Of a stretch of DNA of 64,000 nucleotides, positions 1 through 64,000 are shown in pieces. Origin of the DNA: an uncultured Gellertiella sp. GTDB lineage: Bacteria; Pseudomonadota; Alphaproteobacteria; Rhizobiales; Rhizobiaceae. Location: assembly GCF_963457605.1 (NCBI RefSeq), contig NZ_OY735139.1, positions 3,502,001 through 3,566,000 of the forward strand, written 5' to 3'. The position numbers were made by a program, and so were the translations under genes. The first letter of the stretch is position 1. The number at the start of each line of letters is the position of its first letter. Under the pieces are notes generated by a model. It saw nothing but the letters and a program-made list of their open reading frames with translations. It had not been told where the DNA came from and ran no database searches.

Positions 1-1
1 G

Positions 2-205
2 CAGTGGCGACCGCATGTGCGCGCCTTTTTCGGTGAGGTCGGAGTGGAAATCCTGATGGACATGGTTGTCGAAGGCTCGGTCACGTTTGATGATCTTGCA
101 AAGGCCATCTCCTTCTGGGATGTCGACGAGGACTATGAAAATGCGCGATGGATACGGGAAATGGCTGCCATCCCGGTGGCAAAAGCTGATGGAGCTGACG
201 CTTAG
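2..205 (+). CDS. 3' end of a hypothetical protein (partial)
   Basis: The frame is open from base 2, so this is the C-terminal part (about 67 residues) of a gene that begins before the window. A GTG at 17 could in principle start a 62-residue protein, but the frame continues upstream of it and no clear ribosome binding site precedes it. The visible segment is acidic with many aromatic residues (QWRPHVRAFFGEVGVEI... to ...AKADGADA), and I recognise no domain. The stop codon TAG (203-205) is made of the TA target dinucleotide plus the first G of the adjoining MITE, so the insertion may have changed or truncated the original C-terminus. Confidence 0.45.
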   Translation, partial: QWRPHVRAFFGEVGVEILMDMVVEGSVTFDDLAKAISFWDVDEDYENARWIREMAAIPVAKADGADA

Positions 206-303
206 AGTCTGTCAGGTTCATATTGAACCAGACAGACTCTAGGGCCCTTTGTTTTCGTTTGTCCTTTCGGGAAAACCGGATTCCACTTTTCCCTGACAAA
301 CTC
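205..303. repeat. MITE copy A (IS630-derived, about 99 bp)
   Basis: The element is flanked by TA (203-204 and 304-305). Its ends are GAGTCTGTCAGG on the left and, read inward from the right, GAGTTTGTCAGG. The left 35 bases form a hairpin (GAGTCTGTC... pairing with ...GACAGACTC, 205-239), followed by a T-rich stretch. It has no coding capacity. Related copies lie at 11929-12046 and about 21541-21604. The outer 11 bases of the left end match the terminal inverted repeat of the IS630-family element inserted next to it, so the IS transposase could move it in trans (inference). Confidence 0.85.
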
Positions 304-305
304 TA

Positions 306-1354
306 GAGTCTGTCAGTGACAAATTGAATCTGGAGGGATTCCAATTTTGTGTTTTTTCTGATTCAAGCATCTTGCTGGAAGGGAGGCCAGCAAGGATGGT
401 GAAGCCTCTTTCTCTTGATTTGCGGGCCCGGGTGGCGGATGCGTTGACGGGTGGCATGACTGTTCGCGCGGCGGCGGAACGGTTTGGAATATCGGTCGCC
501 TCGGCGGTTCGGATCGGTCAGCTTTCGCGCTCGGGCAAAGGGCTGCTGCCATCGAAAATTGGCGGCCATGTCAAGCCCATTCTGAGCGGTGACCTGGCAG
601 AGAAGGTGCGCCAGCGGCTGGCCGCAAAGTCTGACTGGACGGTCAGAGCCCTTGCCGCCGATCTTCAGTCGTTTGGCATCCATGTATCACACGATACGGT
701 GTGGCGGTTCCTGCGCAGCCAGGGAAATACCTTTAAAAAAAACGCTGGTAGCCAGTGAGCAGGACAGGCCGAAAGTGGCAAGGTTCAGAGCGCGTTGGAA
801 GGCCCATCAGCACCGGATTGATCCGGAACGGCTTGTTTTCATTGATGAGACCTGGGTCAAGACCAACATGACGCGGACCTGCGGCTGGTGCCCGCGCGGT
901 CAGCCCCTGATCGCGAAGGTGCCGCATGGCCACTGGAAAACACTGACCTTTTTGGCCGGGCTGCGGCGCAACGGCATCGTTGCGCCTTTCGTGCTCGACG
1001 GCCCCATCAACAGTATCGCCTTTACAGCATGGGTTCAGCAATGTCTTGTCCCCGTGCTGAAAGCCGGTGACATTGTCGTCCTCGACAACCTGGGCAGCCA
1101 CAAATGCAAGGCCGCCAGCGAGGCGGTGCGGGCACAAGGGGCTCGCATGTTCTTTCTGCCGCCCTATTCACCAGACCTCAATCCAATCGAAATGATGTTC
1201 TCAAAGCTGAAAACGCTCGTCCGCAAAGCCGAGGAGCGAACCATTGAAACGACTTGGCGTCGCATCGGAGAACTCCTCAAAGAATTTACCCCTGAAGAAT
1301 GCTCGCGATACATCACGCATGCAGGATATGCTTCTATCTAAAACTGACAGACTC
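306..1354 (+). mobile_element. IS630-family insertion sequence, 1049 bp, complete
   Basis: Perfect 12-bp terminal inverted repeats GAGTCTGTCAGT (306-317) and ACTGACAGACTC (1343-1354) are flanked by TA (304-305 and 1355-1356), the target duplication typical of the IS630/Tc1-mariner superfamily. It carries one transposase gene spread over two reading frames. It lies at the right end of MITE copy A and uses the same TA, so both elements favour a CTAG site. The right flank begins GAGTTTG, which resembles another MITE end. The element separates degP from whatever lay upstream. Confidence 0.9.
396..1341 (+). CDS. IS630-family transposase, two frames (likely programmed frameshift)
   Basis: DDE transposase that cuts and joins the IS ends at TA targets. 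The first frame (396-758) starts MVKPLSLDLRARV and encodes the N-terminal helix-turn-helix region to VWRFLRSQGNTFKK. The second frame (open to 1341) encodes the catalytic domain with FIDETW, VLDNLGSHK and PDLNPIE, so all three DDE carboxylates are present. The frames meet at a run of eight A (735-742). Many IS630-family elements fuse two frames by ribosomal slippage on such a run; the alternative is an inactivating indel. The fused product would be about 315 residues, normal for the family. ATG 396 follows a GGGAGG-like site. Confidence 0.85.
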
Positions 1355-1493
1355 TAGAGTTTGCCCCGACCCCGCAACATTACCAATATTTCATGCGCCA
1401 GACAGTTACTGGTAAGGTCTCTGCCCCTATATCTCTGTCATCAACTTCACCGCCACCGGTAAACGGCGGAGACAAGAGAGAAGGCAGACGACC

Positions 1494-3050
1494 ATGGTCA
1501 CGCAGAAGACTGGACTTTTTTCCGTAAAATCCCTGCTGAAGGCTTCGGCCCTTTCGGCATTGACCGCCGGTGTCATCGTCACGGGCATCCCGCATGGCAT
1601 TCTTGCCGCCCGCGCGGATGCGGTCGCGGTGCAGGCACCCGCGGTGCCGAGCTTTGCCGATGTGGTCGGCGCGGTCACGCCCGCCGTGGTGTCCGTCCGG
1701 GTCCAGTCGAATGTCGAGCAGACCGCCGATGACGGCAACGGCTTCTCCTTCAATTTCGGCGGCGAGGATTTCGACCAGCTGCCCGACGATCACCCGCTGA
1801 AGCGGCTGTTCAAGCAGTTCGGCGGCCAGCTGCCCGGCAGTGGCCAGAACCAGACGCCGCACAAGCTTCCGCATGGCAAGGGTCACCTGCGTCCCGTTGC
1901 GCAAGGCTCCGGCTTCTTCATCTCCGGGGATGGCTATATCGTCACCAACAATCACGTGGTCAGCGATGGCCAGGCCTATACGGTGGTGCTCAATGATGGC
2001 ACCGAGCTGGATGCCAAGCTGGTCGGCAAGGACAGCCGCACCGATCTCGCCGTGCTGAAGGTCGATGCCAAGCGCAACTTCACCTATGTGAAATTTGCCG
2101 ATGACGCGAAGGTCCGGGTCGGCGACTGGGTGGTTGCTGTCGGCAATCCCTTCGGCCTTGGCGGCACCGTGACGGCGGGCATCATCTCGGCGCGCGGCCG
2201 CGATATCGGCTCCGGCCCCTATGACGACTATCTGCAGGTCGATGCCGCCGTCAACAAGGGCAATTCCGGTGGCCCGACCTTCAACCTGTCCGGCGAAGTG
2301 GTCGGCATCAACACCGCGATCTTCTCGCCCTCCGGCGGCAATGTCGGCATCGCCTTCGCCATTCCCTCCACCATCGCCCAGACCGTGGTGCAGGATCTGA
2401 TCAAGACCGGTTCGGTGTCGCGTGGCTGGCTCGGCGTGCAGATCCAGCCCGTCACCCAGGATATCGCCGATTCCCTCGGCCTTGCCGAAGCCTCCGGCGC
2501 GCTGGTGGTTGCCCCGCAGGAAGGTTCGCCCGGCCAGAAGGCCGGGATGATGAAGGGCGACGTGGTCACCGCCGTCAATGGCGAACCGGTGAAGGATGCC
2601 CGCGACCTCTCGCGCCGCATCGGCTCGACGGCGCCCGGCACCAAGGTGGAAGTGACGCTCTGGCGCAATGGCAAGTCCGAGGTGGTGCAACTGACGCTGG
2701 GCAACCTGCCTGCCGAACAGAAGCAGGCCTCCGCCGATGACCAGACCCAGCCCGACGACCAGACCCCCTCGACCGACAAGGCGCTTGCCGGACTCGGCCT
2801 GACGGTCTCCCCCGCCGATGGTGGCAAGGGCGTGACGGTCACGCAGGTCGATCCGGACTCCGATGCCGCCGACAAGGGCCTGAAGCAGGGCGAAACCATC
2901 ACCTCGGTCAACAACCACGAGGTCAGGACCGTCGCCGACATCGAAAAGGCCCTCGACAAGGCCCGCAACGACGGCCGCAAGAAGGCGCTGTTCCAGATCG
3001 AATCGACCGAAGGCACCCGCTTCATGGCACTGGATATCGCCAGGGGGTGA
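1494..3050 (+). CDS. degP: Do-like periplasmic serine endoprotease DegP/HtrA
   Basis: Degrades or refolds damaged envelope proteins in the periplasm. It has 518 residues, an N-terminal hydrophobic segment (about 15-32) with an AARADA cleavage-like site, a trypsin-like domain with His154 (TNNHVVSD), Asp184 (RTDLAVLKV) and Ser258 (GNSGGP), and two PDZ domains (about 300-400 and 425-515). The acidic and Gln-rich insert at about 75-130 corresponds to the LA loop. A response regulator and sensor kinase follow on the same strand after 222 bases; linkage of a DegP to such a pair is common in rhizobia and suggests an envelope-stress circuit (inference). The IS630 copy ends about 140 bases upstream and may affect its promoter. 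Confidence 0.95.
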   Translation: MVTQKTGLFSVKSLLKASALSALTAGVIVTGIPHGILAARADAVAVQAPAVPSFADVVGAVTPAVVSVRVQSNVEQTADDGNGFSFNFGGEDFDQLPDDHPLKRLFKQFGGQLPGSGQNQTPHKLPHGKGHLRPVAQGSGFFISGDGYIVTNNHVVSDGQAYTVVLNDGTELDAKLVGKDSRTDLAVLKVDAKRNFTYVKFADDAKVRVGDWVVAVGNPFGLGGTVTAGIISARGRDIGSGPYDDYLQVDAAVNKGNSGGPTFNLSGEVVGINTAIFSPSGGNVGIAFAIPSTIAQTVVQDLIKTGSVSRGWLGVQIQPVTQDIADSLGLAEASGALVVAPQEGSPGQKAGMMKGDVVTAVNGEPVKDARDLSRRIGSTAPGTKVEVTLWRNGKSEVVQLTLGNLPAEQKQASADDQTQPDDQTPSTDKALAGLGLTVSPADGGKGVTVTQVDPDSDAADKGLKQGETITSVNNHEVRTVADIEKALDKARNDGRKKALFQIESTEGTRFMALDIARG

Positions 3051-3156
3051 GGCTGACGGCTCCCCCGGGGGGAATTGCTCAAGGAGAGGGTGGGGCATCT
3101 TGTGTCACAAAAGATGTCCCACCTCGGGCCTGCCCTCACCCCGGCCCTGCCCCAAC

Positions 3157-3173
3157 GCAAACCGGAGGTTTGC
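3157..3173. repeat. Palindrome in the degP-regulator gap
   Basis: GCAAACC and GGTTTGC pair as 7-bp arms around GGA in a C-rich context (CCCTCACCCCGGCCCTGCCCC just before, GAGGGGCAG just after, which can extend the stem). This looks like a REP-type intergenic hairpin and may end degP transcription or stabilise its mRNA. No second copy was found in this window. Confidence 0.45.
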
Positions 3174-3272
3174 ACGAGGGGCAGCGGTGGGGGTAGGCCC
3201 GATGCGCCAAGGAATGTGTTGCGCACCTCACCACATCCCCCGGATTGCGCGATTATTGCATGAGGCGCTAAG

Positions 3273-3959
3273 ATGACCTCCATGAAGATACTGGTGATTG
3301 AAGACGATCTTGAAGCGGCGGCCTATCTGGTCAAGGCGTTCAGGGAGGCGGGAGTTGTGGCCGATCATGCCAGCGATGGTGAAAGCGGCCTGTTCATGGG
3401 GCTGGAGAACAGCTATGACGTCCTGGTGATCGACCGGATGCTGCCGCGTCGCGACGGGCTTTCGGTGATTGCCGAGCTGCGCCGCAAGGGCGTGCACACG
3501 CCGGTGCTGATTCTGTCTGCCCTTGGCCAGGTGGATGACCGGGTGACCGGGCTTCGCGCCGGGGGCGACGATTACCTGCCGAAACCCTATGCCTTCAGCG
3601 AGCTGCTCGCCCGGGTCGAGGTGCTTGGCCGCCGCAAGGGCACGCCCGAACAGGACATGGTCTACCGGGTCGGCGATCTCGAGCTGGACCGGCTTTCCCA
3701 CACCGCACGCCGGGCAGGCAGGGACCTGCTGCTGCAGCCGCGCGAATTCCGGCTGCTGGAATACCTGATGAAGAATGCGGGCCAGGTGGTGACCCGCACC
3801 ATGCTGCTCGAACATGTCTGGGATTACCATTTCGACCCGCAGACCAATGTCATCGACGTCCATATCTCGCGGCTGCGCGCCAAGATCGAGAAGCCCGATT
3901 GTGCGCCGCTGCTGAAGACCATTCGCGGGGCGGGTTACATGATCAAGGACGGGGAGTGA
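3273..3959 (+). CDS. OmpR-family response regulator
   Basis: Cytoplasmic transcription regulator of 228 residues. The receiver domain has the acidic pair in VIEDDLEAA, phosphoacceptor Asp54 (VIDRMLP) and Lys104 (YLPKPYAF). The C-terminal winged helix (about 130-226) shows the usual FRLLEYLMKNAGQVVTR and NVIDVHISRLRAKIE segments and the RGAGYM end. The kinase gene starts 6 bases after its stop, so the two form a pair. ATG 3282 is an alternative start (MKILVIEDD). Targets are unknown; downstream of degP, a role in envelope homeostasis is plausible. Confidence 0.92.
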   Translation: MTSMKILVIEDDLEAAAYLVKAFREAGVVADHASDGESGLFMGLENSYDVLVIDRMLPRRDGLSVIAELRRKGVHTPVLILSALGQVDDRVTGLRAGGDDYLPKPYAFSELLARVEVLGRRKGTPEQDMVYRVGDLELDRLSHTARRAGRDLLLQPREFRLLEYLMKNAGQVVTRTMLLEHVWDYHFDPQTNVIDVHISRLRAKIEKPDCAPLLKTIRGAGYMIKDGE

Positions 3960-3965
3960 CCGGGC

Positions 3966-5363
3966 ATGTCCCGCTTTCGCCTGCTGTTCATGTCCACGGC
4001 GGTCCGCCTTTCCGCCATTTACATCATCCTGTTTGCGCTGGCCGCAGGCACGCTGGTCTTCTATGTCACCGCGATGTCGGAACGGCTGCTGGTGTCGGAA
4101 ATCCGCGAGACCCTGAACCAGGAAGTCACCGATGTCCAGGCAGCCTATGAGCGCGGCGGCGTGGCAAGGCTGGCGCGCACCATGGAGGTGCGGGCCCGCC
4201 AGCCCGGCGCCAATCTCTACCTGATTGCCGGGCCGACGGGCGAAGTGCTGGCCGGCAATGTCGCCTCGGTTCCGCCCGGCATATTCGACCAGCAGGGCTG
4301 GACGGAGCAGCCCTTTGCCTACCAGCGCTATCAGGAGACGCTACGCCATCCGCGCATGGCGATTGCCAATGTGTTCTTCCTCGACAACGGCATGCGCATC
4401 CTGATCGGCCGCGACCTTGCCGAACCGGGGGCGCTGAGGATGCTGGTGCGCCGCGCCGTCTTCGTCACGGTCGGTGCGCTCGGGGTCGGGGCGATCCTGC
4501 TCTGGCTGCTGATCGGCCGCAACGCCCTGCGCCGCATCGACCGGATTTCCGATGCCAGCAAGAAGATCATGGCCGGAGACCTGACCCAGCGCCTGCCGTT
4601 TGGCGGGTCCGGCGACGAATTCGACCGGCTGTCGGTGTCGCTGAACAGCATGCTGGAAAGGATCGCCAGACTCGACGAGGGGCTGCGGCAGGTCTCCGAC
4701 AATATTGCCCATGACCTGAAGACACCGCTGACGCGGCTGCGCAACCGCGCCGCCGAAACGCTGGAGACCGGCGATGGCGACCAGCGCCGCGCCGGCCTTG
4801 AAGGCATCATCGCCGAATCCGACCAGCTCATCCGCACCTTCGACGCGCTGCTGATGATTTCAAGGGTCGAGGCCGGCTCGCAGGCCGCGATGCTGTCGGA
4901 TCTCGATCTCTCCGCCATCGCCGCCGATTGCGTCGAGCTTTACGAACCCGTCGCCGAAGAGGCGGGCTTCCGGCTGGAAGGCACGATTGCCCCCGGTATC
5001 GGCATTTCCGGCAACCGGGAACTGATCGGCCAGACGCTCGCCAATCTCATCGACAATGCCATCAAATATGCCGATGGCAACGCGTCCGAGCGGCTGATCC
5101 GCGTCAGCCTCGCACGCGCGGGGGAGGGTGTTGCGCTCGCCATATCCGACCATGGCCGCGGCATCCCCGAAGACCGCCGCGCCGATGTGGTCAAACGCTT
5201 CGTCCGACTCGACGAAAGCCGCTCCAAACCCGGCACCGGCCTCGGACTTGCACTCGCCGGTGCCGTCATGGACCTGCACGGCGGCAGGCTCACACTGTCG
5301 GATACCGACCCGGAAAAGACCGCTCACCCCGGGCTGACGGTGACATTGCGCTTCCGGGGATGA
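3966..5363 (+). CDS. Sensor histidine kinase, partner of the preceding regulator
   Basis: Inner-membrane kinase of 465 residues. Two membrane segments (about 13-36 and 166-187) enclose a periplasmic sensor region of about 130 residues, followed by a HAMP linker (RNALRRIDRISDASKKIMAGD), the HisKA box with its phosphorylated His (NIAHDLKTPLTRL), and an ATPase domain with N (NLIDNAIKYA), G1 (DHGRGIP) and G2 (GTGLGLALAGAV) boxes. This is EnvZ/CpxA-like architecture. It is probably co-transcribed with the regulator. The signal sensed cannot be read from the sequence. Confidence 0.92.
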   Translation: MSRFRLLFMSTAVRLSAIYIILFALAAGTLVFYVTAMSERLLVSEIRETLNQEVTDVQAAYERGGVARLARTMEVRARQPGANLYLIAGPTGEVLAGNVASVPPGIFDQQGWTEQPFAYQRYQETLRHPRMAIANVFFLDNGMRILIGRDLAEPGALRMLVRRAVFVTVGALGVGAILLWLLIGRNALRRIDRISDASKKIMAGDLTQRLPFGGSGDEFDRLSVSLNSMLERIARLDEGLRQVSDNIAHDLKTPLTRLRNRAAETLETGDGDQRRAGLEGIIAESDQLIRTFDALLMISRVEAGSQAAMLSDLDLSAIAADCVELYEPVAEEAGFRLEGTIAPGIGISGNRELIGQTLANLIDNAIKYADGNASERLIRVSLARAGEGVALAISDHGRGIPEDRRADVVKRFVRLDESRSKPGTGLGLALAGAVMDLHGGRLTLSDTDPEKTAHPGLTVTLRFRG

Positions 5364-5432
5364 GGGGATTTACAGCGGTTGCTTGCGTCCTGTCTCACGT
5401 CAGGCTTATTTTAGTTAGTTAATGCTAATGTA

Positions 5433-5470
5433 AAGTTGTCGGTTGACAACTTCGTATAGTTGCCTATGAT
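5433..5470 (+). promoter_or_regulatory. Promoter and overlapping operator of the toxin-antitoxin-like pair
   Basis: TTGACA (5443-5448), 16 bases, TATGAT (5465-5470) is a good sigma-70-type promoter. The inverted repeat AAGTTGTC (5433-5440), four bases, GACAACTT (5445-5452) is perfect and covers the -35 box. GGAGG (about 5472) and ATG 5486 follow at once, so the leader is very short. A protein bound at the repeat would block the promoter, the classic arrangement for autoregulated toxin-antitoxin operons (inference). Confidence 0.7.
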
Positions 5471-5485
5471 GGAGGAAAGATCACG

Positions 5486-5734
5486 ATGCGGCGACGGCAT
5501 CAGAACCCCGAGATCGAGGATGCCTTGCGTCACACGGAAGCAAAGGGCTGGCGAATTGATGTTGGCGGCAGTCACGCATGGGGCAAGATGAAGTGTCCCG
5601 TCAGGCACGATGATTGTCGATGTGGCGAGTTTTGCCTGACCAGTATCTGGAGCAAGCCGAAGAACCCCGGCAACCATGCACGCGCCCTCAGGCGTGTCGT
5701 GGATAAATGTGTTTATGACAAGGACGAAAGCTGA
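5486..5734 (+). CDS. HicA-like small protein, putative toxin
   Basis: 82 residues, basic. The segment KGWRIDVGGSHAWGKM (about 20-35) matches the core of HicA mRNA interferases, whose catalytic His sits in a GSH motif; here it would be His30. Unlike classical HicA it carries a cysteine cluster (Cys37, Cys44, Cys46, Cys50) that could bind a metal. I know this family as a widespread uncharacterised conserved protein; the toxin function is inferred from the motif, the small size and the overlapping regulator gene. Start ATG 5486 is set by GGAGG 10-14 bases upstream. The stop TGA overlaps the next ATG by one base, implying translational coupling. Confidence 0.75.
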   Translation: MRRRHQNPEIEDALRHTEAKGWRIDVGGSHAWGKMKCPVRHDDCRCGEFCLTSIWSKPKNPGNHARALRRVVDKCVYDKDES

Positions 5735-6291
5735 TGCAGGATTTCATCTTTACCCTGAAATTTGCCCTGCCTGCCGATGAGACGGATTTCGACCAGCTGG
5801 TCGAGCGGCTGGGGGAGGCGGGTTGTACGGACGGATTGCCGGGGATCGGCATGGCCGGGCGGCTGGCCGTGGAGTTCACGCGCGAGGCCGCGTCCGCAGC
5901 CGATGCCCTTGCGACGGCACTCGGTGATGTCGAAAGCGCCATTCCCGGCATACGGCTGGTGGAGGCCTGCCCGGATTATGTCGGCCTCAGCGACATCGCC
6001 GACTGCCTCGGCGTCACCCGCCAGGCAATGCGCAAGACCATGCATGCCCATGCCGATTTTCCCTTGCCGGTCCATGAAGGCTCGGCTTCGATCTGGCATC
6101 TGGTCGATGTGCTTGACTGGATGAATGCCCGCCGGAAAGGCGCGGTTCCCGCCTCGCTCGTCGACACCGCGCGTGCGGCGCATGGGCTCAACCAGAGCCG
6201 CAGGCCCCGGACTGGCCAGAAGTCGGGCCAGAAGTCGGGCGAGAGGTCGGGCGAGAAGGCTGGCATCGGGCGGCTGAAAATCAGCGCCTGA
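5734..6291 (+). CDS. HTH protein paired with the HicA-like gene, putative antitoxin
   Basis: 185 residues. Residues 1-75 (DFIFTLKFALPADE to EFTREAASAADAL) form an alpha/beta domain seen in a conserved family always predicted to bind DNA. Residues about 85-130 (VGLSDIADCLGVTRQAMRKTM to WHLVDVLDWM) look like an AlpA/MerR-type helix-turn-helix. The C-terminus is a Gly/Lys/Arg-rich tail with four tetrapeptide repeats (GQKS, GQKS, GERS, GEKA). Translation is coupled to the HicA-like gene by the ATGA-type overlap. It probably binds the inverted repeat at 5433-5452 and neutralises its partner (inference). Confidence 0.7.
   Translation: MQDFIFTLKFALPADETDFDQLVERLGEAGCTDGLPGIGMAGRLAVEFTREAASAADALATALGDVESAIPGIRLVEACPDYVGLSDIADCLGVTRQAMRKTMHAHADFPLPVHEGSASIWHLVDVLDWMNARRKGAVPASLVDTARAAHGLNQSRRPRTGQKSGQKSGERSGEKAGIGRLKISA
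6214..6261 (+). repeat. 12-bp tandem repeat, four units
   Basis: Four in-frame copies of a 12-base unit close to GGCCAGAAGTCG lie inside the 3' end of the putative antitoxin gene and encode the GQKS-like tetrapeptides. The first two are identical and the others differ by a few bases. Such a tract could change copy number by slippage without breaking the frame. Confidence 0.85.
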
Positions 6292-6396
6292 GCCGGCGGG
6301 CGCATTCACCGTTTCCCTTGACGCCACCGCCTGCTACATCTCGCCCCGTGCGGAACCACAAGCAGCGTCCGCAGCCAATGGGGGAGCATAGCAAGC

Positions 6397-9342
6397 GTGA
6401 CTGCAGCCAGCCTGAGAGACATTCAATCCCATCCGCTGAAGCCTTCCAGCCAGACGGAGGCGAAGTCGGTCCTGTCGGATCTGAAGGACATCGCCCGGCA
6501 TCAGCCCGCCGTGCAGGCCCTGCTGGCGGGCGAGAGCGTGCTGCGGGATTTCATCGTTTCGGCGCTGTCGCTGTCGCCCTATCTGCGGGAAAGTGCCAAT
6601 CGCGATCCCGAACTCATGTCGATTGCGCTGACGGCACCGCTCGAGGCGGAACTGGCGCGGCTGGTCCATGAGGCGCGGCTGGCCTGGAAGGGCGAGGGCG
6701 AGGCCCTGCCTCCCGAGGCGGAGGTGATGAGCCGTCTGCGCCAGGCCAAGCGCCGCATCTCGTTTCTGGTGGCGCTTGCCGACCTTGCCCGGATCTTCGA
6801 TGCCCGCCAGACCACGCAATGGCTGACAGCCCTTGCCGAATCCTCGGTTGCCGCCGCCATCGACCATCTGCTGCTGGCCGCCCACGCGAGCGGCAAGGTT
6901 GAGGTGAGGGATATCGAGGCACCGAGCGAAGGATCGGGCCTGATCGTGCTGGGCATGGGCAAGCTCGGCGCGCGCGAGCTCAACTATTCCTCCGACATCG
7001 ATCTGGTGGTGTTCTTCGACGTGGGCGCGGGAATTGTCGGCGATCCCCTCGATGCTGCCGAGATCTTTGCCCGGATGATGCGCCGGCTGGTCAGGATCAT
7101 GCAGGAGCGCACCGCCGATGGCTATGTATTCCGCACCGATCTCCGGCTGCGGCCCGATCCGGGCTCGACGCCGCTGGCCGTGCCGGTCGAATCCGCGATG
7201 ATCTATTATGAGGGCCGCGGCCAGAACTGGGAACGCGCCGCCTTCATCAAGGCGCGGCCTGTCGGCGGTGACCTTGCGGCGGGTACGGCCTTCCTGCGCG
7301 ACCTCGTGCCCTTCGTCTATCGCAAATATCTGGATTATGCGGCGATTGCCGACATCCACTCGATCAAGCGGCAGATCCACGCCCACAAGGGCCATGGCAA
7401 GATTGCCGTCAAGGGCCACAATATCAAGCTCGGGCGCGGCGGCATCCGCGAGATCGAATTCTTCGCCCAGACCCAGCAGCTGATCGCCGGCGGCCGCATG
7501 CCGTCGCTGCGCAGCCGGGCGACCGAGGAGACGCTGGCGGGGCTGGCCGAAGCCAAGTGGATCGACGCCTCGACGGCGGCGGAACTGACGGAATGCTACT
7601 GGTATCTGCGCGATGTCGAGCACCGCGTGCAGATGGTGCGCGACGAGCAGACCCATCTCCTGCCGGAAAGCGAGGCGGAGCTGAAGCGGATCGCCTACAT
7701 GCTCGGCCATGCCGATACCGCCGCCTTTTCCGAGGCGCTGGTCGAGGTGCTGAAACGGGTGGAGCGGCGCTATGCCGAATTGTTCGAGCAGGAAAACCGG
7801 CTGTCGACGGCCACCGGCAACCTGGTCTTCACCGGCCAGAACGACGATCCCGACACGCTGGAAACGCTGGCGAAACTCGGCTTCAGCCGTCCCTCCGACA
7901 TTTCCCGCGTCATCCGCACCTGGCATTACGGGCGCTACCGGGCGACGCAATCGGTCGAGGCGCGCGAACGGCTGACGGAGCTGACGCCGGAACTGCTCAA
8001 AGTCTTCGGCGAGAACAAGCGCGCCGACGAGGCCTTGCTGCGCTTTGACACGTTCATCTCCGGCCTGCCCTCGGGCATCCAGCTGTTCTCGCTGCTCGGC
8101 AACAATCCCGGCCTGCTGTCGCTGCTGGTGACGATCATGTCCTCGGCCCCGCGCCTTGCCGACATCATCGCCGCAAGGCCGCATGTGTTTGACGGCATGC
8201 TCGATCCCGGCCTGTTGTCCGAACTGCCGACGCGCGGCTATATCGCCGAACGGCTCGGCCTGTTCCTGAGCGACAGCATGCCCTATGAGGAAGTGCTCGA
8301 CCGGCTCCGGATCTTTGCCGCCGAACAGCGCTTCCTGATCGGCATCCGGCTGCTCACCGGCTCGATCCGCGCCGGCATGGCGGCCCGCGCATTTACCCAT
8401 CTGGCCGATCTGGTGATTTCAGCCGCACTTCAGGCGGTGATGCGCGAGATGGTCCAGGCCCACGGCACCTTTCCCGGTGGTCGGGTGGCGGTGGCGGGGA
8501 TGGGCAAGCTCGGCAGTTTCGAGCTGACCGCCGGTTCCGACATCGATATCATCCTGCTCTATGATTACGATGATGCAGCACCTGAATCGACCGGTCCGAA
8601 ACCGCTCGATCCCACCCGCTATTTCACCCGCATCACCCAGCGGCTGATGGCGGCGCTGTCGGCTCCAACCAGCGAAGGCATCCTCTTCGAGGTCGACATG
8701 CGGCTTCGCCCGTCCGGCAACAAGGGGCCGGTGGCGACCCGTATCCAGTCTTTCGAGAAATACCAGAAGGAAGAGGCCTGGACCTGGGAGCACATGGCGC
8801 TGTCCCGCGCCCGGCTGGTCTGCGGCGATGACAGCCTGCGCAGCGAAACCGCCGAGATCATCCGCAAGGTGCTGACCGGTTCGACCGATCTTCTGAAGAT
8901 GGCGAAGGACGTGGTGGAGATGCGCGGCCTGATCGAGCAGGAAAAACCGCCGAAGGACATCTGGGATCTGAAGCTGATCCCCGGCGGGCTGATCGACATC
9001 GAGTTCATCGCCCAGTTCCTGACCCTTGCCGCGCCTGCCCGCGGCACCGTGCTGCCGCCGCGCGGCCTCGATACGGCGGAAACGCTGAAGGCGGTCGGGC
9101 GGGGCGTGATGGACCAGAACGACCTCGACACCTGCCTGCAAGCGCTGACGCTCTACGGCGCCATCGCCCAGATCACCCGGCTTTGCATCGATGGTGCCTT
9201 CGACCCGAAGGAAGCCCCGGCAGGCCTCATCGACCTCATCTGCCGGGCAGGCGACTGCCCCGACATCAAGACGCTCGAAAGCGAAATCCGGCGGCTGTCA
9301 AAGGCGGTGCGCAAGGTGTTTCAGGCGGTGGTACGGGGGTAA
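6397..9342 (+). CDS. glnE: Bifunctional glutamine synthetase adenylyltransferase / adenylyl-removing enzyme
   Basis: Adenylylates and deadenylylates glutamine synthetase GlnA in response to PII, linking nitrogen status to ammonia assimilation. It has 981 residues, the family's usual size. Two nucleotidyltransferase domains are visible: the N-terminal removase with LGARELNYSSDIDLVVFFD (about 190-208) and the C-terminal transferase with LGSFELTAGSDIDIILLYD (about 705-724). Other conserved blocks are GRGGIREIEFFAQ and IPGGLIDIEFIAQF. The start is GTG 6397 (VTAASLRDIQSHPL), after a weak purine-rich stretch. It stands convergent to the PleC-like kinase gene. Confidence 0.96.
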   Translation: MTAASLRDIQSHPLKPSSQTEAKSVLSDLKDIARHQPAVQALLAGESVLRDFIVSALSLSPYLRESANRDPELMSIALTAPLEAELARLVHEARLAWKGEGEALPPEAEVMSRLRQAKRRISFLVALADLARIFDARQTTQWLTALAESSVAAAIDHLLLAAHASGKVEVRDIEAPSEGSGLIVLGMGKLGARELNYSSDIDLVVFFDVGAGIVGDPLDAAEIFARMMRRLVRIMQERTADGYVFRTDLRLRPDPGSTPLAVPVESAMIYYEGRGQNWERAAFIKARPVGGDLAAGTAFLRDLVPFVYRKYLDYAAIADIHSIKRQIHAHKGHGKIAVKGHNIKLGRGGIREIEFFAQTQQLIAGGRMPSLRSRATEETLAGLAEAKWIDASTAAELTECYWYLRDVEHRVQMVRDEQTHLLPESEAELKRIAYMLGHADTAAFSEALVEVLKRVERRYAELFEQENRLSTATGNLVFTGQNDDPDTLETLAKLGFSRPSDISRVIRTWHYGRYRATQSVEARERLTELTPELLKVFGENKRADEALLRFDTFISGLPSGIQLFSLLGNNPGLLSLLVTIMSSAPRLADIIAARPHVFDGMLDPGLLSELPTRGYIAERLGLFLSDSMPYEEVLDRLRIFAAEQRFLIGIRLLTGSIRAGMAARAFTHLADLVISAALQAVMREMVQAHGTFPGGRVAVAGMGKLGSFELTAGSDIDIILLYDYDDAAPESTGPKPLDPTRYFTRITQRLMAALSAPTSEGILFEVDMRLRPSGNKGPVATRIQSFEKYQKEEAWTWEHMALSRARLVCGDDSLRSETAEIIRKVLTGSTDLLKMAKDVVEMRGLIEQEKPPKDIWDLKLIPGGLIDIEFIAQFLTLAAPARGTVLPPRGLDTAETLKAVGRGVMDQNDLDTCLQALTLYGAIAQITRLCIDGAFDPKEAPAGLIDLICRAGDCPDIKTLESEIRRLSKAVRKVFQAVVRG

Positions 9343-9425
9343 TACCAAGGATCATTGACAGGAACCCGCAGGGCCGGTCGCTTTCGGCCTCCGGACGGTG
9401 TCGAAAATCCTCGCCGGACCCAAGA

Positions 9426-11747
9426 CTACCGTCCCCCGCAATCCGGAATGCGCAGGGTGATGACGGTGCCGCAGCCTTCGCGGGAGCGGATGCTCATGTT
9501 GCCGCCATGCAGCATGGTCAGCGAGCGCGAGATGGCAAGACCGAGGCCGGAGCCGCCGCGGCTCTTGGCATACTGGTTCTGAACCTGCTCGAAGGGCTGG
9601 CCGATCTTGACCAGTGCGGAGGGCGGAATGCCGATGCCCGTATCGGCGATGGTGAAGACGGCGCTGCCTGCAATCTGGCGGACCCGAACGGCGATCCGCC
9701 CGCCTTCGTTGGTGAATTTCACCGCATTCGACAGGATGTTGAGCAGGATCTGCTTCATTGCCCGGCGGTCGGCCACCAGTGACAGGCCGGAGGCCACCCG
9801 CTGGTCGATATAGATGCCCTTGTGGGCGGCGGGAATGGCGGTGAAGCGCAGGCTTTCCTCGATCAGCGGCGCGAGATCGATGGTCTCGCGCATCAGCTTC
9901 ATATGCCCGGCCTCGATCTTCGACATGTCGAGAATGTCGTTGATGACGTTGAGCAGGTGCTTGCCGCTGTCGTGGATGTCCTTGGAATATTCGAGATATT
10001 TGGGCGAGCCCAGCCCGCCGAACATCTGGTTCTGCAGGATGTCGGAAAAGCCGAGAATGGCGTTCAGCGGCGTGCGCAGCTCATGCGACATGTTGGCAAG
10101 GAATTCCGATTTCGCCCGGTTGGCGGCCTCGGCCCGTTCCTTTTCCGCCTGGTAGTTGGAATTGGCGACCGACAGTTCCGCCTTCTGCCGCTCCAGCGTC
10201 TGGCGCGAGGTGGAGAGGTCGTTGATCGTCGCCATCAGCCGGCGCTCGCTGTCGCGCAACCGTTCCTGGTTGCGCTTCAGGAGGGTGATGTCGGTGCCGA
10301 CCGAAACGAGGCCGCCGTCGCGGGTGCGCCGTTCGTTGATCTGCAGCCAGCGTTCGTCGGCCAGTTGCACTTCCGTGGTCTGCGACTGGTTGCCCCGGCC
10401 ATCATCGGCCAGACGCCGTTCGATGACCGGACGGGCGGCAGCGGCATTGACGACGCTGCGCTCGGTGCCCGGCACCAGCACGCTGTCGGGCAGGCCATAG
10501 GCCTGCTGGAAATGCGCATTGCACATCACCAGCCGGTCATTCTTGTCCCAGAGCACGAAGGCTTCGGAGGTGCATTCGATGGCATCGGCCAGCCGCTGGT
10601 CGGCTTCCGCATAGCGCTGGGCGAGGCGGTGCTGCTCGGTGACATCCATCGCGATGCCGATCATGTGCACCCGGCCGGACGGGTTGCGGATCACCTGGGC
10701 GCGGGCCCGCATCCAGACATAATGGCCCGAGGCATGGCGCATGCGGAAGACGCGGTCGACCTGGCGGGCATCGCCACGCGCCACGGAGCGGGCCAGCGCA
10801 TAGAGATTGTCGTCTTCGGGATGCATCAGCCGGGCGGCTTCGCTGAAGGAGAGGAAATTGTCCGACGGCGGCTGGCCGAGCATTTCATACATCGAGCGCG
10901 ACCAGTAGAGGCGGCGATTGGCGAAATCGAAATCCCACAAGCCGCAGCGGCCGCGCGACAGCGCCAGTTCCACCCGCATGTTGGATTCGAGGAAGATCGT
11001 GTCGGCGTCGCGCGCCCGCTTCACCTGGTTGTAATAGGCGTAGAGAATGACCAGCAGGATCGACGAAATGCCGGAAAACAGCGTGACATTCAGCGCGATT
11101 TCCTCGCGCCACATGTCGTTGATCGGGGCCTGCGAGCGGGCGGCGAGAACGAAATCACCCCTGTCGCCGATCAGCACCAGCGTTGCATAATGCGCGACAT
11201 TGCCGATCTGGGTTTCGAAAATGCCGCTGTGGCTGGCAAAGCTGCGCTCGGCGGCAACTTCGGGGATCAGGTTGAAGATATCGCGTCCGACGAAACTTGC
11301 TCCGGCAGCCGAGCCGCCGATCACCTTGCCGCTGGCCGAAACCATCAGCACGAAGGAGCCGGGTGCCATCCGGTCCTGCGGCAGGACGTGGGACAGGCGG
11401 GATTCGACCTCGGCACGTGCCGTCAGGTCAATGGGTTGCTGTTCTATGGTGAGCGCCGCCGCTGCAAGTGCCGCAGACAGGGAAACGCTGTCGCGGGCCG
11501 CTTCCTGGATGCGCGACTGCTGCGACAGGATGCCCGCCACCCTGGCAATTGCCACCACCACCAGAAAGGCGACGATCAGCACCGGGATCGCCTTTTTCAG
11601 CAAAGGTTCGAGCTGGGTCAGATAGTCTGCGAAGGGACGGGACAACGGGCTGCCGCCCATTCCCGCCGTGCCGGAATCGTCCCTGCGATCCGGAAATTTC
11701 AGGCGCAGCCGAGCCTCGGCTGCGGTCGCCCGCCGCGCGTCCATCAT
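9426..11747 (-). CDS. pleC: PleC-like PAS sensor histidine kinase
   Basis: Membrane-bound kinase of 773 residues. Two membrane segments (about 50-75 and 220-240) enclose a periplasmic domain; then come two PAS domains (about 270-385 and 395-505), a coiled region, the phosphorylated-His motif FLANMSHELRTPLNAILGF, and an ATPase domain (NILSNAVKFT, DTGIGIP, GSGLGLAISRSL). No receiver is attached. The catalytic core resembles Caulobacter PleC, and as I recall Sinorhizobium PleC is encoded close to degP1, so identification as the cell-cycle kinase/phosphatase acting on DivK and PleD is likely but not proven. A start inside the N-terminal 30 residues is possible. Confidence 0.75.
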   Translation of the reverse strand: MMDARRATAAEARLRLKFPDRRDDSGTAGMGGSPLSRPFADYLTQLEPLLKKAIPVLIVAFLVVVAIARVAGILSQQSRIQEAARDSVSLSAALAAAALTIEQQPIDLTARAEVESRLSHVLPQDRMAPGSFVLMVSASGKVIGGSAAGASFVGRDIFNLIPEVAAERSFASHSGIFETQIGNVAHYATLVLIGDRGDFVLAARSQAPINDMWREEIALNVTLFSGISSILLVILYAYYNQVKRARDADTIFLESNMRVELALSRGRCGLWDFDFANRRLYWSRSMYEMLGQPPSDNFLSFSEAARLMHPEDDNLYALARSVARGDARQVDRVFRMRHASGHYVWMRARAQVIRNPSGRVHMIGIAMDVTEQHRLAQRYAEADQRLADAIECTSEAFVLWDKNDRLVMCNAHFQQAYGLPDSVLVPGTERSVVNAAAARPVIERRLADDGRGNQSQTTEVQLADERWLQINERRTRDGGLVSVGTDITLLKRNQERLRDSERRLMATINDLSTSRQTLERQKAELSVANSNYQAEKERAEAANRAKSEFLANMSHELRTPLNAILGFSDILQNQMFGGLGSPKYLEYSKDIHDSGKHLLNVINDILDMSKIEAGHMKLMRETIDLAPLIEESLRFTAIPAAHKGIYIDQRVASGLSLVADRRAMKQILLNILSNAVKFTNEGGRIAVRVRQIAGSAVFTIADTGIGIPPSALVKIGQPFEQVQNQYAKSRGGSGLGLAISRSLTMLHGGNMSIRSREGCGTVITLRIPDCGGR

Positions 11748-11928
11748 CTCTTCAAACCTTGATCCCTTTGGTGATTCGCGAAACCGCCGCTGCGAATCTA
11801 CCCTAATGAATCAAAGGTGATTCGCCTTGTCCAGCAGAAAAGTAACGGATCGTTAACCATAGGATCGAACAGGCGAATTTCGCCGGCGGCGGACTGGTTT
11901 GCGGGAGGGCGGGGCAGGGCAGGTTCTA

Positions 11929-12046
11929 GAGTTTGTCAGGGAAAAAGTGGAATCCGGTTTTCCCGCTCAAACTTGTTTGAGCGAAAAGACAAACGACAAC
12001 AAGGGGAGCCAGAGTCTGGCTGGTTCAATATGAACCTGACAGACTC
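11929..12046. repeat. MITE copy B (118 bp) behind pepN
   Basis: TA at 11927-11928 and 12047-12048 flank an element with ends GAGTTTGTCAGG and, from the right, GAGTCTGTCAGG. It is a longer relative of copy A: the same hairpin stands at the pepN side, and the middle carries an extra small palindrome (CTCAAAC/GTTTGAG, about 11966-11982). The pepN stop codon TAG is the right-hand TA plus the first G of the element (12046-12048 on the minus strand). The hairpin therefore forms the first bases of the pepN 3' untranslated region. Confidence 0.85.
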
Positions 12047-14694
12047 TAGCCCGCGAGCATGCGTTCGACGATATCCTTGACATCTGCCGAGAGACCGCTT
12101 GCCCGCTGGATCACTTCCAGCGCCAGGCGGGCATGTCCGGCGCGGCCGGCTTCCAGCGTCTGCCAGGAGCGCAGCGCCGTCAGCAGGCGTGCGGCCAGTT
12201 GCGGATTCCTCGGGTCGATGTCGAGAATCTGGCGAGCCAGGAACCGGTAGCCTTCGCCATCCGCCCGGTTGAAGCCGGTGGGGTTGGAGAAGCAGAACGT
12301 GCCGGCCAGCGCCCGGATGCGGTTGGGATTGCGGCTGTTGAACAGCGGATGGGCCGCAAGCTCGGTCACCCGCTGCAGCGTGGAGGCCCCGGGGATCGAT
12401 GCCTGCACCGCAAACCACTTGTCGATCACCAGCGCATTGTCGCGGAAGCGTTCCTCGAATGTGGCGAGCGCGTGCAGTGTTTCCGGCGCATCGGGGAAAT
12501 GATGGGCAAGCACGCTCAGCGCGTGGCTGAGGTCGGTCATGTTGTCGGCAGAGGCAAAGGCGCGCGCTGCCCGCGCAGGCGTGCCCTCGGCCAGCGCCAG
12601 ATAGGTAAGCGCCGTATTGGCAAGCGCCCGCCGCCCGGCACTGGCCGCATCGGGCGCAAAGGGGCCGGTGCTGGCCATGGCGGCATGGATCGCTTCAAAC
12701 TCGGCCTGACCGGCGCTGGCGACGGCCGACAGCACCGCACGGCGCGCCTGATGGATGGCATCCGGGTCGTTGTTGGACTTCAGCTCGCGGGCAATGTCGG
12801 TTTCGCCGGGCAGCGCCAGGGCCTGGGCGCGGAAGGCCGGCTCGAGGCTGCCATCGCGCGCCGTGCCGATCAGGATGTCCACCACATCGGGGCTTGCCGC
12901 CGCCGTGCCACCGTTGCGCAACTGCTCGACACTTGCGGTCATGTCTTTCAGCGCCAGATCGGTGATCGCCTGCCAGCGGGCAAACAGGTCCCTTTCATGG
13001 GTGGCGATCAGCGCCAGATCCCGCTCTGCCTGCACGAACCTGATATTGACCGGTGCTGAAAAGCTGCGGTTCAGGGACAGGATCGGCCGCTGCGCAATGC
13101 CGGTGAAGGTGACGGTCTGCCGGGCCTGGGTGAGATGCAGGACATCGCCGCGCATTTCGGCACCCGAGACGGATACGGCTGATATTTCCGCACCCGCCGC
13201 GTCGAGCAGGCCAAGCCGCACCGGAATATGCATGGGCTTCTTGTCCGGCTGGCCGGGGGTGGGCGGAACCAGCTGCTCCATCGTCAACGTATAGGTGGCG
13301 GTTGCGGCGTCATGGGTGTCAGAGACGGTGAGAAGCGGCGTACCGGCCTGATGGTACCAGAGGGAGAATTGCGAGAGGCCGGTGCCGCTGGCGTCCTCGA
13401 AGCATTTGACGAAATCCTCCACCGTCGCGGCATCGCCGTCATGCCGGTCGAAATAGAGGTCCATGCCCTGCTTGAACAGATCCGGCCCGAGAATGGTGGC
13501 GATCATGCGCGTCACCTCGCTGCCCTTCTCGTAGACAGTGGACGTGTAGAAATTGTTGATCTCGCGATAGGCGGTCGGGCGCACGGGATGGGCGAGCGGG
13601 CCCGCATCCTCGGCAAACTGTTCCGATTTCAGGTGCCGCGCCTCGGCGATGCGCTTGACGGCGCGCGAGCGCTGGTCGGCGGAGAATTCGTGGTCGCGAT
13701 AGACCGTCAGGCCTTCCTTCAGGCAGAGCTGGAACCAGTCGCGGCAGGTGATGCGGTTGCCGGTCCAGTTGTGGAAATATTCATGCGCGATGATCGCCTC
13801 GATATTGGCATAGTCGGCATCCGTCGCCGTCTCGGGATCGGCCAGCACATATTTGTCGTTGAAGATGTTGAGGCCCTTGTTTTCCATCGCCCCCATGTTG
13901 AAGTCGGAAACCGCGACGATCATGAAGATGTCGAGATCATATTCGCGGCCGAACACCTCCTCGTCCCAGCGCATCGAGCGCTTCAGCGCATCCATCGCAT
14001 AGGCGGCGCGCGGCTCCTTGCCGTGCTCGACATAGATCTTCAGCGCCACCTCGCGTCCGGACCGGGTGACGAAACTGTCCTCGACCACGCCGAGATCGCC
14101 CGCGACCAGCGCGAAGAGATAGCTGGGCTTGGGATGCGGATCGAACCAGGCGGCAAAATGCAGGTCGCCGCCATAGCCGGCACCACCGAGGAAATTGCCG
14201 TTCGACAGCAGCAGCGGATTTTCCGCCTTGCTGGCGATGATGTTGACGGTATAGGGGGCAAGCACGTCGGGCCGGTCGGGGAAATAGGTGATGCGGCGGA
14301 ACCCTTCCGCCTCGCACTGGGTGCAATAGATGCCGCCGGTGCGGTAAAGCCCCATCAGCTGGGTATTGGCCTCGGGATTGATGATCGTGGTGACGGTGAT
14401 CTCGAACGGCGCCTGTTCCGGCAGGTTGCGGATCGTCAGGCCCTGGGGCGACACGGTAAACTGCTCGGCGGGCAGTTCGTTCTGGTCCAGCAACAGGCCC
14501 GCGAGCGCCAGGTCATCCCCGTCAAGCATCAGCGGCGCACGCGCATCGACGCCATCGCGCCGGTGAAAGATCAGTCGGGATTCCACCTTGGTGGCAGTCG
14601 GATCAAGCTCAAAAGTGAGATCCACCCGTTCAAGTACGAAGCTGGTAGGGCGGTAATCTGCCAGGTGGATAGCCTGGCCCGTTTCTTTGCGCAT
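12046..14694 (-). CDS. pepN: Aminopeptidase N (M1 family zinc metallopeptidase)
   Basis: Cytosolic aminopeptidase that trims N-terminal residues from peptides. It has 882 residues from ATG 14694 (MRKETGQAIHLADYRP), close to the 870 of E. coli PepN. The frame stays open upstream to 14793, but that extension is not family-like. Substrate loop MGAMENKGLN, zinc site HEYFHNWTGNR and the downstream KEGLTVYRD with the third zinc ligand are all present, followed by the Ig-like and helical C-terminal domains. The stop TAG falls exactly on the MITE copy B boundary. The gene is divergent from the DMT exporter gene. Confidence 0.95.
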   Translation of the reverse strand: MRKETGQAIHLADYRPTSFVLERVDLTFELDPTATKVESRLIFHRRDGVDARAPLMLDGDDLALAGLLLDQNELPAEQFTVSPQGLTIRNLPEQAPFEITVTTIINPEANTQLMGLYRTGGIYCTQCEAEGFRRITYFPDRPDVLAPYTVNIIASKAENPLLLSNGNFLGGAGYGGDLHFAAWFDPHPKPSYLFALVAGDLGVVEDSFVTRSGREVALKIYVEHGKEPRAAYAMDALKRSMRWDEEVFGREYDLDIFMIVAVSDFNMGAMENKGLNIFNDKYVLADPETATDADYANIEAIIAHEYFHNWTGNRITCRDWFQLCLKEGLTVYRDHEFSADQRSRAVKRIAEARHLKSEQFAEDAGPLAHPVRPTAYREINNFYTSTVYEKGSEVTRMIATILGPDLFKQGMDLYFDRHDGDAATVEDFVKCFEDASGTGLSQFSLWYHQAGTPLLTVSDTHDAATATYTLTMEQLVPPTPGQPDKKPMHIPVRLGLLDAAGAEISAVSVSGAEMRGDVLHLTQARQTVTFTGIAQRPILSLNRSFSAPVNIRFVQAERDLALIATHERDLFARWQAITDLALKDMTASVEQLRNGGTAAASPDVVDILIGTARDGSLEPAFRAQALALPGETDIARELKSNNDPDAIHQARRAVLSAVASAGQAEFEAIHAAMASTGPFAPDAASAGRRALANTALTYLALAEGTPARAARAFASADNMTDLSHALSVLAHHFPDAPETLHALATFEERFRDNALVIDKWFAVQASIPGASTLQRVTELAAHPLFNSRNPNRIRALAGTFCFSNPTGFNRADGEGYRFLARQILDIDPRNPQLAARLLTALRSWQTLEAGRAGHARLALEVIQRASGLSADVKDIVERMLAG

Positions 14695-15000
14695 GATGGT
14701 TCCCGGTTCGGATCTATACGTTGCACCTGTCATTCTGGCACGACCTCGGTAAACCCCTCGGGAAATGATATAAGCCAGTTTTGCGTCTGACACTCTGGCA
14801 TCAATTTCTGAATGATTATTAAAATTGATGATAATTTATCAGAAGCGATCAAAATCGCTGGTTGAGCCTTCATCAGCACTATTGCAATGCCAGTCAGAAG
14901 TATTCATGCCTGAAGGTGTCATTCCCGGTTACAACACTTGCCGTCGAAGGCCAGTCTGTCATGCGCTCCGGTGCGATGGCAACCTTTTTGAAAGCCGACC
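14695..15000. other. Divergent pepN / DMT exporter intergenic region
   Basis: 306 bases without a gene. An AT-rich core at 14801-14870 holds an interrupted inverted repeat TTCTGA (14806-14811) with TCAGAA (14839-14844), containing inner arms ATTAT/ATAAT, and next to it a short hairpin GCGAT/ATCGC (14845-14858). These probably mark the promoters and operators of the divergent genes. I could not place convincing -35/-10 pairs. Confidence 0.4.
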
Positions 15001-15909
15001 ATGTCAAAGCCTGCCGGTTCCATCAGGGGCATCCTGCTCAAGCTCTGTTCGATTGCGATTTTTCTCGGCATGCAGACCCTGATCAAACTGGCGGGGTCGG
15101 GCGTCAATCCCGGCGAGATCACCTTCTATCGTTCGGCCTTCGCGCTGGTGCCGATCCTCTTCTACCTGATGGCGCGCGGCCAGCTCCGGCAGGCCTTTGT
15201 CACGGAAAGCCCGCTTGGGCATTTCCGGCGCGGCTTCATCGGCGTGCTGTCGATGGGCTGCGGTTTTTACGGGCTGGTGCATCTGCCGCTGCCGGAATGG
15301 ATTGCCATCGGCTATGCGATGCCGCTATTTGCGGTGTTTTTTGCCTGGGCGATGCTGGGCGAACAGGTCAGGATCTACCGCTGGAGCGCGGTGGCTGTCG
15401 GCTTTCTCGGCGTCCTGATCATCCTCTGGCCGAAACTGACGCTGATGCGCAGTCTCGGGCTCGGGGCGGGCGAGGCCCTGGCCGCCCTGGTGGTGCTTGC
15501 CTCAGCTGCCGGGGCGGCGCTGGCGATGATCCAGATCCGCATCCTCGTGCGCAGCGAGAAGACCACCACCATCGTGCTGTATTTCTCGATCACCTCAGCG
15601 CTGCTGTCGCTGCTCACCCTGCCATTCGGCTGGAACCAGCTCGGCCTGCATCAGACCCTGCTGCTGGTCGGGGCGGGCTTTCTCGGCGGCGTCGCGCAGA
15701 TTTTCCTCACCGAAAGCTATCGCCACGCCGATGTCTCGACCATCGCGCCCTTCGAATATGCCTCGATCCTGCTGGGAACCGCGGTGTCCTTTCTGGTCTT
15801 TGCCGAGGTGCCGACCGGCAGCATGGTGCTCGGCACGCTGATCACCGTATCGGCCGGCATCTACATCATCCACCGCGAGAGACGGCAGCACCGCGACTGG
15901 CTGCCGTAA
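15001..15909 (+). CDS. EamA/DMT-superfamily transporter
   Basis: Inner-membrane protein of 302 residues with about ten hydrophobic segments in two EamA repeats (about 8-140 and 155-295), the layout of drug/metabolite exporters of the RhaT/RarD type. Typical pieces are GEITFYRSAFALVPIL near the first loop and LVFAEVPTGSMVLGTLITVSAGI at the end. Substrate cannot be predicted. The start ATG 15001 gives MSKPAGSIRGILLKLCSI and lacks a strong ribosome binding site. The stop lies only 5 bases from the convergent MFS gene's stop. Confidence 0.85.
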   Translation: MSKPAGSIRGILLKLCSIAIFLGMQTLIKLAGSGVNPGEITFYRSAFALVPILFYLMARGQLRQAFVTESPLGHFRRGFIGVLSMGCGFYGLVHLPLPEWIAIGYAMPLFAVFFAWAMLGEQVRIYRWSAVAVGFLGVLIILWPKLTLMRSLGLGAGEALAALVVLASAAGAALAMIQIRILVRSEKTTTIVLYFSITSALLSLLTLPFGWNQLGLHQTLLLVGAGFLGGVAQIFLTESYRHADVSTIAPFEYASILLGTAVSFLVFAEVPTGSMVLGTLITVSAGIYIIHRERRQHRDWLP

Positions 15910-15914
15910 AAGGC

Positions 15915-17135
15915 TCAGCCCTGCTGGCTGACGCCTTCGGTGCCCTGCATCGGGATCGGCATGGCATGAAAATCGGTCGCCGAATCCCTGCCGTCGGTGA
16001 TGCGCCGCTTCATGCGCCAGCCCGCATAGAAGGCATAGAGGGTGAAGGCCGTGGCGAGGAACCACAAAAGGCCGTTCGGTCCGACATATTCCATCAGCGT
16101 TCCCCCCATCAGCGGGCCGGAAACGGTGCCGAGACCGTAGAGGATCATGATGCCGCTCGAGATCATGACATATTCCTCCGGTTCTGCGCGGTCATTGGCA
16201 TGCGCCACATTCAGCGCATAGACCGGATAGAGCACGGTGCCGACCAGGAAGGCCGCGCCATAGAGGGCGTAGATGTTGCCGTGGCCGATGGCGCTCATCA
16301 GCACGCTGGAGACAAGCCCGATCACGCCGCAGCCGATCATCACATAGCGCCGGTCGATGCGGTCGGACAGACGGCCGATCGGCATTTGCGAGAAGGCACC
16401 GCCCGCAAGTGCCGCCGCCAGCAGCGTCGCGCCCTCGGCGGTGGTAAGGCCGGCCTTCTGCGTGTAGACACCGCCAAGACTGCCCCAGGTGCCCGACAGC
16501 GCGCCTGACAGCAGCGACCCCCAGAAGGCAATCGGCGAGCGCCGGTAGAGCTTTGGCAGGTTGAAGCTGGCCTTGGCGATGGGGGCAGGGGTCTCCGCCG
16601 TCGACAGGGCGGTCGGCAGCAGCGCCAGCGAAAAGATCACGCCGCAGAGCATGAACAGGGTGGTGGAATTGATGTCGCCGAGCGGCACCAGATATTGCCC
16701 GCCAATCGATCCCACCAGGCAGGTGATCATGTAGATCGAAAACAGCGTGCCGCGATTGTCATTGGTGACCCGCTCGTTCAGCCAGCTCTCGATGATCAGA
16801 TAGGCCCCGGCAATGGCAAAGCCTGACAGCATGCGGAAGAAGAACCAGGCCTTCCAGTTCACCAGCAGCGCACAGAGCAGGATGCTGACGGTCAACATCG
16901 TGATCAGTGCCCCGAACACCCGGACATGGCCGACCCGGCGGACGAAATACGGGGTGACGATGCAGGACAGGGTGAAGCCGAACGTGTAGCCGGTGGCGAT
17001 CACCGAGATCACGATGGTCGACCAGCCCTCATGCACGGACCGCACCGGCAGCATGTAGTTCATCAAGCCGAAGCCAACCATCATCATCAGTGTCGATGCC
17101 ATGAGACTGGCGATGGAGAGCAGGCTGCGAATCAT
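15915..17135 (-). CDS. MFS transporter, YcaD-like
   Basis: 406 residues with about 12 predicted membrane segments, the two six-helix halves being split near residue 200 (TAETPAPIAKASFNLPKLYRR). The motif GRLSDRIDRRYVM between helices 8 and 9 is the major-facilitator signature, and RNTGTLFSIYM-like sequence (RGTLFSIYMITCLVGSIGGQYLV) is typical of the YcaD/YfkF group of putative exporters. Substrate is unknown. Start ATG 17135 (MIRSLLSIASLMAS). The gene is divergent from the unknown gene at 17389, with 253 bases between them. Confidence 0.85.
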   Translation of the reverse strand: MIRSLLSIASLMASTLMMMVGFGLMNYMLPVRSVHEGWSTIVISVIATGYTFGFTLSCIVTPYFVRRVGHVRVFGALITMLTVSILLCALLVNWKAWFFFRMLSGFAIAGAYLIIESWLNERVTNDNRGTLFSIYMITCLVGSIGGQYLVPLGDINSTTLFMLCGVIFSLALLPTALSTAETPAPIAKASFNLPKLYRRSPIAFWGSLLSGALSGTWGSLGGVYTQKAGLTTAEGATLLAAALAGGAFSQMPIGRLSDRIDRRYVMIGCGVIGLVSSVLMSAIGHGNIYALYGAAFLVGTVLYPVYALNVAHANDRAEPEEYVMISSGIMILYGLGTVSGPLMGGTLMEYVGPNGLLWFLATAFTLYAFYAGWRMKRRITDGRDSATDFHAMPIPMQGTEGVSQQG

Positions 17136-17388
17136 CGAAAATGTCCTTGAAAGAGGGCCCTGCTTCGGGATGTCCGAATGCGTCGGGCAGGGGCATCATT
17201 GCGAAAGCGGAAGGCCGGGCGCGGTGTCGTTTGCGACAGGGTCTTGCTTAATGCCGTTTTAAAAAACCGTCCCGGTGTTTTTGCATTAACCGAAAATTAG
17301 CAATCTTCTTGATTTTAAAGTCATATACGGGCAGGTTCATGCCTGTGGAGGGGATGAATGCCCGTCTGGAGTAAGGGGAACGCCGGCG

Positions 17389-18363
17389 ATGCAGCCGCTG
17401 TGGCCCCCAAGCCCGAGTGATGACATGCATGATTTTGCACTGCCGATCGACATTCTCTCTCATGGCAACTCGAACGATTCCGACGCGTTTTCGCCGCTCA
17501 CCGTCGAGCGGATCCTGGCCAGTCCCCGCTTCCAGCAGGCGCTTTGCGACCTGTCGGGCAACCTGCTGGCCACATTTCAGGCCAATCCGCGCCTCTGCCG
17601 GGCGCTGGGCTCCCACCAGCGCTGGCTCCTGTCCCAGGCCGCCTTCGCATTGCATTTCGAATATCATGTGGCGAACAAGGCGTCGGGCCTGACGGTCGGT
17701 CGGCTGCGTGACCTGATCACGCCGACGGGGGCGGCCAGCCGCAATACGGTGCTGAATTTCATCGAGGAAATGCGCCATTACCGCTATGTGCGCGATATCC
17801 CGCATCCGGATGGCGGGCGCAGCCGCCGCAGGCGTGTCGAAATCAGCGAACAGGCGGAAGAGACCATGGCCACCTGGTTCCGCTTCAACATCGCGCTTCT
17901 CGACCAGATCGACGGCGGCGAGCGGCAGGCGGCGCTGGTGCGCGATCCCGGCATTTTCCGCCGCGCCCAGCCGGTCGCGGCGCGTCGCTGTCTGGAAGAC
18001 AAGGCCTGGCTGGACCCGCCTGTGGCCGTCGGCCTGTTTCAGTGGACGGAAAGCGGCGGGCTGGTGATGGACGAACTGATGGCGCGCTGTGGCCGCACCA
18101 CGGCCAATGCCGAGGGACGCTACAATCTCGGCACGGTCAATATCCGCGCCATGGCGGATGCCTATCTGATGTCGCACACCCATTTGCAGCGGCTGTTCCG
18201 CAAGGCGGCGGAGATGCAGGTGATCGGCTGGGAGGGCAACCGGCGCAAGGCCGAACTCTGGGTGTCCGCCGACTTCCTCGATGATTACCGGCGCTGGCAG
18301 GCGGCAAAACTCGTGCATCTCGACCATGCCTTTCATGCTGCTGTCGATGTTGCTGCCCCCTAG
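17389..18363 (+). CDS. Uncharacterised protein with winged-helix-like segments
   Basis: 324 residues, soluble and Arg-rich. Two stretches look like winged helix-turn-helix DNA-binding units: GLTVGRLRDLITPTGAASRNTVLNFIEEMRH with a basic wing PDGGRSRRRRVEIS (about 104-160), and NIRAMADAYLMSHTHLQRLFRKAAEMQVIGWEG (about 255-287). A transcription regulator is therefore plausible, but I cannot name the family. Start ATG 17389 follows an AAGGGGA stretch; ATG 17425 is an alternative. It is divergent from the MFS transporter gene and may regulate it (inference from position). Confidence 0.6.
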   Translation: MQPLWPPSPSDDMHDFALPIDILSHGNSNDSDAFSPLTVERILASPRFQQALCDLSGNLLATFQANPRLCRALGSHQRWLLSQAAFALHFEYHVANKASGLTVGRLRDLITPTGAASRNTVLNFIEEMRHYRYVRDIPHPDGGRSRRRRVEISEQAEETMATWFRFNIALLDQIDGGERQAALVRDPGIFRRAQPVAARRCLEDKAWLDPPVAVGLFQWTESGGLVMDELMARCGRTTANAEGRYNLGTVNIRAMADAYLMSHTHLQRLFRKAAEMQVIGWEGNRRKAELWVSADFLDDYRRWQAAKLVHLDHAFHAAVDVAAP

Positions 18364-18975
18364 ACCGAAAGCGCCTGAGGCCACCACGGGCGCGCGCGCC
18401 GCTGACACATTCGGTACCCTGGACTTCACCGGCATTCGAAAGGCCCATCCATCGGGCGGGGCGGCCTGCCGGTCATCCGGCCGAAGCCCTGCGCCGTGAT
18501 CTGCTCATTGGTGACGAAATGGGCGGGGCGGCCATGGACCGCCAGCCGCTGGATAAGGACTGCGGCCTGAAGGCTTTCGAACACGGAATGTACCTGATGT
18601 CGGCGAATGAACATGGCGGTCGGTCCCTGGCTTGTCACACGGTTTGCAAATAAAGCTCAACCGGCAGATCCAGAACCCGCCGGTGTCGATGACCTCCGCC
18701 AAACGCATGTCGCGCGAAAGTGCGCAGCGGTTTCGCGATGACGACATGCGTCAAATCAAGGACCTGCAGCGCGCGAGCGAGTCTCGAAGATCGCGACGTG
18801 CTGTAGGCTGACAATAAGACAGGACCGTGAAAAGCCCCCTCGCTCAAGCGCGTGTCTGCCATGCGCCCCGCGCATGCAGGCGTCATCTTGCCGCCATGGT
18901 TTTGAAAACCTGCTGCGGGCAAATCAGCCGGACGAGGGAGCCAGGTCTTCGATCAGAGCGAACTCAGATCTTCGA
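18364..18975. other. Intergenic region with repeats, no supported gene
   Basis: 612 bases. Short open frames exist on both strands (for example 18426-18638 minus), but none has a recognisable family or ribosome binding site. The region contains the inverted repeat listed at 18704-18787, a small palindrome ATGCGC/GCGCAT near 18860, and at its right end the start of a 23-bp tandem repeat. It looks like a worn insertion or recombination zone. Confidence 0.5.
18704..18787. repeat. Rhizobial-type intergenic repeat
   Basis: CGCATGTCG (18704-18712) pairs with CGACATGCG (18742-18750), and inside them CGCGAAA pairs with TTTCGCG. The sequence continues TCAAATCAAGGACCTGCAGC. I recall closely similar blocks (GTGCGCAGCGGTTTTGCG followed by ACGACATGC) many times between genes in Rhizobium and Agrobacterium, so this is probably a copy of a dispersed rhizobial repeat. 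That identification is from memory. Confidence 0.6.
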
Positions 18976-19007
18976 TCAGAGCGAACTCAGATCTTCGATC
19001 AGAGCGA
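18946..19007. repeat. 23-bp tandem repeat at the 3' end of the glycosylase gene
   Basis: The unit TCTTCGATCAGAGCGAACTCAGA occurs at 18946-18968 and 18969-18991, and its first 16 bases recur at 18992-19007. The unit includes the stop codon of the minus-strand glycosylase gene (18976-18978), so the duplication has altered the last codons and 3' region of that gene. Confidence 0.9.
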
Positions 19008-19857
19008 TGTCTTTGAGCTTCATGCGGAAGCGCAGGAGATCCTGCCAGGCAAGCCGCTTGTTTTGTGCGGCCAGCAGCAGATCGTGGGGGTGAAGGCTGG
19101 TGAGGGCGGGCACCACCAGTCCGCCGACGCCGAGATCGTGCCATTCGCCGCGCACCTTATGCATGGCCGCTTCCGGCCCGAGCAGGAAACGGGAGGTGAA
19201 ATTGCCGAGGATGAGCACGGCCTTCGGGGCGCAAAGCTCGATCTGGCGCTCGAGAAACGGACGGCAAATGTCCATTTCGGCCTGATAGGGCATCCGGTTT
19301 CCCGGCGGCCGCCAGGGCAGGGCGGTGGTCAGCACCACCCTGTCGCGGGAAAGCCCGATGGAGGCCAGCATCCGGTCGAACAGCACACCGGATGCCCCGG
19401 CAAAGGGTATTCCGTCCCGGTCCTCGTCCGCATCGGGAACCGAGCCGATCACCATGATGCCGGACTGGACGGCACCGGTGGCAAACAGCGCGTGCCGGGC
19501 GCTGCGCTTCAGATTGCAGAATTCAAAGCCCGAAATCGCCTCACGCAGCGCCTCGAGCGTCTGGGCCGTCGCGGCCACCCGGCGGGCTTCCGCCACCGCC
19601 TCGCCATCCGGCACGGCAATCGGCGCGGTGGACTGGGCGCGGGGAGGGGCCGCCTGCGGCCCCGCCCCGGTGCTGCGGGCCGGAACCTGCGCCGGCGCCT
19701 GTGCGGCGGCACGCTGGCTTCGCGCCTGCCGTTCGGCGGCATATTCGGCGAACCGGTCGACCGGCTGATCGTCCAGCATCCAGTCGACCCCCGCATCCGC
19801 ATAGAAATGCAGAAGCGCGGCGAGTTCGCGGGGCTGGAGGCTGTCTGACGGGATCAT
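18976..19857 (-). CDS. Family 4-type uracil-DNA glycosylase
   Basis: Removes uracil from DNA in base excision repair. 293 residues. The N-terminal 100 residues include an Ala/Pro-rich low-complexity linker; the core has MVIGSVPDADEDRDGIPFAGASG (about 150-170), WRPPGNRMP and CRPFLERQIELCAPKAVLILG. Family 4 enzymes hold a 4Fe-4S cluster with four Cys; here only CNLK and CRPF are in place and the site before RPPGNR is Trp. As I recall, that Trp is common in alphaproteobacterial members. The C-terminus (KDIALIEDLSSL) lies inside the 23-bp tandem repeat. Confidence 0.8.
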   Translation of the reverse strand: MIPSDSLQPRELAALLHFYADAGVDWMLDDQPVDRFAEYAAERQARSQRAAAQAPAQVPARSTGAGPQAAPPRAQSTAPIAVPDGEAVAEARRVAATAQTLEALREAISGFEFCNLKRSARHALFATGAVQSGIMVIGSVPDADEDRDGIPFAGASGVLFDRMLASIGLSRDRVVLTTALPWRPPGNRMPYQAEMDICRPFLERQIELCAPKAVLILGNFTSRFLLGPEAAMHKVRGEWHDLGVGGLVVPALTSLHPHDLLLAAQNKRLAWQDLLRFRMKLKDIALIEDLSSL

Positions 19858-19908
19858 GGCCTCACCTTATCCGAGCCGGGCGGCGCGGGGCAAGCACCGA
19901 CGGGAGTT

Positions 19909-21195
19909 TCAGGCGGTCCATTCGGAAATATCGTCGCGCGCGCCGATCAGCGCCAGGCCATGGGCAATCGACAGCAATTCGCCGCCGCTTTCGATGCGCG
20001 AGGTCGCGAAGCGGTTCTCGAAGATCCGCCGCACGGCAGGCACGAAGGAGGTGCCGCCCGTCAAAAACACCTTGTCGATGGCATCGGCAGGCGTTGCGGT
20101 TTTCACCAGCACCTCGTCGAGCGCCGATTCCATGCGCGCGAGATCGGGGGCGATCCAGCTTTCGAAATCGCGGCGGCGCACCAGCTTGCGACCGGCGGCC
20201 CCGAGCGGGGCGAAATGAAACTCCGCCTCCTCCGCAAGCGACAGCGCCATCTTCAGCGATGACACCGACTGGTAGAGCGGAAAGCCCTCGTCATGATCGA
20301 CCAGATCGACAAAGGCTTCGAGCTTTTCCGGCTCGTCGGCGACCCGCACCAGCTTCTTGAGTTCGGTGAATTCCTTCGAGGTCTTGAAGATCGACAGCTG
20401 GTTCCAGCGGCCGAAATTGGCGAAATAGCCCGACGGCACCTCGAGCTTCTTGTCGAAGCTGCGGAAGGTGCTGCCCTTGCCGATCTCCGGGGAGACGATC
20501 TGGTCGATGATGCGGAAATCGAAATGGTCGCCCGCCACCCCGACGCCGGAATGGCCGACCGGCTCGGCGGTGAGCCGCCCGGCGCGATGCTCGAAGCGGA
20601 TCAGCGAATAGTCGGTGGTGCCGCCACCGAAATCGGCGACCAGCACGGTCGCATCCTCCCTGAGCTTCCGGGCGAAATAGAAGGCGGCGGCGACGGGCTC
20701 GTAGACATAGTGGATATCGGCAAAGCCGGAGCGGCGCAGTGCATCGCCATAGCGCGTCAGCGCCAGTTCCTCATCCGGATTGGCCCCGGCAAAGGCGACC
20801 GGACGCCCCACCACCAGACGGCCCGGCTGTTCCGGCCAGTGCTCGCCCGCGTAGGTCTTCAGCCGCTCGACAAAGGCAGACATCAGGTCTTCGAAACTGT
20901 TGCGCCGGGCAAAGATCAGCGTTGCCTGGAACAGCGGGCTCGCCGCAAAGGTCTTGATCGATTGCAGGAAGCGGCAATCGCCGGGATTGTCGATGAACTG
21001 GCGGATGGCGGCCTGTCCGGCCTCGACACGCAGGCTGGTGTCGCGGTTCTTCAGAAAGGACAGCGCCGTGCGCATCGATTCCGCCTCGCCCGCCGCACTC
21101 GAAAACCGCATCGACCGGGTCTCGCCCGCCACCGCCTCGGCAATCACCGAATTGGTCGTGCCAAAATCAAAGCCCAAAGCACGCGCCATGGCCAT
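19909..21195 (-). CDS. Hsp70-family protein, YegD-like
   Basis: Actin-fold ATPase of 428 residues. It contains the phosphate-1 motif GFDFGTTNS (about 8-16), VYEPVAAAFYFAR, the phosphate-2 motif VADFGGGTTDYSLI and the adenosine motif VFLTGGTSFVPAVRRIF. It ends after the nucleotide-binding domain and has no canonical DnaK substrate-binding domain, as in E. coli YegD, whose role is unclear. ATG 21189 (MARALGFDF) is the better match to homologues; 21195 adds two residues. It lies 50 bases from the glycosylase gene on the same strand and may share a transcript. Confidence 0.88.
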   Translation of the reverse strand: MAMARALGFDFGTTNSVIAEAVAGETRSMRFSSAAGEAESMRTALSFLKNRDTSLRVEAGQAAIRQFIDNPGDCRFLQSIKTFAASPLFQATLIFARRNSFEDLMSAFVERLKTYAGEHWPEQPGRLVVGRPVAFAGANPDEELALTRYGDALRRSGFADIHYVYEPVAAAFYFARKLREDATVLVADFGGGTTDYSLIRFEHRAGRLTAEPVGHSGVGVAGDHFDFRIIDQIVSPEIGKGSTFRSFDKKLEVPSGYFANFGRWNQLSIFKTSKEFTELKKLVRVADEPEKLEAFVDLVDHDEGFPLYQSVSSLKMALSLAEEAEFHFAPLGAAGRKLVRRRDFESWIAPDLARMESALDEVLVKTATPADAIDKVFLTGGTSFVPAVRRIFENRFATSRIESGGELLSIAHGLALIGARDDISEWTA

Positions 21196-21370
21196 CTCCC
21201 CTTAGGTCTCAACGGATGGATATCGGGCACGCTGCCGCAAAATCACCGGCGCAGCCCCGAAAAGAGGGCGCCTGATGGCATGGCAGAGGGGGAAAGGCAA
21301 GCGCCGCCTGGCTGCAGGGCAATCACCTGGTTACTAAAGCAGGTGCGAGCAGGGGAATCGGGTGAACGCA

Positions 21371-21538
21371 TTATCCGGTGATGATGCGGACGAGGAAGTC
21401 GTCGTCCCAGGCTGCGGAGTGTCGGGCGAGATTGACGGACAGCTTGCCCTTTCCGCGCCGGATGAGGTTCAGGGCCATGTGCTTGATGGTTGTGAAGTTG
21501 GCGGGGGCGTGATCGGTTCGCACGCGGCATTCGTCGTC
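21371..21538 (-). pseudogene. C-terminal remnant of an ISAs1-family transposase
   Basis: About 55 codons (DDECRVRTDHAPANF through AAWDDDFLVRIITG) match the C-terminus of ISAs1/H-repeat transposases, including the NAPANF-KHMA-N-R block and the final WDDDFL. Everything N-terminal is missing: the coding sequence stops abruptly at about 21539 where MITE copy C begins. It is a dead fragment left by a deletion or by MITE-mediated rearrangement. Confidence 0.8.
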
Positions 21539-21540
21539 GC

Positions 21541-21604
21541 GAAAGGACAAACGAAAACAAAGGGCCCTAGAGTCTGTCTGGTTCAATATGAACCTGACAG
21601 ACTC
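21541..21604. repeat. MITE copy C, one end missing
   Basis: Read on the minus strand, this copy starts at the TAG stop of the SDR gene, has the GAGTCTGTCAGG end and hairpin nearly identical to copy A, and continues with GGGCCCTTTGTTTTCGTTTG. It then runs straight into the ISAs1 remnant instead of the second inverted repeat. TA at 21605-21606 marks the intact end. The outer half has been lost. Confidence 0.85.
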
Positions 21605-22392
21605 TAGAGGCTGCGGGCCGCGCCGCCGTCGCAGCGGATCATCGAGCCGGTGATGTAGCTTGCCCGTTCGCTGACGAGAAAGGCGGCTGTGGCACCGAAT
21701 TCCTCGATCGTGCCATAGCGCCTTGCCGGGATCTTCGCCTCGCTTGCGGCGCGGACCTCGTCGAGCGGCTTGCCTGCCCGCTCGGCCGCCGCCCGGTCGA
21801 GTTCGTCGATCCGCGAGGTCAGAATGCTGCCCGGCAGCAGCATGTTGACGGTGATGCCGAGGCCTGCCACCTCGGTTGCCAGCGTCTTCGACCAGCCGGC
21901 CAGCGCCGGGCGGAGCGTGTTCGACAGCGCAAGTCCGGCAATCGGTTCGATGATGCCCGACGAGGCGACCGTCAGGATGCGGCCAAACCCCTGCGCCCTC
22001 ATGCCGGGCAGGAAGGCATGGCCGAGCCCGATCAGCCGCAGCACCATCGCATTGAAGTAATGGCTGAGCGTTTCCGCCGACATGTCCGCGCAAGAGCCGG
22101 GCGGCGGACCGCCGGAATTGTTGACGAGGATATCGAGCCCGCCGAGCTTTTCCGCCACCGAAGCGGTGAGGTTCTCGACAATGAATGCATCGAAGAGATC
22201 GGCCACCACCCAGTCCGCCTTGCCCGGCCCGCGTGCCGTAAGCTCTTCGGCGCGCGCCTCGAGTGTCGCGGCATTGCGCCCGGTCAGGAGCACATGCGCG
22301 CCTTCGGCCACCAGCGCATCGGCAATGCCGCCGCCAAGCCCGCGCGAGGAGGCAAGTACCAGCGCCCGTTTTCCCGTCAGTCCCAGATCCAT
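21604..22392 (-). CDS. SDR-family NAD(P)-dependent oxidoreductase
   Basis: 262 residues, Rossmann fold. The cofactor loop reads ASSRGLGGGIA (about 14-24), followed by NNSGGPP in place of NNAG, a Ser in VASSGIIEP, and the C-terminal GSMIRCDGGAARSL. The usual catalytic YxxxK Tyr is not evident: the expected stretch reads LSNTLRPALAGWSKTLATE, with Lys present but no Tyr four residues before it. This holds for a known subgroup of SDRs similar to BacC/3-oxoacyl reductases. Substrate unknown. It directly follows the GlcD-type gene with a 2-base gap, so the two probably form an operon. The stop TAG coincides with the MITE copy C boundary. Confidence 0.85.
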   Translation of the reverse strand: MDLGLTGKRALVLASSRGLGGGIADALVAEGAHVLLTGRNAATLEARAEELTARGPGKADWVVADLFDAFIVENLTASVAEKLGGLDILVNNSGGPPPGSCADMSAETLSHYFNAMVLRLIGLGHAFLPGMRAQGFGRILTVASSGIIEPIAGLALSNTLRPALAGWSKTLATEVAGLGITVNMLLPGSILTSRIDELDRAAAERAGKPLDEVRAASEAKIPARRYGTIEEFGATAAFLVSERASYITGSMIRCDGGAARSL

Positions 22393-22394
22393 CT

Positions 22395-23807
22395 TTATCC
22401 CTGTTCCGTTGCGAAGGGCACCTTGCCCGGATTGAAAAGCAGGCCGGGATCAAGCAGGCGCTTGATCGCCACGCCCAGCGCCCGCTTGACGGGGTCGGCA
22501 TGCTGGAGATAGGCCGCGCGCTTGTCGGTGCCAACCCCGTGTTCGGCGGAAAAGCTGCCGCCCATCGCCTGTACGCCCTCATAGAGCGCCGCCTCGATGG
22601 CATGTCTGGCGGCGGCATCGACCGCGCCCGCATGGGTGATCGACAGATGCAGGTTGCCATCCGCCATATGCCCGTAGACATAGGCCCCGAGTTTCGGATC
22701 GACGGCCGTCAGCCGCTGGCGCAACCCCGCCACATAGGCGTCGAGACTGCCGGGGGGCACCGAAATGTCATAGGAGGGCGCGTCCCGGTGTTCCCTGTAG
22801 ATGAACTCCGCCTCCTCGCGCAATTGCCAGAATTTTTGCGCCTGGGTCAGCGACTGCGCGACGAGGCCTGACGTGATGCCTGCGTCCTCCCATATCCAGG
22901 CCAGCGCCGATTCCAGCCCGTCGCGGGCGCTGTCGCCGGTGTCGCCGGAGACCTCGACCAGCAGCACGGCAGGCGTTTGCCCCTCCAGCCAGCCGGTGTC
23001 GAAGCCATGCGCCCTGGCACTGTCGCGAAAAAAATCTGCCCACATCAGTTCGCAACCCTCCAGCTGCAGCCCGGATTGCGCCTCAAGCGCGCCGGTGATG
23101 TGAAGCGCCGAGGTGGCGGAGGGCACGCCGATCAGTGCGGTTGCCCGCTCGGGATTTCGTCGCTCCAGCTTCAGCACCACGCGGGTGACAAAACCATAGG
23201 CCCCTTCGCCGCCGATCATGAGATGCTTGAGGTCTGGACCGGCGGAGACCTTGATCACCCGGCTCATGTCGGAAAACACCGATCCGTCGGGCAGCACTGC
23301 TTCCAGTCCCAGCACCTGATGGCGCATCACCCCGTTGCGAAAGGCAAGAATTCCCCCGGCATTTGTCGAGGTCATGCCGCCGATGGTGGCGGTGCCGCGC
23401 GAGGCAAGATCGATGCCGGGCGTCAGCCCCAGCGGCAGCAAGGCCCGTTGCAACGCCTCCAGCGTCACCCCGGCCTCGACGACAACGGTGCGTTCCTCCG
23501 CATGGATCGCCACGATCCGGGTGAGCCTTTCGGTGGAGAGGATCAGTTCCCCCTCGCGGCTGACCCCGCCGCCGACCAGCCCGGTCCGCCCGCCCTGCGG
23601 CACGATCCCCACCCGGTTTTCCCGCGCCCAAGTGATCACCGCCGCCGCCTCCGCCGTGGACGCGGGCATTGCCATCACCGCCGCACCAAAATTCTCCGGA
23701 TGCTCGCCGGGTGCCCGATTGTGAAGCGCTGCGGGACCAGCCAGCGCCAGGCCGGGGAAACGGGTTTCAAGTTGCTGGTGGAGGGTCCGGGCGGTCGTGT
23801 GGTTCAT
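22395..23807 (-). CDS. FAD-binding oxidoreductase, GlcD/D-lactate dehydrogenase type
   Basis: 470 residues of the vanillyl-alcohol-oxidase fold family that oxidises 2-hydroxy acids (D-lactate, D-2-hydroxyglutarate, glycolate). The PCMH FAD domain includes VPQGGRTGLVGGG, GIDLASRGTATIGGMTSTNAGG and GGEGAYGFVT; the FAD-oxidase C domain includes GHMADGNLHLSI (metal-binding His) and FSAEHGVGTDKR. The exact substrate cannot be fixed. The stop is 2 bases upstream of the SDR start, so a joint pathway on a hydroxy acid is likely. Confidence 0.88.
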   Translation of the reverse strand: MNHTTARTLHQQLETRFPGLALAGPAALHNRAPGEHPENFGAAVMAMPASTAEAAAVITWARENRVGIVPQGGRTGLVGGGVSREGELILSTERLTRIVAIHAEERTVVVEAGVTLEALQRALLPLGLTPGIDLASRGTATIGGMTSTNAGGILAFRNGVMRHQVLGLEAVLPDGSVFSDMSRVIKVSAGPDLKHLMIGGEGAYGFVTRVVLKLERRNPERATALIGVPSATSALHITGALEAQSGLQLEGCELMWADFFRDSARAHGFDTGWLEGQTPAVLLVEVSGDTGDSARDGLESALAWIWEDAGITSGLVAQSLTQAQKFWQLREEAEFIYREHRDAPSYDISVPPGSLDAYVAGLRQRLTAVDPKLGAYVYGHMADGNLHLSITHAGAVDAAARHAIEAALYEGVQAMGGSFSAEHGVGTDKRAAYLQHADPVKRALGVAIKRLLDPGLLFNPGKVPFATEQG

Positions 23808-24027
23808 GAACAGCGTCCTGCTATGGCTTGGCGGACGCTACCTGATCCCGGGCAGGACGGGAATTGGCCGGGGAGAAGAAATATGTGCGGGAGGGACGCT
23901 GGCACCCGGTTTTCCGAGATGGATGCAGGATCAGAAAATGCTTGTATTCATCAGGACGCGCCGGCCAGGAGGGTTCGCCGCTTGCGGTGATATGGGATCA
24001 AGCGTTTCCGGCTCCCCGGCGCGTCGC

Positions 24028-25260
24028 TCACGCGGGCCTGATGGCGTCGCGCCGGTGGTCGCGCATCGCCGGTGCGTCGAGGAAATCGGCGAGATAATCG
24101 ATATCGGCACCGGTGACGCCGCATGCTGAAAAGACATCGCGCCATTCTTCCACCCAGCCCGCGACGTCGTTCCACTCCCGGCGCGCCTGATCCTTCGTCA
24201 TGCCGAAATGCGGTGCGGCGGCGACCGCGTGGGTGATGCTGAAATCATTGGCAAATCCGGGATTGGACGAGATCTGCAATGCCTGTTGTCCAAGACCGTT
24301 CATCTGGGTCGGGATGTCGAAGGCGGGCGACAGCGCCCATGATCCGTCTGCGGCTCGAAGAAAGGCATGGTTCTTCGCGTGATCGTCGGTATTGTCGATC
24401 ATGATGTTGAAGGCCATCCGGCGAAACAGTTCGCGCTGCATCGGCAGGATCTGCTCGGGCGCGCCATGCCGACGGATCAGGGCGGCAATGGTCGCGTAGC
24501 TGTCGTCCGCTTCCGAAGCCAGCAAGGTGCGTGCCGAGACGGCGTGAATGCGCCGCTCGCCCGCGCGGTCGAAGCGCCGGACCATCAGGATGTGATCCGC
24601 ACCACCCGGAAGCACGCGGGAGGCCGCGACATTGAGCCCGGCGCGGCGGCCCAGGTCCATGCAGGCATGCTCGATGAGAAGCTGGTCGACATTGCTGCCG
24701 CGCGGGAATTTCGCGATCCACTCCTCGCCATCCGTCGCGATCAGCATCTTGGGATGCGCGCCGCCCATGCTGCCGGCGCTGGCAATCAGCTGTCGCTCCC
24801 GTTCGTCCAGAGGGTCGCGCTCGATCACCCGTGCAATCAGCGCTTCTGCCTGACCGAGAGAGCCTACCTGCATCAGCGGCTGCCGGTCGACCGGCTGGTA
24901 GTCGTCGAGGCTGGACGACATGCCGAGGGCACCGAACCGATGATCGCCCGCATGCCAGAGCTTGTCGAGCGGGCTCATCCGGCTGGGCCGCGCGATCACC
25001 CGGATCATCCTCTCGCCCCAGCGATCCGGCATCGCATCCTCGATGGCGCCGGGTGCGACCATCTCCTTGAGGGGAACATGCAGCTTCCGGTCAAGGGTCA
25101 GGTCGGGAGGAAGGGGAAATCCTGATTGCTGCCAGTCCTCGCAAAATTCAAGAAGGCAGCGCCGGTTGCTGGCCTCAAGCATCACCCGACCGACAAGGCG
25201 GGGGTGGCGCGGGTCTTCGAGGTCAAAAACCGCAAGCAAGTTTCCGTCAAAGCCGCCCAT
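24028..25260 (-). CDS. hipA: HipA-type serine/threonine kinase toxin
   Basis: In E. coli HipA phosphorylates glutamyl-tRNA synthetase and causes growth arrest and persistence. 410 residues from ATG 25260 (MGGFDGNLLAVFDL). N-terminal subdomain LVGRVMLEA to AMPDRWGERMI; P-loop segment SAGSMGGAHPKM, with Ser164 where E. coli HipA autophosphorylates; Lys184 (WIAKFP); catalytic loop DNTDDHAKNHAFL (about 289-301); metal-binding Asp315 (SPAFDIPTQM). All active-site elements look intact. It overlaps hipB by 14 bases, so translation is probably coupled. A minor branch of the family with a different target is possible. Confidence 0.92.
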   Translation of the reverse strand: MGGFDGNLLAVFDLEDPRHPRLVGRVMLEASNRRCLLEFCEDWQQSGFPLPPDLTLDRKLHVPLKEMVAPGAIEDAMPDRWGERMIRVIARPSRMSPLDKLWHAGDHRFGALGMSSSLDDYQPVDRQPLMQVGSLGQAEALIARVIERDPLDERERQLIASAGSMGGAHPKMLIATDGEEWIAKFPRGSNVDQLLIEHACMDLGRRAGLNVAASRVLPGGADHILMVRRFDRAGERRIHAVSARTLLASEADDSYATIAALIRRHGAPEQILPMQRELFRRMAFNIMIDNTDDHAKNHAFLRAADGSWALSPAFDIPTQMNGLGQQALQISSNPGFANDFSITHAVAAAPHFGMTKDQARREWNDVAGWVEEWRDVFSACGVTGADIDYLADFLDAPAMRDHRRDAIRPA

Positions 25261-25576
25261 CCTGACCTCTCTTCCGGCTGGCCCTGTTGACATCCAGCAT
25301 TGTCGCATAGGCATCGTCGCCGGGGGCAAGGAGATCGGCGAGCTTGCCGGATTGGCCGAAAATCCACAGCGCGGCGGCATAGACGCCGATGGATACTCTT
25401 GCGTCGCCCGCTTCCATCCGGCGCAGCGTCGGGATCGAGGTCCCGATCCGCGCCGCCATCGTCTTCAGGCTGTCGCCCCGGCGCTCGCGGGCAATCCGCA
25501 GGTGGGCACCAAGCGTTGCCAGCGCCAGAACGGTCGCACCGGTCAGGATCTGAAGCGAGGCCGAGGGTCTGGACAT
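25247..25576 (-). CDS. hipB: HipB-like XRE-family antitoxin
   Basis: 109 residues. The helix-turn-helix spans about 23-68 (LGAHLRIARERRGDSLKTMAARIGTSIPTLRRMEAGD), as in HipB/Xre proteins that bind and silence HipA and repress the operon. ATG 25594 would add six residues but lies in the operator-like repeat, so ATG 25576 (MSRPSASLQ) is preferred. The C-terminal RASRKRGQDGRL tail overlaps the hipA start. Confidence 0.88.
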   Translation of the reverse strand: MSRPSASLQILTGATVLALATLGAHLRIARERRGDSLKTMAARIGTSIPTLRRMEAGDARVSIGVYAAALWIFGQSGKLADLLAPGDDAYATMLDVNRASRKRGQDGRL

Positions 25577-25592
25577 GAACGTATAATTTCCC

Positions 25593-25614
25593 ATATTCGG
25601 CAATATGTGAATAT
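25593..25614 (-). promoter_or_regulatory. Candidate hipBA operator
   Basis: ATATTC (25593-25598) and GAATAT (25609-25614) form an inverted repeat with a 10-base spacer just upstream of hipB, in an AT-rich patch (TATATATT-like on the minus strand) that would suit the -10 region. HipB proteins repress their own operon through such repeats. The binding is inferred. Confidence 0.5.
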
Positions 25615-25859
25615 ATATGTTCTCTGATCCGCCGTTACAAGCCCTTCCTGCCGTTGCGGATGCCGGTTTCCCGCCGGATGCCGCGTGCGTCCTGCACCTC
25701 ACATTCCTCAAAAAATCCCGTTGAAGACCTCTCGACAGTGCAAATTGGCCAGCTGGAGGTCGCAAACCCGGCTCGACAACCGGCTTTTGTTTTGCCAAGA
25801 GAGAATGCAAAAATGGGAATGGAACGGCCAAGTGCCGCCGCCGGTTGGAGATTTTGAGG

Positions 25860-27524
25860 ATGAGCGAGCAACAAGAGCTGCCGGAACGCGAAAGCATGGA
25901 ATTCGACGTGGTGATCGTCGGCGCAGGCCCGGCGGGCCTGTCGGCGGCCATTCGCCTGAAGCAGGTCAATCCCGACCTGACGGTGGTGGTGCTGGAAAAG
26001 GGTGCCGAAGTCGGCGCGCATATCCTGTCCGGTGCCGTGGTCGACCCTGTCGGCATCGACCGGCTGCTGCCCGGCTGGCGCGAGGATGACAGCCATCCCT
26101 TCAAGACCGAAGTCATCGACGACCAGTTCCTGTTTCTCGGACCTGCGGGCTCTATCCGGCTGCCGAATGCGCTGATGCCGCCGCTGATGAACAACCACGG
26201 CAATTACATCGTCTCGCTCGGCAATGTCTGCCGCTGGCTTGCCACCAAGGCGGAAGAACTCGGCGTCGAGATCTATCCGGGCTTTGCCGCCACCGAAGTG
26301 CTCTACAATGACAAGGGCGCGGTGATCGGCGTCGCCACCGGCGACATGGGCATTGGCCGCGATGGCGAGCCCGGCCCGAACTATACGCGCGGCATGGAAC
26401 TGCTCGGCAAATATGTGCTGATCGGCGAAGGCGTGCGCGGTTCGCTCGCCAAGCAGCTGATCCACCGCTTCAAGCTTTCGGAAGGCCGGGAACCGCAGAA
26501 ATTCGGCATCGGCATCAAGGAACTCTGGCAGATCAAGCCGGAAAACCACAAGCAGGGTCTGGTGCAGCATTCCTTCGGCTGGCCGCTGGGCCTGAAGACC
26601 GGTGGTGGCTCGTTCCTCTACCATCTCGAGGACAATATGGTGGCCGTCGGCTTCGTGGTGCACCTGAACTACAAGAACCCCTATCTCTACCCGTTCGAGG
26701 AGTTCCAGCGCTTCAAGACCCATCCGGCGATCCGCGGCACCTTCGAAGGCGGCAAGCGGCTGTCCTATGGCGCGCGTGCCATCACCGAGGGCGGTTACCA
26801 GTCGGTGCCGAAGCTCTCCTTCCCCGGCGGCGCGCTGATCGGCTGCTCGGCCGGTTTCGTCAACGTTCCCCGCATCAAGGGCTCGCACAATGCCGTGCTC
26901 TCGGGCATGCTGGCGGCTGAAAAGCTCGCCGATGCAATTGCCGGCGGCCGCGCCAATGACGAGCCGGTCGAGATCGAGAACAGCTGGCGCGATACCGATA
27001 TCGGCACCGACCTGAAGCGGGTGCGCAATGTCAAGCCGCTGTGGTCGAAGCTCGGCACCGTGCTCGGCGTCGGCCTTGGCGGTCTCGACATGTGGACCAA
27101 CCAGCTGTTCGGCTTCTCCGTCTTCGGCACCCTGAAGCACGGCAAGACGGACGCCGCCTCGCTGGAGCCCGCGGCAAAGCACACAAAGATCGACTATCCC
27201 AAGCCCGATGGCGTGCTGACCTTCGACCGCCTGTCCTCGGTGTTCCTGTCGAACACCAACCATGAGGAAGACGAGCCGATCCATCTCAAGGTGAAGAATC
27301 CGGAGCTGCAGAAAAGCTCCGAACTCGACATCTTCGCCGGTCCCTCGACCCGCTATTGCCCGGCCGGCGTCTATGAATGGGTGGAAAAGGACGGCAAGCC
27401 GACCTACGTCATCAATTCGCAGAACTGCGTCCACTGCAAGACTTGCGACATCAAGGACCCCAACCAGAACATCAACTGGGTCCCGCCCCAGGGCGGCGAG
27501 GGGCCGGTTTACCCGAACATGTAA
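25860..27524 (+). CDS. Electron transfer flavoprotein-ubiquinone oxidoreductase
   Basis: Membrane-associated enzyme that passes electrons from ETF (fatty acid, amino acid and one-carbon dehydrogenases) to ubiquinone. 554 residues from ATG 25860 (MSEQQELPERESMEFDVVIVGAGPAG), chosen because GGAG lies 10 bases upstream; ATG 25845 is in frame but poor. FAD motif VVIVGAGPAGLSAA, the conserved SGAVVDP and YGARAITEGGYQSVP, and the C-terminal 4Fe-4S domain with CPAGVYEWVE and NCVHCKTCDIKDP are present. This is full length for the family. Confidence 0.95.
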   Translation: MSEQQELPERESMEFDVVIVGAGPAGLSAAIRLKQVNPDLTVVVLEKGAEVGAHILSGAVVDPVGIDRLLPGWREDDSHPFKTEVIDDQFLFLGPAGSIRLPNALMPPLMNNHGNYIVSLGNVCRWLATKAEELGVEIYPGFAATEVLYNDKGAVIGVATGDMGIGRDGEPGPNYTRGMELLGKYVLIGEGVRGSLAKQLIHRFKLSEGREPQKFGIGIKELWQIKPENHKQGLVQHSFGWPLGLKTGGGSFLYHLEDNMVAVGFVVHLNYKNPYLYPFEEFQRFKTHPAIRGTFEGGKRLSYGARAITEGGYQSVPKLSFPGGALIGCSAGFVNVPRIKGSHNAVLSGMLAAEKLADAIAGGRANDEPVEIENSWRDTDIGTDLKRVRNVKPLWSKLGTVLGVGLGGLDMWTNQLFGFSVFGTLKHGKTDAASLEPAAKHTKIDYPKPDGVLTFDRLSSVFLSNTNHEEDEPIHLKVKNPELQKSSELDIFAGPSTRYCPAGVYEWVEKDGKPTYVINSQNCVHCKTCDIKDPNQNINWVPPQGGEGPVYPNM

Positions 27525-27656
27525 GGGGGAGCTCTTCGGATCATGCCCGGTTCCGCGGTCCCGTTGCAACCGTTTCCGAGGTTCAGGCGTTGTGGCCAAC
27601 AGGGATTGGTCACGCTTCGCCTGGCCATGGGGTTAACGAAGGATCAGGTTGCAGGC

Positions 27657-28310
27657 ATGGCGATATCGAGACGGGGTTTTCTGGTCGGCCTTCCCCTTGT
27701 GCTGTCAGGATGCGTGACGGCGCGCGTCGGGGACAGCGGCCCCTACCGGGCGATGCCGGAGGAAAAATTTCCGCTTGCCGCCGTGCCGCTGGAGCGCATT
27801 GCGCCGGACCTCCGCCGCCAGCTCGTCGCCTATGACACGCCCTGCGGGGCCGGGACGGTGGTGGTGGATACCCCGGCGCGCAGGCTCTACTACGTGCTGG
27901 GCGATGGCCGGGCCATTCGCTATGGCGTCGGCGTCGGGCGCAATGGCTTCTCGCTTGCCGGCAATGCCGTCATCGGCCGCAAGGCCGAATGGCCGAACTG
28001 GACACCATCCCCCAACATGCTGCGGCTCTACCCGGAAAAGAACGGTCCCTATGCGGGTGGTCTTGCGGGCGGGCCGAACAATCCGCTCGGCGCCCGCGCC
28101 ATCTACCTCTACCACAATGGCAAGGACACGATGTTCCGCCTGCACGGCACCAACCAGCCGGAAACCATCGGCCTTGCGATGTCGTCCGGCTGCGTGAGGA
28201 TGATCAACCAGGATGTGATCGATCTCTATGACCGGGTGAGGGTCGGCGGTCGGGTCGTGGTGATCCAGGGTACTGGGCAGGGCAATGGGCAGGGCAATGC
28301 GGAAAGCTGA
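27657..28310 (+). CDS. L,D-transpeptidase (YkuD/ErfK family), probable lipoprotein
   Basis: Cross-links peptidoglycan or attaches proteins to it outside the inner membrane. 217 residues from ATG 27657. The start MAISRRGFLVGLPLVLSGC has a twin-arginine-like SRRGF followed by a lipobox ending in Cys19, so export as a lipoprotein is likely. The YkuD domain (about 60-200) has the HGTNQPETIG segment and the catalytic SSGCVRM motif. An in-frame ATG at 27543 would bury the signal peptide and is rejected. The C-terminus has a QGNGQGN repeat from a 12-bp tandem duplication (about 28275-28298). Confidence 0.9.
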   Translation: MAISRRGFLVGLPLVLSGCVTARVGDSGPYRAMPEEKFPLAAVPLERIAPDLRRQLVAYDTPCGAGTVVVDTPARRLYYVLGDGRAIRYGVGVGRNGFSLAGNAVIGRKAEWPNWTPSPNMLRLYPEKNGPYAGGLAGGPNNPLGARAIYLYHNGKDTMFRLHGTNQPETIGLAMSSGCVRMINQDVIDLYDRVRVGGRVVVIQGTGQGNGQGNAES

Positions 28311-28336
28311 GCGGAGCGGGCCCAGGCGCGCTCCGC
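28311..28336. terminator. Terminator-like hairpin between convergent genes
   Basis: GCGGAGCG (28311-28318) and CGCTCCGC (28329-28336) form perfect 8-bp arms around a 10-base loop, directly after the L,D-transpeptidase stop and before the converging ABC gene end. It has no U-tract, so it may act with Rho or as a 3'-end stabiliser for either strand. Confidence 0.55.
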
Positions 28337-28346
28337 CCTATCCCGG

Positions 28347-29948
28347 TCAGTGGGTGAAGGCGGCGGCGATCAGGGTTTTTGTATAGTCGGCCCTTGGCGC
28401 ATCGAAAATCGCCGATGTATCTCCCTGTTCGACGATCTTGCCATCCTTCATCACGATCACATGGTCCGACATTGCCCGGATGACCGAGAGGTCGTGGCTG
28501 ATGAAGACATAGGAAAGGCCGTGCTTCTGCTGGAGGTCGCGCAACAGTTCAATCACCTGCCGCTGCACCGAACGGTCGAGCGCCGAGGTCGGCTCGTCCA
28601 GCACCACCACCTTCGGCTTCAGGATCATCGCCCGGGCAATGGCGATGCGCTGCCGCTGGCCGCCGGAAAATTCGTGCGGATAGCGGTTGCGGGTCGAGGG
28701 ATCGAGCCCGACTTCGCGCAGCGCCGCGATGGCGCAGCTGTCGCGCCCGGCCCGTGACAGGTCCGGCTCGTGCACGAACAGGCCCTCGGTGATGATCTCG
28801 CCCACCGTCTGGCGCGGCGACAGCGATCCGTAGGGGTCCTGGAATACCAGCTGCATCTCGCTGCGATAGGGCCGCATCGCCGCACGGTCGAAGCTGGAAA
28901 TCTCCGTCGAGCCGAAGCGGTAATAGCCGGCCGACGGCAGCAGCCGCAGCAGGGCGCGGCCAAGCGTCGATTTGCCCGAGCCGCTTTCCCCGACGATGCC
29001 GATGGTCTGGCCCTGTTCGAGGCGGATCGAGACATCGTCGACGGCGCGAAACGTGCCGTTGCCCTTGAAGAACAGCCCGCCGCCGATGGCAAAATCCACC
29101 GTGACATTGCGGCCTTCGAGGATGACCGGCGCGCCGGGCGGTGGCGGCTCCTTGGTGCCGGTCGGCTCTGCCGCCAGCAGCATCCTGGTATAGTCGACCC
29201 CGGGCCGCTCGAAGATCGCCTCGCGGCTGCCCTGTTCGACGATTTCGCCGCGCCGCATCACGGCCACCCGGTCGGCGACATGCTTGACCACCCCGAGATT
29301 GTGGGTGATCAGCACGATGGCCATGCCGAAGCGCTTCTGCAGATCGGCAAGCAGCGTCAGGATCTGCGCCTGGATGGTGACATCGAGCGCCGTCGTCGGC
29401 TCGTCGGCAATCAGCAGGTCGGGATCGTTGGCAAGCGCCATGGCGATCATCACCCGCTGCCGCTGCCCGCCGGACAGTTCGTGCGGAAAACTGTCGATCC
29501 GGCGGGAGGGGTCGGGAATGCCGACCAGTTTCAGGAGTTCCAGCACCCGCGCCCGCGCCGCCGCTTTCGTCATGTTGCGGTGGTGGATCAGCGGTTCGGA
29601 AATCTGCCGGCCGATGGGATAAAGCGGATCGAGCGAGGTCATCGGCTCCTGGAAGATCATGGTGATCTTCGAGCCGCGCACCGAATTCAGCGTGTCGAGC
29701 GGCGCATTGACGAGTTGCTTGCCGCCATAGGTGGCCGAGCCCGAAACCGTGCCGTTGCGGGCAAGCAGGCCCATGATGCCCATCATCGTCTGGCTCTTGC
29801 CCGAGCCGCTCTCGCCGACGATGGCGAGCGTTTCGCCCTTCCTGACGCTGAAGGAAATGCCCTTCACCGCCTCGACCCTGCCATCGGGGGTCTGAAACTC
29901 GACCTTCAGGTCGCGGACATCAAGTACGGTGTCGTGTGTGGTGTCCAT
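28347..29948 (-). CDS. Oligopeptide ABC transporter, fused double ATPase
   Basis: 533 residues with two complete ABC domains, equivalent to OppD plus OppF. First half: Walker A GESGSGKSQTM, signature LSGGQRQRVMI, Walker B LLIADEPTTALD. Second half: GESGSGKSTLGRAL, FSGGQRQRIAIA, VVVLDEPTSALD. The start ATG 29948 (MDTTHDTVLDVRDLKVEF) lies 2 bases past the end of the permease gene. It powers peptide uptake by the OppBC-like permeases encoded upstream. Fused ATPases of this kind are common in the peptide/nickel family (YejF, GsiA). Confidence 0.93.
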   Translation of the reverse strand: MDTTHDTVLDVRDLKVEFQTPDGRVEAVKGISFSVRKGETLAIVGESGSGKSQTMMGIMGLLARNGTVSGSATYGGKQLVNAPLDTLNSVRGSKITMIFQEPMTSLDPLYPIGRQISEPLIHHRNMTKAAARARVLELLKLVGIPDPSRRIDSFPHELSGGQRQRVMIAMALANDPDLLIADEPTTALDVTIQAQILTLLADLQKRFGMAIVLITHNLGVVKHVADRVAVMRRGEIVEQGSREAIFERPGVDYTRMLLAAEPTGTKEPPPPGAPVILEGRNVTVDFAIGGGLFFKGNGTFRAVDDVSIRLEQGQTIGIVGESGSGKSTLGRALLRLLPSAGYYRFGSTEISSFDRAAMRPYRSEMQLVFQDPYGSLSPRQTVGEIITEGLFVHEPDLSRAGRDSCAIAALREVGLDPSTRNRYPHEFSGGQRQRIAIARAMILKPKVVVLDEPTSALDRSVQRQVIELLRDLQQKHGLSYVFISHDLSVIRAMSDHVIVMKDGKIVEQGDTSAIFDAPRADYTKTLIAAAFTH

Positions 29949-29950
29949 GT

Positions 29951-31096
29951 TTACCGGTCCTTCGGGTCCAGAGCGTCGCGCAGGCCGTCGCCGATGAAAT
30001 TCAGCGAGAACAGCGTCAGCACGAAGAAGATCGACGGGAAGATCAGCAGCCAGGGGGCGGACTGCATGTCCCGGGCACCTTCGGCGATCAGCGTCCCCCA
30101 GCTGGCCAGCGGTGCCTGCACGCCGAGTCCGAGGAAGGACAGGAAGCTTTCCAGCAGGATCACCTGCGGCACCACGGCGGTGACGAAGACAATGACCGGG
30201 CCGATGGTGTTGGGGATGATGTGGCGGCGGATGATCTGCCAGTCGGTCAGCCCCAGCGCCTCGGCGGCGGCGACGAATTCGCGCCGCTTCAGAGACAGCG
30301 TCTGGCCGCGCACGATCCGGGCCATTTCCAGCCATTGCACCGCGCCGATGACGAGGAAGATCAGGGTGATCGAGCGTCCGAAGAACACCACCAGCACCAC
30401 AACCAGGAAGATGAAGGGCAGCGAATAGAGGATTTCGACAAAGCGCATCATCACATTGTCGAGCCGCCCGCCGATATAGCCGGAGGTCGCGCCATAGAGC
30501 ACGCCGATCCCGAGCGACACGAGACTGGCGGCAACGCCGACGGCAATCGAGATCTGGCCGCCGAGCATGACGCGGGCCAGCAGGTCGCGGCCATTGCTGT
30601 CGGTGCCGAAGACGAAATATTGCTGCGATACCTTGCCGGACAGCGTCATCGACAGCTGGTCGGCGGAGGTTTCCCTGACCACGGTGTCCTTGAATTCATT
30701 CACCCGGTCGAAATAGCGCACCGAGCGCGGATCGATGGGCCGGGTCGAGGTGATCGTCGCGCTGTAGGTGCCGTTGTCGACCGAGAAGGCCGACAGCGTC
30801 ACCCTTGCCCGTTTCGCCGCCGTGTCGGCAACGCCCTTCAGCGTATCGGGATCGGGGCGCGGCGACAGGCTGGGGCCGACGGTCACATAGGAGGGAAACA
30901 CCTCGTCATAGCCATGGCTGATGACGAACGGGCCGAAATAGGAAAAGATCACGATCACGGCGAGAAGGATGGTGCCCGAGACGGCGGCCCTGTTGCGGCG
31001 GAAGCGCAGGAAGGCGAGCTGCGCGAGGCTGCGGCTTGGCCGGTCGGTTTCGACGTTCTCTGCGGGCGGGGATGAAGAAAGCGTGGTCTCAGTCAT
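29951..31096 (-). CDS. oppC: Oligopeptide ABC transporter permease, OppC-like
   Basis: Inner-membrane permease of 381 residues from ATG 31096 (MTETTLSSSPPAENV), which overlaps the preceding permease gene by 8 bases. One membrane helix near 40-62, then a periplasmic segment of about 130 residues, larger than in E. coli OppC (302 residues in all), then about five helices with the ATPase-contacting loop EALGLTDWQIIRRHIIPN. TDSNGRDLLARVMLGGQIS is typical of OppC/DppC. It pairs with the OppB-like protein to form the channel. Confidence 0.9.
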   Translation of the reverse strand: MTETTLSSSPPAENVETDRPSRSLAQLAFLRFRRNRAAVSGTILLAVIVIFSYFGPFVISHGYDEVFPSYVTVGPSLSPRPDPDTLKGVADTAAKRARVTLSAFSVDNGTYSATITSTRPIDPRSVRYFDRVNEFKDTVVRETSADQLSMTLSGKVSQQYFVFGTDSNGRDLLARVMLGGQISIAVGVAASLVSLGIGVLYGATSGYIGGRLDNVMMRFVEILYSLPFIFLVVVLVVFFGRSITLIFLVIGAVQWLEMARIVRGQTLSLKRREFVAAAEALGLTDWQIIRRHIIPNTIGPVIVFVTAVVPQVILLESFLSFLGLGVQAPLASWGTLIAEGARDMQSAPWLLIFPSIFFVLTLFSLNFIGDGLRDALDPKDR

Positions 31097-32021
31097 GGCG
31101 GACCCTCGGGTCGAGCAGGCCGTAGGCAACATCGACGATCAGGTTGAAGATGATCACGAAAACCGCAATCAGGATGACGGTGCCCATCACCAGAGTATAG
31201 TCGCGGTTGAGCGAGCCGAGGACGAAATAGCGTCCGACACCGGGGATGGCGAAGATGGTCTCGACCACCGCCGAACCGGTCAGCAGTGCTGCGGCGCAGG
31301 GGCCGAGATAGGTCAGCACCGGCAGCATCGCACCGCGCATCGCGTGGGTGATCACCACCACCCGCGGCGGCAGGCCATAGGCGCGGGCGGTGCGGATATG
31401 GTCGGTATTCATCGCCTCGATCATCGAGCCGCGCGAAAGCTTGGCAAAGACCGCCAGCTGCGGCAGGCCGAGCGACAGTACCGGCAACACCAGAAATTTG
31501 AACGATCCGTCGCCCCAGCTTCCGGCGGGTAGCCAGCGCAGCATCACCGCCAGCACCAGCGTCAGCACCGGCCCCATGACGAAATTCGGCACGGTGACGC
31601 CTATCGTGGCGATGGTCATCAGCAGGTAATCGATCATGCCGTTCTGGCGCAGCGCGGCGATGGTGCCGAGCAGCACGCCGCCGACGACCGCCACCAGCAG
31701 CGCCCAGAGGCCAAGCTCTATCGAATAGGGCAGCGCCTTGCCGATCAGTTCGGCCACGGTATTGTCCTTGTAGATGAAGCTCGGGCCGAAATCGCCGGTG
31801 GCGGCATGGGCGATATAGGTCAGATACTGCTTCCACAGCGGCTGGTCGAGACCATAGGTCTTCATCACATTCGCCATGGTTTGCGGCGCGAGCGGCCGTT
31901 CCAGGTTGAACGGCCCGCCGGGCGCAAAGCGCATCATGAAAAAGGAGATGGTGACGACCACGAATATGGTGGGGATGGCGCTCATCAGGCGCCGGAAGGC
32001 GAAATTGATCATAATATCCAC
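31089..32021 (-). CDS. oppB: Oligopeptide ABC transporter permease, OppB-like
   Basis: 310 residues with six membrane helices. RFAPGGPFNLERPL after helix 1, GDFGPSFIYKD and the coupling loop RTARAYGLPPRVVVITHAMR are characteristic of OppB. ATG 32012 (MINFAFRRL) is an alternative start that fits homologues well. The gene lies 49 bases downstream of the binding-protein gene and overlaps the OppC-like gene, so all four opp genes are one operon. Confidence 0.92.
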   Translation of the reverse strand: MDIMINFAFRRLMSAIPTIFVVVTISFFMMRFAPGGPFNLERPLAPQTMANVMKTYGLDQPLWKQYLTYIAHAATGDFGPSFIYKDNTVAELIGKALPYSIELGLWALLVAVVGGVLLGTIAALRQNGMIDYLLMTIATIGVTVPNFVMGPVLTLVLAVMLRWLPAGSWGDGSFKFLVLPVLSLGLPQLAVFAKLSRGSMIEAMNTDHIRTARAYGLPPRVVVITHAMRGAMLPVLTYLGPCAAALLTGSAVVETIFAIPGVGRYFVLGSLNRDYTLVMGTVILIAVFVIIFNLIVDVAYGLLDPRVRHD

Positions 32022-32070
32022 AAAACCCGCCGCCGGATATCTCCGGCGGCCGGGCTCCCTCTCTCAGGAA

Positions 32071-33669
32071 TTATTCGGCGACGCTCAAATATTTGGAGAG
32101 GTGTTCGTTGACCGCATTGTCCTGCCAGCCCTTGATGCGCGAGGAAATCAGCCAGATGCTGGCGGTGTTCATCAACGGGGCAATCGGCTGGTCCTTCAGC
32201 ATGATCTCTTCCGCCTGGCGCATCACCTTGTTGCGCTCGACCGGATCCTGGATCGTGTAGGATTTCGCCAGCGCCGCATCAAAGTCCGGGCTGTTGTAAT
32301 GGCCGTAGTTGAAGCTCTTGTTGGCGCTCTGCAGCAGGGCGAGGAAGTTTTCCGGATCGGCATAGTCGGCACCCCATGCGGCGCGCGCGACGTTGAACTT
32401 GCCGCCTTCGGTCAGGTAGGCGTAATGGGCGGAAACGTCCGTATTCACCAGGCTGACCTTGGCACCGAAGGTGTTCTTCCACATGTCGGCAACGGCGGTG
32501 GCGACCCGCTCGTGGTTGGTGTTGGTGTTGTAGCGGATTTCGATGTTGAGCGGCTTGCCACCCTTGCCGTAACCGGCTTCCTTCATCAGTTCCACCGCCT
32601 TGTCCTCGCGGTCGATCTGCGAGAGATCGGCAAAATCAGGCTTGGGGCCGTCGCCGTAATATTCCATGCCCGGAGGCACGAGGCTGTAGACCGGCAATTG
32701 TGCGCCGCTATAGATCTCGGTGGCGAGGAAATCGCGATCCACAGCCATCGACAGGGCGGTGCGGACGCGCACGTCATTATAGGGCTCCTGCCTGTTGTCG
32801 AAGGCATAGTAATAGGTCGAGAGCGACGGCGACACATGCACCTGGTCCGTGTAGGACTTGCGCAACCGGGCAATCTGGTCGGCCGAGAAATTGTAGACCG
32901 TGTCCATTTCCTTGGCTTCGAAGCGGCGGATATTGGCGGCATCATCCTCGGAGGGGTAGTAGATCACCGTGTCGAGCTTGACATTGGCCGCATCCCAGTA
33001 ATTCTCGTTCTTTTCCATGGTCAGGCTGTCATTCGGCACATGCGCCTTCAGCTTGAAGGCACCGTTCGACACCATGTTGCCGGGCTTGACATAGTCCTTG
33101 CCGAATTTCTCGACATTCGCCTTGTTGACCGGCAGGGCGGTCATGTGCGCCATCAGCTCGAGGAAGAACGGTGTCGGGCGCTCCAGCGTGCATTCGACGG
33201 TCTTTGCATCGATGGCCTTGATGCCGAGCTGGTCGACCGGCACGGTGCCCTTGTTGACCTTTTCGGCATTCTTCAGCGGAAACAGGATATTGGCATATTC
33301 GGCGGCGGTCTTCGGATCTTCGACGCGCTGCATCGAGAAGACGAAGTCTTCGGCGGTCACCGGCGAGCCATCGGACCATTTGCCATTGTCGCGCAGCTTG
33401 AACGTGTAGGTGAGGCCGTCATCGGACACTTTCCAGCTTTCGGCGGCACCGGGCAGGATCTTGCCATCGGCGGAATGGATGGTCAGTCCCTCGTAGAGAT
33501 CCTTGAGCACGAAGCCTTCGATGTCGACGCTGATATGGGCGCTGTCGAGGGTGGTCGGCTCACCGGAATTGCCACGGTGCAGAACAGCCTCGGCAAGGAC
33601 CGGGCTGGCACCGATCAGCAGCGAGCCAAGCAAGAGGGCCGTGTGCATGGAGGTTCGCATGAGGGACAT
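32071..33669 (-). CDS. oppA: Periplasmic oligopeptide-binding protein
   Basis: 532 residues, solute-binding protein family 5. A signal peptide is visible (MSLMRTSMHTALLLGSLLIGASPVLAEA, cleavage near residue 27). The mature part has the family hallmarks EPTTLDSAHI, DGLTYTFKLRDNGKWSDGSPVTAEDFVFSMQR and the late RAAWGADYADPENFL segment. It captures peptides for the OppBC-like channel. ATG 33669 has GGAG 8 bases upstream on the coding strand. A long gap (355 bases) precedes it and probably holds the operon promoter. Confidence 0.92.
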   Translation of the reverse strand: MSLMRTSMHTALLLGSLLIGASPVLAEAVLHRGNSGEPTTLDSAHISVDIEGFVLKDLYEGLTIHSADGKILPGAAESWKVSDDGLTYTFKLRDNGKWSDGSPVTAEDFVFSMQRVEDPKTAAEYANILFPLKNAEKVNKGTVPVDQLGIKAIDAKTVECTLERPTPFFLELMAHMTALPVNKANVEKFGKDYVKPGNMVSNGAFKLKAHVPNDSLTMEKNENYWDAANVKLDTVIYYPSEDDAANIRRFEAKEMDTVYNFSADQIARLRKSYTDQVHVSPSLSTYYYAFDNRQEPYNDVRVRTALSMAVDRDFLATEIYSGAQLPVYSLVPPGMEYYGDGPKPDFADLSQIDREDKAVELMKEAGYGKGGKPLNIEIRYNTNTNHERVATAVADMWKNTFGAKVSLVNTDVSAHYAYLTEGGKFNVARAAWGADYADPENFLALLQSANKSFNYGHYNSPDFDAALAKSYTIQDPVERNKVMRQAEEIMLKDQPIAPLMNTASIWLISSRIKGWQDNAVNEHLSKYLSVAE

Positions 33670-34024
33670 TCTGGATTCTCCTTCCCCGTTTTTTTGGTTG
33701 AACCATGAGCAAAATCCAAAATCGCGCGAAACACAACCCCGTCGCTGCTATCATTTCCGTGCACGTAAAGGAAAACGCGGACGAAACGCTGGAATTTTGC
33801 TGAAATGCAAAGCATTTGCCGCCGAAACGATCAAGACAATGTGATTTTTGGCGAAATTGGACAGAAATTATCAACAGGCTGGGCCTGTTGCGGCCCTTGG
33901 GCAGGCGGGTTTCCGGTCGTCATCCCGCCGTCACCGCGCGAAAAAAGGCCCGCTTCGCCACAGGCAAAGCAGGCCTTGAGATTGCAGGACGACGGGCGCG
34001 GACAAGGCTCCGTCACGGCCTCGC
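33670..34024. other. Intergenic region upstream of oppA
   Basis: 355 bases, no gene. The right part holds the Rho-independent terminator of the glutamine synthetase-like gene (33941-33976). The left part, nearest oppA, is moderately AT-rich (about 33700-33870) and should contain the opp promoter; no confident -35/-10 pair was assigned. Confidence 0.45.
33941..33976 (-). terminator. Rho-independent terminator of the glutamine synthetase-like gene
   Basis: On the minus strand AAGGCCTGCTTTGCC and GGCGAAGCGGGCCTT form a 15-bp stem with two mismatches and a 3-base loop, followed by a run of T (complement of A at 33941-33946). It lies about 50 bases after the stop at 34025. Confidence 0.85.
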
Positions 34025-35383
34025 TCAGATCCGGGCGAGATAGGTCTGGTAGTCGAAATCCGAGACAGTGCGCAGGAAGGTGATCGCCTCCTTGCGCTTG
34101 GTGTCGGCATAGAGCTTCTGGTAGCGCGCGCCAAAGGCATCGGCAATGAAGGGCGAGACCGCAAATTCCTCGACTGCCGTCAGGAAGTCATAGGTCAGGC
34201 GACCGGGATTTTCCGGCGCACTTTCAGGGGTCACGGGTTCACCGGGATCCACCTCGTTTTCAAGCCCGTAGAGCATGCCGCCGAGAATGGCGGTCAGGAG
34301 CAGGTAGGGATTGACGTCGGCGCCGGCGACCCGGTGCTCGACACGGGCGGCAGGTCCGTTGGAATCGGGAATGCGGATCGCCGTGCCGCGATGGGCAAAG
34401 CCCCAGGTCAGATCCACCGGCGCGAAGGAATTCGGCTGGAAGCGGCGGTAGGAATTGGCAAAGGGGGCAAAGACCAGCGTCGCTTCGCGCATGGTCTTCA
34501 GCATGCCGCCGCACAGATGCCTGAGCTTGACGGGATCGCCGCCCCTGGCGTCGAGCACGTTGTTGCCATCCGCATCGATCAGGCTGGCATGCACATGCAG
34601 GCCCGACCCGGCATGGTCGGCATAGGGCTTGGCCATGCAGGTGGACTTGTAGCCATGCACACGGGCAGCTTCCTCGACCACCCGCTTCAGGTAGATGCAG
34701 TCGTCGGCAGCGGCCAGCGCGTCGGGGCGATGGTTGAGATTGATCTCGAACTGGCCGGGGCCGAATTCCGCCGTGGTGGCATCGGCCGGCAGGTTCATGG
34801 CGCGGGCATAGGCGCGCACCGTCTGGAGATAGTCGTCCATCGCGTCGACGGCGCGCATGTCATAGAGCTGGTAGCCGTTCGGCGCGTCGCGGTAGCGCAG
34901 TACCTTCGGCGGCACCGGACGGCCCGTCTCGTTCCAGTCGCCCTCGACGACGTAGAATTCCAGCTCCGTGGCAACGACGGGGGTGAGGCCGATCTTCTGG
35001 AAGCGGGCCAGCATGTTGGCAAGGATGGCGCGGGGATCGAGGAACATCGGGGTGCCATCCATGTCATGCATGGTGGCGAGAACCTGGCTTGAGCCTTCCG
35101 GAGCCCAGGGCAGCGCCACATGGGTGCGCTTGTCCGGCACGCAGAGCCCGTCGGGATCGCCGACACTCTGCGACAGCTGGGTGATGTCGTCATTGTCGTC
35201 GCCCCAGATGTCGAGCGACTGGGTGGAGGAGGGCAGGCGGACTTCGCCCTTCCAGATCTTCTTTTCGGCATCCTGCGGGATCTGCTTGCCCCGGAGGTCG
35301 CCATTCATGCCGACAAGCAGAATTTCGGTGCGGGAGGGGTAAAAATCGGAAGAATCTGGGCCGTTTTTCTTTTTTTCCGTCAT
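34025..35383 (-). CDS. Glutamine synthetase-family protein, probable gamma-glutamylputrescine synthetase
   Basis: 452 residues. The catalytic core is present: VVATELEFYVVEG (metal-binding Glu), AEFGPGQFEINL, HAGSGLHVHASL and RVEHRVAGADVNPYLLL. The sequence groups by eye with PuuA/GlnT-type ligases that join glutamate to amines rather than with housekeeping GlnA (it lacks the adenylylation-site Tyr segment). A class III aminotransferase of the putrescine type is encoded divergently 187 bases away, which supports a role in polyamine use. Substrate specificity is inferred. Confidence 0.85.
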   Translation of the reverse strand: MTEKKKNGPDSSDFYPSRTEILLVGMNGDLRGKQIPQDAEKKIWKGEVRLPSSTQSLDIWGDDNDDITQLSQSVGDPDGLCVPDKRTHVALPWAPEGSSQVLATMHDMDGTPMFLDPRAILANMLARFQKIGLTPVVATELEFYVVEGDWNETGRPVPPKVLRYRDAPNGYQLYDMRAVDAMDDYLQTVRAYARAMNLPADATTAEFGPGQFEINLNHRPDALAAADDCIYLKRVVEEAARVHGYKSTCMAKPYADHAGSGLHVHASLIDADGNNVLDARGGDPVKLRHLCGGMLKTMREATLVFAPFANSYRRFQPNSFAPVDLTWGFAHRGTAIRIPDSNGPAARVEHRVAGADVNPYLLLTAILGGMLYGLENEVDPGEPVTPESAPENPGRLTYDFLTAVEEFAVSPFIADAFGARYQKLYADTKRKEAITFLRTVSDFDYQTYLARI

Positions 35384-35570
35384 GTTTGACTGTGCTTTCC
35401 GGTGGTTTTCGCTGATCAGCGCGGGGATCGCGTTTGCAGTCCCTTGCCATTCCCTGTTCTTGAGGTCATGTTCACAGGGTTAATCGGAAGCCAATCGAAC
35501 AGTCAAGCCGGGGCAATCAAAACCGCCGGAAAGGCGAAAAATCCCGGACTTGCCGGAGGACCAACAGAAA

Positions 35571-36944
35571 ATGCCAATGAACACTGCCGCTGCCCGTTCC
35601 AATCTCGGTGCCCTTGATGCCGCCCATCACATGCACCCTTTCTCGGACATGAAGAAGCTGAATGCCGACGGTACCCGCATCATTCAGCGCGCAGAAGGTG
35701 TTCACATTTTCGACAATCTCGGCAAGAAGTATCTGGATGCCTTCGCGGGCCTGTGGTGCGTCAATGTCGGCTATGGCCGCAGCTCGATCACCGAGGCGGT
35801 GGCCCGCCAGATGAACGAGCTTCCCTATTACAACACCTTCTTCGGCACCACGACCGAACCCGCGACGCTGCTTGCCGAAAAGATCATCAGCCATGCCGGT
35901 CCGCGCTTCAGCCACGTGTTCTTCACCGGCTCGGGCTCGGAGGCCAATGACACCTGGTTCCGGATGGCGCGCGTCTACTGGAAGACGCTCGGCTTTCCCA
36001 ACAAGAAGGTCGTGATTTCAAGGAAGAACGGCTATCACGGCTCGACGGTGGCCGGAGCCAGCCTCGGCGGCATGAAATGGATGCATGAACAGGGCGACCT
36101 GCCGATCCCCGGCATCGTCCATATCGGCCAACCCTACTGGTATGCCGAGGGCGGCGATCTCTCGCCGGCCGAATTCGGCCTGAAGGTGGCGCGCGAACTG
36201 GAGGAGAAGATCCTCGAGCTCGGTGCGGAAAATATCGCCGCCTTCGTTGCCGAGCCGATCCAGGGGGCGGGCGGCGTCATCGTGCCGCCGGAAACCTACT
36301 GGCCGGAAATTTCCCGGATCTGCAAGGCCTACAATATCCTGCTGGTCAATGACGAGGTGATCTGCGGCTTCGGTCGTCTCGGCCACTGGTTCGGCCATCA
36401 GCATTACGGACTGGAACCGGATCTGGCCCCGATCGCCAAGGGCCTGTCGTCCGGCTACCTGCCGATCGGCGGGGTGATGATGAGCAAGCGGGTGGCCGAT
36501 GTGCTGATCAACGAGGCCGGCGATTTCAACCACGGCTTCACCTATTCCGGCCATCCGGTCTGCGCGGTCGCAGCGCTCGAAAACCTGCGCATCATCGAGG
36601 ATGAAAAGCTGGTCGAGCGGGTGCATGACGACACCGGCCCCTATCTCGCCGCCGCCTGGGGCAGCCTTGCTGGTCACGATGTGGTGGGCGAAGCCGTCAG
36701 CGTCGGCCTGATGGCAGGCCTGCAGCTTGCCGCCGACAAGGCGACCCGCCGCCGCTATGACAAGCCGGAGGACGCAGGCGTTGCCGTGCGCAACCATTGC
36801 CTCGCCAACGGCCTGGTGCTGCGCGCCACCAACGACCGCATGCTCGCCTCGCCGCCCCTGATCATCACCCGCAGCCAGATCGACGAAATGGTCGACAAGA
36901 TCCGCGCCGGGCTCGATCACCTCAAGGAAACGCTGGTGCGGTAA
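35571..36944 (+). CDS. Class III aminotransferase, probable putrescine (or other amine)-pyruvate type
   Basis: 457 residues from ATG 35571 (MPMNTAAARSNLG). GGAGG lies upstream at 35554-35558; ATG 35550 is unlikely because it precedes that site. PLP-fold motifs: FTGSGSEANDTWFRMAR, KNGYHGSTVAGASLGG, the conserved Asp in LLVNDEVICGFGRLG, and the Schiff-base Lys in PIAKGLSSGYLPIGGV. GLWCVNVGYGR and DETH-like features match SpuC/omega-amino acid pyruvate aminotransferases. With the divergent ligase gene it probably serves putrescine degradation, either as a parallel transaminase route or in the same regulon. Confidence 0.87.
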   Translation: MPMNTAAARSNLGALDAAHHMHPFSDMKKLNADGTRIIQRAEGVHIFDNLGKKYLDAFAGLWCVNVGYGRSSITEAVARQMNELPYYNTFFGTTTEPATLLAEKIISHAGPRFSHVFFTGSGSEANDTWFRMARVYWKTLGFPNKKVVISRKNGYHGSTVAGASLGGMKWMHEQGDLPIPGIVHIGQPYWYAEGGDLSPAEFGLKVARELEEKILELGAENIAAFVAEPIQGAGGVIVPPETYWPEISRICKAYNILLVNDEVICGFGRLGHWFGHQHYGLEPDLAPIAKGLSSGYLPIGGVMMSKRVADVLINEAGDFNHGFTYSGHPVCAVAALENLRIIEDEKLVERVHDDTGPYLAAAWGSLAGHDVVGEAVSVGLMAGLQLAADKATRRRYDKPEDAGVAVRNHCLANGLVLRATNDRMLASPPLIITRSQIDEMVDKIRAGLDHLKETLVR

Positions 36945-37084
36945 GCGGGGTGGCTTGGCGTTCGTGGTGAAAGCCACCAATGTTGACTATGTCGTTTTCC
37001 CCCTCTGCCCTGCCACAAGCCAAAGGGCAGGGGGGCAAACCAGGCGCGCCGCTCAGAAAGTCCGAACCACCCGCAACTCACCCC

Positions 37085-37495
37085 TCACACATACAGGAAC
37101 CGGCTGCCAAACGGTGTCGTGTCGTCGAAATTCCTGAGGCCGATATTGGCGGTGCGGGCGGAGAGGGCGTTGCGTTCCTCGTCGGTGGGATCGCCGTTGT
37201 CGCGCGCAGCCGAAGTCCGGTCATTGTCCTTCAGGGAAGCGGTCGCGGAGCCGGAAATATCGGATTTTGCCGTTCCGGCGGGACCGTCGCCGATGGCCGA
37301 GAGCTTGGCCGTCAGGGCGGCGATTTCGGCGCCGAGCGCCGCCTTGGTGTCCGAGCAGGAGGTGCAGGCGCTGGCCGAGCGCTTTTCGGCGATTTCCGCC
37401 TCGATCTTCGCCTTTTCCGCCTTTGACGACTCCGCATTGGCGGCAGCGGGCGAGCGCAGCAGCGCGGTGGCGGAGATTGCGGAAATGGCGACCAT
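37085..37495 (-). CDS. Hypothetical small exported protein with a coiled coil
   Basis: 136 residues from ATG 37495 (MVAISAISATALLRSPAAANAESSK), a signal-peptide-like start; ATG 37525 adds ten residues. Residues about 25-75 are Ala/Glu/Lys-rich with heptads and contain a CTSC motif; the rest is polar and rich in Ser, Asp and Asn. I do not recognise a family. It lies alone between the aminotransferase gene (convergent) and amn. Confidence 0.5.
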   Translation of the reverse strand: MVAISAISATALLRSPAAANAESSKAEKAKIEAEIAEKRSASACTSCSDTKAALGAEIAALTAKLSAIGDGPAGTAKSDISGSATASLKDNDRTSAARDNGDPTDEERNALSARTANIGLRNFDDTTPFGSRFLYV

Positions 37496-37640
37496 CGATA
37501 AACCTCGTGCGGACCAGAGGCACATGTCCTGTGCGAGGCCAGAATGATGGTTTCATCGTTTCCGGGCGGTTAATGGCCGCAGGCGGCGGCGATAACAGCG
37601 CTTCACATTTGCTTGATCGGTGCGTTCCGAGCCGCTCCCC

Positions 37641-39143
37641 CTACTGGAAGGCAGTTTCGAAGAAGCTGCGGAGCTTGCGCGAATGCAGCTTTTCGGTCGG
37701 CATTGCGCCCAGCTTCTGCAGGGCGCGGATGCCGATCTGCAAATGCTGGCTCACCTGGGTCTTGTAGAAGGCGGTCGCCATGCCCGGCAGCTTCAGCTCA
37801 CCATGCAGCGGCTTGTCGGAAACGCAGAGCAGCGTGCCATAGGGCACCCGGAAGCGGAAACCATTGGCGGCGATGGTGGCGGATTCCATGTCGAGCGCCA
37901 CGGCGCGCGATTGCGAGAGGCGCTTGACCGGACCGCGCTGGTCGCGAAGCTCCCAGTTCCGGTTGTCGATGGTGGCGACCGTGCCGGTGCGCATGATCCG
38001 CTTCAGCTCATAGCCCTCGTAGCCGGTGATTTCCTCCACCGCATCTTCCAGCGCCAGCTGCACTTCCGCCAGCGCCGGAATCGGCACCCAGACCGGCAGG
38101 TCGTCGTCGAGCACGTGGTCTTCCCGCACATAGGCATGGGCGAGCACGTAATCGCCGAGCCGCTGGCTGTTGCGCAGGCCGGCGCAATGGCCGAGCATCA
38201 GCCAGGCATGCGGGCGCAGCACGGCGATATGGTCGGTGATCGTCTTGGCATTGGAGGGGCCGACGCCGATATTGACCAGCGTGATCCCGGCATGGCCCTT
38301 CTTCTTCAGGTGATAGGCAGGCATCTGCGGCAGGCGGGCAAGCTGGCCCGGCGTGTCGGGCTCGCTCGATCCGGCGGAGGTCACGAGATTGCCGGGCTCG
38401 ACAAAGGCCGAATAGCCTTCGCCACCCTTCGCCATCAGGTCGCGGGCAAAGGTACAGAACTCGTCGACATAGAACTGGTAATTGGTAAACAGCACGAAAT
38501 TCTGGAAATGCTCGGCGCTGGTCGCGGTGTAATGGCTGAGGCGGGCGAGCGAATAGTCGATGCGCTGCGCGGTAAAGGGTGCCAGCGGCGAGGGCTCGCC
38601 GGGCGGCGGGAGATAGTCGCCATTGGCAATCTCGTCATCGGTGGTCGACAGATCCGGGGCATCGAAAATGTCGCGCAGCGGCAGGTCGATCAGCGCCGAG
38701 GCGGCGGCTTCCACATGCGCGCCCTCGCCAAAGGCGAAATGCAGCGGGATCGGCGTCGTCGATTCCGAAACGATGACCGGCACATGATGGTTGCGCATCA
38801 GCAGGCCCAGCTGTTCCTTCAGGTAATGCCGGAAGAGATGCGGGCGGGTGATGGTGGTGGTGTAGACGCCGGGGGCGGAGACATGGCCATAGGACAGCCG
38901 GGTATCGACATGGCCGAAGCTCGAGGTCTCGATGCTGACCTGCGGATAGGGGGCGCGGTAACGGCCGAGTACCGGCTCGCCATGGCTGAGCGCGCCAAAA
39001 GCCCCGGTGAGGAAGCGCGTGTTGCGCTCATAGAGATGGGTCAGCGCATCGACCGCCTTTTCCGCATCGGAAAATTCCTGCGGCTGGAAGGGCTCCGGCG
39101 AGAAGAAGGGGGCGGGCAGGGGGGAAGAGATTCGTTTTTCCAT
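37641..39143 (-). CDS. amn: AMP nucleosidase
   Basis: Hydrolyses AMP to adenine and ribose 5-phosphate in purine turnover. 500 residues, close to E. coli Amn (484). The N-terminal regulatory domain (about 1-220) includes RYRAPYPQVSIETSSFGHVDTRLSYGHVS; the C-terminal nucleoside phosphorylase-like domain has INIGVGPSNAKTITDHIA-like (VNIGVGPSNAKTITDH), HAWLMLGHCAGLRNSQRLGDYVLAHAYVRED and ALDMESATIAANGFRF. Start ATG 39143 is the only Met before the conserved region, and a TATAAT box lies 5 bases upstream, suggesting a leaderless mRNA. Confidence 0.95.
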   Translation of the reverse strand: MEKRISSPLPAPFFSPEPFQPQEFSDAEKAVDALTHLYERNTRFLTGAFGALSHGEPVLGRYRAPYPQVSIETSSFGHVDTRLSYGHVSAPGVYTTTITRPHLFRHYLKEQLGLLMRNHHVPVIVSESTTPIPLHFAFGEGAHVEAAASALIDLPLRDIFDAPDLSTTDDEIANGDYLPPPGEPSPLAPFTAQRIDYSLARLSHYTATSAEHFQNFVLFTNYQFYVDEFCTFARDLMAKGGEGYSAFVEPGNLVTSAGSSEPDTPGQLARLPQMPAYHLKKKGHAGITLVNIGVGPSNAKTITDHIAVLRPHAWLMLGHCAGLRNSQRLGDYVLAHAYVREDHVLDDDLPVWVPIPALAEVQLALEDAVEEITGYEGYELKRIMRTGTVATIDNRNWELRDQRGPVKRLSQSRAVALDMESATIAANGFRFRVPYGTLLCVSDKPLHGELKLPGMATAFYKTQVSQHLQIGIRALQKLGAMPTEKLHSRKLRSFFETAFQ

Positions 39144-39148
39144 GCGCC

Positions 39149-39176
39149 ATTATAGTTCGGACAATCTGACACGCAA
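39149..39176 (-). promoter_or_regulatory. amn promoter, apparently leaderless
   Basis: On the minus strand TTGCGT (39171-39176), 16 bases, TATAAT (39149-39154). Only five bases separate the -10 box from ATG 39143, so transcription would begin at or next to the start codon, and no Shine-Dalgarno site would be present. Confidence 0.55.
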
Positions 39177-39216
39177 ACGACAGTTCGCGCCGCTTTCAAA
39201 AAGCCGCGTCCCGGCA

Positions 39217-39381
39217 TCACAGCGCTGCGATGCACTTGAAGCCCGAAACCGGGCTGCAAAGGGCCAGCGGCACATGACGGTTGACCGTCTGCCGGTTGTT
39301 TTCCACGGCACTGAGCAGGCCCAGGGCGAAAAGCGCCGAGCCAAGGGCAAGAATGGTGAAACGACGAACCAGAACCGGCAT
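39217..39381 (-). CDS. Small membrane or exported protein (54 residues)
   Basis: MPVLVRRFTILALGSALF begins a short protein with one hydrophobic segment (about 8-24), then a polar stretch (SAVENNRQTVNRHV) and two Cys (ALCSPVSGFKCIAAL). ATG 39381 has a GGGGA site about 8 bases upstream on the coding strand, which is the main reason to believe it. It resembles the short single-pass proteins common in rhizobia, but no family is recognised. Confidence 0.5.
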   Translation of the reverse strand: MPVLVRRFTILALGSALFALGLLSAVENNRQTVNRHVPLALCSPVSGFKCIAAL

Positions 39382-39566
39382 GCTGCTATCCCCGACGCAG
39401 GACTTTGAGTGTTGGTGAGACCCTATATGCCGGGAACTGAATGCGCGCTGAGACCGCGGTTCATTTTCGGTTCAGCTTGCTGCCGGGGCACGGAGGGGCA
39501 TAGTCTGCTTGAAGCGCCGCAAACGATCCCCATAACATCCTGCACACCACCCGGAAGGAACCCGCC

Positions 39567-40268
39567 ATGAGCACCCTGATCGATCTCTATTACTGGCCGA
39601 CCCCGAATGGCTGGAAAATCACCATCATGCTGGAAGAACTGGGCGTGCCCTATGAGGTGAAATACATCAATATCGGCAAGGGCGAGCAGTTTGCCCCGGA
39701 TTTCCTCGCCATCGCCCCGAACAACCGGATGCCCGCCATCGTCGATCATGATGGCCCGGGCGGCGCGCCGATCCCGGTGTTTGAATCCGGCGCGATCCTG
39801 CAATATCTCGGGCGCAAGTTCAAAAAATTCTATCCCGTCGGGGATGAGCGGGCCCGGGTGGCGACCGAGGAGTGGCTGTTCTGGCAGATGGGCGGGCTTG
39901 GCCCGATGGCAGGCCAGGCCCACCACTTCCGCCAATATGCGCCGGAAAAGGTGGACTATGGCATCAACCGCTATACCAACGAGGTCAACCGCCTCTATGG
40001 CGTGATGAACCGGCGGCTGGAACAGCACGAATTCCTGGCGGGCGACTATTCCATCGCCGACATGGCCTGCATCGGCTGGATCATCCCCTACGAGCGGCAG
40101 GGCCAGGACCTCCACGACTTCCCGCATCTGAAGCGCTGGTTCGAAACCATGAAAGCCCGCCCCGCCGTCCGCCGGGGCATCGATGTCGGCAAGGAAGAAC
40201 GCGACCGCAACAACCTCGCCACCGACAAGCAGGCCCAGGCCATCCTCTTCGGCCAGCGGGCACGGTGA
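39567..40268 (+). CDS. Glutathione S-transferase family protein, YfcG/YghU type
   Basis: 233 residues. The N-terminal thioredoxin-like domain (1-88) starts LIDLYYWPTPNGWKITIMLEELGVPYEVKYINI with the TPNGWK signature of Nu-class enzymes, which act as glutathione-dependent disulfide-bond reductases; PNNRMPAIVDHD and FESGAILQYLGRK follow (glutathione-binding Ser). The helical C-terminal domain contains FLAGDYSIADMACIGWI. Start ATG 39567 is preceded by GGAAGGA. Cytoplasmic; the physiological substrate is unknown. Confidence 0.92.
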   Translation: MSTLIDLYYWPTPNGWKITIMLEELGVPYEVKYINIGKGEQFAPDFLAIAPNNRMPAIVDHDGPGGAPIPVFESGAILQYLGRKFKKFYPVGDERARVATEEWLFWQMGGLGPMAGQAHHFRQYAPEKVDYGINRYTNEVNRLYGVMNRRLEQHEFLAGDYSIADMACIGWIIPYERQGQDLHDFPHLKRWFETMKARPAVRRGIDVGKEERDRNNLATDKQAQAILFGQRAR

Positions 40269-40386
40269 GGGGGCGCGGGCGGCAGGGCTGTGCAGCCCCG
40301 GCCCGCACCGGGCATTTCAGGCGTGGCATGAACGTGGGAAAAAAATGCGCAGCCCCCTTTTGGATCGTAAAAATCTAAAATAGAAT

Positions 40387-40432
40387 ATCCTCAAATTCAG
40401 GCCGGTGTTCGGCCTGTGCTACTTTTGAGGAT
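40387..40432 (+). promoter_or_regulatory. Hairpin sequestering the RTX-gene ribosome binding site
   Basis: An outer stem ATCCTCAAA (40387-40395) with TTTGAGGAT (40424-40432) encloses an inner hairpin CAGGCCG (40398-40404) / CGGCCTG (40410-40416). The 3' outer arm contains the Shine-Dalgarno GAGG (40427-40430), 9 bases before ATG 40440. When folded, the ribosome binding site is paired, as in RNA thermometers or repressible leaders. The folding is read by eye. Confidence 0.6.
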
Positions 40433-40439
40433 TTCGACG

Positions 40440-42680
40440 ATGATTATTGACGACACCAAATCCGCGAGCGACGACCTCATCAACGGCACCGATCTGGCGG
40501 ACTGGATCAGGGCGGGCAGCGGCCAGGACACGCTCTACGGCTATGGCGGCGATGACGTGCTGATCGATGGCGCAGCCGGTGCCGGTGCCACGGCAAAGGC
40601 TGACCATATGTATGGCGGTGCGGGCAATGATATCTATTACGTGAACAACAGTAAGGATATCGTCGATGAGACCGACGGCATGGGCCATGACCTGGGCGGC
40701 ACCGACACGGTGATTGCCAGTATCGACTACGACCTGAGCAATTCCCCCTTTGTGGAAAACCTCACCTTGACCGGTACCGGCAATTTCGACGGCGCGGGCA
40801 ATGATCTCGCCAATACCCTTACCGGCAACAGCGGCAACAATTACCTCTGGGGCGGCAAGGGCAAGGACCTGCTCTTCGGTGGCGCTGGCGTTGATACCCT
40901 TGATGGCGGCGAGGGGGCCGACCAGATGCATGGCGGCAAGGGCGATGACAGCTATTGGGTCGACAATGCCGGGGACGTGGTGGACGAAAGCGATGGCCAC
41001 GGCCATGACGCGGGCGGTGATGACACGGTTAATGCCTTGATCGACTACACCCTTTCGGCCTTTGTCGAGAATCTCTATCTGCAAGGCAATGCCGATCTCA
41101 CGGGGCGTGGCAATGGGCTGGACAACCTGCTCGTATCCAATGACGGCAATGACACGCTCTATGGCGGAGCTGGCAATGATATTTTCTATGCTTCCGGTAA
41201 TGTCACCAGTCACACCATCATGTATGGCGGCAAGGGCGATGACACCTATTATGTGAGCAAAAGTCAGGATGTCGTCGATGAAACCGACGGCAAGGGACAT
41301 GATCTCGGCGGCACGGATAAGGTGGTTGTCTCAGTCAGTTACACGCTCGGTGCCTATGTCGAAGATCTCGTCCTGGACAACAATCAGAATATCGACGGCA
41401 CCGGCAATGCGCTGGACAACCACATCACCGGCAATCATGGTATCAACACCCTGACCGGCGGTGCGGGCAATGACTGGCTGGATGGCGGCGGCGCGCAGCC
41501 CGGCCAGCACGACACGCTTTATGGCGGCATGGGCAATGACACCTATGTCGTCCATTCCGTCGACGATGTGGTGGATGAAACCAATGGCGGCATGACTGAT
41601 CTTGGCGGCATCGACACGGTGCGGACTGATGTCGACAAATACCACCTGGCCGACCATGTCGAAAATCTGGTGCTGACCGGCGCGGCTGCCGACAATCTCG
41701 CCGCTTCCGGCAATGCGCTGGACAATACCATCACCGGCGATGCCGGCAACAATATTATCTTTGGCCTTTTGGGCAACGATACCATCTATGGCGGGGCCGG
41801 TAGTGACTACCTGGACGGCGATACGGGCAAGGATGTGCTCTATGGCGGTGCCGGCGCGGATCAGCTCAATGGCGGCGATGGTGATGACACCCTCGATGGC
41901 GGCGCGGACGATGATCACGTGTACGGGGGTGCGGGCATGGACCTGCTCTATGGCGGGGATGGCAATGATGAGCTGGATGGTAGCTTCGACAATGACAGGC
42001 TTTATGGCGGCAAGGGCAATGACAGGCTCGAAGGCGGCCCAGGCGACGACACCATGGCCGGCGGCAAGGGCGATGATATCTATATTGTCGATTCCACCAA
42101 GGACGTTGTCGATGAAACCGACGGCAAGGGCCATGACGCCGGCGGCACCGACGAGGTGCATACCGACACGATCAGCTACACGCTCGGAGCCTATGTCGAA
42201 AATCTGTTTCTCGAGGGAGCGCTCAATCTGAACGGCACCGGCAACAAGCTGAACAACATTCTCAACGGCAACGAGGGCAACAACAAGCTCAATGGCGGTG
42301 ACGGCGATGACACGCTGCTCGGCGGCAAGGGCAATGACACGCTGACCGGCGGCAGCGGAAAGGACTATTTCGTTTTCAATACCGCGCTGGACCCGATGTC
42401 CAATGTCGACCACATCACCGATTTCAAGCCGGGGGATGATGTCATTGTCCTCAGCCACACGATCTTCACCGGAATGGGGATAGGCTCGATCACCAAGACG
42501 GCAGATTTCGTCGCCAATGACACCGGTATCGCCACCAAGGCCTCCGACCACATCATCTATAACACCAAGACCGGCCAGCTCTATTACGATCACGATGGCG
42601 CTGGTGGCGATAATGCCGTGCTCTTCGCCGTGCTCGACACCAAGGTGGCGCTGCACGCCTCGGATTTCTATATTTTCTGA
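40440..42680 (+). CDS. RTX calcium-binding beta-roll protein
   Basis: 746 residues from ATG 40440 ([16 protein letters not shown]), with GAGG upstream. Almost the whole protein is built of glycine/aspartate nonapeptides (GGxGxDxLx) that bind calcium, alternating with five larger modules of the form D-x-Y-x-V...[19 protein letters not shown]...VENLxLxG. The end ([27 protein letters not shown]-like [23 protein letters not shown]) is the usual serralysin-type C-terminus with a type I secretion signal. There is no catalytic domain, so a secreted adhesin, surface or nodulation-effector (NodO-like) role is possible. No ABC/MFP exporter genes lie nearby. Confidence 0.9.
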
Positions 42681-42772
42681 GGCGGGGCACCGCAGGCCGG
42701 AGGGTCTGCGGGCCATGAATGACCGACAGGACCGGTGCCCGCCGGTCCTGTCTGCGGGAAGGGCAACAGCGG

Positions 42773-43213
42773 ATGGTCCATGGCGAGCAGGAATTCCGGT
42801 ATTTCGCCCGGATCGAGGCGGATGCCGATGCAGGGTTTCTGGTCACCTTCCCGGATGTGCCGGAGGCCATCACGCATGGAATCAACTGGGCGGAGGCGCT
42901 GCGCAGCGCGGCGGAAGCCCTTGGCCTTGCCCTGCGCGGTCTTGCCGTCGAAGGCCGCGACCTGCCCAAGCCGGAGACGCGGGAGGGTGTGCCGGTCTGC
43001 GTCGATGTTGCCGATGCGCTGAAGCTTGCGGTAATCTATGCCTTTCGCAGGGCCGGCATCACCAAAACCGAGCTGGCCAGGCGGCTGTCACGCACCGAAA
43101 CCGAGGCGCGCCGGATTCTCGATCCCGACCACGGCACCAAGCCGGGCCTGTTGCAGGAGGCCTTGCGTGTCCTCGGCAAAACGGTGCTGGTTACCATCCA
43201 CGACCTGGCGTAG
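42773..43213 (+). CDS. HicB-family antitoxin-like protein without a HicA partner
   Basis: 146 residues from ATG 42773 (MVHGEQEFRYFARIEADADAG); the frame is open back to 42719. The N-terminal HicB fold reads RYFARIEADADAGFLVTFPDVPEAITHG and the C-terminal part (about 82-140) is a helix-turn-helix (FRRAGITKTELARRLSRTETEARRILDP). Classical hicAB loci have a small hicA gene next to this; none is present on either side. It may be a solitary regulator or the survivor of a broken toxin-antitoxin module. Confidence 0.8.
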   Translation: MVHGEQEFRYFARIEADADAGFLVTFPDVPEAITHGINWAEALRSAAEALGLALRGLAVEGRDLPKPETREGVPVCVDVADALKLAVIYAFRRAGITKTELARRLSRTETEARRILDPDHGTKPGLLQEALRVLGKTVLVTIHDLA

Positions 43214-43311
43214 CTGCCGGGATCTGGATGTCGTCGCGAGGGCAGGGCTTTACGGCTTGCCGGTTTCCCCGGCCTCGTCGTGCCGGAGCCTGCCCGTTTG
43301 CGAAATCTCCC

Positions 43312-43656
43312 TCAAAGCCGCGTCCAGGTCTGGGACTTGCAGAGCACCATCAGCACGCAGCCCTTCATTTTCAGCTCATTGCCGGAGAGGCTGGCGGAGC
43401 CGGCATAGGTCTTGTCATTCTTGGGGTCGGTGATCTCGCCGGAATAGCTGTCGCCGCTGCCGCTCACCTTGCCGATGGTCTTGCCGGCAAATTTGCCCGT
43501 TATCAGCGTCACGCAATAGGCCCCGCCGCAGGAGGCGATGGCGGCGGTATCTCCGCTTGCGGTCTTCCAGTTGCCTTCGATGGGCTCGGCAGCTGCTGCT
43601 GCATGGGTGGCAAGCGCAAGCGTCGCAGCCAGCGTGATGGTCCGTAACATCGGCAT
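43312..43656 (-). CDS. DUF2147-like small secreted protein
   Basis: 114 residues with a clear signal peptide (MPMLRTITLAATLALATHAAAAA, cleavage near residue 22; ATG 43650 is an alternative start). The mature part reads IEGNWKTASGDTAAIASCGGAYCVTLITGKFAGKTIGKVSG..., a shortened version of the lipocalin-like DUF2147 domain found in many proteobacterial periplasmic proteins (usual form W...G...I..C...C..I). Function unknown. Two Cys pairs (CGGAYC and CVLMVLC) may form disulfides. Confidence 0.75.
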   Translation of the reverse strand: MPMLRTITLAATLALATHAAAAAEPIEGNWKTASGDTAAIASCGGAYCVTLITGKFAGKTIGKVSGSGDSYSGEITDPKNDKTYAGSASLSGNELKMKGCVLMVLCKSQTWTRL

Positions 43657-44114
43657 TCTCCCGGGATCTGGTTCAGGGCGTCAGGCTTGAGGGACGAGAT
43701 TAGCTAACGCTCACGTAAAGGTAAACAGGATTTTCCCCGGTTTTCCGCAGGGGCTTGCGGGTGGAGTGCGGGAGCCGACCTTGGCGCATGGTTAGAAAAG
43801 GGTTGATTTGCCATACTTTCCGGAAGGTTAAGGCGGACGAAAAATCCTTAATTTCCGGGCATCCCGATGTTTAACGAATCCTGACATTTACGAAGCCTTT
43901 GGTTTTCGTTTGTCTCAAATTAATCATGCATTTTAAGCGCGTATTGAAAGGCTTTTGGCATAGTCATCCCAACAGAGAGCGGGGAACACCCCGCCAGCCT
44001 CCGGACCCTGGACAAAGCCGCGCAAGACGGAACAGGCAAGGAAGCTTGGCCCGGTCAAGTGGCTGACATGACTTTGAAATTCGGTAGAGAGTGACATTAA
44101 CAGGGACAAGATCG
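43657..44114. other. Intergenic region between the DUF2147-like and Sel1 genes
   Basis: 458 bases without a supported gene. It is AT-richer than its surroundings, especially about 43680-43960, and includes TTAGCTAA near 43700 and a stretch similar to the T-rich middle of the MITEs (CCTTTGGTTTTCGTTTGTC, about 43896-43914), too short to call. It probably carries divergent promoters. Confidence 0.4.
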
Positions 44115-44381
44115 ATGGCACAGTTTGAGACCCGCAATTCAGAGATGACCCCGCGCAGCGGCGAGACCCCTGCCGAAACACTTTGCGAAATGGGATTGAA
44201 ATATGCAACCGGGCGTGGTTGCTCCGTCGATCTCGTTGCCGCCCACAAATGGCTGAACATCGCCGCCATCAAGGGCTCCGACCGCGCCGCCGAACTGCGC
44301 GCCGACCTGACGGCCTCGATGAGCAAGATGCAGCTTGCCGAAGCCCTGCGCGCCGCCCGCGAATGGATGACCATGCACTGA
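44115..44381 (+). CDS. Small Sel1-repeat protein
   Basis: 88 residues from ATG 44115 (MAQFETRNSEMTPRSGETPAETLCEMG). One Sel1-type helical repeat is visible (LCEMGLKYATGRGCSVDLVAAHKWLNIAAIKGSDRA), then a helix MSKMQLAEALRAAREWM. I recall near-identical small proteins in most rhizobia. Such repeats serve protein-protein contacts; the role is unknown. Cytoplasmic, no signal peptide. ATG 44091 is in frame but lacks family support. Confidence 0.75.
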   Translation: MAQFETRNSEMTPRSGETPAETLCEMGLKYATGRGCSVDLVAAHKWLNIAAIKGSDRAAELRADLTASMSKMQLAEALRAAREWMTMH

Positions 44382-44612
44382 GCCCGGCCGGCGAATGCCG
44401 GTCTGACGGGGTGCCCAGCACATTTCCCGAGCAGATCATATAAACCTCTTCAATGACGGCGCGGCGCAGGACATGCGTGACAGAACGCTGACAATCGCAT
44501 TGAAAGGGGAGCCGTGGCGGGGGTCTTTTGGACGGGACCGGTAGTCACCACATCACGAACCGCGACCAGCAGGAACAAGGCTGGCGCGGTTCCTTTACGT
44601 TTGCAGCCTCTC

Positions 44613-45722
44613 TCAGAGACCCGCCAGCACCTTTGGCAGCGCTTCCGCAAGGAGATCCATCGCGGCATCGGGGCCGCAGCTCACCCGGATGCAGCGGTTC
44701 AGCGGTGCGACCCCCGGCATGCGGATGAAGACGCCATGCTTCATCAGGCCATCGACCACCGCGCGTGACCGCGTGCCGTCGCCCCCCACCTCGATGGCGA
44801 CGAAATTGGTGGCGGAGGGCAGGGGGTTCAGGCCGTTTTCCCGGGCAATCGCCGAAATCCGCTCGCGCGAGGCGGCAATCCGGCCTGTCACGTCCCTGAG
44901 ATAGGCCTGATCGGCAAGCGCTGCCAGCGCCGCTTCCGAGGCCAGCCGGTTCATGCCGAAATGATGGCGGATCTTGTCGAAGGCGGCGGCATTTTCCGGC
45001 GTCGAGACCGCATAGCCGACCCGCGCTCCGGCCAGCCCATAGGCCTTGGAAAAGGTGCGGGTGCGGATGACATTCGGGCGGTCGAGAAGGGCTGCCATAT
45101 CCGGGCGGGCAGAGGCGGGGCCGGTCTCGCAATAGGCCTCGTCCAGCACCAGCAGGCAGGTTTCCGGCAAAGCCAGGGCAAAGGCAGTGACCTCTGCGGC
45201 ATCCCGCCAACTGCCCATCGGATTGTCGGGATTGGCGAAATAGACGAGCCGCGCCTTTTCGCGTTTTGCCGCCTGAAGCAACCCGTCGAGATCCTCCTGG
45301 TCCCCCGCGTAGGGCACGGTCACCAGCCGGCCGCCAAAACCCGCGACATGATAATTGAAGGTCGGATAGGCCCCGAGCGAGGTCACCACGGCATCACCGG
45401 GTTCGATCACCAGCCGGACGATCAGGCCGAGCAGCCCGTCAATGCCTTCGCCGATGGCGAGATGGGCGGGGCCGATGCCGAGATGCCGGGCCAGCGCCTG
45501 TTTCAGCGCGAAATTTTCCGGATCATTATATTGCCAGATCTCCGGCGCATGGTCGCGCATCGCGGCGATGACGGAAGGGGCGGGGCCGAAGCCGCTCTCA
45601 TTGGCACCGATGCGGGCAAGCACCCGCGCGCCGCGCTGGCGCTCGATGGCCTCCGGCCCGACAAAGGGAATGGTGGAAGGCAGGCTCTGGACGAGCGGGG
45701 CAAGGCGGGGAAAGGCAGACAT
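44613..45722 (-). CDS. HisC-like PLP-dependent aminotransferase
   Basis: 369 residues from ATG 45722 (MSAFPRLAPLVQSLPSTIPFVGPEAIE). Fold type I features: IGANESGFGPAP, SLGAYPTFNYHVAGFGG, the Asn/Pro motif YFANPDNPMGSW, LDEAYCE, and the Schiff-base Lys in TRTFSKAYGLAGARVGYAV. The sequence resembles histidinol-phosphate aminotransferase, but the locus has no other his genes, so it may be an aromatic or broad-specificity paralogue. It is 87 bases downstream of the DUF2177 gene on the same strand. Confidence 0.85.
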   Translation of the reverse strand: MSAFPRLAPLVQSLPSTIPFVGPEAIERQRGARVLARIGANESGFGPAPSVIAAMRDHAPEIWQYNDPENFALKQALARHLGIGPAHLAIGEGIDGLLGLIVRLVIEPGDAVVTSLGAYPTFNYHVAGFGGRLVTVPYAGDQEDLDGLLQAAKREKARLVYFANPDNPMGSWRDAAEVTAFALALPETCLLVLDEAYCETGPASARPDMAALLDRPNVIRTRTFSKAYGLAGARVGYAVSTPENAAAFDKIRHHFGMNRLASEAALAALADQAYLRDVTGRIAASRERISAIARENGLNPLPSATNFVAIEVGGDGTRSRAVVDGLMKHGVFIRMPGVAPLNRCIRVSCGPDAAMDLLAEALPKVLAGL

Positions 45723-45809
45723 TGCGGCAGGATGATCCCGGATGATTTGCGAGCGATCCCCGCAACATGCGGCCTTGCGCGCCCGCATGCAAGCCTTGGC
45801 CGTCAGCAA

Positions 45810-46211
45810 TCAGCCGAACTGCCGCGCCGCCAGATAGCCGCCCCCCGCCGAGGCAGCGGTGACGAAGGTGCCCCAGATCAGGTCGATCACGGTGATCGAG
45901 ACTGGCCAGTTCTTCAGGGTTGCGAGATTGGTGATGTCATAGGTGCCATAGGCGGCAATGCCCAGCACCGCACCCAGCCCGATGGCCGTCATCAGCGATT
46001 GCTGGCTGAAGGCGGGCAGCGAGGCGAGAATGACCACGGCCATGGCGAAGAACACGTAGAACAGCGCCGCGACGGCGAAATTCGGATTGGGCGACATCAG
46101 CTCGCCGAGCCGGTCCTGATAGAAGCTTTTCGCCGTCAGGCTCAGCCAGATCGCATCCAGCGCCAGAAGCGTGACAAAGGCGCCGCCATAGGCCGCCAGA
46201 TAGAGTTTCAT
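45810..46211 (-). CDS. DUF2177-family membrane protein
   Basis: 133 residues with four hydrophobic helices (about 5-25, 47-68, 73-95, 105-128). YLAAYGGAFVTLLALDAIWLSL and the AAYGTYDITNLATLKNWPVSITVIDLIWGTFVTA block are typical of DUF2177. Inner membrane; function unknown. Start ATG 46211. Confidence 0.88.
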   Translation of the reverse strand: MKLYLAAYGGAFVTLLALDAIWLSLTAKSFYQDRLGELMSPNPNFAVAALFYVFFAMAVVILASLPAFSQQSLMTAIGLGAVLGIAAYGTYDITNLATLKNWPVSITVIDLIWGTFVTAASAGGGYLAARQFG

Positions 46212-46296
46212 GTGCGTCTCCCCGCGTGCTCGCGCTTGTTTCCCTTTCCAACATAGGGCAAGTCCGGCGGGCGTAAAGGGAGCGACAAGCGCGGGA

Positions 46297-46650
46297 TCAG
46301 TGGGTTTCGAAATCGAGCCTCAGCACGTGATGCAGGAATTCCGCATTGATCAGCATGTTGAAGCCGATGGTGGCCTTTTCTTCCTGGCGGCGCATCAGCG
46401 TGCAGCCGATTTCGTCATGGATGCCGAGGATTTCGAGGAAGAAGTTCTTCGGCAGCTCGACAAACGGGCTGACCTCCACCTCCGCGCCATAGAGCGAGAT
46501 TTTCTTGATCAGGCAGCGGATATGGTTCTTGGTGCTGAGATGGTGGCCAACCATGATGATCTTGCCCGGCCGGTCCAGCCGATAGCTTTCGAATGCCTTG
46601 TCGGGGCTTTCCGTCTTTGCCTTGCCCGTATCGTTCAGGTGCAGGGGCAT
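46297..46650 (-). CDS. PilZ-like domain protein
   Basis: 117 residues. YRLDRPGKIIMVGHHLSTKNHIRCLIKKISLYGAEVEV resembles a PilZ domain, with an RxxR-like approach shortened to DRPGKI and the DxSxxG motif replaced by KISLYG. Key cyclic-di-GMP contacts are therefore weak, and binding may be lost. Families of short degenerate PilZ proteins are common in rhizobia. Confidence 0.7.
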   Translation of the reverse strand: MPLHLNDTGKAKTESPDKAFESYRLDRPGKIIMVGHHLSTKNHIRCLIKKISLYGAEVEVSPFVELPKNFFLEILGIHDEIGCTLMRRQEEKATIGFNMLINAEFLHHVLRLDFETH

Positions 46651-46981
46651 GTTGGCCTCCCTTCGATGATTTCAGCTTCAGTGTACAAGCGAATACCTGA
46701 CGAATTCTGTGTCAAATACCTAAATTTTTCCCCAATCCCGTAATCGACCGCGATGCACCGTGCCAAAAAGGGATGAGGAGTGCCGTTGCTTGACAATCGG
46801 CAGTCCCGCTTCCATATGGGGGAAAGGTCAGAGGCACCTGCCGCCCGCGAGCGCAAGCTTATGGTGAAGTCCTCCCGTCATCCGATGTCATGATCCAGCC
46901 CTTGGGCACATGTCTCGTTTCTGGCAATGCGGGTTCCCGGTTCCACGTGGAGGCATGTCCTTTCAGGAAGGCAAGGACACG
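46651..46981. other. Intergenic region between PilZ and glyoxalase-related genes
   Basis: 331 bases, no gene seen. It holds the promoter-like pair listed at 46790-46818 and an AT-rich segment (about 46665-46740) next to the PilZ gene that probably contains the promoter for that gene on the minus strand. Confidence 0.4.
46790..46818 (+). promoter_or_regulatory. Possible promoter of the downstream glyoxalase-related gene
   Basis: CTTGAC/TTGACA at 46789-46795, a 17-base spacer and CCATAT/CATATG at 46812-46818 approach the rhizobial housekeeping consensus CTTGAC-N17-CTATAT. It would give a leader of about 155 bases before ATG 46982. Confidence 0.4.
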
Positions 46982-47443
46982 ATGACTGACTCATATTCCG
47001 TTACCCGTATTGCGGACGATCCCGTTCATTCCTACAAGCTGCAGGCAAAGCGGCTGCGCGAGGCAATCCAGGCGGGCGGCACGCCGCTTGCCCATGCCGC
47101 CGCGCTGGAACTCGTCGCCCGCCAGCACGGCGCGCGCGACTGGAACACGCTTGTCGCCACGGCCCGGCAGGCGGCCCCGGCGAGAACCCTGCCCTTTGCC
47201 GTCGGTGCAAAGGTCGAGGGCCGCTATCTCGGCCAGAGCTTTACCGGCAGGATCCTGTCGGTGACGGCACTCCCCTCCGGCGGGCTCACCCGGCTGGTCA
47301 TCCATTTCGACGAACCGGTCGATGTCGTGACCTTCGACAGCTTCTCCGCCTTCCGCCGCCGCATTACTGCTGTCGTCGACGGCAAGGGCATTTCGCCACG
47401 CCATACCTCGAATGGCGTGCCGCATCTGGTGCTCGAGAGCTGA
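46982..47443 (+). CDS. Glyoxalase-superfamily-annotated small protein
   Basis: 153 residues from ATG 46982 (MTDSYSVTRIADDPVHSYKLQAKRLREAI). The segment KLQAKRLREAIQAGGTPLAHAAALELVARQHGARDWNTLVA is a conserved helical module found in many alphaproteobacterial proteins that databases label glyoxalase-related; the second half (about 85-150) is a beta-rich domain (KVEGRYLGQSFTGRILSVTAL...). No metal-binding vicinal-oxygen-chelate residues are clear. Biochemical function unknown. ATG 46910 is rejected because it lacks homology. Confidence 0.75.
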   Translation: MTDSYSVTRIADDPVHSYKLQAKRLREAIQAGGTPLAHAAALELVARQHGARDWNTLVATARQAAPARTLPFAVGAKVEGRYLGQSFTGRILSVTALPSGGLTRLVIHFDEPVDVVTFDSFSAFRRRITAVVDGKGISPRHTSNGVPHLVLES

Positions 47444-48129
47444 GGCTTGCGGTCGAGAAGCGGACTTATTTTGTCTCCCGAGGCATTTCGGGAGACAGCA
47501 TCTGGCAAGAATGCTGACCGGGCTTCCATCACGTGCGGTTGAGCGTGGAAAGTGCTTATCCGAAGGGCAATATCGTCGCCGGGAAATGGCGTCCGCCGTT
47601 TGGCACGGCTGTCGAGGAAATTCTGGGCCTCAGGTAAAACAAAAGCTGGAGCAGCCAAGCCACTCCAGCTTTCATAAAACCCGGCGGTACCAAGGCCTGT
47701 AGCCCCACAGCCCTAAGCAAGTGCCCGGTCACAAGACCAGGGGTATCGTTACCATTTCCGAGCTGGGCTCGGCGAAGCCGATCTGCAACGACCGGCACAC
47801 TATGGACAAGATGGCATCAAATGTCCATTTCTGGCCATCGCTGGCTGGACATCTGCACTGCAGCTGAGCTTCTGGAACGACCGCGGCGTCGCGATCTTTC
47901 AGACACGTTTGCATGCTTCGTGCGACCTGCGTTTTACAAAGGGCCCTTGTTCCACACGCCATGCCAGATCCTGGTATGCCGACCGGTTCCGGCGCGCAAT
48001 TTGCGCATATACTACCGCAAATGGGTTAACCCATCCGGAGGACGCGGAACTGCAATCCAGAGTCTATGACTTTCCTCATCAAGGGTGGCCGCAGACGGCG
48101 CCCGCCGCCTGTCATCAGGGAGTGGGGAA
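47444..48129. other. Long intergenic region, no supported gene
   Basis: 686 bases. I see no open frame with a recognised family. Contents: a strong stem-loop at 47642-47672; an inverted repeat ATGTCCA (47821-47827) / TGGACAT (47846-47852); and a GC-balanced stretch of mixed composition. It could hold an undetected small RNA or decayed genes. Confidence 0.4.
47642..47672. terminator. Stem-loop, terminator or RNA end
   Basis: AAAGCTGGAG (47642-47651) and CTCCAGCTTT (47663-47672) are perfect 10-bp arms around an 11-base loop. The A-run before and the TTT after make it symmetrical, so it could end transcripts in either direction. It stands about 200 bases past the nearest stop codon, which suggests a separate short transcript. 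Confidence 0.55.
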
Positions 48130-48705
48130 ATGGCGTTTCGGTGCGGTGTGCTGGCGGTGCTTGTCGGGGGGCTTTCTGTCGCGAGCCTGTCTGCGGCCTG
48201 GGCCGTCGATCTCGACAATTCGGCAGGCAGCGCCGGGCTTCACCAGCAAAAATCCCTCGCCCGCAGGCCCGCAGCCCCGCTTGCCTATCTGCTCTTCTGC
48301 CTCAATCATCGCGACCAGTGCCGCAAGACTTCGGGGGCCACGCTTGCCTACACGCCCCGGCTTGCCACAACGCTCGAGCGCGTCAATCTTGCCGTCAACC
48401 GTGCGATCCGGCCAAGATCCGATGTCGGGGATACCTGGAGCGTCAACCCGTCTGCCGGTGACTGCGACGACTATGTGATGACCAAGCGGGCGAGCCTGCT
48501 GAAGCAGGGCGTGCCATCAGGCGCGATGCGGATTGCGGTGGTGAAAACCGGCAGCGGCAAGAACCACCTGGTGCTGTTTGTCGCCACCAGCGCAGGCGAA
48601 TTCGTGCTCGACAATCTGCGCGACCATATCGTCAGCCGCCCGCAGATGAGCTACCGGGTGATCGAGGTCTCGACCGGCAACCCCTTGCGCTGGGCGCTGA
48701 ACTGA
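48130..48705 (+). CDS. Transglutaminase-like cysteine protease (BTLCP family)
   Basis: 191 residues from ATG 48130 (MAFRCGVLAVLVGGLSVASLSAAWAVDL), chosen for the upstream GGGAGTGGGG and the clear signal peptide (cleavage near residue 25). BTLCP hallmarks are a C-[x]-C pair (LLFCLNHRDQC), the nucleophile segment WSVNPSAGDCDDYVMTKRASL with Cys, the His in KNHLVLFVAT and the Asp/Asn in FVLDNLRD. Homologues act in the periplasm, in LapG-like processing of adhesins or in other cleavage. No LapD partner is nearby. Confidence 0.9.
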   Translation: MAFRCGVLAVLVGGLSVASLSAAWAVDLDNSAGSAGLHQQKSLARRPAAPLAYLLFCLNHRDQCRKTSGATLAYTPRLATTLERVNLAVNRAIRPRSDVGDTWSVNPSAGDCDDYVMTKRASLLKQGVPSGAMRIAVVKTGSGKNHLVLFVATSAGEFVLDNLRDHIVSRPQMSYRVIEVSTGNPLRWALN

Positions 48706-48722
48706 CGGGGGAGGCGGGCTGA

Positions 48723-49517
48723 CTATTTCAGCAGCCACTCGTGTTCGCGGGCATTGTGGAATTTCCACGTGCGCACCGGACCCGCCATGACATTCAGGTA
48801 ATAGAGATCATAGCCATGGATGGTGGCGCAGGGGTGATAGCCCCTCGGCACCAGCGTCACATCGCCGTCTTCCACCGCCATCGCCTCATCCAGCGCGCGG
48901 TCATCGGTATAGACACGCTGAAAGGCAAAGCCCTGCGGCGGGTTGATGCGGTGGTAGTAGGTTTCTTCCAGAAAGCTCTCGTTCGGCAGGTCGTTCTGGT
49001 CATGCTTGTGGGGCGGATAGGAAGAGGTATTGCCCGCAGGCGTGATCACCTCCACCACCAGCAGCGACCGGGCAGGCCGGTTTTCCGGCAGGATATTGGT
49101 GACATGGCGGACATTGTTGCCCTTGCCCCTGACTTCCTGGCTGAGTTCGTCCTTCGGGATCACCCGCGCCGGCAATGTGCCGCCGGCACCCGGTGCCGAA
49201 CAGACCGCCAGTTCCACCGCTGTCTGCGCGGTCACCGACCAGTTCGATCCGGCGGGAACATAGACCGACGCGGGCAGGCCTTCGAAGGGCGACATGCGCT
49301 CGCCCAGCACCCCGAAATCATCAGGTCCCGCCATCACCCGGCCCTTGCCGCTGATGAAGACCAGGCAGACCTCGTTGCCGCCGGTCTCGCCCGACGCACT
49401 TTCGCCCTCGGCAAGGCGGTGCAGGTCGAAGCCGACATGGGTCCACCCGGCGCTTTCCGGCGTGACGTGGATGATCCGGCCCCGGGTGCCCTTTGGTTTG
49501 ATCAGCAGGTGTGACAT
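48723..49517 (-). CDS. iolB: 5-deoxy-glucuronate isomerase
   Basis: Converts 5-deoxy-D-glucuronate to 2-deoxy-5-keto-D-gluconate in inositol degradation. 264 residues, the normal length. Double cupin features are visible: FISGKGRVM in the first half, and SSYPPHKHDQNDLPNESFLEETYYHRINPPQGFAFQRVYTDD with the metal-binding His and Glu in the second; GYHPCATIHGYDLYYLNVMAG follows. ATG 49517 begins MSHLLIKPKGTRG. It is the last gene of the iolCDEB operon, 53 bases behind iolE. Confidence 0.96.
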   Translation of the reverse strand: MSHLLIKPKGTRGRIIHVTPESAGWTHVGFDLHRLAEGESASGETGGNEVCLVFISGKGRVMAGPDDFGVLGERMSPFEGLPASVYVPAGSNWSVTAQTAVELAVCSAPGAGGTLPARVIPKDELSQEVRGKGNNVRHVTNILPENRPARSLLVVEVITPAGNTSSYPPHKHDQNDLPNESFLEETYYHRINPPQGFAFQRVYTDDRALDEAMAVEDGDVTLVPRGYHPCATIHGYDLYYLNVMAGPVRTWKFHNAREHEWLLK

Positions 49518-49570
49518 CGGCGTTTCTCCGGATGCGGGATTTTGAATATGAGGCGGCGCAATTTCCCCCC

Positions 49571-50473
49571 TCAAGCCCCCCGGTCCAGCCCGGCCTCCCG
49601 CGCAAAAGCCTTCAGCGACTGGTAGCCCATCGTCTGATACTGGAGCGGGTTGCGGACCAGCGGGTCCTGTTCTGCTTCGATCACCAGCCAGCCCTGATAA
49701 CCGTGCTCGGCGGCGATCTTCAGCACCGGCAGGAAATCGACGCCGCCCTCGGGGTCGCCGGGGACGGTGAAGACGCCGCGGCGGACGCCTTCGAGGAACG
49801 AGAGTTTCTGTTCCTCCACCTCGCGGCGGATGGCCGGGCGGACGTTCTTGGCGTGGATGTGACGGACGCGATGCATGTAGTCGCGGGCAAGCCGCGCCGG
49901 ATCGGTGCCACCGAACCAGGCGTGGCCGGTATCGAGCAGCAGCTTGGTGGCAGGCCCGGTATGCTGCATCAGGAGGTCGATTTCCGCGCCGGTCTCGACA
50001 ATCGAGCCCATGTGGTGGTGATAGACGAGATCGACGCCCTGTGCCGCGCAATAGGTGGCGATGGCCTCCAGACTGGCGCCGAATGCCGGCCATTGGTCGA
50101 CCGGCAGCACCGGCTTGTCGGCCAGCGGCGTGGCATCGTCACCATGGATGGCATTCGAGGTCTCGCAGACGATGCAGACCTTGCAGCCTTGCGATTTCAA
50201 AAGGTCGAGATGCGGCTGGATCGCCCTTTTCTCGTCCTCGACGCCATGTGTCAGAAGGTTGGTCGAATGCCAGCCGGAGACGAAGACCAGCTTGTGGGCG
50301 GCCAGCACCGCGCGCAGTTCCTCCGGATCGGTCGGCAGCTTGTGGCCCTTCTCGATCCCGTCAAAGCCGATCGTCTCGCAGTCGGAAAGGCAATCCTCCA
50401 GCGTCAGATGCGCGCCGATGGTGCGGTCGTCATCATTGCTCCAGGCGATGGGGTTGGTGCCGTAGCGGATCAT
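49571..50473 (-). CDS. iolE: Inosose dehydratase (myo-inosose-2 dehydratase)
   Basis: Dehydrates 2-keto-myo-inositol to the diketone that IolD hydrolyses. 300 residues with a TIM-barrel xylose-isomerase-like fold: [70 protein letters not shown] and [11 protein letters not shown] supply the metal ligands. ATG 50473 is set by GAGGA 6 bases upstream; ATG 50479 is two codons earlier and too close to it. Gap to iolD is 23 bases. Confidence 0.96.
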
Positions 50474-50496
50474 GGTCATTCCTCTGTCCAAAAGGT

Positions 50497-52341
50497 TCAG
50501 CGCTGCTGCTTGCGGTTTTCGTCGTATCTTGCCCGGGCGGCGTTCACTTCCGCGCGGGGGCTTACCTCCGGCACCGCCACATCCCACCAGTGCCCGCCTT
50601 CGCCGGTGGTGACAAGCGGGTCGGTATCGATGACGAAGACCGAGGTGCGGTCATTGTCCTTCGAGGCGTCGATGGCCTTTTCCAGTTCAGCAATGGTCGA
50701 GACCTTGACGGCAATCGCCCCCATGCTTTCGGCATGCTTGCGGAAATCGATGTCGGGCATCCGCTCGATGCGGCTGTCCTTCAGGAGATTGTTGAAGTTG
50801 GCACCGCCGGTGCCCATCTGCAAGCGGTTGATGCAGCCATAGCCGCGATTGTCGAGCAGCACGATATTGAGTTTCAGGCCCAGCATGATCGAGGTCGAGA
50901 GCTCGGAATTCAGCATCATGTAGGACCCGTCGCCGACCATCACGGTCACCGTCTTCCGGGGATGCGCCATCTTGACGCCGAGGCCGCCTGCAACCTCATA
51001 GCCCATGCAGGAAAAGCCGTATTCCATGTGGTAGCTGCCGGGGGAGGTGGCGGGCCAGAGCTTGTGCAGCTCGCCGGGCAAGCCGCCCGCCGCGCAGACC
51101 AGCACGGAATTCTCGCCGCCAAGCCTGCGGGCGACCGCGCCGATCACATCGGCATCGGACGGCAGGTCGTTGCGGCTCGGTGCCAGCGCCCGCGCGGCCG
51201 CCTCGTCCCATCTCTGCTTTTCCGTGGCGATCCGGGCGCGATACTCCGCACCGGTCTGCCAGCCGGTGAGGCCGGCATCGAGCGCGGCCAGGCCCTCGCG
51301 CGCATCGGCAACCATGGTATGGCTCGCGTGCTTGCTGGCGTCGAAGGCGACGGTGTTGAGCCCTATCAGGTTGAGATCGGGATTCTGGAACAGTGCCCAG
51401 GAGCCGGTGGTGAAATCCTGGCAGCGGCTGCCGACCGCCAGCACCAGATCCGCATCCGCGGCAATCGCATTGGCAGCCGAGGTGCCGGTGACACCGACCG
51501 AGCCGAGCGCCAGCGGATGGGCGTCGGGCATTGCCGATTTCCCGGCCTGGGTGAAGACCACGGGCACGCCATGGCTTTCGGCAAAGCGCGTCAGCGCCTC
51601 GCTCGCGCCCGAATAGAGCACGCCGCCGCCTGCGATGATGACGGGACGCCTTGCGGCGCGGATCAGCGCGATGGCTCCGGCGAGTTCGTCCGTGTCGGGC
51701 TGCGGACGACGGGTGGTCCAGATCTTTTCCTCAAAGAAGCTCTCCGGATAGTCGAAGGCTTCCGCCTGCACGTCCTGGCAGAGCGACAGGGTGACCGGGC
51801 CGCAATCGACCGGGTCGGTCATCACCTGCATCGCCCGCTTCAGCGCCGGCATGATCTGTTCCGGACGGGTGATGCGGTCGAAATAGCGCGAGACCGGCCG
51901 AAAGGCATCATTGGCCGAGACCGTGCCATCGCCAAAATCCTCGATCTGCTGGAGCACCGGATCGGGGACGCGATTGGCAAAGACGTCGCCGGGCAGGAAC
52001 AGCACCGGCAGCCGGTTGACATGGGCAACCCCCGCTGCCGTCACCATGTTCAGCGCACCGGGGCCAATCGAGGTGGTGCAGGCCATGAAGCGGCTGCGAA
52101 ACAGCGCTTTCGCATAGGCAATTGCCGCATGCGCCATGCCCTGTTCGTTATGGGCGCGGAATGTCGGCAGGTCCTCGCGCACCTGGTAGAGCGCTTCGCC
52201 GATGCCCGCGACATTGCCATGGCCGAAGATCGCCCAGACGCCGCCGAAAATCGGCAGCTTCTCGCCATCGACGATCACCATCTGCTTCTTCATGTAGTGG
52301 ACGATGGCCTGCGCCATGGTCAGGCGAATTGTCTTGCCCAT
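50497..52341 (-). CDS. iolD: 3D-(3,5/4)-trihydroxycyclohexane-1,2-dione hydrolase
   Basis: Thiamine-diphosphate enzyme that opens the inositol-derived ring to 5-deoxy-glucuronate. 614 residues from ATG 52341 ([20 protein letters not shown]). The N-terminal TPP-binding domain shows [32 protein letters not shown] (catalytic Glu) and [12 protein letters not shown]; the C-terminal domain has the GDG...N motif [40 protein letters not shown]. It lies between iolC (23 bases) and iolE. Confidence 0.96.
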
Positions 52342-52364
52342 CGGGCTTTCCTCCAGATCAGATG

Positions 52365-54290
52365 TCAGAGACCGCGGGTTTTCAGCCAGGCGGCGGTGAG
52401 TTCGCCGAAGCGGGCGGCCATGTCGGCAATCGCCTCCTCGTCGCTCATCGCGCCCGCCAGCCACAGCCGGGCCGAATGGGCAAAGATGGTGCGGCCAACG
52501 GCAAAGCCCTTGACCATCGGGGTTGCGAGCGTCGCCCGGAACGCCTTTTCCAGCTCGGCGGCCGGTGCCTCGAGGCCGAGCAGCACGATGCCCCGGCAGA
52601 GCGGATCATTCTTCTCGATTTCCGCCTCGATATTGCGCCAGGCGAGCGGCGAGGCCTGCGGCTCGAGCTTCCACCAGTCCGGCTTGATGCCGAGCGCATA
52701 GAGTTCGCAAATCGCGGTGGAAATCGTCGTGTCGGTGAGCTTGCCGTTCTTGCCGGCGATGATTTCGACCAGCAGTTCCCGGCCCACCTTGCGGGCGGCT
52801 TCAAACAGCGAGCGCAGCTTTTCCTGCTGCTCCTTCTTCAGCGCCGCCGGATCGTCCGGGTGGTAGAAGCAGAGCGCCTTGATGCAGTGATCGACAGGCC
52901 ATTCCACCAGCTGCGAGCCCATGTCCTGGCTGAATTCGTACCGCAGCGGCCGTGAGCCCGGCAGTTCGACCGGGCGGCCGATCCAGGTGAAGTTCTTCTT
53001 CGCCGCATCGAAAAACGCATCGCGGCCGAAGCGTTCGTCGATCAGCATGCCATAGCCCTCGCGCCCGGCGGCAACCCGTGCGGCGGCGGCCACCGCCAGC
53101 CGCTTGAAGGCGCTGATGCGTGCATGCGGCACCTTCAGCTCGTCGGCGACAGAGACCAGCTGCGAACGGTGATCGATGGCGAGCGCCATCAGCAGCGGGA
53201 TCTCCCGGCGGCGGGTGGTCGCCCAGTGGATATGGTTGATCGCCTCGTCCTTGCGCAGCGCATGTTCGCGGCTGCCGTGCTTCAGGAAGAAATCCAGCTC
53301 GGCCCGGGTCGGGATTTCCGGCGAGCAGAGCAGGCGCGAGACCGCAAAGGCCCCGCAGGCATTGGCCCGGGTTGCCGAGGTCTTCCAGTCCTCGCCCTCA
53401 AGCCAGCCGGACAGCAGGCCCGACATGAAGCTGTCGCCCGCACCCAGCACGTTGTAGACCTCGATCGGAAAGCCCTTGCCGACGATGCCGTCTTCCAGGT
53501 TGTCGGTGATCGCGCCGGGATAGACGATGCAGCCCATCGGTCCGCGCTTCAGCACGATGGTGGCGGCGGAATGGGCGCGGATGGTCTTCAGCGCCGGGAG
53601 AAGGTCGCTTTCACCGGAGGCGATCAGCACCTCTTCCTCGGTGCCGACGATCAGGTCGCATTGCGCAAGCACAGTGCGCAGGTAGGCCGAGACTTCGCCC
53701 GAGGCGATATAGCGCTCTTCCCCGGCGCGGTGACCGGCAAGGCCCCAGAGATTGGGGCGATAATCGATGTCGAACACCACCTTGCCGCCGTTTTCCCGGG
53801 CAATCCGCATTGCCTTGCGCTGCGCGGCATCCGGGCCGGGCCTGGAAAAATGCGTGCCGGAGACCAGCACCGCTTTTGCCGAGGCGATGAAGCCCGCGTC
53901 GATGTCGTCCTCGCACAGCGCCATGTCGGCGCAGTTTTCGCGGTAGAAGATCAGCGGGAAGGTCCGGTCGTTTTCCACCGACAGGATGACCAGCGCCGAC
54001 AGCCGCTCCGGATCAGTGGTGATACCCGCCGTCTCGACGCCCTCGCGCTGCATCTGCTCGCGGATGAAATTGCCCATCTGCTCGTCGCCGACGCGGGTGA
54101 TCAGCGCCGATTTCAGCCCCAGCCGCGCGGTGCCGATGGCGATATTGGCCGGGCAACCGCCAACCGACTTGGCGAAGGAGGCGATGTCTTCCAGCCGCGA
54201 CCCGGTCTGCTGGCCATAGAGATCGACGGAGGAGCGGCCAATGGTGATCACATCAAGGGTCGCGTCGTCCTTGAACAGGGATTGCGGCAT
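52365..54290 (-). CDS. iolC: 5-dehydro-2-deoxygluconokinase fused to a DUF2090 domain
   Basis: The first 330 residues are a PfkB-family kinase (TIGRSSVDLYGQQTG start, GGCPANIAIGTARLG, and the DTF-like catalytic GAGDSFMSGLLSGW) that phosphorylates 2-deoxy-5-keto-gluconate. The remaining 300 residues form a DUF2090 TIM-barrel domain (RREIPLLMALAIDHRSQL to LWLAGAMSDEEAIADMAARFGELTAAW), related to class I aldolases and possibly cleaving the phosphorylated product (inference). The 641-residue fusion is the usual form in rhizobia and replaces separate IolC and IolJ. Confidence 0.94.
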   Translation of the reverse strand: MPQSLFKDDATLDVITIGRSSVDLYGQQTGSRLEDIASFAKSVGGCPANIAIGTARLGLKSALITRVGDEQMGNFIREQMQREGVETAGITTDPERLSALVILSVENDRTFPLIFYRENCADMALCEDDIDAGFIASAKAVLVSGTHFSRPGPDAAQRKAMRIARENGGKVVFDIDYRPNLWGLAGHRAGEERYIASGEVSAYLRTVLAQCDLIVGTEEEVLIASGESDLLPALKTIRAHSAATIVLKRGPMGCIVYPGAITDNLEDGIVGKGFPIEVYNVLGAGDSFMSGLLSGWLEGEDWKTSATRANACGAFAVSRLLCSPEIPTRAELDFFLKHGSREHALRKDEAINHIHWATTRRREIPLLMALAIDHRSQLVSVADELKVPHARISAFKRLAVAAAARVAAGREGYGMLIDERFGRDAFFDAAKKNFTWIGRPVELPGSRPLRYEFSQDMGSQLVEWPVDHCIKALCFYHPDDPAALKKEQQEKLRSLFEAARKVGRELLVEIIAGKNGKLTDTTISTAICELYALGIKPDWWKLEPQASPLAWRNIEAEIEKNDPLCRGIVLLGLEAPAAELEKAFRATLATPMVKGFAVGRTIFAHSARLWLAGAMSDEEAIADMAARFGELTAAWLKTRGL

Positions 54291-54387
54291 CGATCTTGTC
54301 CTCCGGGCGAACGGTCAGCAGCCGGGAGCAGTGCGCCTCCGGCTCAATATCCTGATTGAAACATATGTTCTGTATTCCTGTCAATTC

Positions 54388-54401
54388 GGAATATTCATTC
54401 C
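54388..54401 (-). promoter_or_regulatory. Candidate IolR operator before iolC
   Basis: GGAA (54388-54391), six bases, TTCC (54398-54401) matches the GGAA-N6-TTCC motif that, as I recall, is reported for IolR in Sinorhizobium meliloti. It lies within CGGAAT/ATTCCG 6-bp arms about 100 bases upstream of the iolC start and overlaps the iolR stop codon. A TTGACA (minus strand, just downstream) may be the -35 box. Confidence 0.7.
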
Positions 54402-55264
54402 GTTTTGATTTTCCCGATTCCCGATGTCCTCGTCTGTCGCCGCCGCTCGGCAATCGCCACGGGCAGCGCCATCGCAATCGCCATCGATGCCGAAATCGAG
54501 CGGAAACCGGCAAAATCCGCCTCCGACACCTCTAACCAGCAGGCCGAGGAGCGGGCAAGCGGCGAGAAGGCCGAATCGGTCAGCGCCACCACCGGCACAT
54601 CGGCGCTGGCGAGCAGGTCGGCATGGGCGACGGTTTCCGGCGCATAGGGGGAAAAGCTGATGACCACGGCGGCATCGCCTGGTCCGGCAAATTGCGCCAG
54701 TTCCTGATCGACGCCATTGGGCGAGGCGATGATCTGGTGGCGGATCTTCAGCTTCGACAGCGCATAGCTCATATGGGCGGCGAGCGGATAGGAGCGCCGC
54801 TTGCCAATCAGATAGATCGTCTCCGCTCCGGCCAAAATATCGACGGCGCGTGAAAAGCTTTCCGCAGGAATCGCGGTCGCCAGCCGGTTCAGCGACTGGG
54901 CGGCCGCCCCGATGAAGCCCGACAGCACCGCCGCATCGGCATCGCCGGGCTCGATGACATCCAGCGACTGCAGCCGTTCCTCATAGCTGGTGGTGCGCTC
55001 GCGCAGCCGCTCGCGAAAGATCATCTGCAGTTCGGAAAAACCGCCATAGCCGAGATGATGGGCAAGGCGGACCAGCGTCGAGGGCTGAACGTCGGCGGCA
55101 CCCGCAATGCTGGCCGCCGTGCCGAAGGCGATGTCGTCGGGATTGGCGAGCGCGAAGGCTGCCACCTGCGCCAGCCGCTTCGGCATCCCGTCCTTGCCCG
55201 CGATGATCCGGGCGCGCAGGCTGTCGAAATCGCGGGGCAGGCTTGCGGATTTTGCCTCGTCCAT
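54395..55264 (-). CDS. iolR: RpiR-family transcription regulator of inositol genes
   Basis: 289 residues from ATG 55264 (MDEAKSASLPRDFDSLRARI), with GGAG 8 bases upstream on the coding strand; ATG 55285 is in frame. The N-terminal helix-turn-helix reads IAGAADVQPSTLVRLAHHLGYGGFSELQMIFRE (about 50-90), and the C-terminal SIS sugar-phosphate domain (about 125-270) has ETIYLIGKRRSYPLAAHM and VVISFSPYAPETVAHADLLA. It precedes iolCDEB on the same strand with a 104-base gap containing the operator, so it probably represses the operon until an inositol-derived ligand is bound. Confidence 0.93.
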   Translation of the reverse strand: MDEAKSASLPRDFDSLRARIIAGKDGMPKRLAQVAAFALANPDDIAFGTAASIAGAADVQPSTLVRLAHHLGYGGFSELQMIFRERLRERTTSYEERLQSLDVIEPGDADAAVLSGFIGAAAQSLNRLATAIPAESFSRAVDILAGAETIYLIGKRRSYPLAAHMSYALSKLKIRHQIIASPNGVDQELAQFAGPGDAAVVISFSPYAPETVAHADLLASADVPVVALTDSAFSPLARSSACWLEVSEADFAGFRSISASMAIAMALPVAIAERRRQTRTSGIGKIKTE

Positions 55265-55463
55265 CGGGGGCGCTCCAGATCGCATGAAAATTCCAGATGC
55301 GAAATGAATATTCTATATTGTCGGAGTTGCCTAGGAGCGTGCCTGCCGCAAAGCGGAGCCGGCAACGGTTTTCCCGGAAAACATGTGACCAATGGACCGA
55401 AAGCTCTATCGTCCCTTTCCCTTTTCGGGGCAAATCAGACATGGGTGGTGAGGTCCAGACAAA

Positions 55464-56666
55464 GTGATTTCAATGCGTTCTCCCTGTTGGCCCGATCCTG
55501 TTTTCAAACTGCTGTTGCGGCGGCTGCCACCCTGTGCGCTGCTGCTGGGTCTCTTTGCCGGCAACGCGCTTGCCGCTGCGGGTGTCGATGCGGGCGGGAC
55601 GGAATCGCCGACAGCCGTTGCCGACTGTTACCGGCTGGCAGGCGAACAATATGCGCCGCCAGCCTTTCAGGGCGTGGCCACCGATGCCATCGATGCGGAT
55701 GCGGCGATTGCGGCCTGCGAAGCGGCCAGGCTGCTCGCCCCCGAGGATTCGATGCTGCCCGATCTCCTCGGTCGCGCCTACCAGGCGCATGGCGATTTCG
55801 CCAATGCACGGCGTTTCTTCGAGGCGGCGGACAGGGCGGGCAATGCCTATGCGAAGGCCAATCTCGGCTGGTTTGCCATCGAAGGCGCGGGCGGTGCGAA
55901 AGATCCGGCGCGCGGGCTGGCACTGCTCCGGCAGGCCGCCGAAAGCGGCAATATCCTGGCTGAATATTCCCTCGGCCTGATCTGGCGCGAGGGCCGGGCA
56001 GGCGAAAGGCCCGATCCGCAACAGGCGAAGGCCTGGCTGGCGAAGGCCGCCGGACAGGGCCATGCGATTGCCATGTATGATCTCGCCATCCTGCTCCGCG
56101 ACACCGAAGGCAAGGGCCAGGATCTCGCCCGGTCCTTCGGCTGGCTCAAGAAGGCGGCAGCGCTTGACGATGCCGATTCCATGGCGGCACTCGGCTATGC
56201 CTATGAGCAGGGGCTCGGTACCCAGGTGGATTTCACCGCGGCGGCGGACTGGTACGGACGGGCTGCCGACCATCACCAGATCGATGCCATGACCAATCTC
56301 GGCCGTCTCTATGAGGCAGGCGAGGGCGTGCCGGTCGATTATGACCGCGCCTTCGCGCTTTACCGTGACGCTGCCGATGGCGGCAATCCGACCGCGATGG
56401 CCAATCTCGCCAATCTCTACGAATTCGGCATGGGCACCGGCGCAAGTGCGAAGGAGGCGGCCTACTGGCTGGCCCGGGCGATCATGGCCGGCAATGGCGA
56501 TGTGCTGGAGCACCTGACCACGACTCCCGACGATTACGGCTTGCCCGTCCGCGCCGCCCTGCAGAGTTTCCTGCAGGCGCGCGGGCTCTATTCCGGCACC
56601 GTCAACGGCCTGATGAACCCGGAAACGGTGGAGGGCCTCGTCAAGCTGACCGGGCAGACGCCCTGA
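55464..56666 (+). CDS. Sel1/TPR-repeat exported protein
   Basis: 400 residues. A signal peptide spans about 1-35 (MISMRSPCW..., then LFAGNALAAAG). Six or seven Sel1-like repeats follow (for example LAEYSLGLIWREGRAGERPDPQQAKAWLAKAAGQGHA, MAALGYAYEQGLGTQVDFTAAADWYGRAAD, MTNLGRLYEAGEGVPVDYDRAFALYRDAADGG), ending with a peptidoglycan-binding-like tail LQARGLYSGTVNGLMNPETVEGLV. This arrangement resembles ExoR-type and podJ-like periplasmic regulators. ATG 55473 is an alternative start. Divergent from iolR. Function inferred only in general terms. Confidence 0.85.
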   Translation: MISMRSPCWPDPVFKLLLRRLPPCALLLGLFAGNALAAAGVDAGGTESPTAVADCYRLAGEQYAPPAFQGVATDAIDADAAIAACEAARLLAPEDSMLPDLLGRAYQAHGDFANARRFFEAADRAGNAYAKANLGWFAIEGAGGAKDPARGLALLRQAAESGNILAEYSLGLIWREGRAGERPDPQQAKAWLAKAAGQGHAIAMYDLAILLRDTEGKGQDLARSFGWLKKAAALDDADSMAALGYAYEQGLGTQVDFTAAADWYGRAADHHQIDAMTNLGRLYEAGEGVPVDYDRAFALYRDAADGGNPTAMANLANLYEFGMGTGASAKEAAYWLARAIMAGNGDVLEHLTTTPDDYGLPVRAALQSFLQARGLYSGTVNGLMNPETVEGLVKLTGQTP

Positions 56667-56844
56667 GGGCGGAACACCTCTTCCCACCCGCAGTGCTATT
56701 TGCTATCAGTTCAGTCAAAATGCGGGGTGGTTGACGCTGCCGCTTTGTGGCTTTACCCCTGCCTTTCAAGGGCAGGTCATCGGAGCGCCGGGAAAGATCC
56801 GGTCCCTCCGTGACGGGGAAACAGAACGATCGGGAGACGTGCGC

Positions 56845-58062
56845 GTGGCGGGAAGATTGATCATTGTCGGGGCAGGGCAGGCAGCATTCGCGATGGCCGC
56901 GAAACTTCGCGGGCTGAAGGATACCCGGCCTATCACCATTCTGGGTGATGAACCGGTTCTGCCCTACCAGCGCCCGCCGCTGTCGAAGAAATATCTGATG
57001 GGCGAAATGGCGTTTGACCGGCTGCTCTACCGCCCGGAAAGCTGGTATGCCGACAACCAGGTCGAGATCCGCCTCGGCGTCAAGGTCGAGAGCATCGACC
57101 GCGCCGCAAAGCAGGTCCACCTTGCGGGCGGCGAGACGCTTTCCTATGACACGCTGGCGCTGGCCACCGGTGCGACGCCACGCAGGCTTCCGGCCAGTGC
57201 GGGGGGCGATCTCAACGGCATCCATACGATGCGCAGCAAGGAAGATGCCGACCGGCTGGCGGGCGAAATGAAGCCCGGGCGGCGGCTGCTGATCGTCGGC
57301 GGCGGCTATATCGGGCTGGAGGCCGCAGCCGTGGCCCGCCATCTCGGACTTGAGGTCACCGTCATCGAGATGGCCGAGCGCATCCTGCAGCGCGTCGCGG
57401 CGAAGGAGACCGCCGACATCATGCGCGCCGTACACCAGAGCCATGGCACCGTGATCCGCGAGGCGACCGGCCTGAAAACCCTGCTTGGCACCGATGGCCA
57501 TGTCTCGGGTGCCGAACTGTCCGACGGGTCGGTGATCCCGGTCGATATCGTCATTGCCGGGATCGGCGTGACGGCCAATGACCAGCTGGCCTCCGCCGCA
57601 GGGCTTGCCTGCGCCGGCGGCATCGAGGTCGATGCCTTCGCCCGCACCGCCGATCCCGCCATCTATGCGGCGGGCGATTGCACGGTGCTGCCGTGGAAGG
57701 GTGCCCGCATCAGGCTGGAATCGGTGCAGAATGCCGTCGACCAGGCCGAAGCTGCCGCCGCCGTGATGGCGGGGGGAAGCGAGGCCTATGAGGCAAAGCC
57801 GTGGTTCTGGTCCGACCAGTATGACGTCAAGCTGCAGATTGCCGGTTTCAACATGGGCTATGATACCACCGTGCTGCGCCCCGGCCTGAAGGAGGGATCG
57901 TCCTCCGTCTGGTATTATCGCGATAACCGCTTCATCGCCGTCGACGCCATCAACGATGCCCGCGCCTATGTGGTGGGCAAGAAGATGCTGGAACTCGGCA
58001 TTTCGCCCGACCGTTCCATCGTCGCCGATCCGGAAGCGGACCTGAAGGCGCTGCTGGGCTAG
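56845..58062 (+). CDS. Ferredoxin reductase-type FAD/NAD oxidoreductase
   Basis: 405 residues from GTG 56845 (VAGRLIIVGAGQAAFAMA), with GGGAG 6-8 bases upstream. FAD motif IIVGAGQAAFAMAAKLR, the YQRPPLSKKYLMGE segment, second Rossmann motif LLIVGGGYIGLEAAAVARHLG, and VYAAGDC-like IYAAGDCTV are typical of putidaredoxin/rhodocoxin reductases that feed electrons from NADH to [2Fe-2S] ferredoxins for P450 or dioxygenase systems. The partner is not in the window. The end (SIVADPEADLKALLG) is normal. Confidence 0.9.
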   Translation: MAGRLIIVGAGQAAFAMAAKLRGLKDTRPITILGDEPVLPYQRPPLSKKYLMGEMAFDRLLYRPESWYADNQVEIRLGVKVESIDRAAKQVHLAGGETLSYDTLALATGATPRRLPASAGGDLNGIHTMRSKEDADRLAGEMKPGRRLLIVGGGYIGLEAAAVARHLGLEVTVIEMAERILQRVAAKETADIMRAVHQSHGTVIREATGLKTLLGTDGHVSGAELSDGSVIPVDIVIAGIGVTANDQLASAAGLACAGGIEVDAFARTADPAIYAAGDCTVLPWKGARIRLESVQNAVDQAEAAAAVMAGGSEAYEAKPWFWSDQYDVKLQIAGFNMGYDTTVLRPGLKEGSSSVWYYRDNRFIAVDAINDARAYVVGKKMLELGISPDRSIVADPEADLKALLG

Positions 58063-58366
58063 GCCAAGTATTTAAAGCTTCAAGGGAAGTAATGTCCCGG
58101 TTTTATGAACCGGATGGTAAAATATTGCGCAGCTGCGCAATCAATGCGACAAAATGCCCGGCGGGAAAGACAGATTTGGGCAAAGTGAAGTCGTTTATGG
58201 ATGGCACCGCTTTGCCGCTTCATGCTAGGTTTTTGTTGGAAAACGCGGGGGCAGGGCGCGTTTCCCGGCAAAATTCGGGGAAAAACGGGAAATACGGGAG
58301 CAAGTTTGCGTGGTTTTTACTGTTTTGGCGTGACAGCGCCAGGACAGGGCGGCAGGCGGATTTGAC
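58063..58366. other. Intergenic region with two perfect palindromes
   Basis: 304 bases between the ferredoxin reductase and the LuxR-type regulator, no gene seen. It contains CCGGTT/AACCGG (58097-58113, loop TTATG), which may end the upstream transcript, and the 18-base palindrome at 58124-58141. The stretch about 58130-58330 is moderately AT-rich and probably holds the regulator's promoter. Confidence 0.45.
58124..58141. promoter_or_regulatory. 18-base perfect palindrome, candidate regulator site
   Basis: ATTGCGCAGCTGCGCAAT reads identically on both strands. It lies 226 bases upstream of the LuxR-type regulator. Perfect palindromes of this length are rare by chance and usually bind dimeric regulators. 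Confidence 0.55.
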
Positions 58367-59014
58367 ATGGAGGCGATGATCACAGGTTTGGGGAGTGAGT
58401 TGCCAGCCACCGTGCTGGTTGCCGAGCGCAACCCGCTCGTGGTGTCGGCGCTGCGTGAACTGTTCGAGCGGCATGGCGGCTACGCCCTGTCGGGAACGGT
58501 GCAGTCGGCGGTCGATCTCTATGAGCAACTGTCGGCGCGCGAGCCGGATTTCCTGCTGCTCGGCTGGTCGCTGTCGGATGGCGACGCGCCCGAAATCCTC
58601 GCCGAAATCGCCCGGCTCGGCCTGTCGCCGAAGGTGGTGATCTTTGCCGATCACAACAATCCCGTCATTGTCAGCGAGGCGGTGCGGCTCGGGGTGCACG
58701 GGCTGTGCTACCAGTATGAGGATCCCTCGATCCTGTTCACCACCTTTGCCGCTGTCGCCAGGGGGCGGATCTGCATTCCTTATGCGGCGCTGAACAAGAT
58801 GGCCGAAACCCCGCTCTCGCGCCTCACCTCGCGCGAACGCGAACTGCTCGCCATGCTCGGCGACGGCTGGACCAACACCCAGATCGCCACCCGCACCGGC
58901 ATTTCCGAAAACACGGTGAAATATCACCTGAAAAACCTCTACGACAAACTCGAAGTCCGCAACCGCGCCATGGCCGTCTCGCTGTTTGCAACGGAGACGC
59001 GGCGGAAGGGGTAG
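58367..59014 (+). CDS. LuxR/NarL-type regulator with an atypical receiver domain
   Basis: 215 residues. The N-terminal 125 residues have a receiver fold (ATVLVAERNPLVVSALRELF) but the phosphoacceptor is Gly66 (PDFLLLGWSLSDGD, normally LLDWSLPDGD), the second acidic residue of the pocket is Arg, and the Lys before the last helix is Gln (YQYEDPS). The C-terminal LuxR helix-turn-helix is intact: LTSRERELLAMLGDGWTNTQIATRTGISENTVKYHLKNLYDKLEVRNR. It is therefore probably phosphorylation-independent. It directly precedes the sgaA-mcl-mtkAB cluster, of which it may be the regulator (inference from position). ATG 58376 is an alternative start. Confidence 0.88.
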   Translation: MEAMITGLGSELPATVLVAERNPLVVSALRELFERHGGYALSGTVQSAVDLYEQLSAREPDFLLLGWSLSDGDAPEILAEIARLGLSPKVVIFADHNNPVIVSEAVRLGVHGLCYQYEDPSILFTTFAAVARGRICIPYAALNKMAETPLSRLTSRERELLAMLGDGWTNTQIATRTGISENTVKYHLKNLYDKLEVRNRAMAVSLFATETRRKG

Positions 59015-59177
59015 GGGGAGGCTGGGAAGGATATCCGGACTGTGCGCATGGAGACATCGCCTGCCATGATTTGCTGGATGCTGCCGCCGATAGACCGGAC
59101 GTGACCTGTCAGTCCGTGTGCCGGGTACGAACGGTGTTGATGCGGTTTTCGCAAGTGGACCGGTCGACAGTCCCACC

Positions 59178-59206
59178 AAAAGCCGCCGCAGGGCGGTTTT
59201 CTTTTT
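59178..59206 (+). terminator. Rho-independent terminator
   Basis: CCGCC and GGCGG around a short loop, flanked by AAAA on the left and TTTT on the right and followed by CTTTTT, form a stem of about 9 bp with one bulge (AAAAGCCGCC / GGCGGTTTT). It is 165 bases after the LuxR-type stop, so it may end that mRNA or a small RNA encoded in between. Confidence 0.7.
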
Positions 59207-59420
59207 CACAAGATTTCTGTCTTGCAGGCTTCGCATTTCCCCCGATTTTGATCCCGTTGCAGGAGTGGGCAACTACCTCGGGCACCTGCAACATTCCGGC
59301 TTTATCTGGGATTGCCGGTGGCTGGGGTGTCCCGGATAAGAGCCGCTACTTCAGCTCCGGACCAGTACCTGTCTGCTTGAAGATGCGTGAGTCACGCTCG
59401 TGTCGCCAAACCCCATTCCC

Positions 59421-59547
59421 CGACCGGGTAGGCTTCCTCCTACCCGGTCGGTTCCCCGGTCGGTGACCGGAATTTCCCCCAAGGGGTGTTGTGAGCACGG
59501 GCTCCGGCGGGGGAGAAAGGGGCAATGATTGGCCGGATGCCATCCGG
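59421..59547 (+). promoter_or_regulatory. Structured sgaA leader with competing hairpins
   Basis: CGACCGGGTAGG (59421-59432) pairs perfectly with CCTACCCGGTCG (59439-59450), a 12-bp stem with a 6-base loop. Next CCGGTC (59456-59461) pairs with GACCGG (59465-59470). The 5' arm CGACCGGG could instead pair with CCCGGTCG at 59455-59462, which excludes both others. A third hairpin CCGGAT/ATCCGG (59533-59547) ends 12 bases before the GAGGAGGA Shine-Dalgarno (59559-59566). Mutually exclusive pairings are typical of attenuators and riboswitches. No known riboswitch consensus is recognised. Confidence 0.55.
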
Positions 59548-59570
59548 TGGCGATCTTTGAGGAGGATATC

Positions 59571-60758
59571 ATGGCAGGCTTTTCGCATCTCTTTATTCCC
59601 GGTCCGACGAACATTCCCGAAGAGGTGCGTCAGGCGATGAACCTGCCGATGGAGGACATGCGCGCCTCCACCTTTCCGCAACTGACACTGCCGCTGTTTG
59701 CCGATCTGAAGAAGGTGTTCAAGAACGAGCACGGCCGCGTCTTCGTGTTCCCGTCCTCGGGCACCGGTGCCTGGGAATCGGCGATGACCAATGTGCTGTC
59801 GCCGGGCGACCGGGTGCTGATGTCGCGCTTCGGCCAGTTCTCGCTGCTCTGGGTCGACATGGCCGAGCGTCTGGGCTTCGATGTCGATTGCCTTGATCAG
59901 GAATGGGGCACCGGCGTGCCGGTCGAGCTCTATGCCGAGCGTCTGCTGGCCGACAAGGAACACCGCATCAAGGCGGTCTTCGTCACCCAGAACGAAACCG
60001 CGACCGGCGTCACCTCCGATGTCGCCGCCGTCCGCCGGGCGCTGGATGCGGCAAAGCATCCGGCCCTGCTGTTTGTCGATGGCGTCTCCTCCATCGGCTC
60101 GATCGATTTCCGCCAGGACGAATGGGGCGTGGATTGCGCCGTGTCCGGCTCGCAGAAGGGCTTCATGCTGCCCGCAGGCCTCGGCTTCCTGTCGGTGAGC
60201 CAGAAGGCGCTGGATGCGGCAAAAACCGCAAAACACATGCGCTGCTACTTCTCCTTCGAGGACATGATCAAGACCAATGACCTCGGCTATTTCCCCTATA
60301 CGCCGCCGACCCAGCTTTTGCGCGGCCTGCGCGCCTCGCTCGACCTGATCGCCGCCGAGGGCCTCGACAACATCTTCGCCCGCCATCACCGGCTGGCCGA
60401 AGGGGTGCGCCGCGCCGTCTCCGCCTGGGGCCTGAAGCTCTGCGCCAAGGAAGCCAGGTGGCAGTCCGACACGGTTTCGGCGATCATGCTGCCCGAGGGC
60501 ATCGATGGCGCCAAGGTCGTCAGGCACGCCTCCCTGCAGTACCAGACGGCGCTCGGTGCCGGCCTCAACAAGGTCGCCGGCAAGGTGTTCCGCATCGGCC
60601 ATCTCGGCTCGCTGAACGAGGTGATGGTCTGCGGCGCGCTGTCGGCTGCCGAAATGACCATGCTGGATTGCGGTGTGAAGCTGAAGGCAGGCTCCGGCGT
60701 GGGTGCCGCCATCGCCTATTTCAGCAGCGCCGACGCTGCGGCGGCCAAGGCCGCGTGA
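59571..60758 (+). CDS. sgaA: Serine-glyoxylate aminotransferase
   Basis: Transaminates glyoxylate with serine, giving glycine and hydroxypyruvate, the entry of glyoxylate into glycine in the serine cycle. 395 residues from ATG 59571 (MAGFSHLFIPGPTNIPEEV), with GAGGAGGA 5 bases before. Class V aminotransferase fold: PSSGTGAWESAMTNVLSPGD, TQNETATGV, FVDGVSSIGSIDF and Schiff-base Lys196 in SGSQKGFMLPAGLGF. It is the first gene of the sgaA-mcl-mtkA-mtkB group; the next gene follows after 27 bases. Confidence 0.95.
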   Translation: MAGFSHLFIPGPTNIPEEVRQAMNLPMEDMRASTFPQLTLPLFADLKKVFKNEHGRVFVFPSSGTGAWESAMTNVLSPGDRVLMSRFGQFSLLWVDMAERLGFDVDCLDQEWGTGVPVELYAERLLADKEHRIKAVFVTQNETATGVTSDVAAVRRALDAAKHPALLFVDGVSSIGSIDFRQDEWGVDCAVSGSQKGFMLPAGLGFLSVSQKALDAAKTAKHMRCYFSFEDMIKTNDLGYFPYTPPTQLLRGLRASLDLIAAEGLDNIFARHHRLAEGVRRAVSAWGLKLCAKEARWQSDTVSAIMLPEGIDGAKVVRHASLQYQTALGAGLNKVAGKVFRIGHLGSLNEVMVCGALSAAEMTMLDCGVKLKAGSGVGAAIAYFSSADAAAAKAA

Positions 60759-60785
60759 TCGTAAAGATTTTTTCGAGGATATGAC

Positions 60786-61736
60786 ATGAGCCATACCATT
60801 CACCACCTGCGCAAGCTGCGCGTGCAACGCAGCGAGCTTGCCGTTCCCGGCTCCAATGTCGAGATGATCGAGAAGGCCGCCAATTCGGCTGCCGACTACG
60901 TGTTTCTCGACATCGAGGATGCGGTCGCCCCGCCGGACAAGGAGCGCGCCCGCAAGAACATCATCGAGGCGCTGAACGATATCGACTGGCGCGCCAAGGG
61001 CAAGACCGTCTCGGTCCGCATCAACGGCCTCGACACCCACTACATGTATCGCGACCTGGTCGATGTGATGGAACAGGCCGGCGACCGGCTCGACACCATC
61101 CTGGTGCCGAAGGTCGGCGTGCCCGCCGATCTCTATACCGTCGATGCCATCGTCAACCAGATCGAGATGGCCAAGGGCTACAAGACCCGCGTCGGACTCG
61201 AAGCGCTGATCGAAACCGCGCTCGGCATGGCCAATGTCGAGGCGATTGCCGCCTATCCGCACCGCCTCGAGGCCATGCATTTCGGCGTTGCCGACTATGC
61301 CGCCTTCAACAAGGCCCGCACCGTCAATATCGGTGGTCTCAACCCGGATTATCCCGGCGACCAGTGGCATTTCGCCCTGTCCAGGATGACGGTTGCCTGC
61401 CGCGCCTATGGCCTGCGCCCGATTGACGGCCCGTTCGGCGATTTCTCCGATCCGGAAGGCTACAAGGCGGGTGCCCGCCGCGCCGCCGCGCTCGGCATCG
61501 AGGGCAAGTGGGCGATCCACCCCTCGCAGATCGCGCTCGCCAATGAAGTGTTCTCGCCGCTCGAAGCGGAAGTCAGCAAGGCCGAGCGCATCATCGTGGC
61601 GCTGCGCGAGGCGGAGGCCCAGGGCAAGGGCGCAGCCTCGCTTGACGGCAAGATGATCGACGCTGCATCCGAGCGCATGGCCCGCAACGTGCTGGCGACC
61701 AACGACGCGATCAAGGCCGCAGAAGCCAAAAGATAA
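60786..61736 (+). CDS. mcl: Malyl-CoA lyase (CitE-like superfamily)
   Basis: Cleaves L-malyl-CoA to glyoxylate and acetyl-CoA. 316 residues, TIM barrel. Features: [39 protein letters not shown] (metal-binding Asp/Glu), [39 protein letters not shown], and [10 protein letters not shown] with the second metal site; [18 protein letters not shown] near the end. GAGGATATGAC precedes ATG 60786. The product glyoxylate is the substrate of SgaA, which supports the assignment over citrate lyase beta subunit. Confidence 0.94.
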
Positions 61737-61760
61737 ACCAAAAGCGCATGCAATCCGGGA

Positions 61761-61782
61761 GGGAAGGCCAACGTGCCTTCCC
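61761..61782 (+). repeat. Intercistronic hairpin between mcl and mtkA
   Basis: GGGAAGGC (61761-61768) and GCCTTCCC (61775-61782) are 8-bp arms around a 6-base loop, within a 127-base gap that is long for this otherwise compact cluster. It may trim or stabilise the mRNA and adjust the ratio of Mcl to the ligase subunits. Confidence 0.5.
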
Positions 61783-61863
61783 GGGGCGGGGCACTCTGTC
61801 TCTCCCCAAAGGGCCTTGCCCCTTTCCCCGGAATTGCTGGCATCACAGGGAGGGAAGACACCC

Positions 61864-63048
61864 ATGGACATCCATGAATATCAGGCAAAGGAACTGCTTT
61901 CGCGCTATGCGGTGGAAATTCCGCGTGGCGGGCTGGCCTACAGCCCCGAGCAGGCCGCGTATCGCGCCAGCGAAATCGGCGGCGCCAAATGGGTCGTGAA
62001 GGCCCAGATCCATTCCGGTGCCCGCGGCAAGGCCGGCGGCATCCGCATCTGCTCCAGCGACACGGAAATCTCCGATGCTGCCGATCACATGCTCGGCCGC
62101 AAGCTGGTCACCCACCAGACCGGCCCGCGCGGCAAGCTGGTCTCGCGCCTCTATGTCGAAGAGGCCATGGACATCATGCGCGAGATCTATATCGGCTTCG
62201 TGCTCGACCGCAAGGAAGAGCGGGTGATGATCGTCGCCTCCGGCTCCGGCGGCATGGAAATCGAGGAAATCGCCGAGAACGAGCCGGATTCCATCATCCG
62301 TGCCACGGTTGATCCGGGCACCGGCATGCTGGAATTCCAGGCGCGTGAAATCGCCTTCGGCCTCGGCCTCGACAATTCGATGATCGGCAAGGCCACCCAG
62401 ACGCTGATGGGCTGCTACCGCGCCTTCCGCGATCTCGATGCCTCGATGCTCGAAATCAACCCGCTGGTCGTCACCCGTGATGGCCGTCTGGTGGCGCTCG
62501 ATGCCAAGATGTCGTTCGACGACAACGCGCTGTTCCGCCGCGCCCATATCTCGGAAATGCGCGACAAGAGCCAGGAAGATCCGCGCGAAACCTTCGCCTC
62601 CGACCGTGGCCTCTCCTATGTCGGTCTCGATGGCCGCATCGGCTGCATCATCAATGGTGCCGGTCTCGCCATGGCCACCATGGACATGATCAAGATCGCC
62701 GGTGGCGAGCCTGCCAATTTCCTAGACATCGGCGGCGGCGCTTCGCCGGAGCGGGTGGCAAAGAGCTTCCGCGCCGTTCTCGCCGACAAGCAGGTCGAGG
62801 CGATCCTCGTCAACATCTTCGCCGGCATCAACCGTTGCGACTGGGTGGCCGAAGGCGTGGTCAAGGCGATCCGCGAAGTCGGCGTGCCGGTGCCGCTGAT
62901 CGTCCGCCTGGCGGGTACCAATGTCGAAGAAGGCCGCCGCATCCTGGCGGAATCGGGTGAAAACATCATCGTCGCGGAAACGCTGGCCGAAGCCGCCGAA
63001 AAGGCAGTCGCTGCCTGGCGCTCGGTCACGACCGAAGTGGCGGCATAA
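61864..63048 (+). CDS. mtkA: Malate-CoA ligase, beta (ATP-grasp) subunit
   Basis: With MtkB converts malate, CoA and ATP to malyl-CoA. 394 residues from ATG 61864 ([23 protein letters not shown]), with GGGAGGGAAGA upstream. ATP-grasp domain ([44 protein letters not shown]) and CoA-ligase domain ([48 protein letters not shown]). The sequence is very like succinyl-CoA synthetase SucC; the pairing with malyl-CoA lyase identifies it as the malate enzyme. A SucC/SucD paralogue pair elsewhere in the genome is expected. Confidence 0.92.
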
Positions 63049-63062
63049 GGGAGAACCAGGAA

Positions 63063-63962
63063 ATGACCATTCTGCTCAACAAGAACAACCGCGTCATCGT
63101 TCAGGGTTTCACCGGCAAGATCGGCAGCTTTCACGCCGAGGACATGAAGCGCTACGGCACCAATGTGGTCGGCGGCGTCACCCCCGGCAAGGGCGGCCAG
63201 ACCCATCTCGGCCTGCCGGTCTTCAACACCGTCAAGGGTGCGGTGCAGGAAACCGGTGCCGACAGCTCCATCGTCTTCGTGCCGCCTCCGTTTGCAGCCG
63301 ATTCGATCATGGAAGCGGCAGATGCCGGCATCAAGTTCTGCGTCTGCATCACCGACGGCATTCCGAGCCAGGACATGATGCGCGTCAAGCGCTACATGCG
63401 CCGCTACCGCTTTGAAGACCGCATGCGGCTGATCGGCCCGAACTGCGCCGGTGTCATCACCCCCGGCCATGCGCTGATGGGCATCATGCCCGGCAACATC
63501 TACCTGCCGGGCCGCGTCGGCATCGTCGGTCGTTCCGGCACGCTCGGCTATGAAGCCGCCTCGCAGATGAAGGCACTCGGCATCGGCGTGTCGACCAGCG
63601 TCGGCATCGGCGGCGACCCGATCAACGGTTCGTCCTTCAAGGACATTCTCGAACTGTTCGAGAACGATCCGGAAACCGATGCCGTCGTGATGATCGGCGA
63701 AATCGGCGGTCCGCAGGAAGCCGAAGCCGCGCTCTGGGCGCAGCAGAACATGAAGAAGCCGCTGATTGCCTATATCGCCGGTCTCTCCGCCCCGAAGGGC
63801 CGCAAGATGGGCCATGCCGGCGCCATCATCTCGGCCTTCGGCGAATCCGCCCAGGAAAAGGTCGAAATTCTGAAGAATGCCGGGGTCACCATCGTGCCGA
63901 CGCCCGCCTCCTTCGGCGAAGTGGTCGCAGGCGTGCTGGCTGAACGAAGCAAGGCTGCCTGA
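63063..63962 (+). CDS. mtkB: Malate-CoA ligase, alpha subunit
   Basis: Partner of MtkA; binds CoA and carries the phosphohistidine. 299 residues, SucD-like. CoA-binding motif QGFTGKIGSFH, VTPGKGGQTHLGLPVF, IGPNCAGVITPG, VGIVGRSGTLGYEAA, GIGGDPINGSSF, and the phosphorylated His251 in GRKMGHAGAIISAFG. It starts 14 bases after mtkA. The stop is at 63960-63962, 38 bases from the window end, followed by a TA-rich stretch (63985-63998). The next serine-cycle gene, if any, lies outside. Confidence 0.93.
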   Translation: MTILLNKNNRVIVQGFTGKIGSFHAEDMKRYGTNVVGGVTPGKGGQTHLGLPVFNTVKGAVQETGADSSIVFVPPPFAADSIMEAADAGIKFCVCITDGIPSQDMMRVKRYMRRYRFEDRMRLIGPNCAGVITPGHALMGIMPGNIYLPGRVGIVGRSGTLGYEAASQMKALGIGVSTSVGIGGDPINGSSFKDILELFENDPETDAVVMIGEIGGPQEAEAALWAQQNMKKPLIAYIAGLSAPKGRKMGHAGAIISAFGESAQEKVEILKNAGVTIVPTPASFGEVVAGVLAERSKAA

Positions 63963-64000
63963 TCCGCGATCCGGACGCTCTCTCTTTATATATATATAGG

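Follow-up and report, generated by a model that had tools for sequence, protein, structure and literature searches.

In the genome analysed here, short elements without a transposase gene are repeatedly fused to stop codons, and we put at about 80% the probability that IS630/Tc1-mariner-type MITEs with a YTAR target (C/T-TA-G/A), together with the loss of harmful copies, explain this fusion without any sensing of stops. The elements were followed from a 64,000-nucleotide stretch, the window, to the rest of the host genome and to relatives. An earlier note on the window had proposed that the element may be a stop-codon-specific mobile 3′ UTR cassette; on such a reading it would seek stops and its hairpin would protect or end the transcript.

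Results

Three elements in the window lie at in-frame stops

The exact 12-base end of the element occurs three times in the window, in copies A, B and C (Table 1). With up to two mismatches there are 14 window matches, compared with a shuffle mean of 3.86, and none of 100 shuffles reached 14. Copy A reads directly as TA(203-204)-GAGTCTGTCAGG...GACAAACTC-TA(304-305), and the whole frame that its TAG closes is 109 aa long with a weak coding score (21). The statement that each copy sits at an in-frame TAG was confirmed by direct reading of all three junctions, and the stop fusion of A, B and C is real. By the island rule the window holds four islands, these three, which are the stop-fused ones, and the far end of the insertion sequence (IS) adjoining A. 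Because 53 of 152 islands are fused genome-wide, finding three of three has a probability of ~4% (0.35 cubed). All three copies meet the stop with the same end, for which the probability is ~25% given 30 fusions by the hairpin (H) end and 26 by the opposite (R) end in the host; the uniform orientation in the window does not exceed what chance would give.

Two more copies in the genome are 100% identical to A (C2:2258135-2258237 and C2:911438-911540). Just past the IS beside copy A, window positions 1357-1363 read GAGTTTG, which resembles an R end cut short. Rfam returned no family match in the window, and a 41-base stretch had no exact counterpart in viral contigs.

Table 1. Coordinates of the elements, the adjoining IS and the fused genes in the window
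Feature	Position	Strand	Remarks
Copy A, full element with both target TAs	203..305	+	H end 203-241, R end 287-305; 103 bp
TAG stop formed by target TA and first base G of copy A	203..205	+	Direct reading; gene-caller score weak (21)
IS630-family IS, TA on both sides, terminal repeats GAGTCTGTCAGT	304..1356	+	IS proper 306-1354
IS ORFs, overlapping	324-758 (HTH_32), 589-1341 (DDE_3)	+	Pfam
Copy B, full 118-base element with two TAs	11927..12048	-	One internal CGCTCAAACAAGTTTGAGCG module
pepN (M1 aminopeptidase)	12046..14793	-	TAG stop 12046-12048 made with copy B
Copy C, truncated	about 21540..21606	-	H end whole, body cut past ~64 bases
SDR gene	21604..22392	-	TAG stop 21604-21606 made with copy C

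Element architecture and resident IS630 copies

The host genome (4.17 Mb) contains 159 matches per strand to the H arm and 199 to the R end at up to three mismatches, while the H arm at up to two mismatches has no match in four same-genus genomes. Elements share a plan of TA, hairpin H (GAGTCTGTCAGGTTCA, loop, TGAACC..GACAGACTC), linker, optional CGCTCAAACGAGTTTGAGCG and AAACGCAAAACGTCGTTTGCGTG modules, GGGAAAACCGGATTCCACTTTTCCCTGACAAACTC and TA. In 75 full-length host islands they measure 99-174 bp between the TAs (99 in 42 of the 75), and they carry no transposase gene. TA is present at both ends in 59 of these 75 simple full-length islands (H side 62, R side 70), and islands without an intact TA mostly have CA or TG instead, as by mutation. 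The first base after the TA is G in 306 of 315 termini, with A in 5, C in 2 and T in 2. The first 11 bases of the IS at 306-1354 match the H end, GAGTCTGTCAG, exactly. Tandem or nested composites make up 22 of 152 islands. The internal CGCTCAAACGAGTTTGAGCG modules occur in 0 to 3 copies, and variants such as CGCGCAAACGAGTTTGCGCG preserve pairing (islands L134-L238). A strand bias among the copies in the matches listed was an effect of the listing and was discarded.

Single strands of the element fold far more stably than shuffled sequences do (z -5.1 to -5.8), and 18 of 23 consensus pairs show pair-keeping changes on both sides (21 copies from 18 genomes, a set found by covariance model and biased toward kept pairs). 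Judged by these sequence features, the element is an IS630/Tc1-mariner-type MITE with two covarying hairpins. Such strong, covarying hairpins speak for a 3′ UTR cassette, but the covariation could serve DNA ends in transposition and not RNA, and copy B showed no terminator-like site in a simple terminator scan.

The IS at 306-1354 is inserted flush at the far TA of copy A. It is one of five genomic copies with an identical 1049-bp core, three of which lie on an element TA (at an H end in one case, an R end in another and the inner TA of the hairpin in the third). YTAR flanks every one of the five (four CTAG, one TTAA). Being identical, the five copies are recent, and since the MITEs have diverged, most of the latter may owe their movement to another IS630. 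Five other IS630 copies make up a second group (~45% identical in the second ORF). Its ends, TAAAGCATGTC, resemble the ends of MITE subfamilies in other genomes, and we infer that each MITE subfamily may follow the ends of its own IS630. In this second group (L288-L292), the L288 and L289 copies close long open frames, their first base A giving TAA; the gene scores are weak.

Stop fusion across the host genome

Approximately 800 kb around the listed copies was fetched, covering 138 of 159 forward H arms and 158 of 199 R ends, and genes were called with a dicodon model. These stretches yielded 168 islands, of which 16 with unclassified ends were dropped. At least one end falls exactly on the TAG of a called gene in 53 of the remaining 152 (three at both ends); the other 99 are unfused. 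Such a proportion counts against a cassette that seeks stops, as does fusion through either end. The fused ends number 30 H and 26 R in all, and 20 H and 11 R in the 75 full-length islands (p=0.15). Together with 13 H and 21 R on two plasmids described below, these counts rule out a fixed orientation, so that the uniform orientation noted earlier holds for A, B and C but not genome-wide. TAG accounts for 128 of 685 stops where the stretches bear elements vs 29 of 310 in control stretches.

YTAR targets and occupancy near gene ends

IS630 itself reportedly prefers TA in CTAG, to go by the title of Tenzen and Ohtsubo 1991. In all 59 full-length islands that retain both TAs a pyrimidine (C or T) precedes the TA on the H side, and in 52 a purine (G or A) follows the TA on the R side. 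The empty site reconstructed from the far TA and its neighbours is YTAR in the same number (52/59), compared with a YTAR share of 8.3% among TA sites in the fetched DNA. Sites were then mapped by joining the flanks of islands with both TAs, a procedure that omitted 36 islands in which one end was unrecognised and 35 that had lost a TA, and used 81. The mapped sites comprise 28 CTAG, 34 CTAA/TTAG and 10 TTAA, a target wider than CTAG alone, and 9 of 81 that are not YTAR. Read from the H end, non-YTAR targets in the 59 islands are asymmetric (CTAT 6, CTAC 1, ATAG 0).

The same classes were applied to the insertions and to the YTAR sites of twenty control stretches of 20 kb each, which contain a few unmasked element ends. 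The 72 insertions at YTAR comprise 26 at stops, 43 intergenic and 3 genic; the 402 control sites comprise 33 at stops, 219 intergenic, 112 genic and 38 at stretch edges, the last being excluded from odds ratios (ORs). Stop and intergenic sites are both enriched over genic ones. Stops are also enriched 4-fold over intergenic YTAR as a whole (OR 4.0, p=1.4e-5), but not over intergenic YTAR within 60 nt downstream of a stop (26:18 vs 33:33, OR 1.44, p=0.44). Occupancy drops steadily with distance from the gene end, the ratio of insertions to control sites being 26/33 at stops, 18/33 within 60 nt, 11/41 at 61-150 nt and 10/90 beyond 150 nt, with 4/55 where there is no stop on either side and 3/112 in genes. 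It is lowest in divergent regions, and convergent regions are enriched over tandem ones (OR 6.8, p=8e-5). By extrapolation from 33 in 400 kb, the host has ~340 unoccupied C/T-TAR stops, and about 1 in 8 to 14 of such stops would be occupied (26 mapped, 53 in all).

The enrichment of convergent regions is in keeping with a stop-seeking cassette, yet the lack of excess over sites just downstream is not, and with only 53 of 152 islands fused and no fixed orientation the cassette reading did not hold up in the host; we regard it as improbable. The gradient is the mark of selection against genic and upstream insertions acting on a YTAR-seeking element, and stop-specific targeting is unnecessary in the host.

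The gene caller is simple, and 5 of the 53 fused genes score below 30, copy A's gene among the five, as might be expected if the fusions were due to chance or gene calling. The median score of the fused genes is nevertheless 117, independent PGAP annotation gives the same junctions, and chance would have to produce the 4-fold enrichment over intergenic YTAR; there is very little likelihood that the fusions are artefactual.

Insertions at pre-existing stops

The first base G of the element turns any in-frame TA into TAG, and 4 of the 9 mapped insertions outside YTAR were classed as genic, which would fit truncation of genes by a premature stop at any in-frame TA. An in-frame YTAR is already a stop (TA plus purine), so truncation is impossible there, and genic cases are 3 of the 72 YTAR insertions. 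Protein ends are likewise conserved. Eighty loci were fetched for pepN, and the 18 homologues checked all terminate no more than one residue away from the end of the window protein (at the position matching residue 915 in 16 and 914 in 2); three of three same-genus SDR orthologues end at residue 262, with TGA as their stop. pepN and the SDR gene therefore have normal length, as the note had it. Because the SDR relatives use TGA, a prior TGA-to-TAR change must be assumed for copy C, which lacks its far end.

A before-and-after comparison was available in Agrobacterium vitis, where an adenine deaminase-type gene is followed by the element in strain F2/5, right after ...GTGGTCTTCTAG, and in strain CG78 ...GTGGTCTTCTAG runs on into ordinary sequence. 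The two strains, 95.6% identical over the covered part, share ...GTGGTCTTC-TAG with an identical TTC-TAG stop, and the counterpart gene of Rhizobium ruizarguesonis also ends in TTCTAG. In a second comparison, at a double-stop site in a plasmid pair (XES5 vs Shinella WSC3-e, 87.6% identical), one convergent gene keeps its end but the C-terminus of the other differs. When same-genus genomes were searched once at the DNA level for an empty site, no counterpart aligned across the tested site. The prediction that strains without the insertion would have the same stop was thus borne out in A. vitis and for one of the two genes in the plasmid pair. Because the F2/5-CG78 stop is identical and the pepN and SDR ends are conserved, the comparisons support the earlier proposal that insertions enter pre-existing stops and leave genes untruncated, and truncation at any TA was rejected on the conserved ends and the YTAR logic as a most unlikely origin of the fusions.

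Relatives and plasmids

BLAST located the element in 28 plasmid records of Agrobacterium vitis, Shinella, Martelella, Rhizobium and others, and a covariance model found it in 69 of 151 family genomes, the host included (26 candidates scored per genome). Two plasmids (NZ_CP084753.1 and NZ_CP084754.1) named Roseateles sp. XES5, an unverified organism, are full of this repeat, which in this analysis was otherwise found in Rhizobiaceae, and they may be mislabelled as to organism. On them, 30 of 37 copies have a gene of the public PGAP records ending exactly at a junction, and 4 of the 30 have one at each junction, with gene ends transcribed by hand from those records. In the both-end cases convergent genes have their stops in one common CTAG, as also in Shinella HZN7. 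Where convergent genes have one common CTAG, both stops survive insertion of a single element (L310 1801-1903; L343 1208-1310 and 3801-3903). In 17 other genomes, 9 of 20 copies hand-picked from the best covariance-model matches were fused, and some subfamilies begin with A, giving TAA. The idea that most copies lie at stops, to be judged by counting TAG-abutting copies in the genome and its relatives, is accordingly true of the two plasmids but not of the host. A further repeat starting CTAGAGCATTTCCAGCCGAAGCGGG (L345 ~610003, L348 ~371674) lies once right at a TAG stop and is probably another family with the same stop-codon habit.

The high plasmid fraction is a point in favour of the cassette. 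Outside elements, 14 of 34 XES5 CTAG sites are at stops, 15 elsewhere in non-genic DNA and 5 in genes, so a CTAG-seeking element meets stops often there. Stops nevertheless exceed other non-genic CTAG sites (30:6 vs 14:15, OR 5.4, p=0.004), with controls that are the stretches around the elements, genes called with a host-trained model and at least one control stop belonging to another repeat family. This excess argues against a pure target explanation on these plasmids, although selection against other sites can give the same excess. No control CTAG lies within 60 nt of a stop, all other non-genic sites being more than 60 nt away, and the comparison of stops with nearby sites over all YTAR gave an OR of 2.2 (p=0.26). 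On the XES5 plasmids there may therefore be a true preference of the transposase for stop contexts.

Discussion

We favour a reading in which target choice and loss of harmful copies together bring the elements to stop codons; transposition itself and selection are what we infer. An IS630-family transposase would move the MITEs in trans and insert them at the TA of YTAR, with CTAG favoured. Every TAA or TAG stop that follows C or T is such a site, and YTAR is rare inside genes in GC-rich genomes. Entry into a stop would duplicate the TA, and the terminal base of whichever end comes next (G, or A in related subfamilies) would again give TAG or TAA, leaving the protein unaltered in either element orientation and keeping both stops of convergent genes that have one common CTAG. 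Purifying selection would remove genic and upstream insertions, so that survivors accumulate at stops and just downstream. Since the ends recreate YTAR at both junctions, tandem and nested copies would follow.

More tentatively, and with the odds somewhat against it, YTAR targeting and purine-first ends may have been kept together across an IS630-type superfamily in Rhizobiaceae as a safe harbour, because stops are rebuilt on both strands and in both orientations and two new YTAR sites are left.

Rhizobial intergenic mosaic elements (RIME) would presumably fit the window elements in size and host range. RIME, which are named in PMC2573895, are likewise short palindromic intergenic repeats present in many copies in Rhizobiaceae. 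RUP of Streptococcus pneumoniae, ~107 bp long with many copies, IS630-Spn1-like ends, a TA target and no internal gene, is like the window elements in size, copy number, resident-IS630-like ends and target; it often lies near or in IS elements, the available parts of its descriptions do not mention stop fusion, and the sequences are unrelated as far as compared (PMC3049150, PMC2229807). For stop fusion the closest precedent, and the sole clear one found in the literature available on stop-codon insertion, though others may have been published, is the S. pneumoniae BOX repeat, which supplies the stop codon in 36 genes with truncation not strongly evidenced (PMC3049150). BOX is modular (boxA/B/C), and the available part of that source makes no tie to YTAR or to ends that rebuild stops on both strands (PMC3049150). 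IS630 and ISY100 of the Tc1/mariner/IS630 family have TA duplication and CTAG preference in common with the window elements (PMC2170065) but are autonomous, whereas the latter lack a transposase. MITEPsy1 of Pseudomonas syringae, a 100-nt MITE inserting at CTAG or YTAA, differs in its 4-nt duplication and IS5-like ends (PMC3189936).

With a target motif that coincides with stop codons and ends that restore the stop, the elements would have a route to high copy number in a compact genome, insertion at the very end of a gene having no protein-level cost. The element shifts TAG stop usage, and the many mRNAs with a mobile hairpin right after the stop would amount to a natural experiment on 3′ ends.
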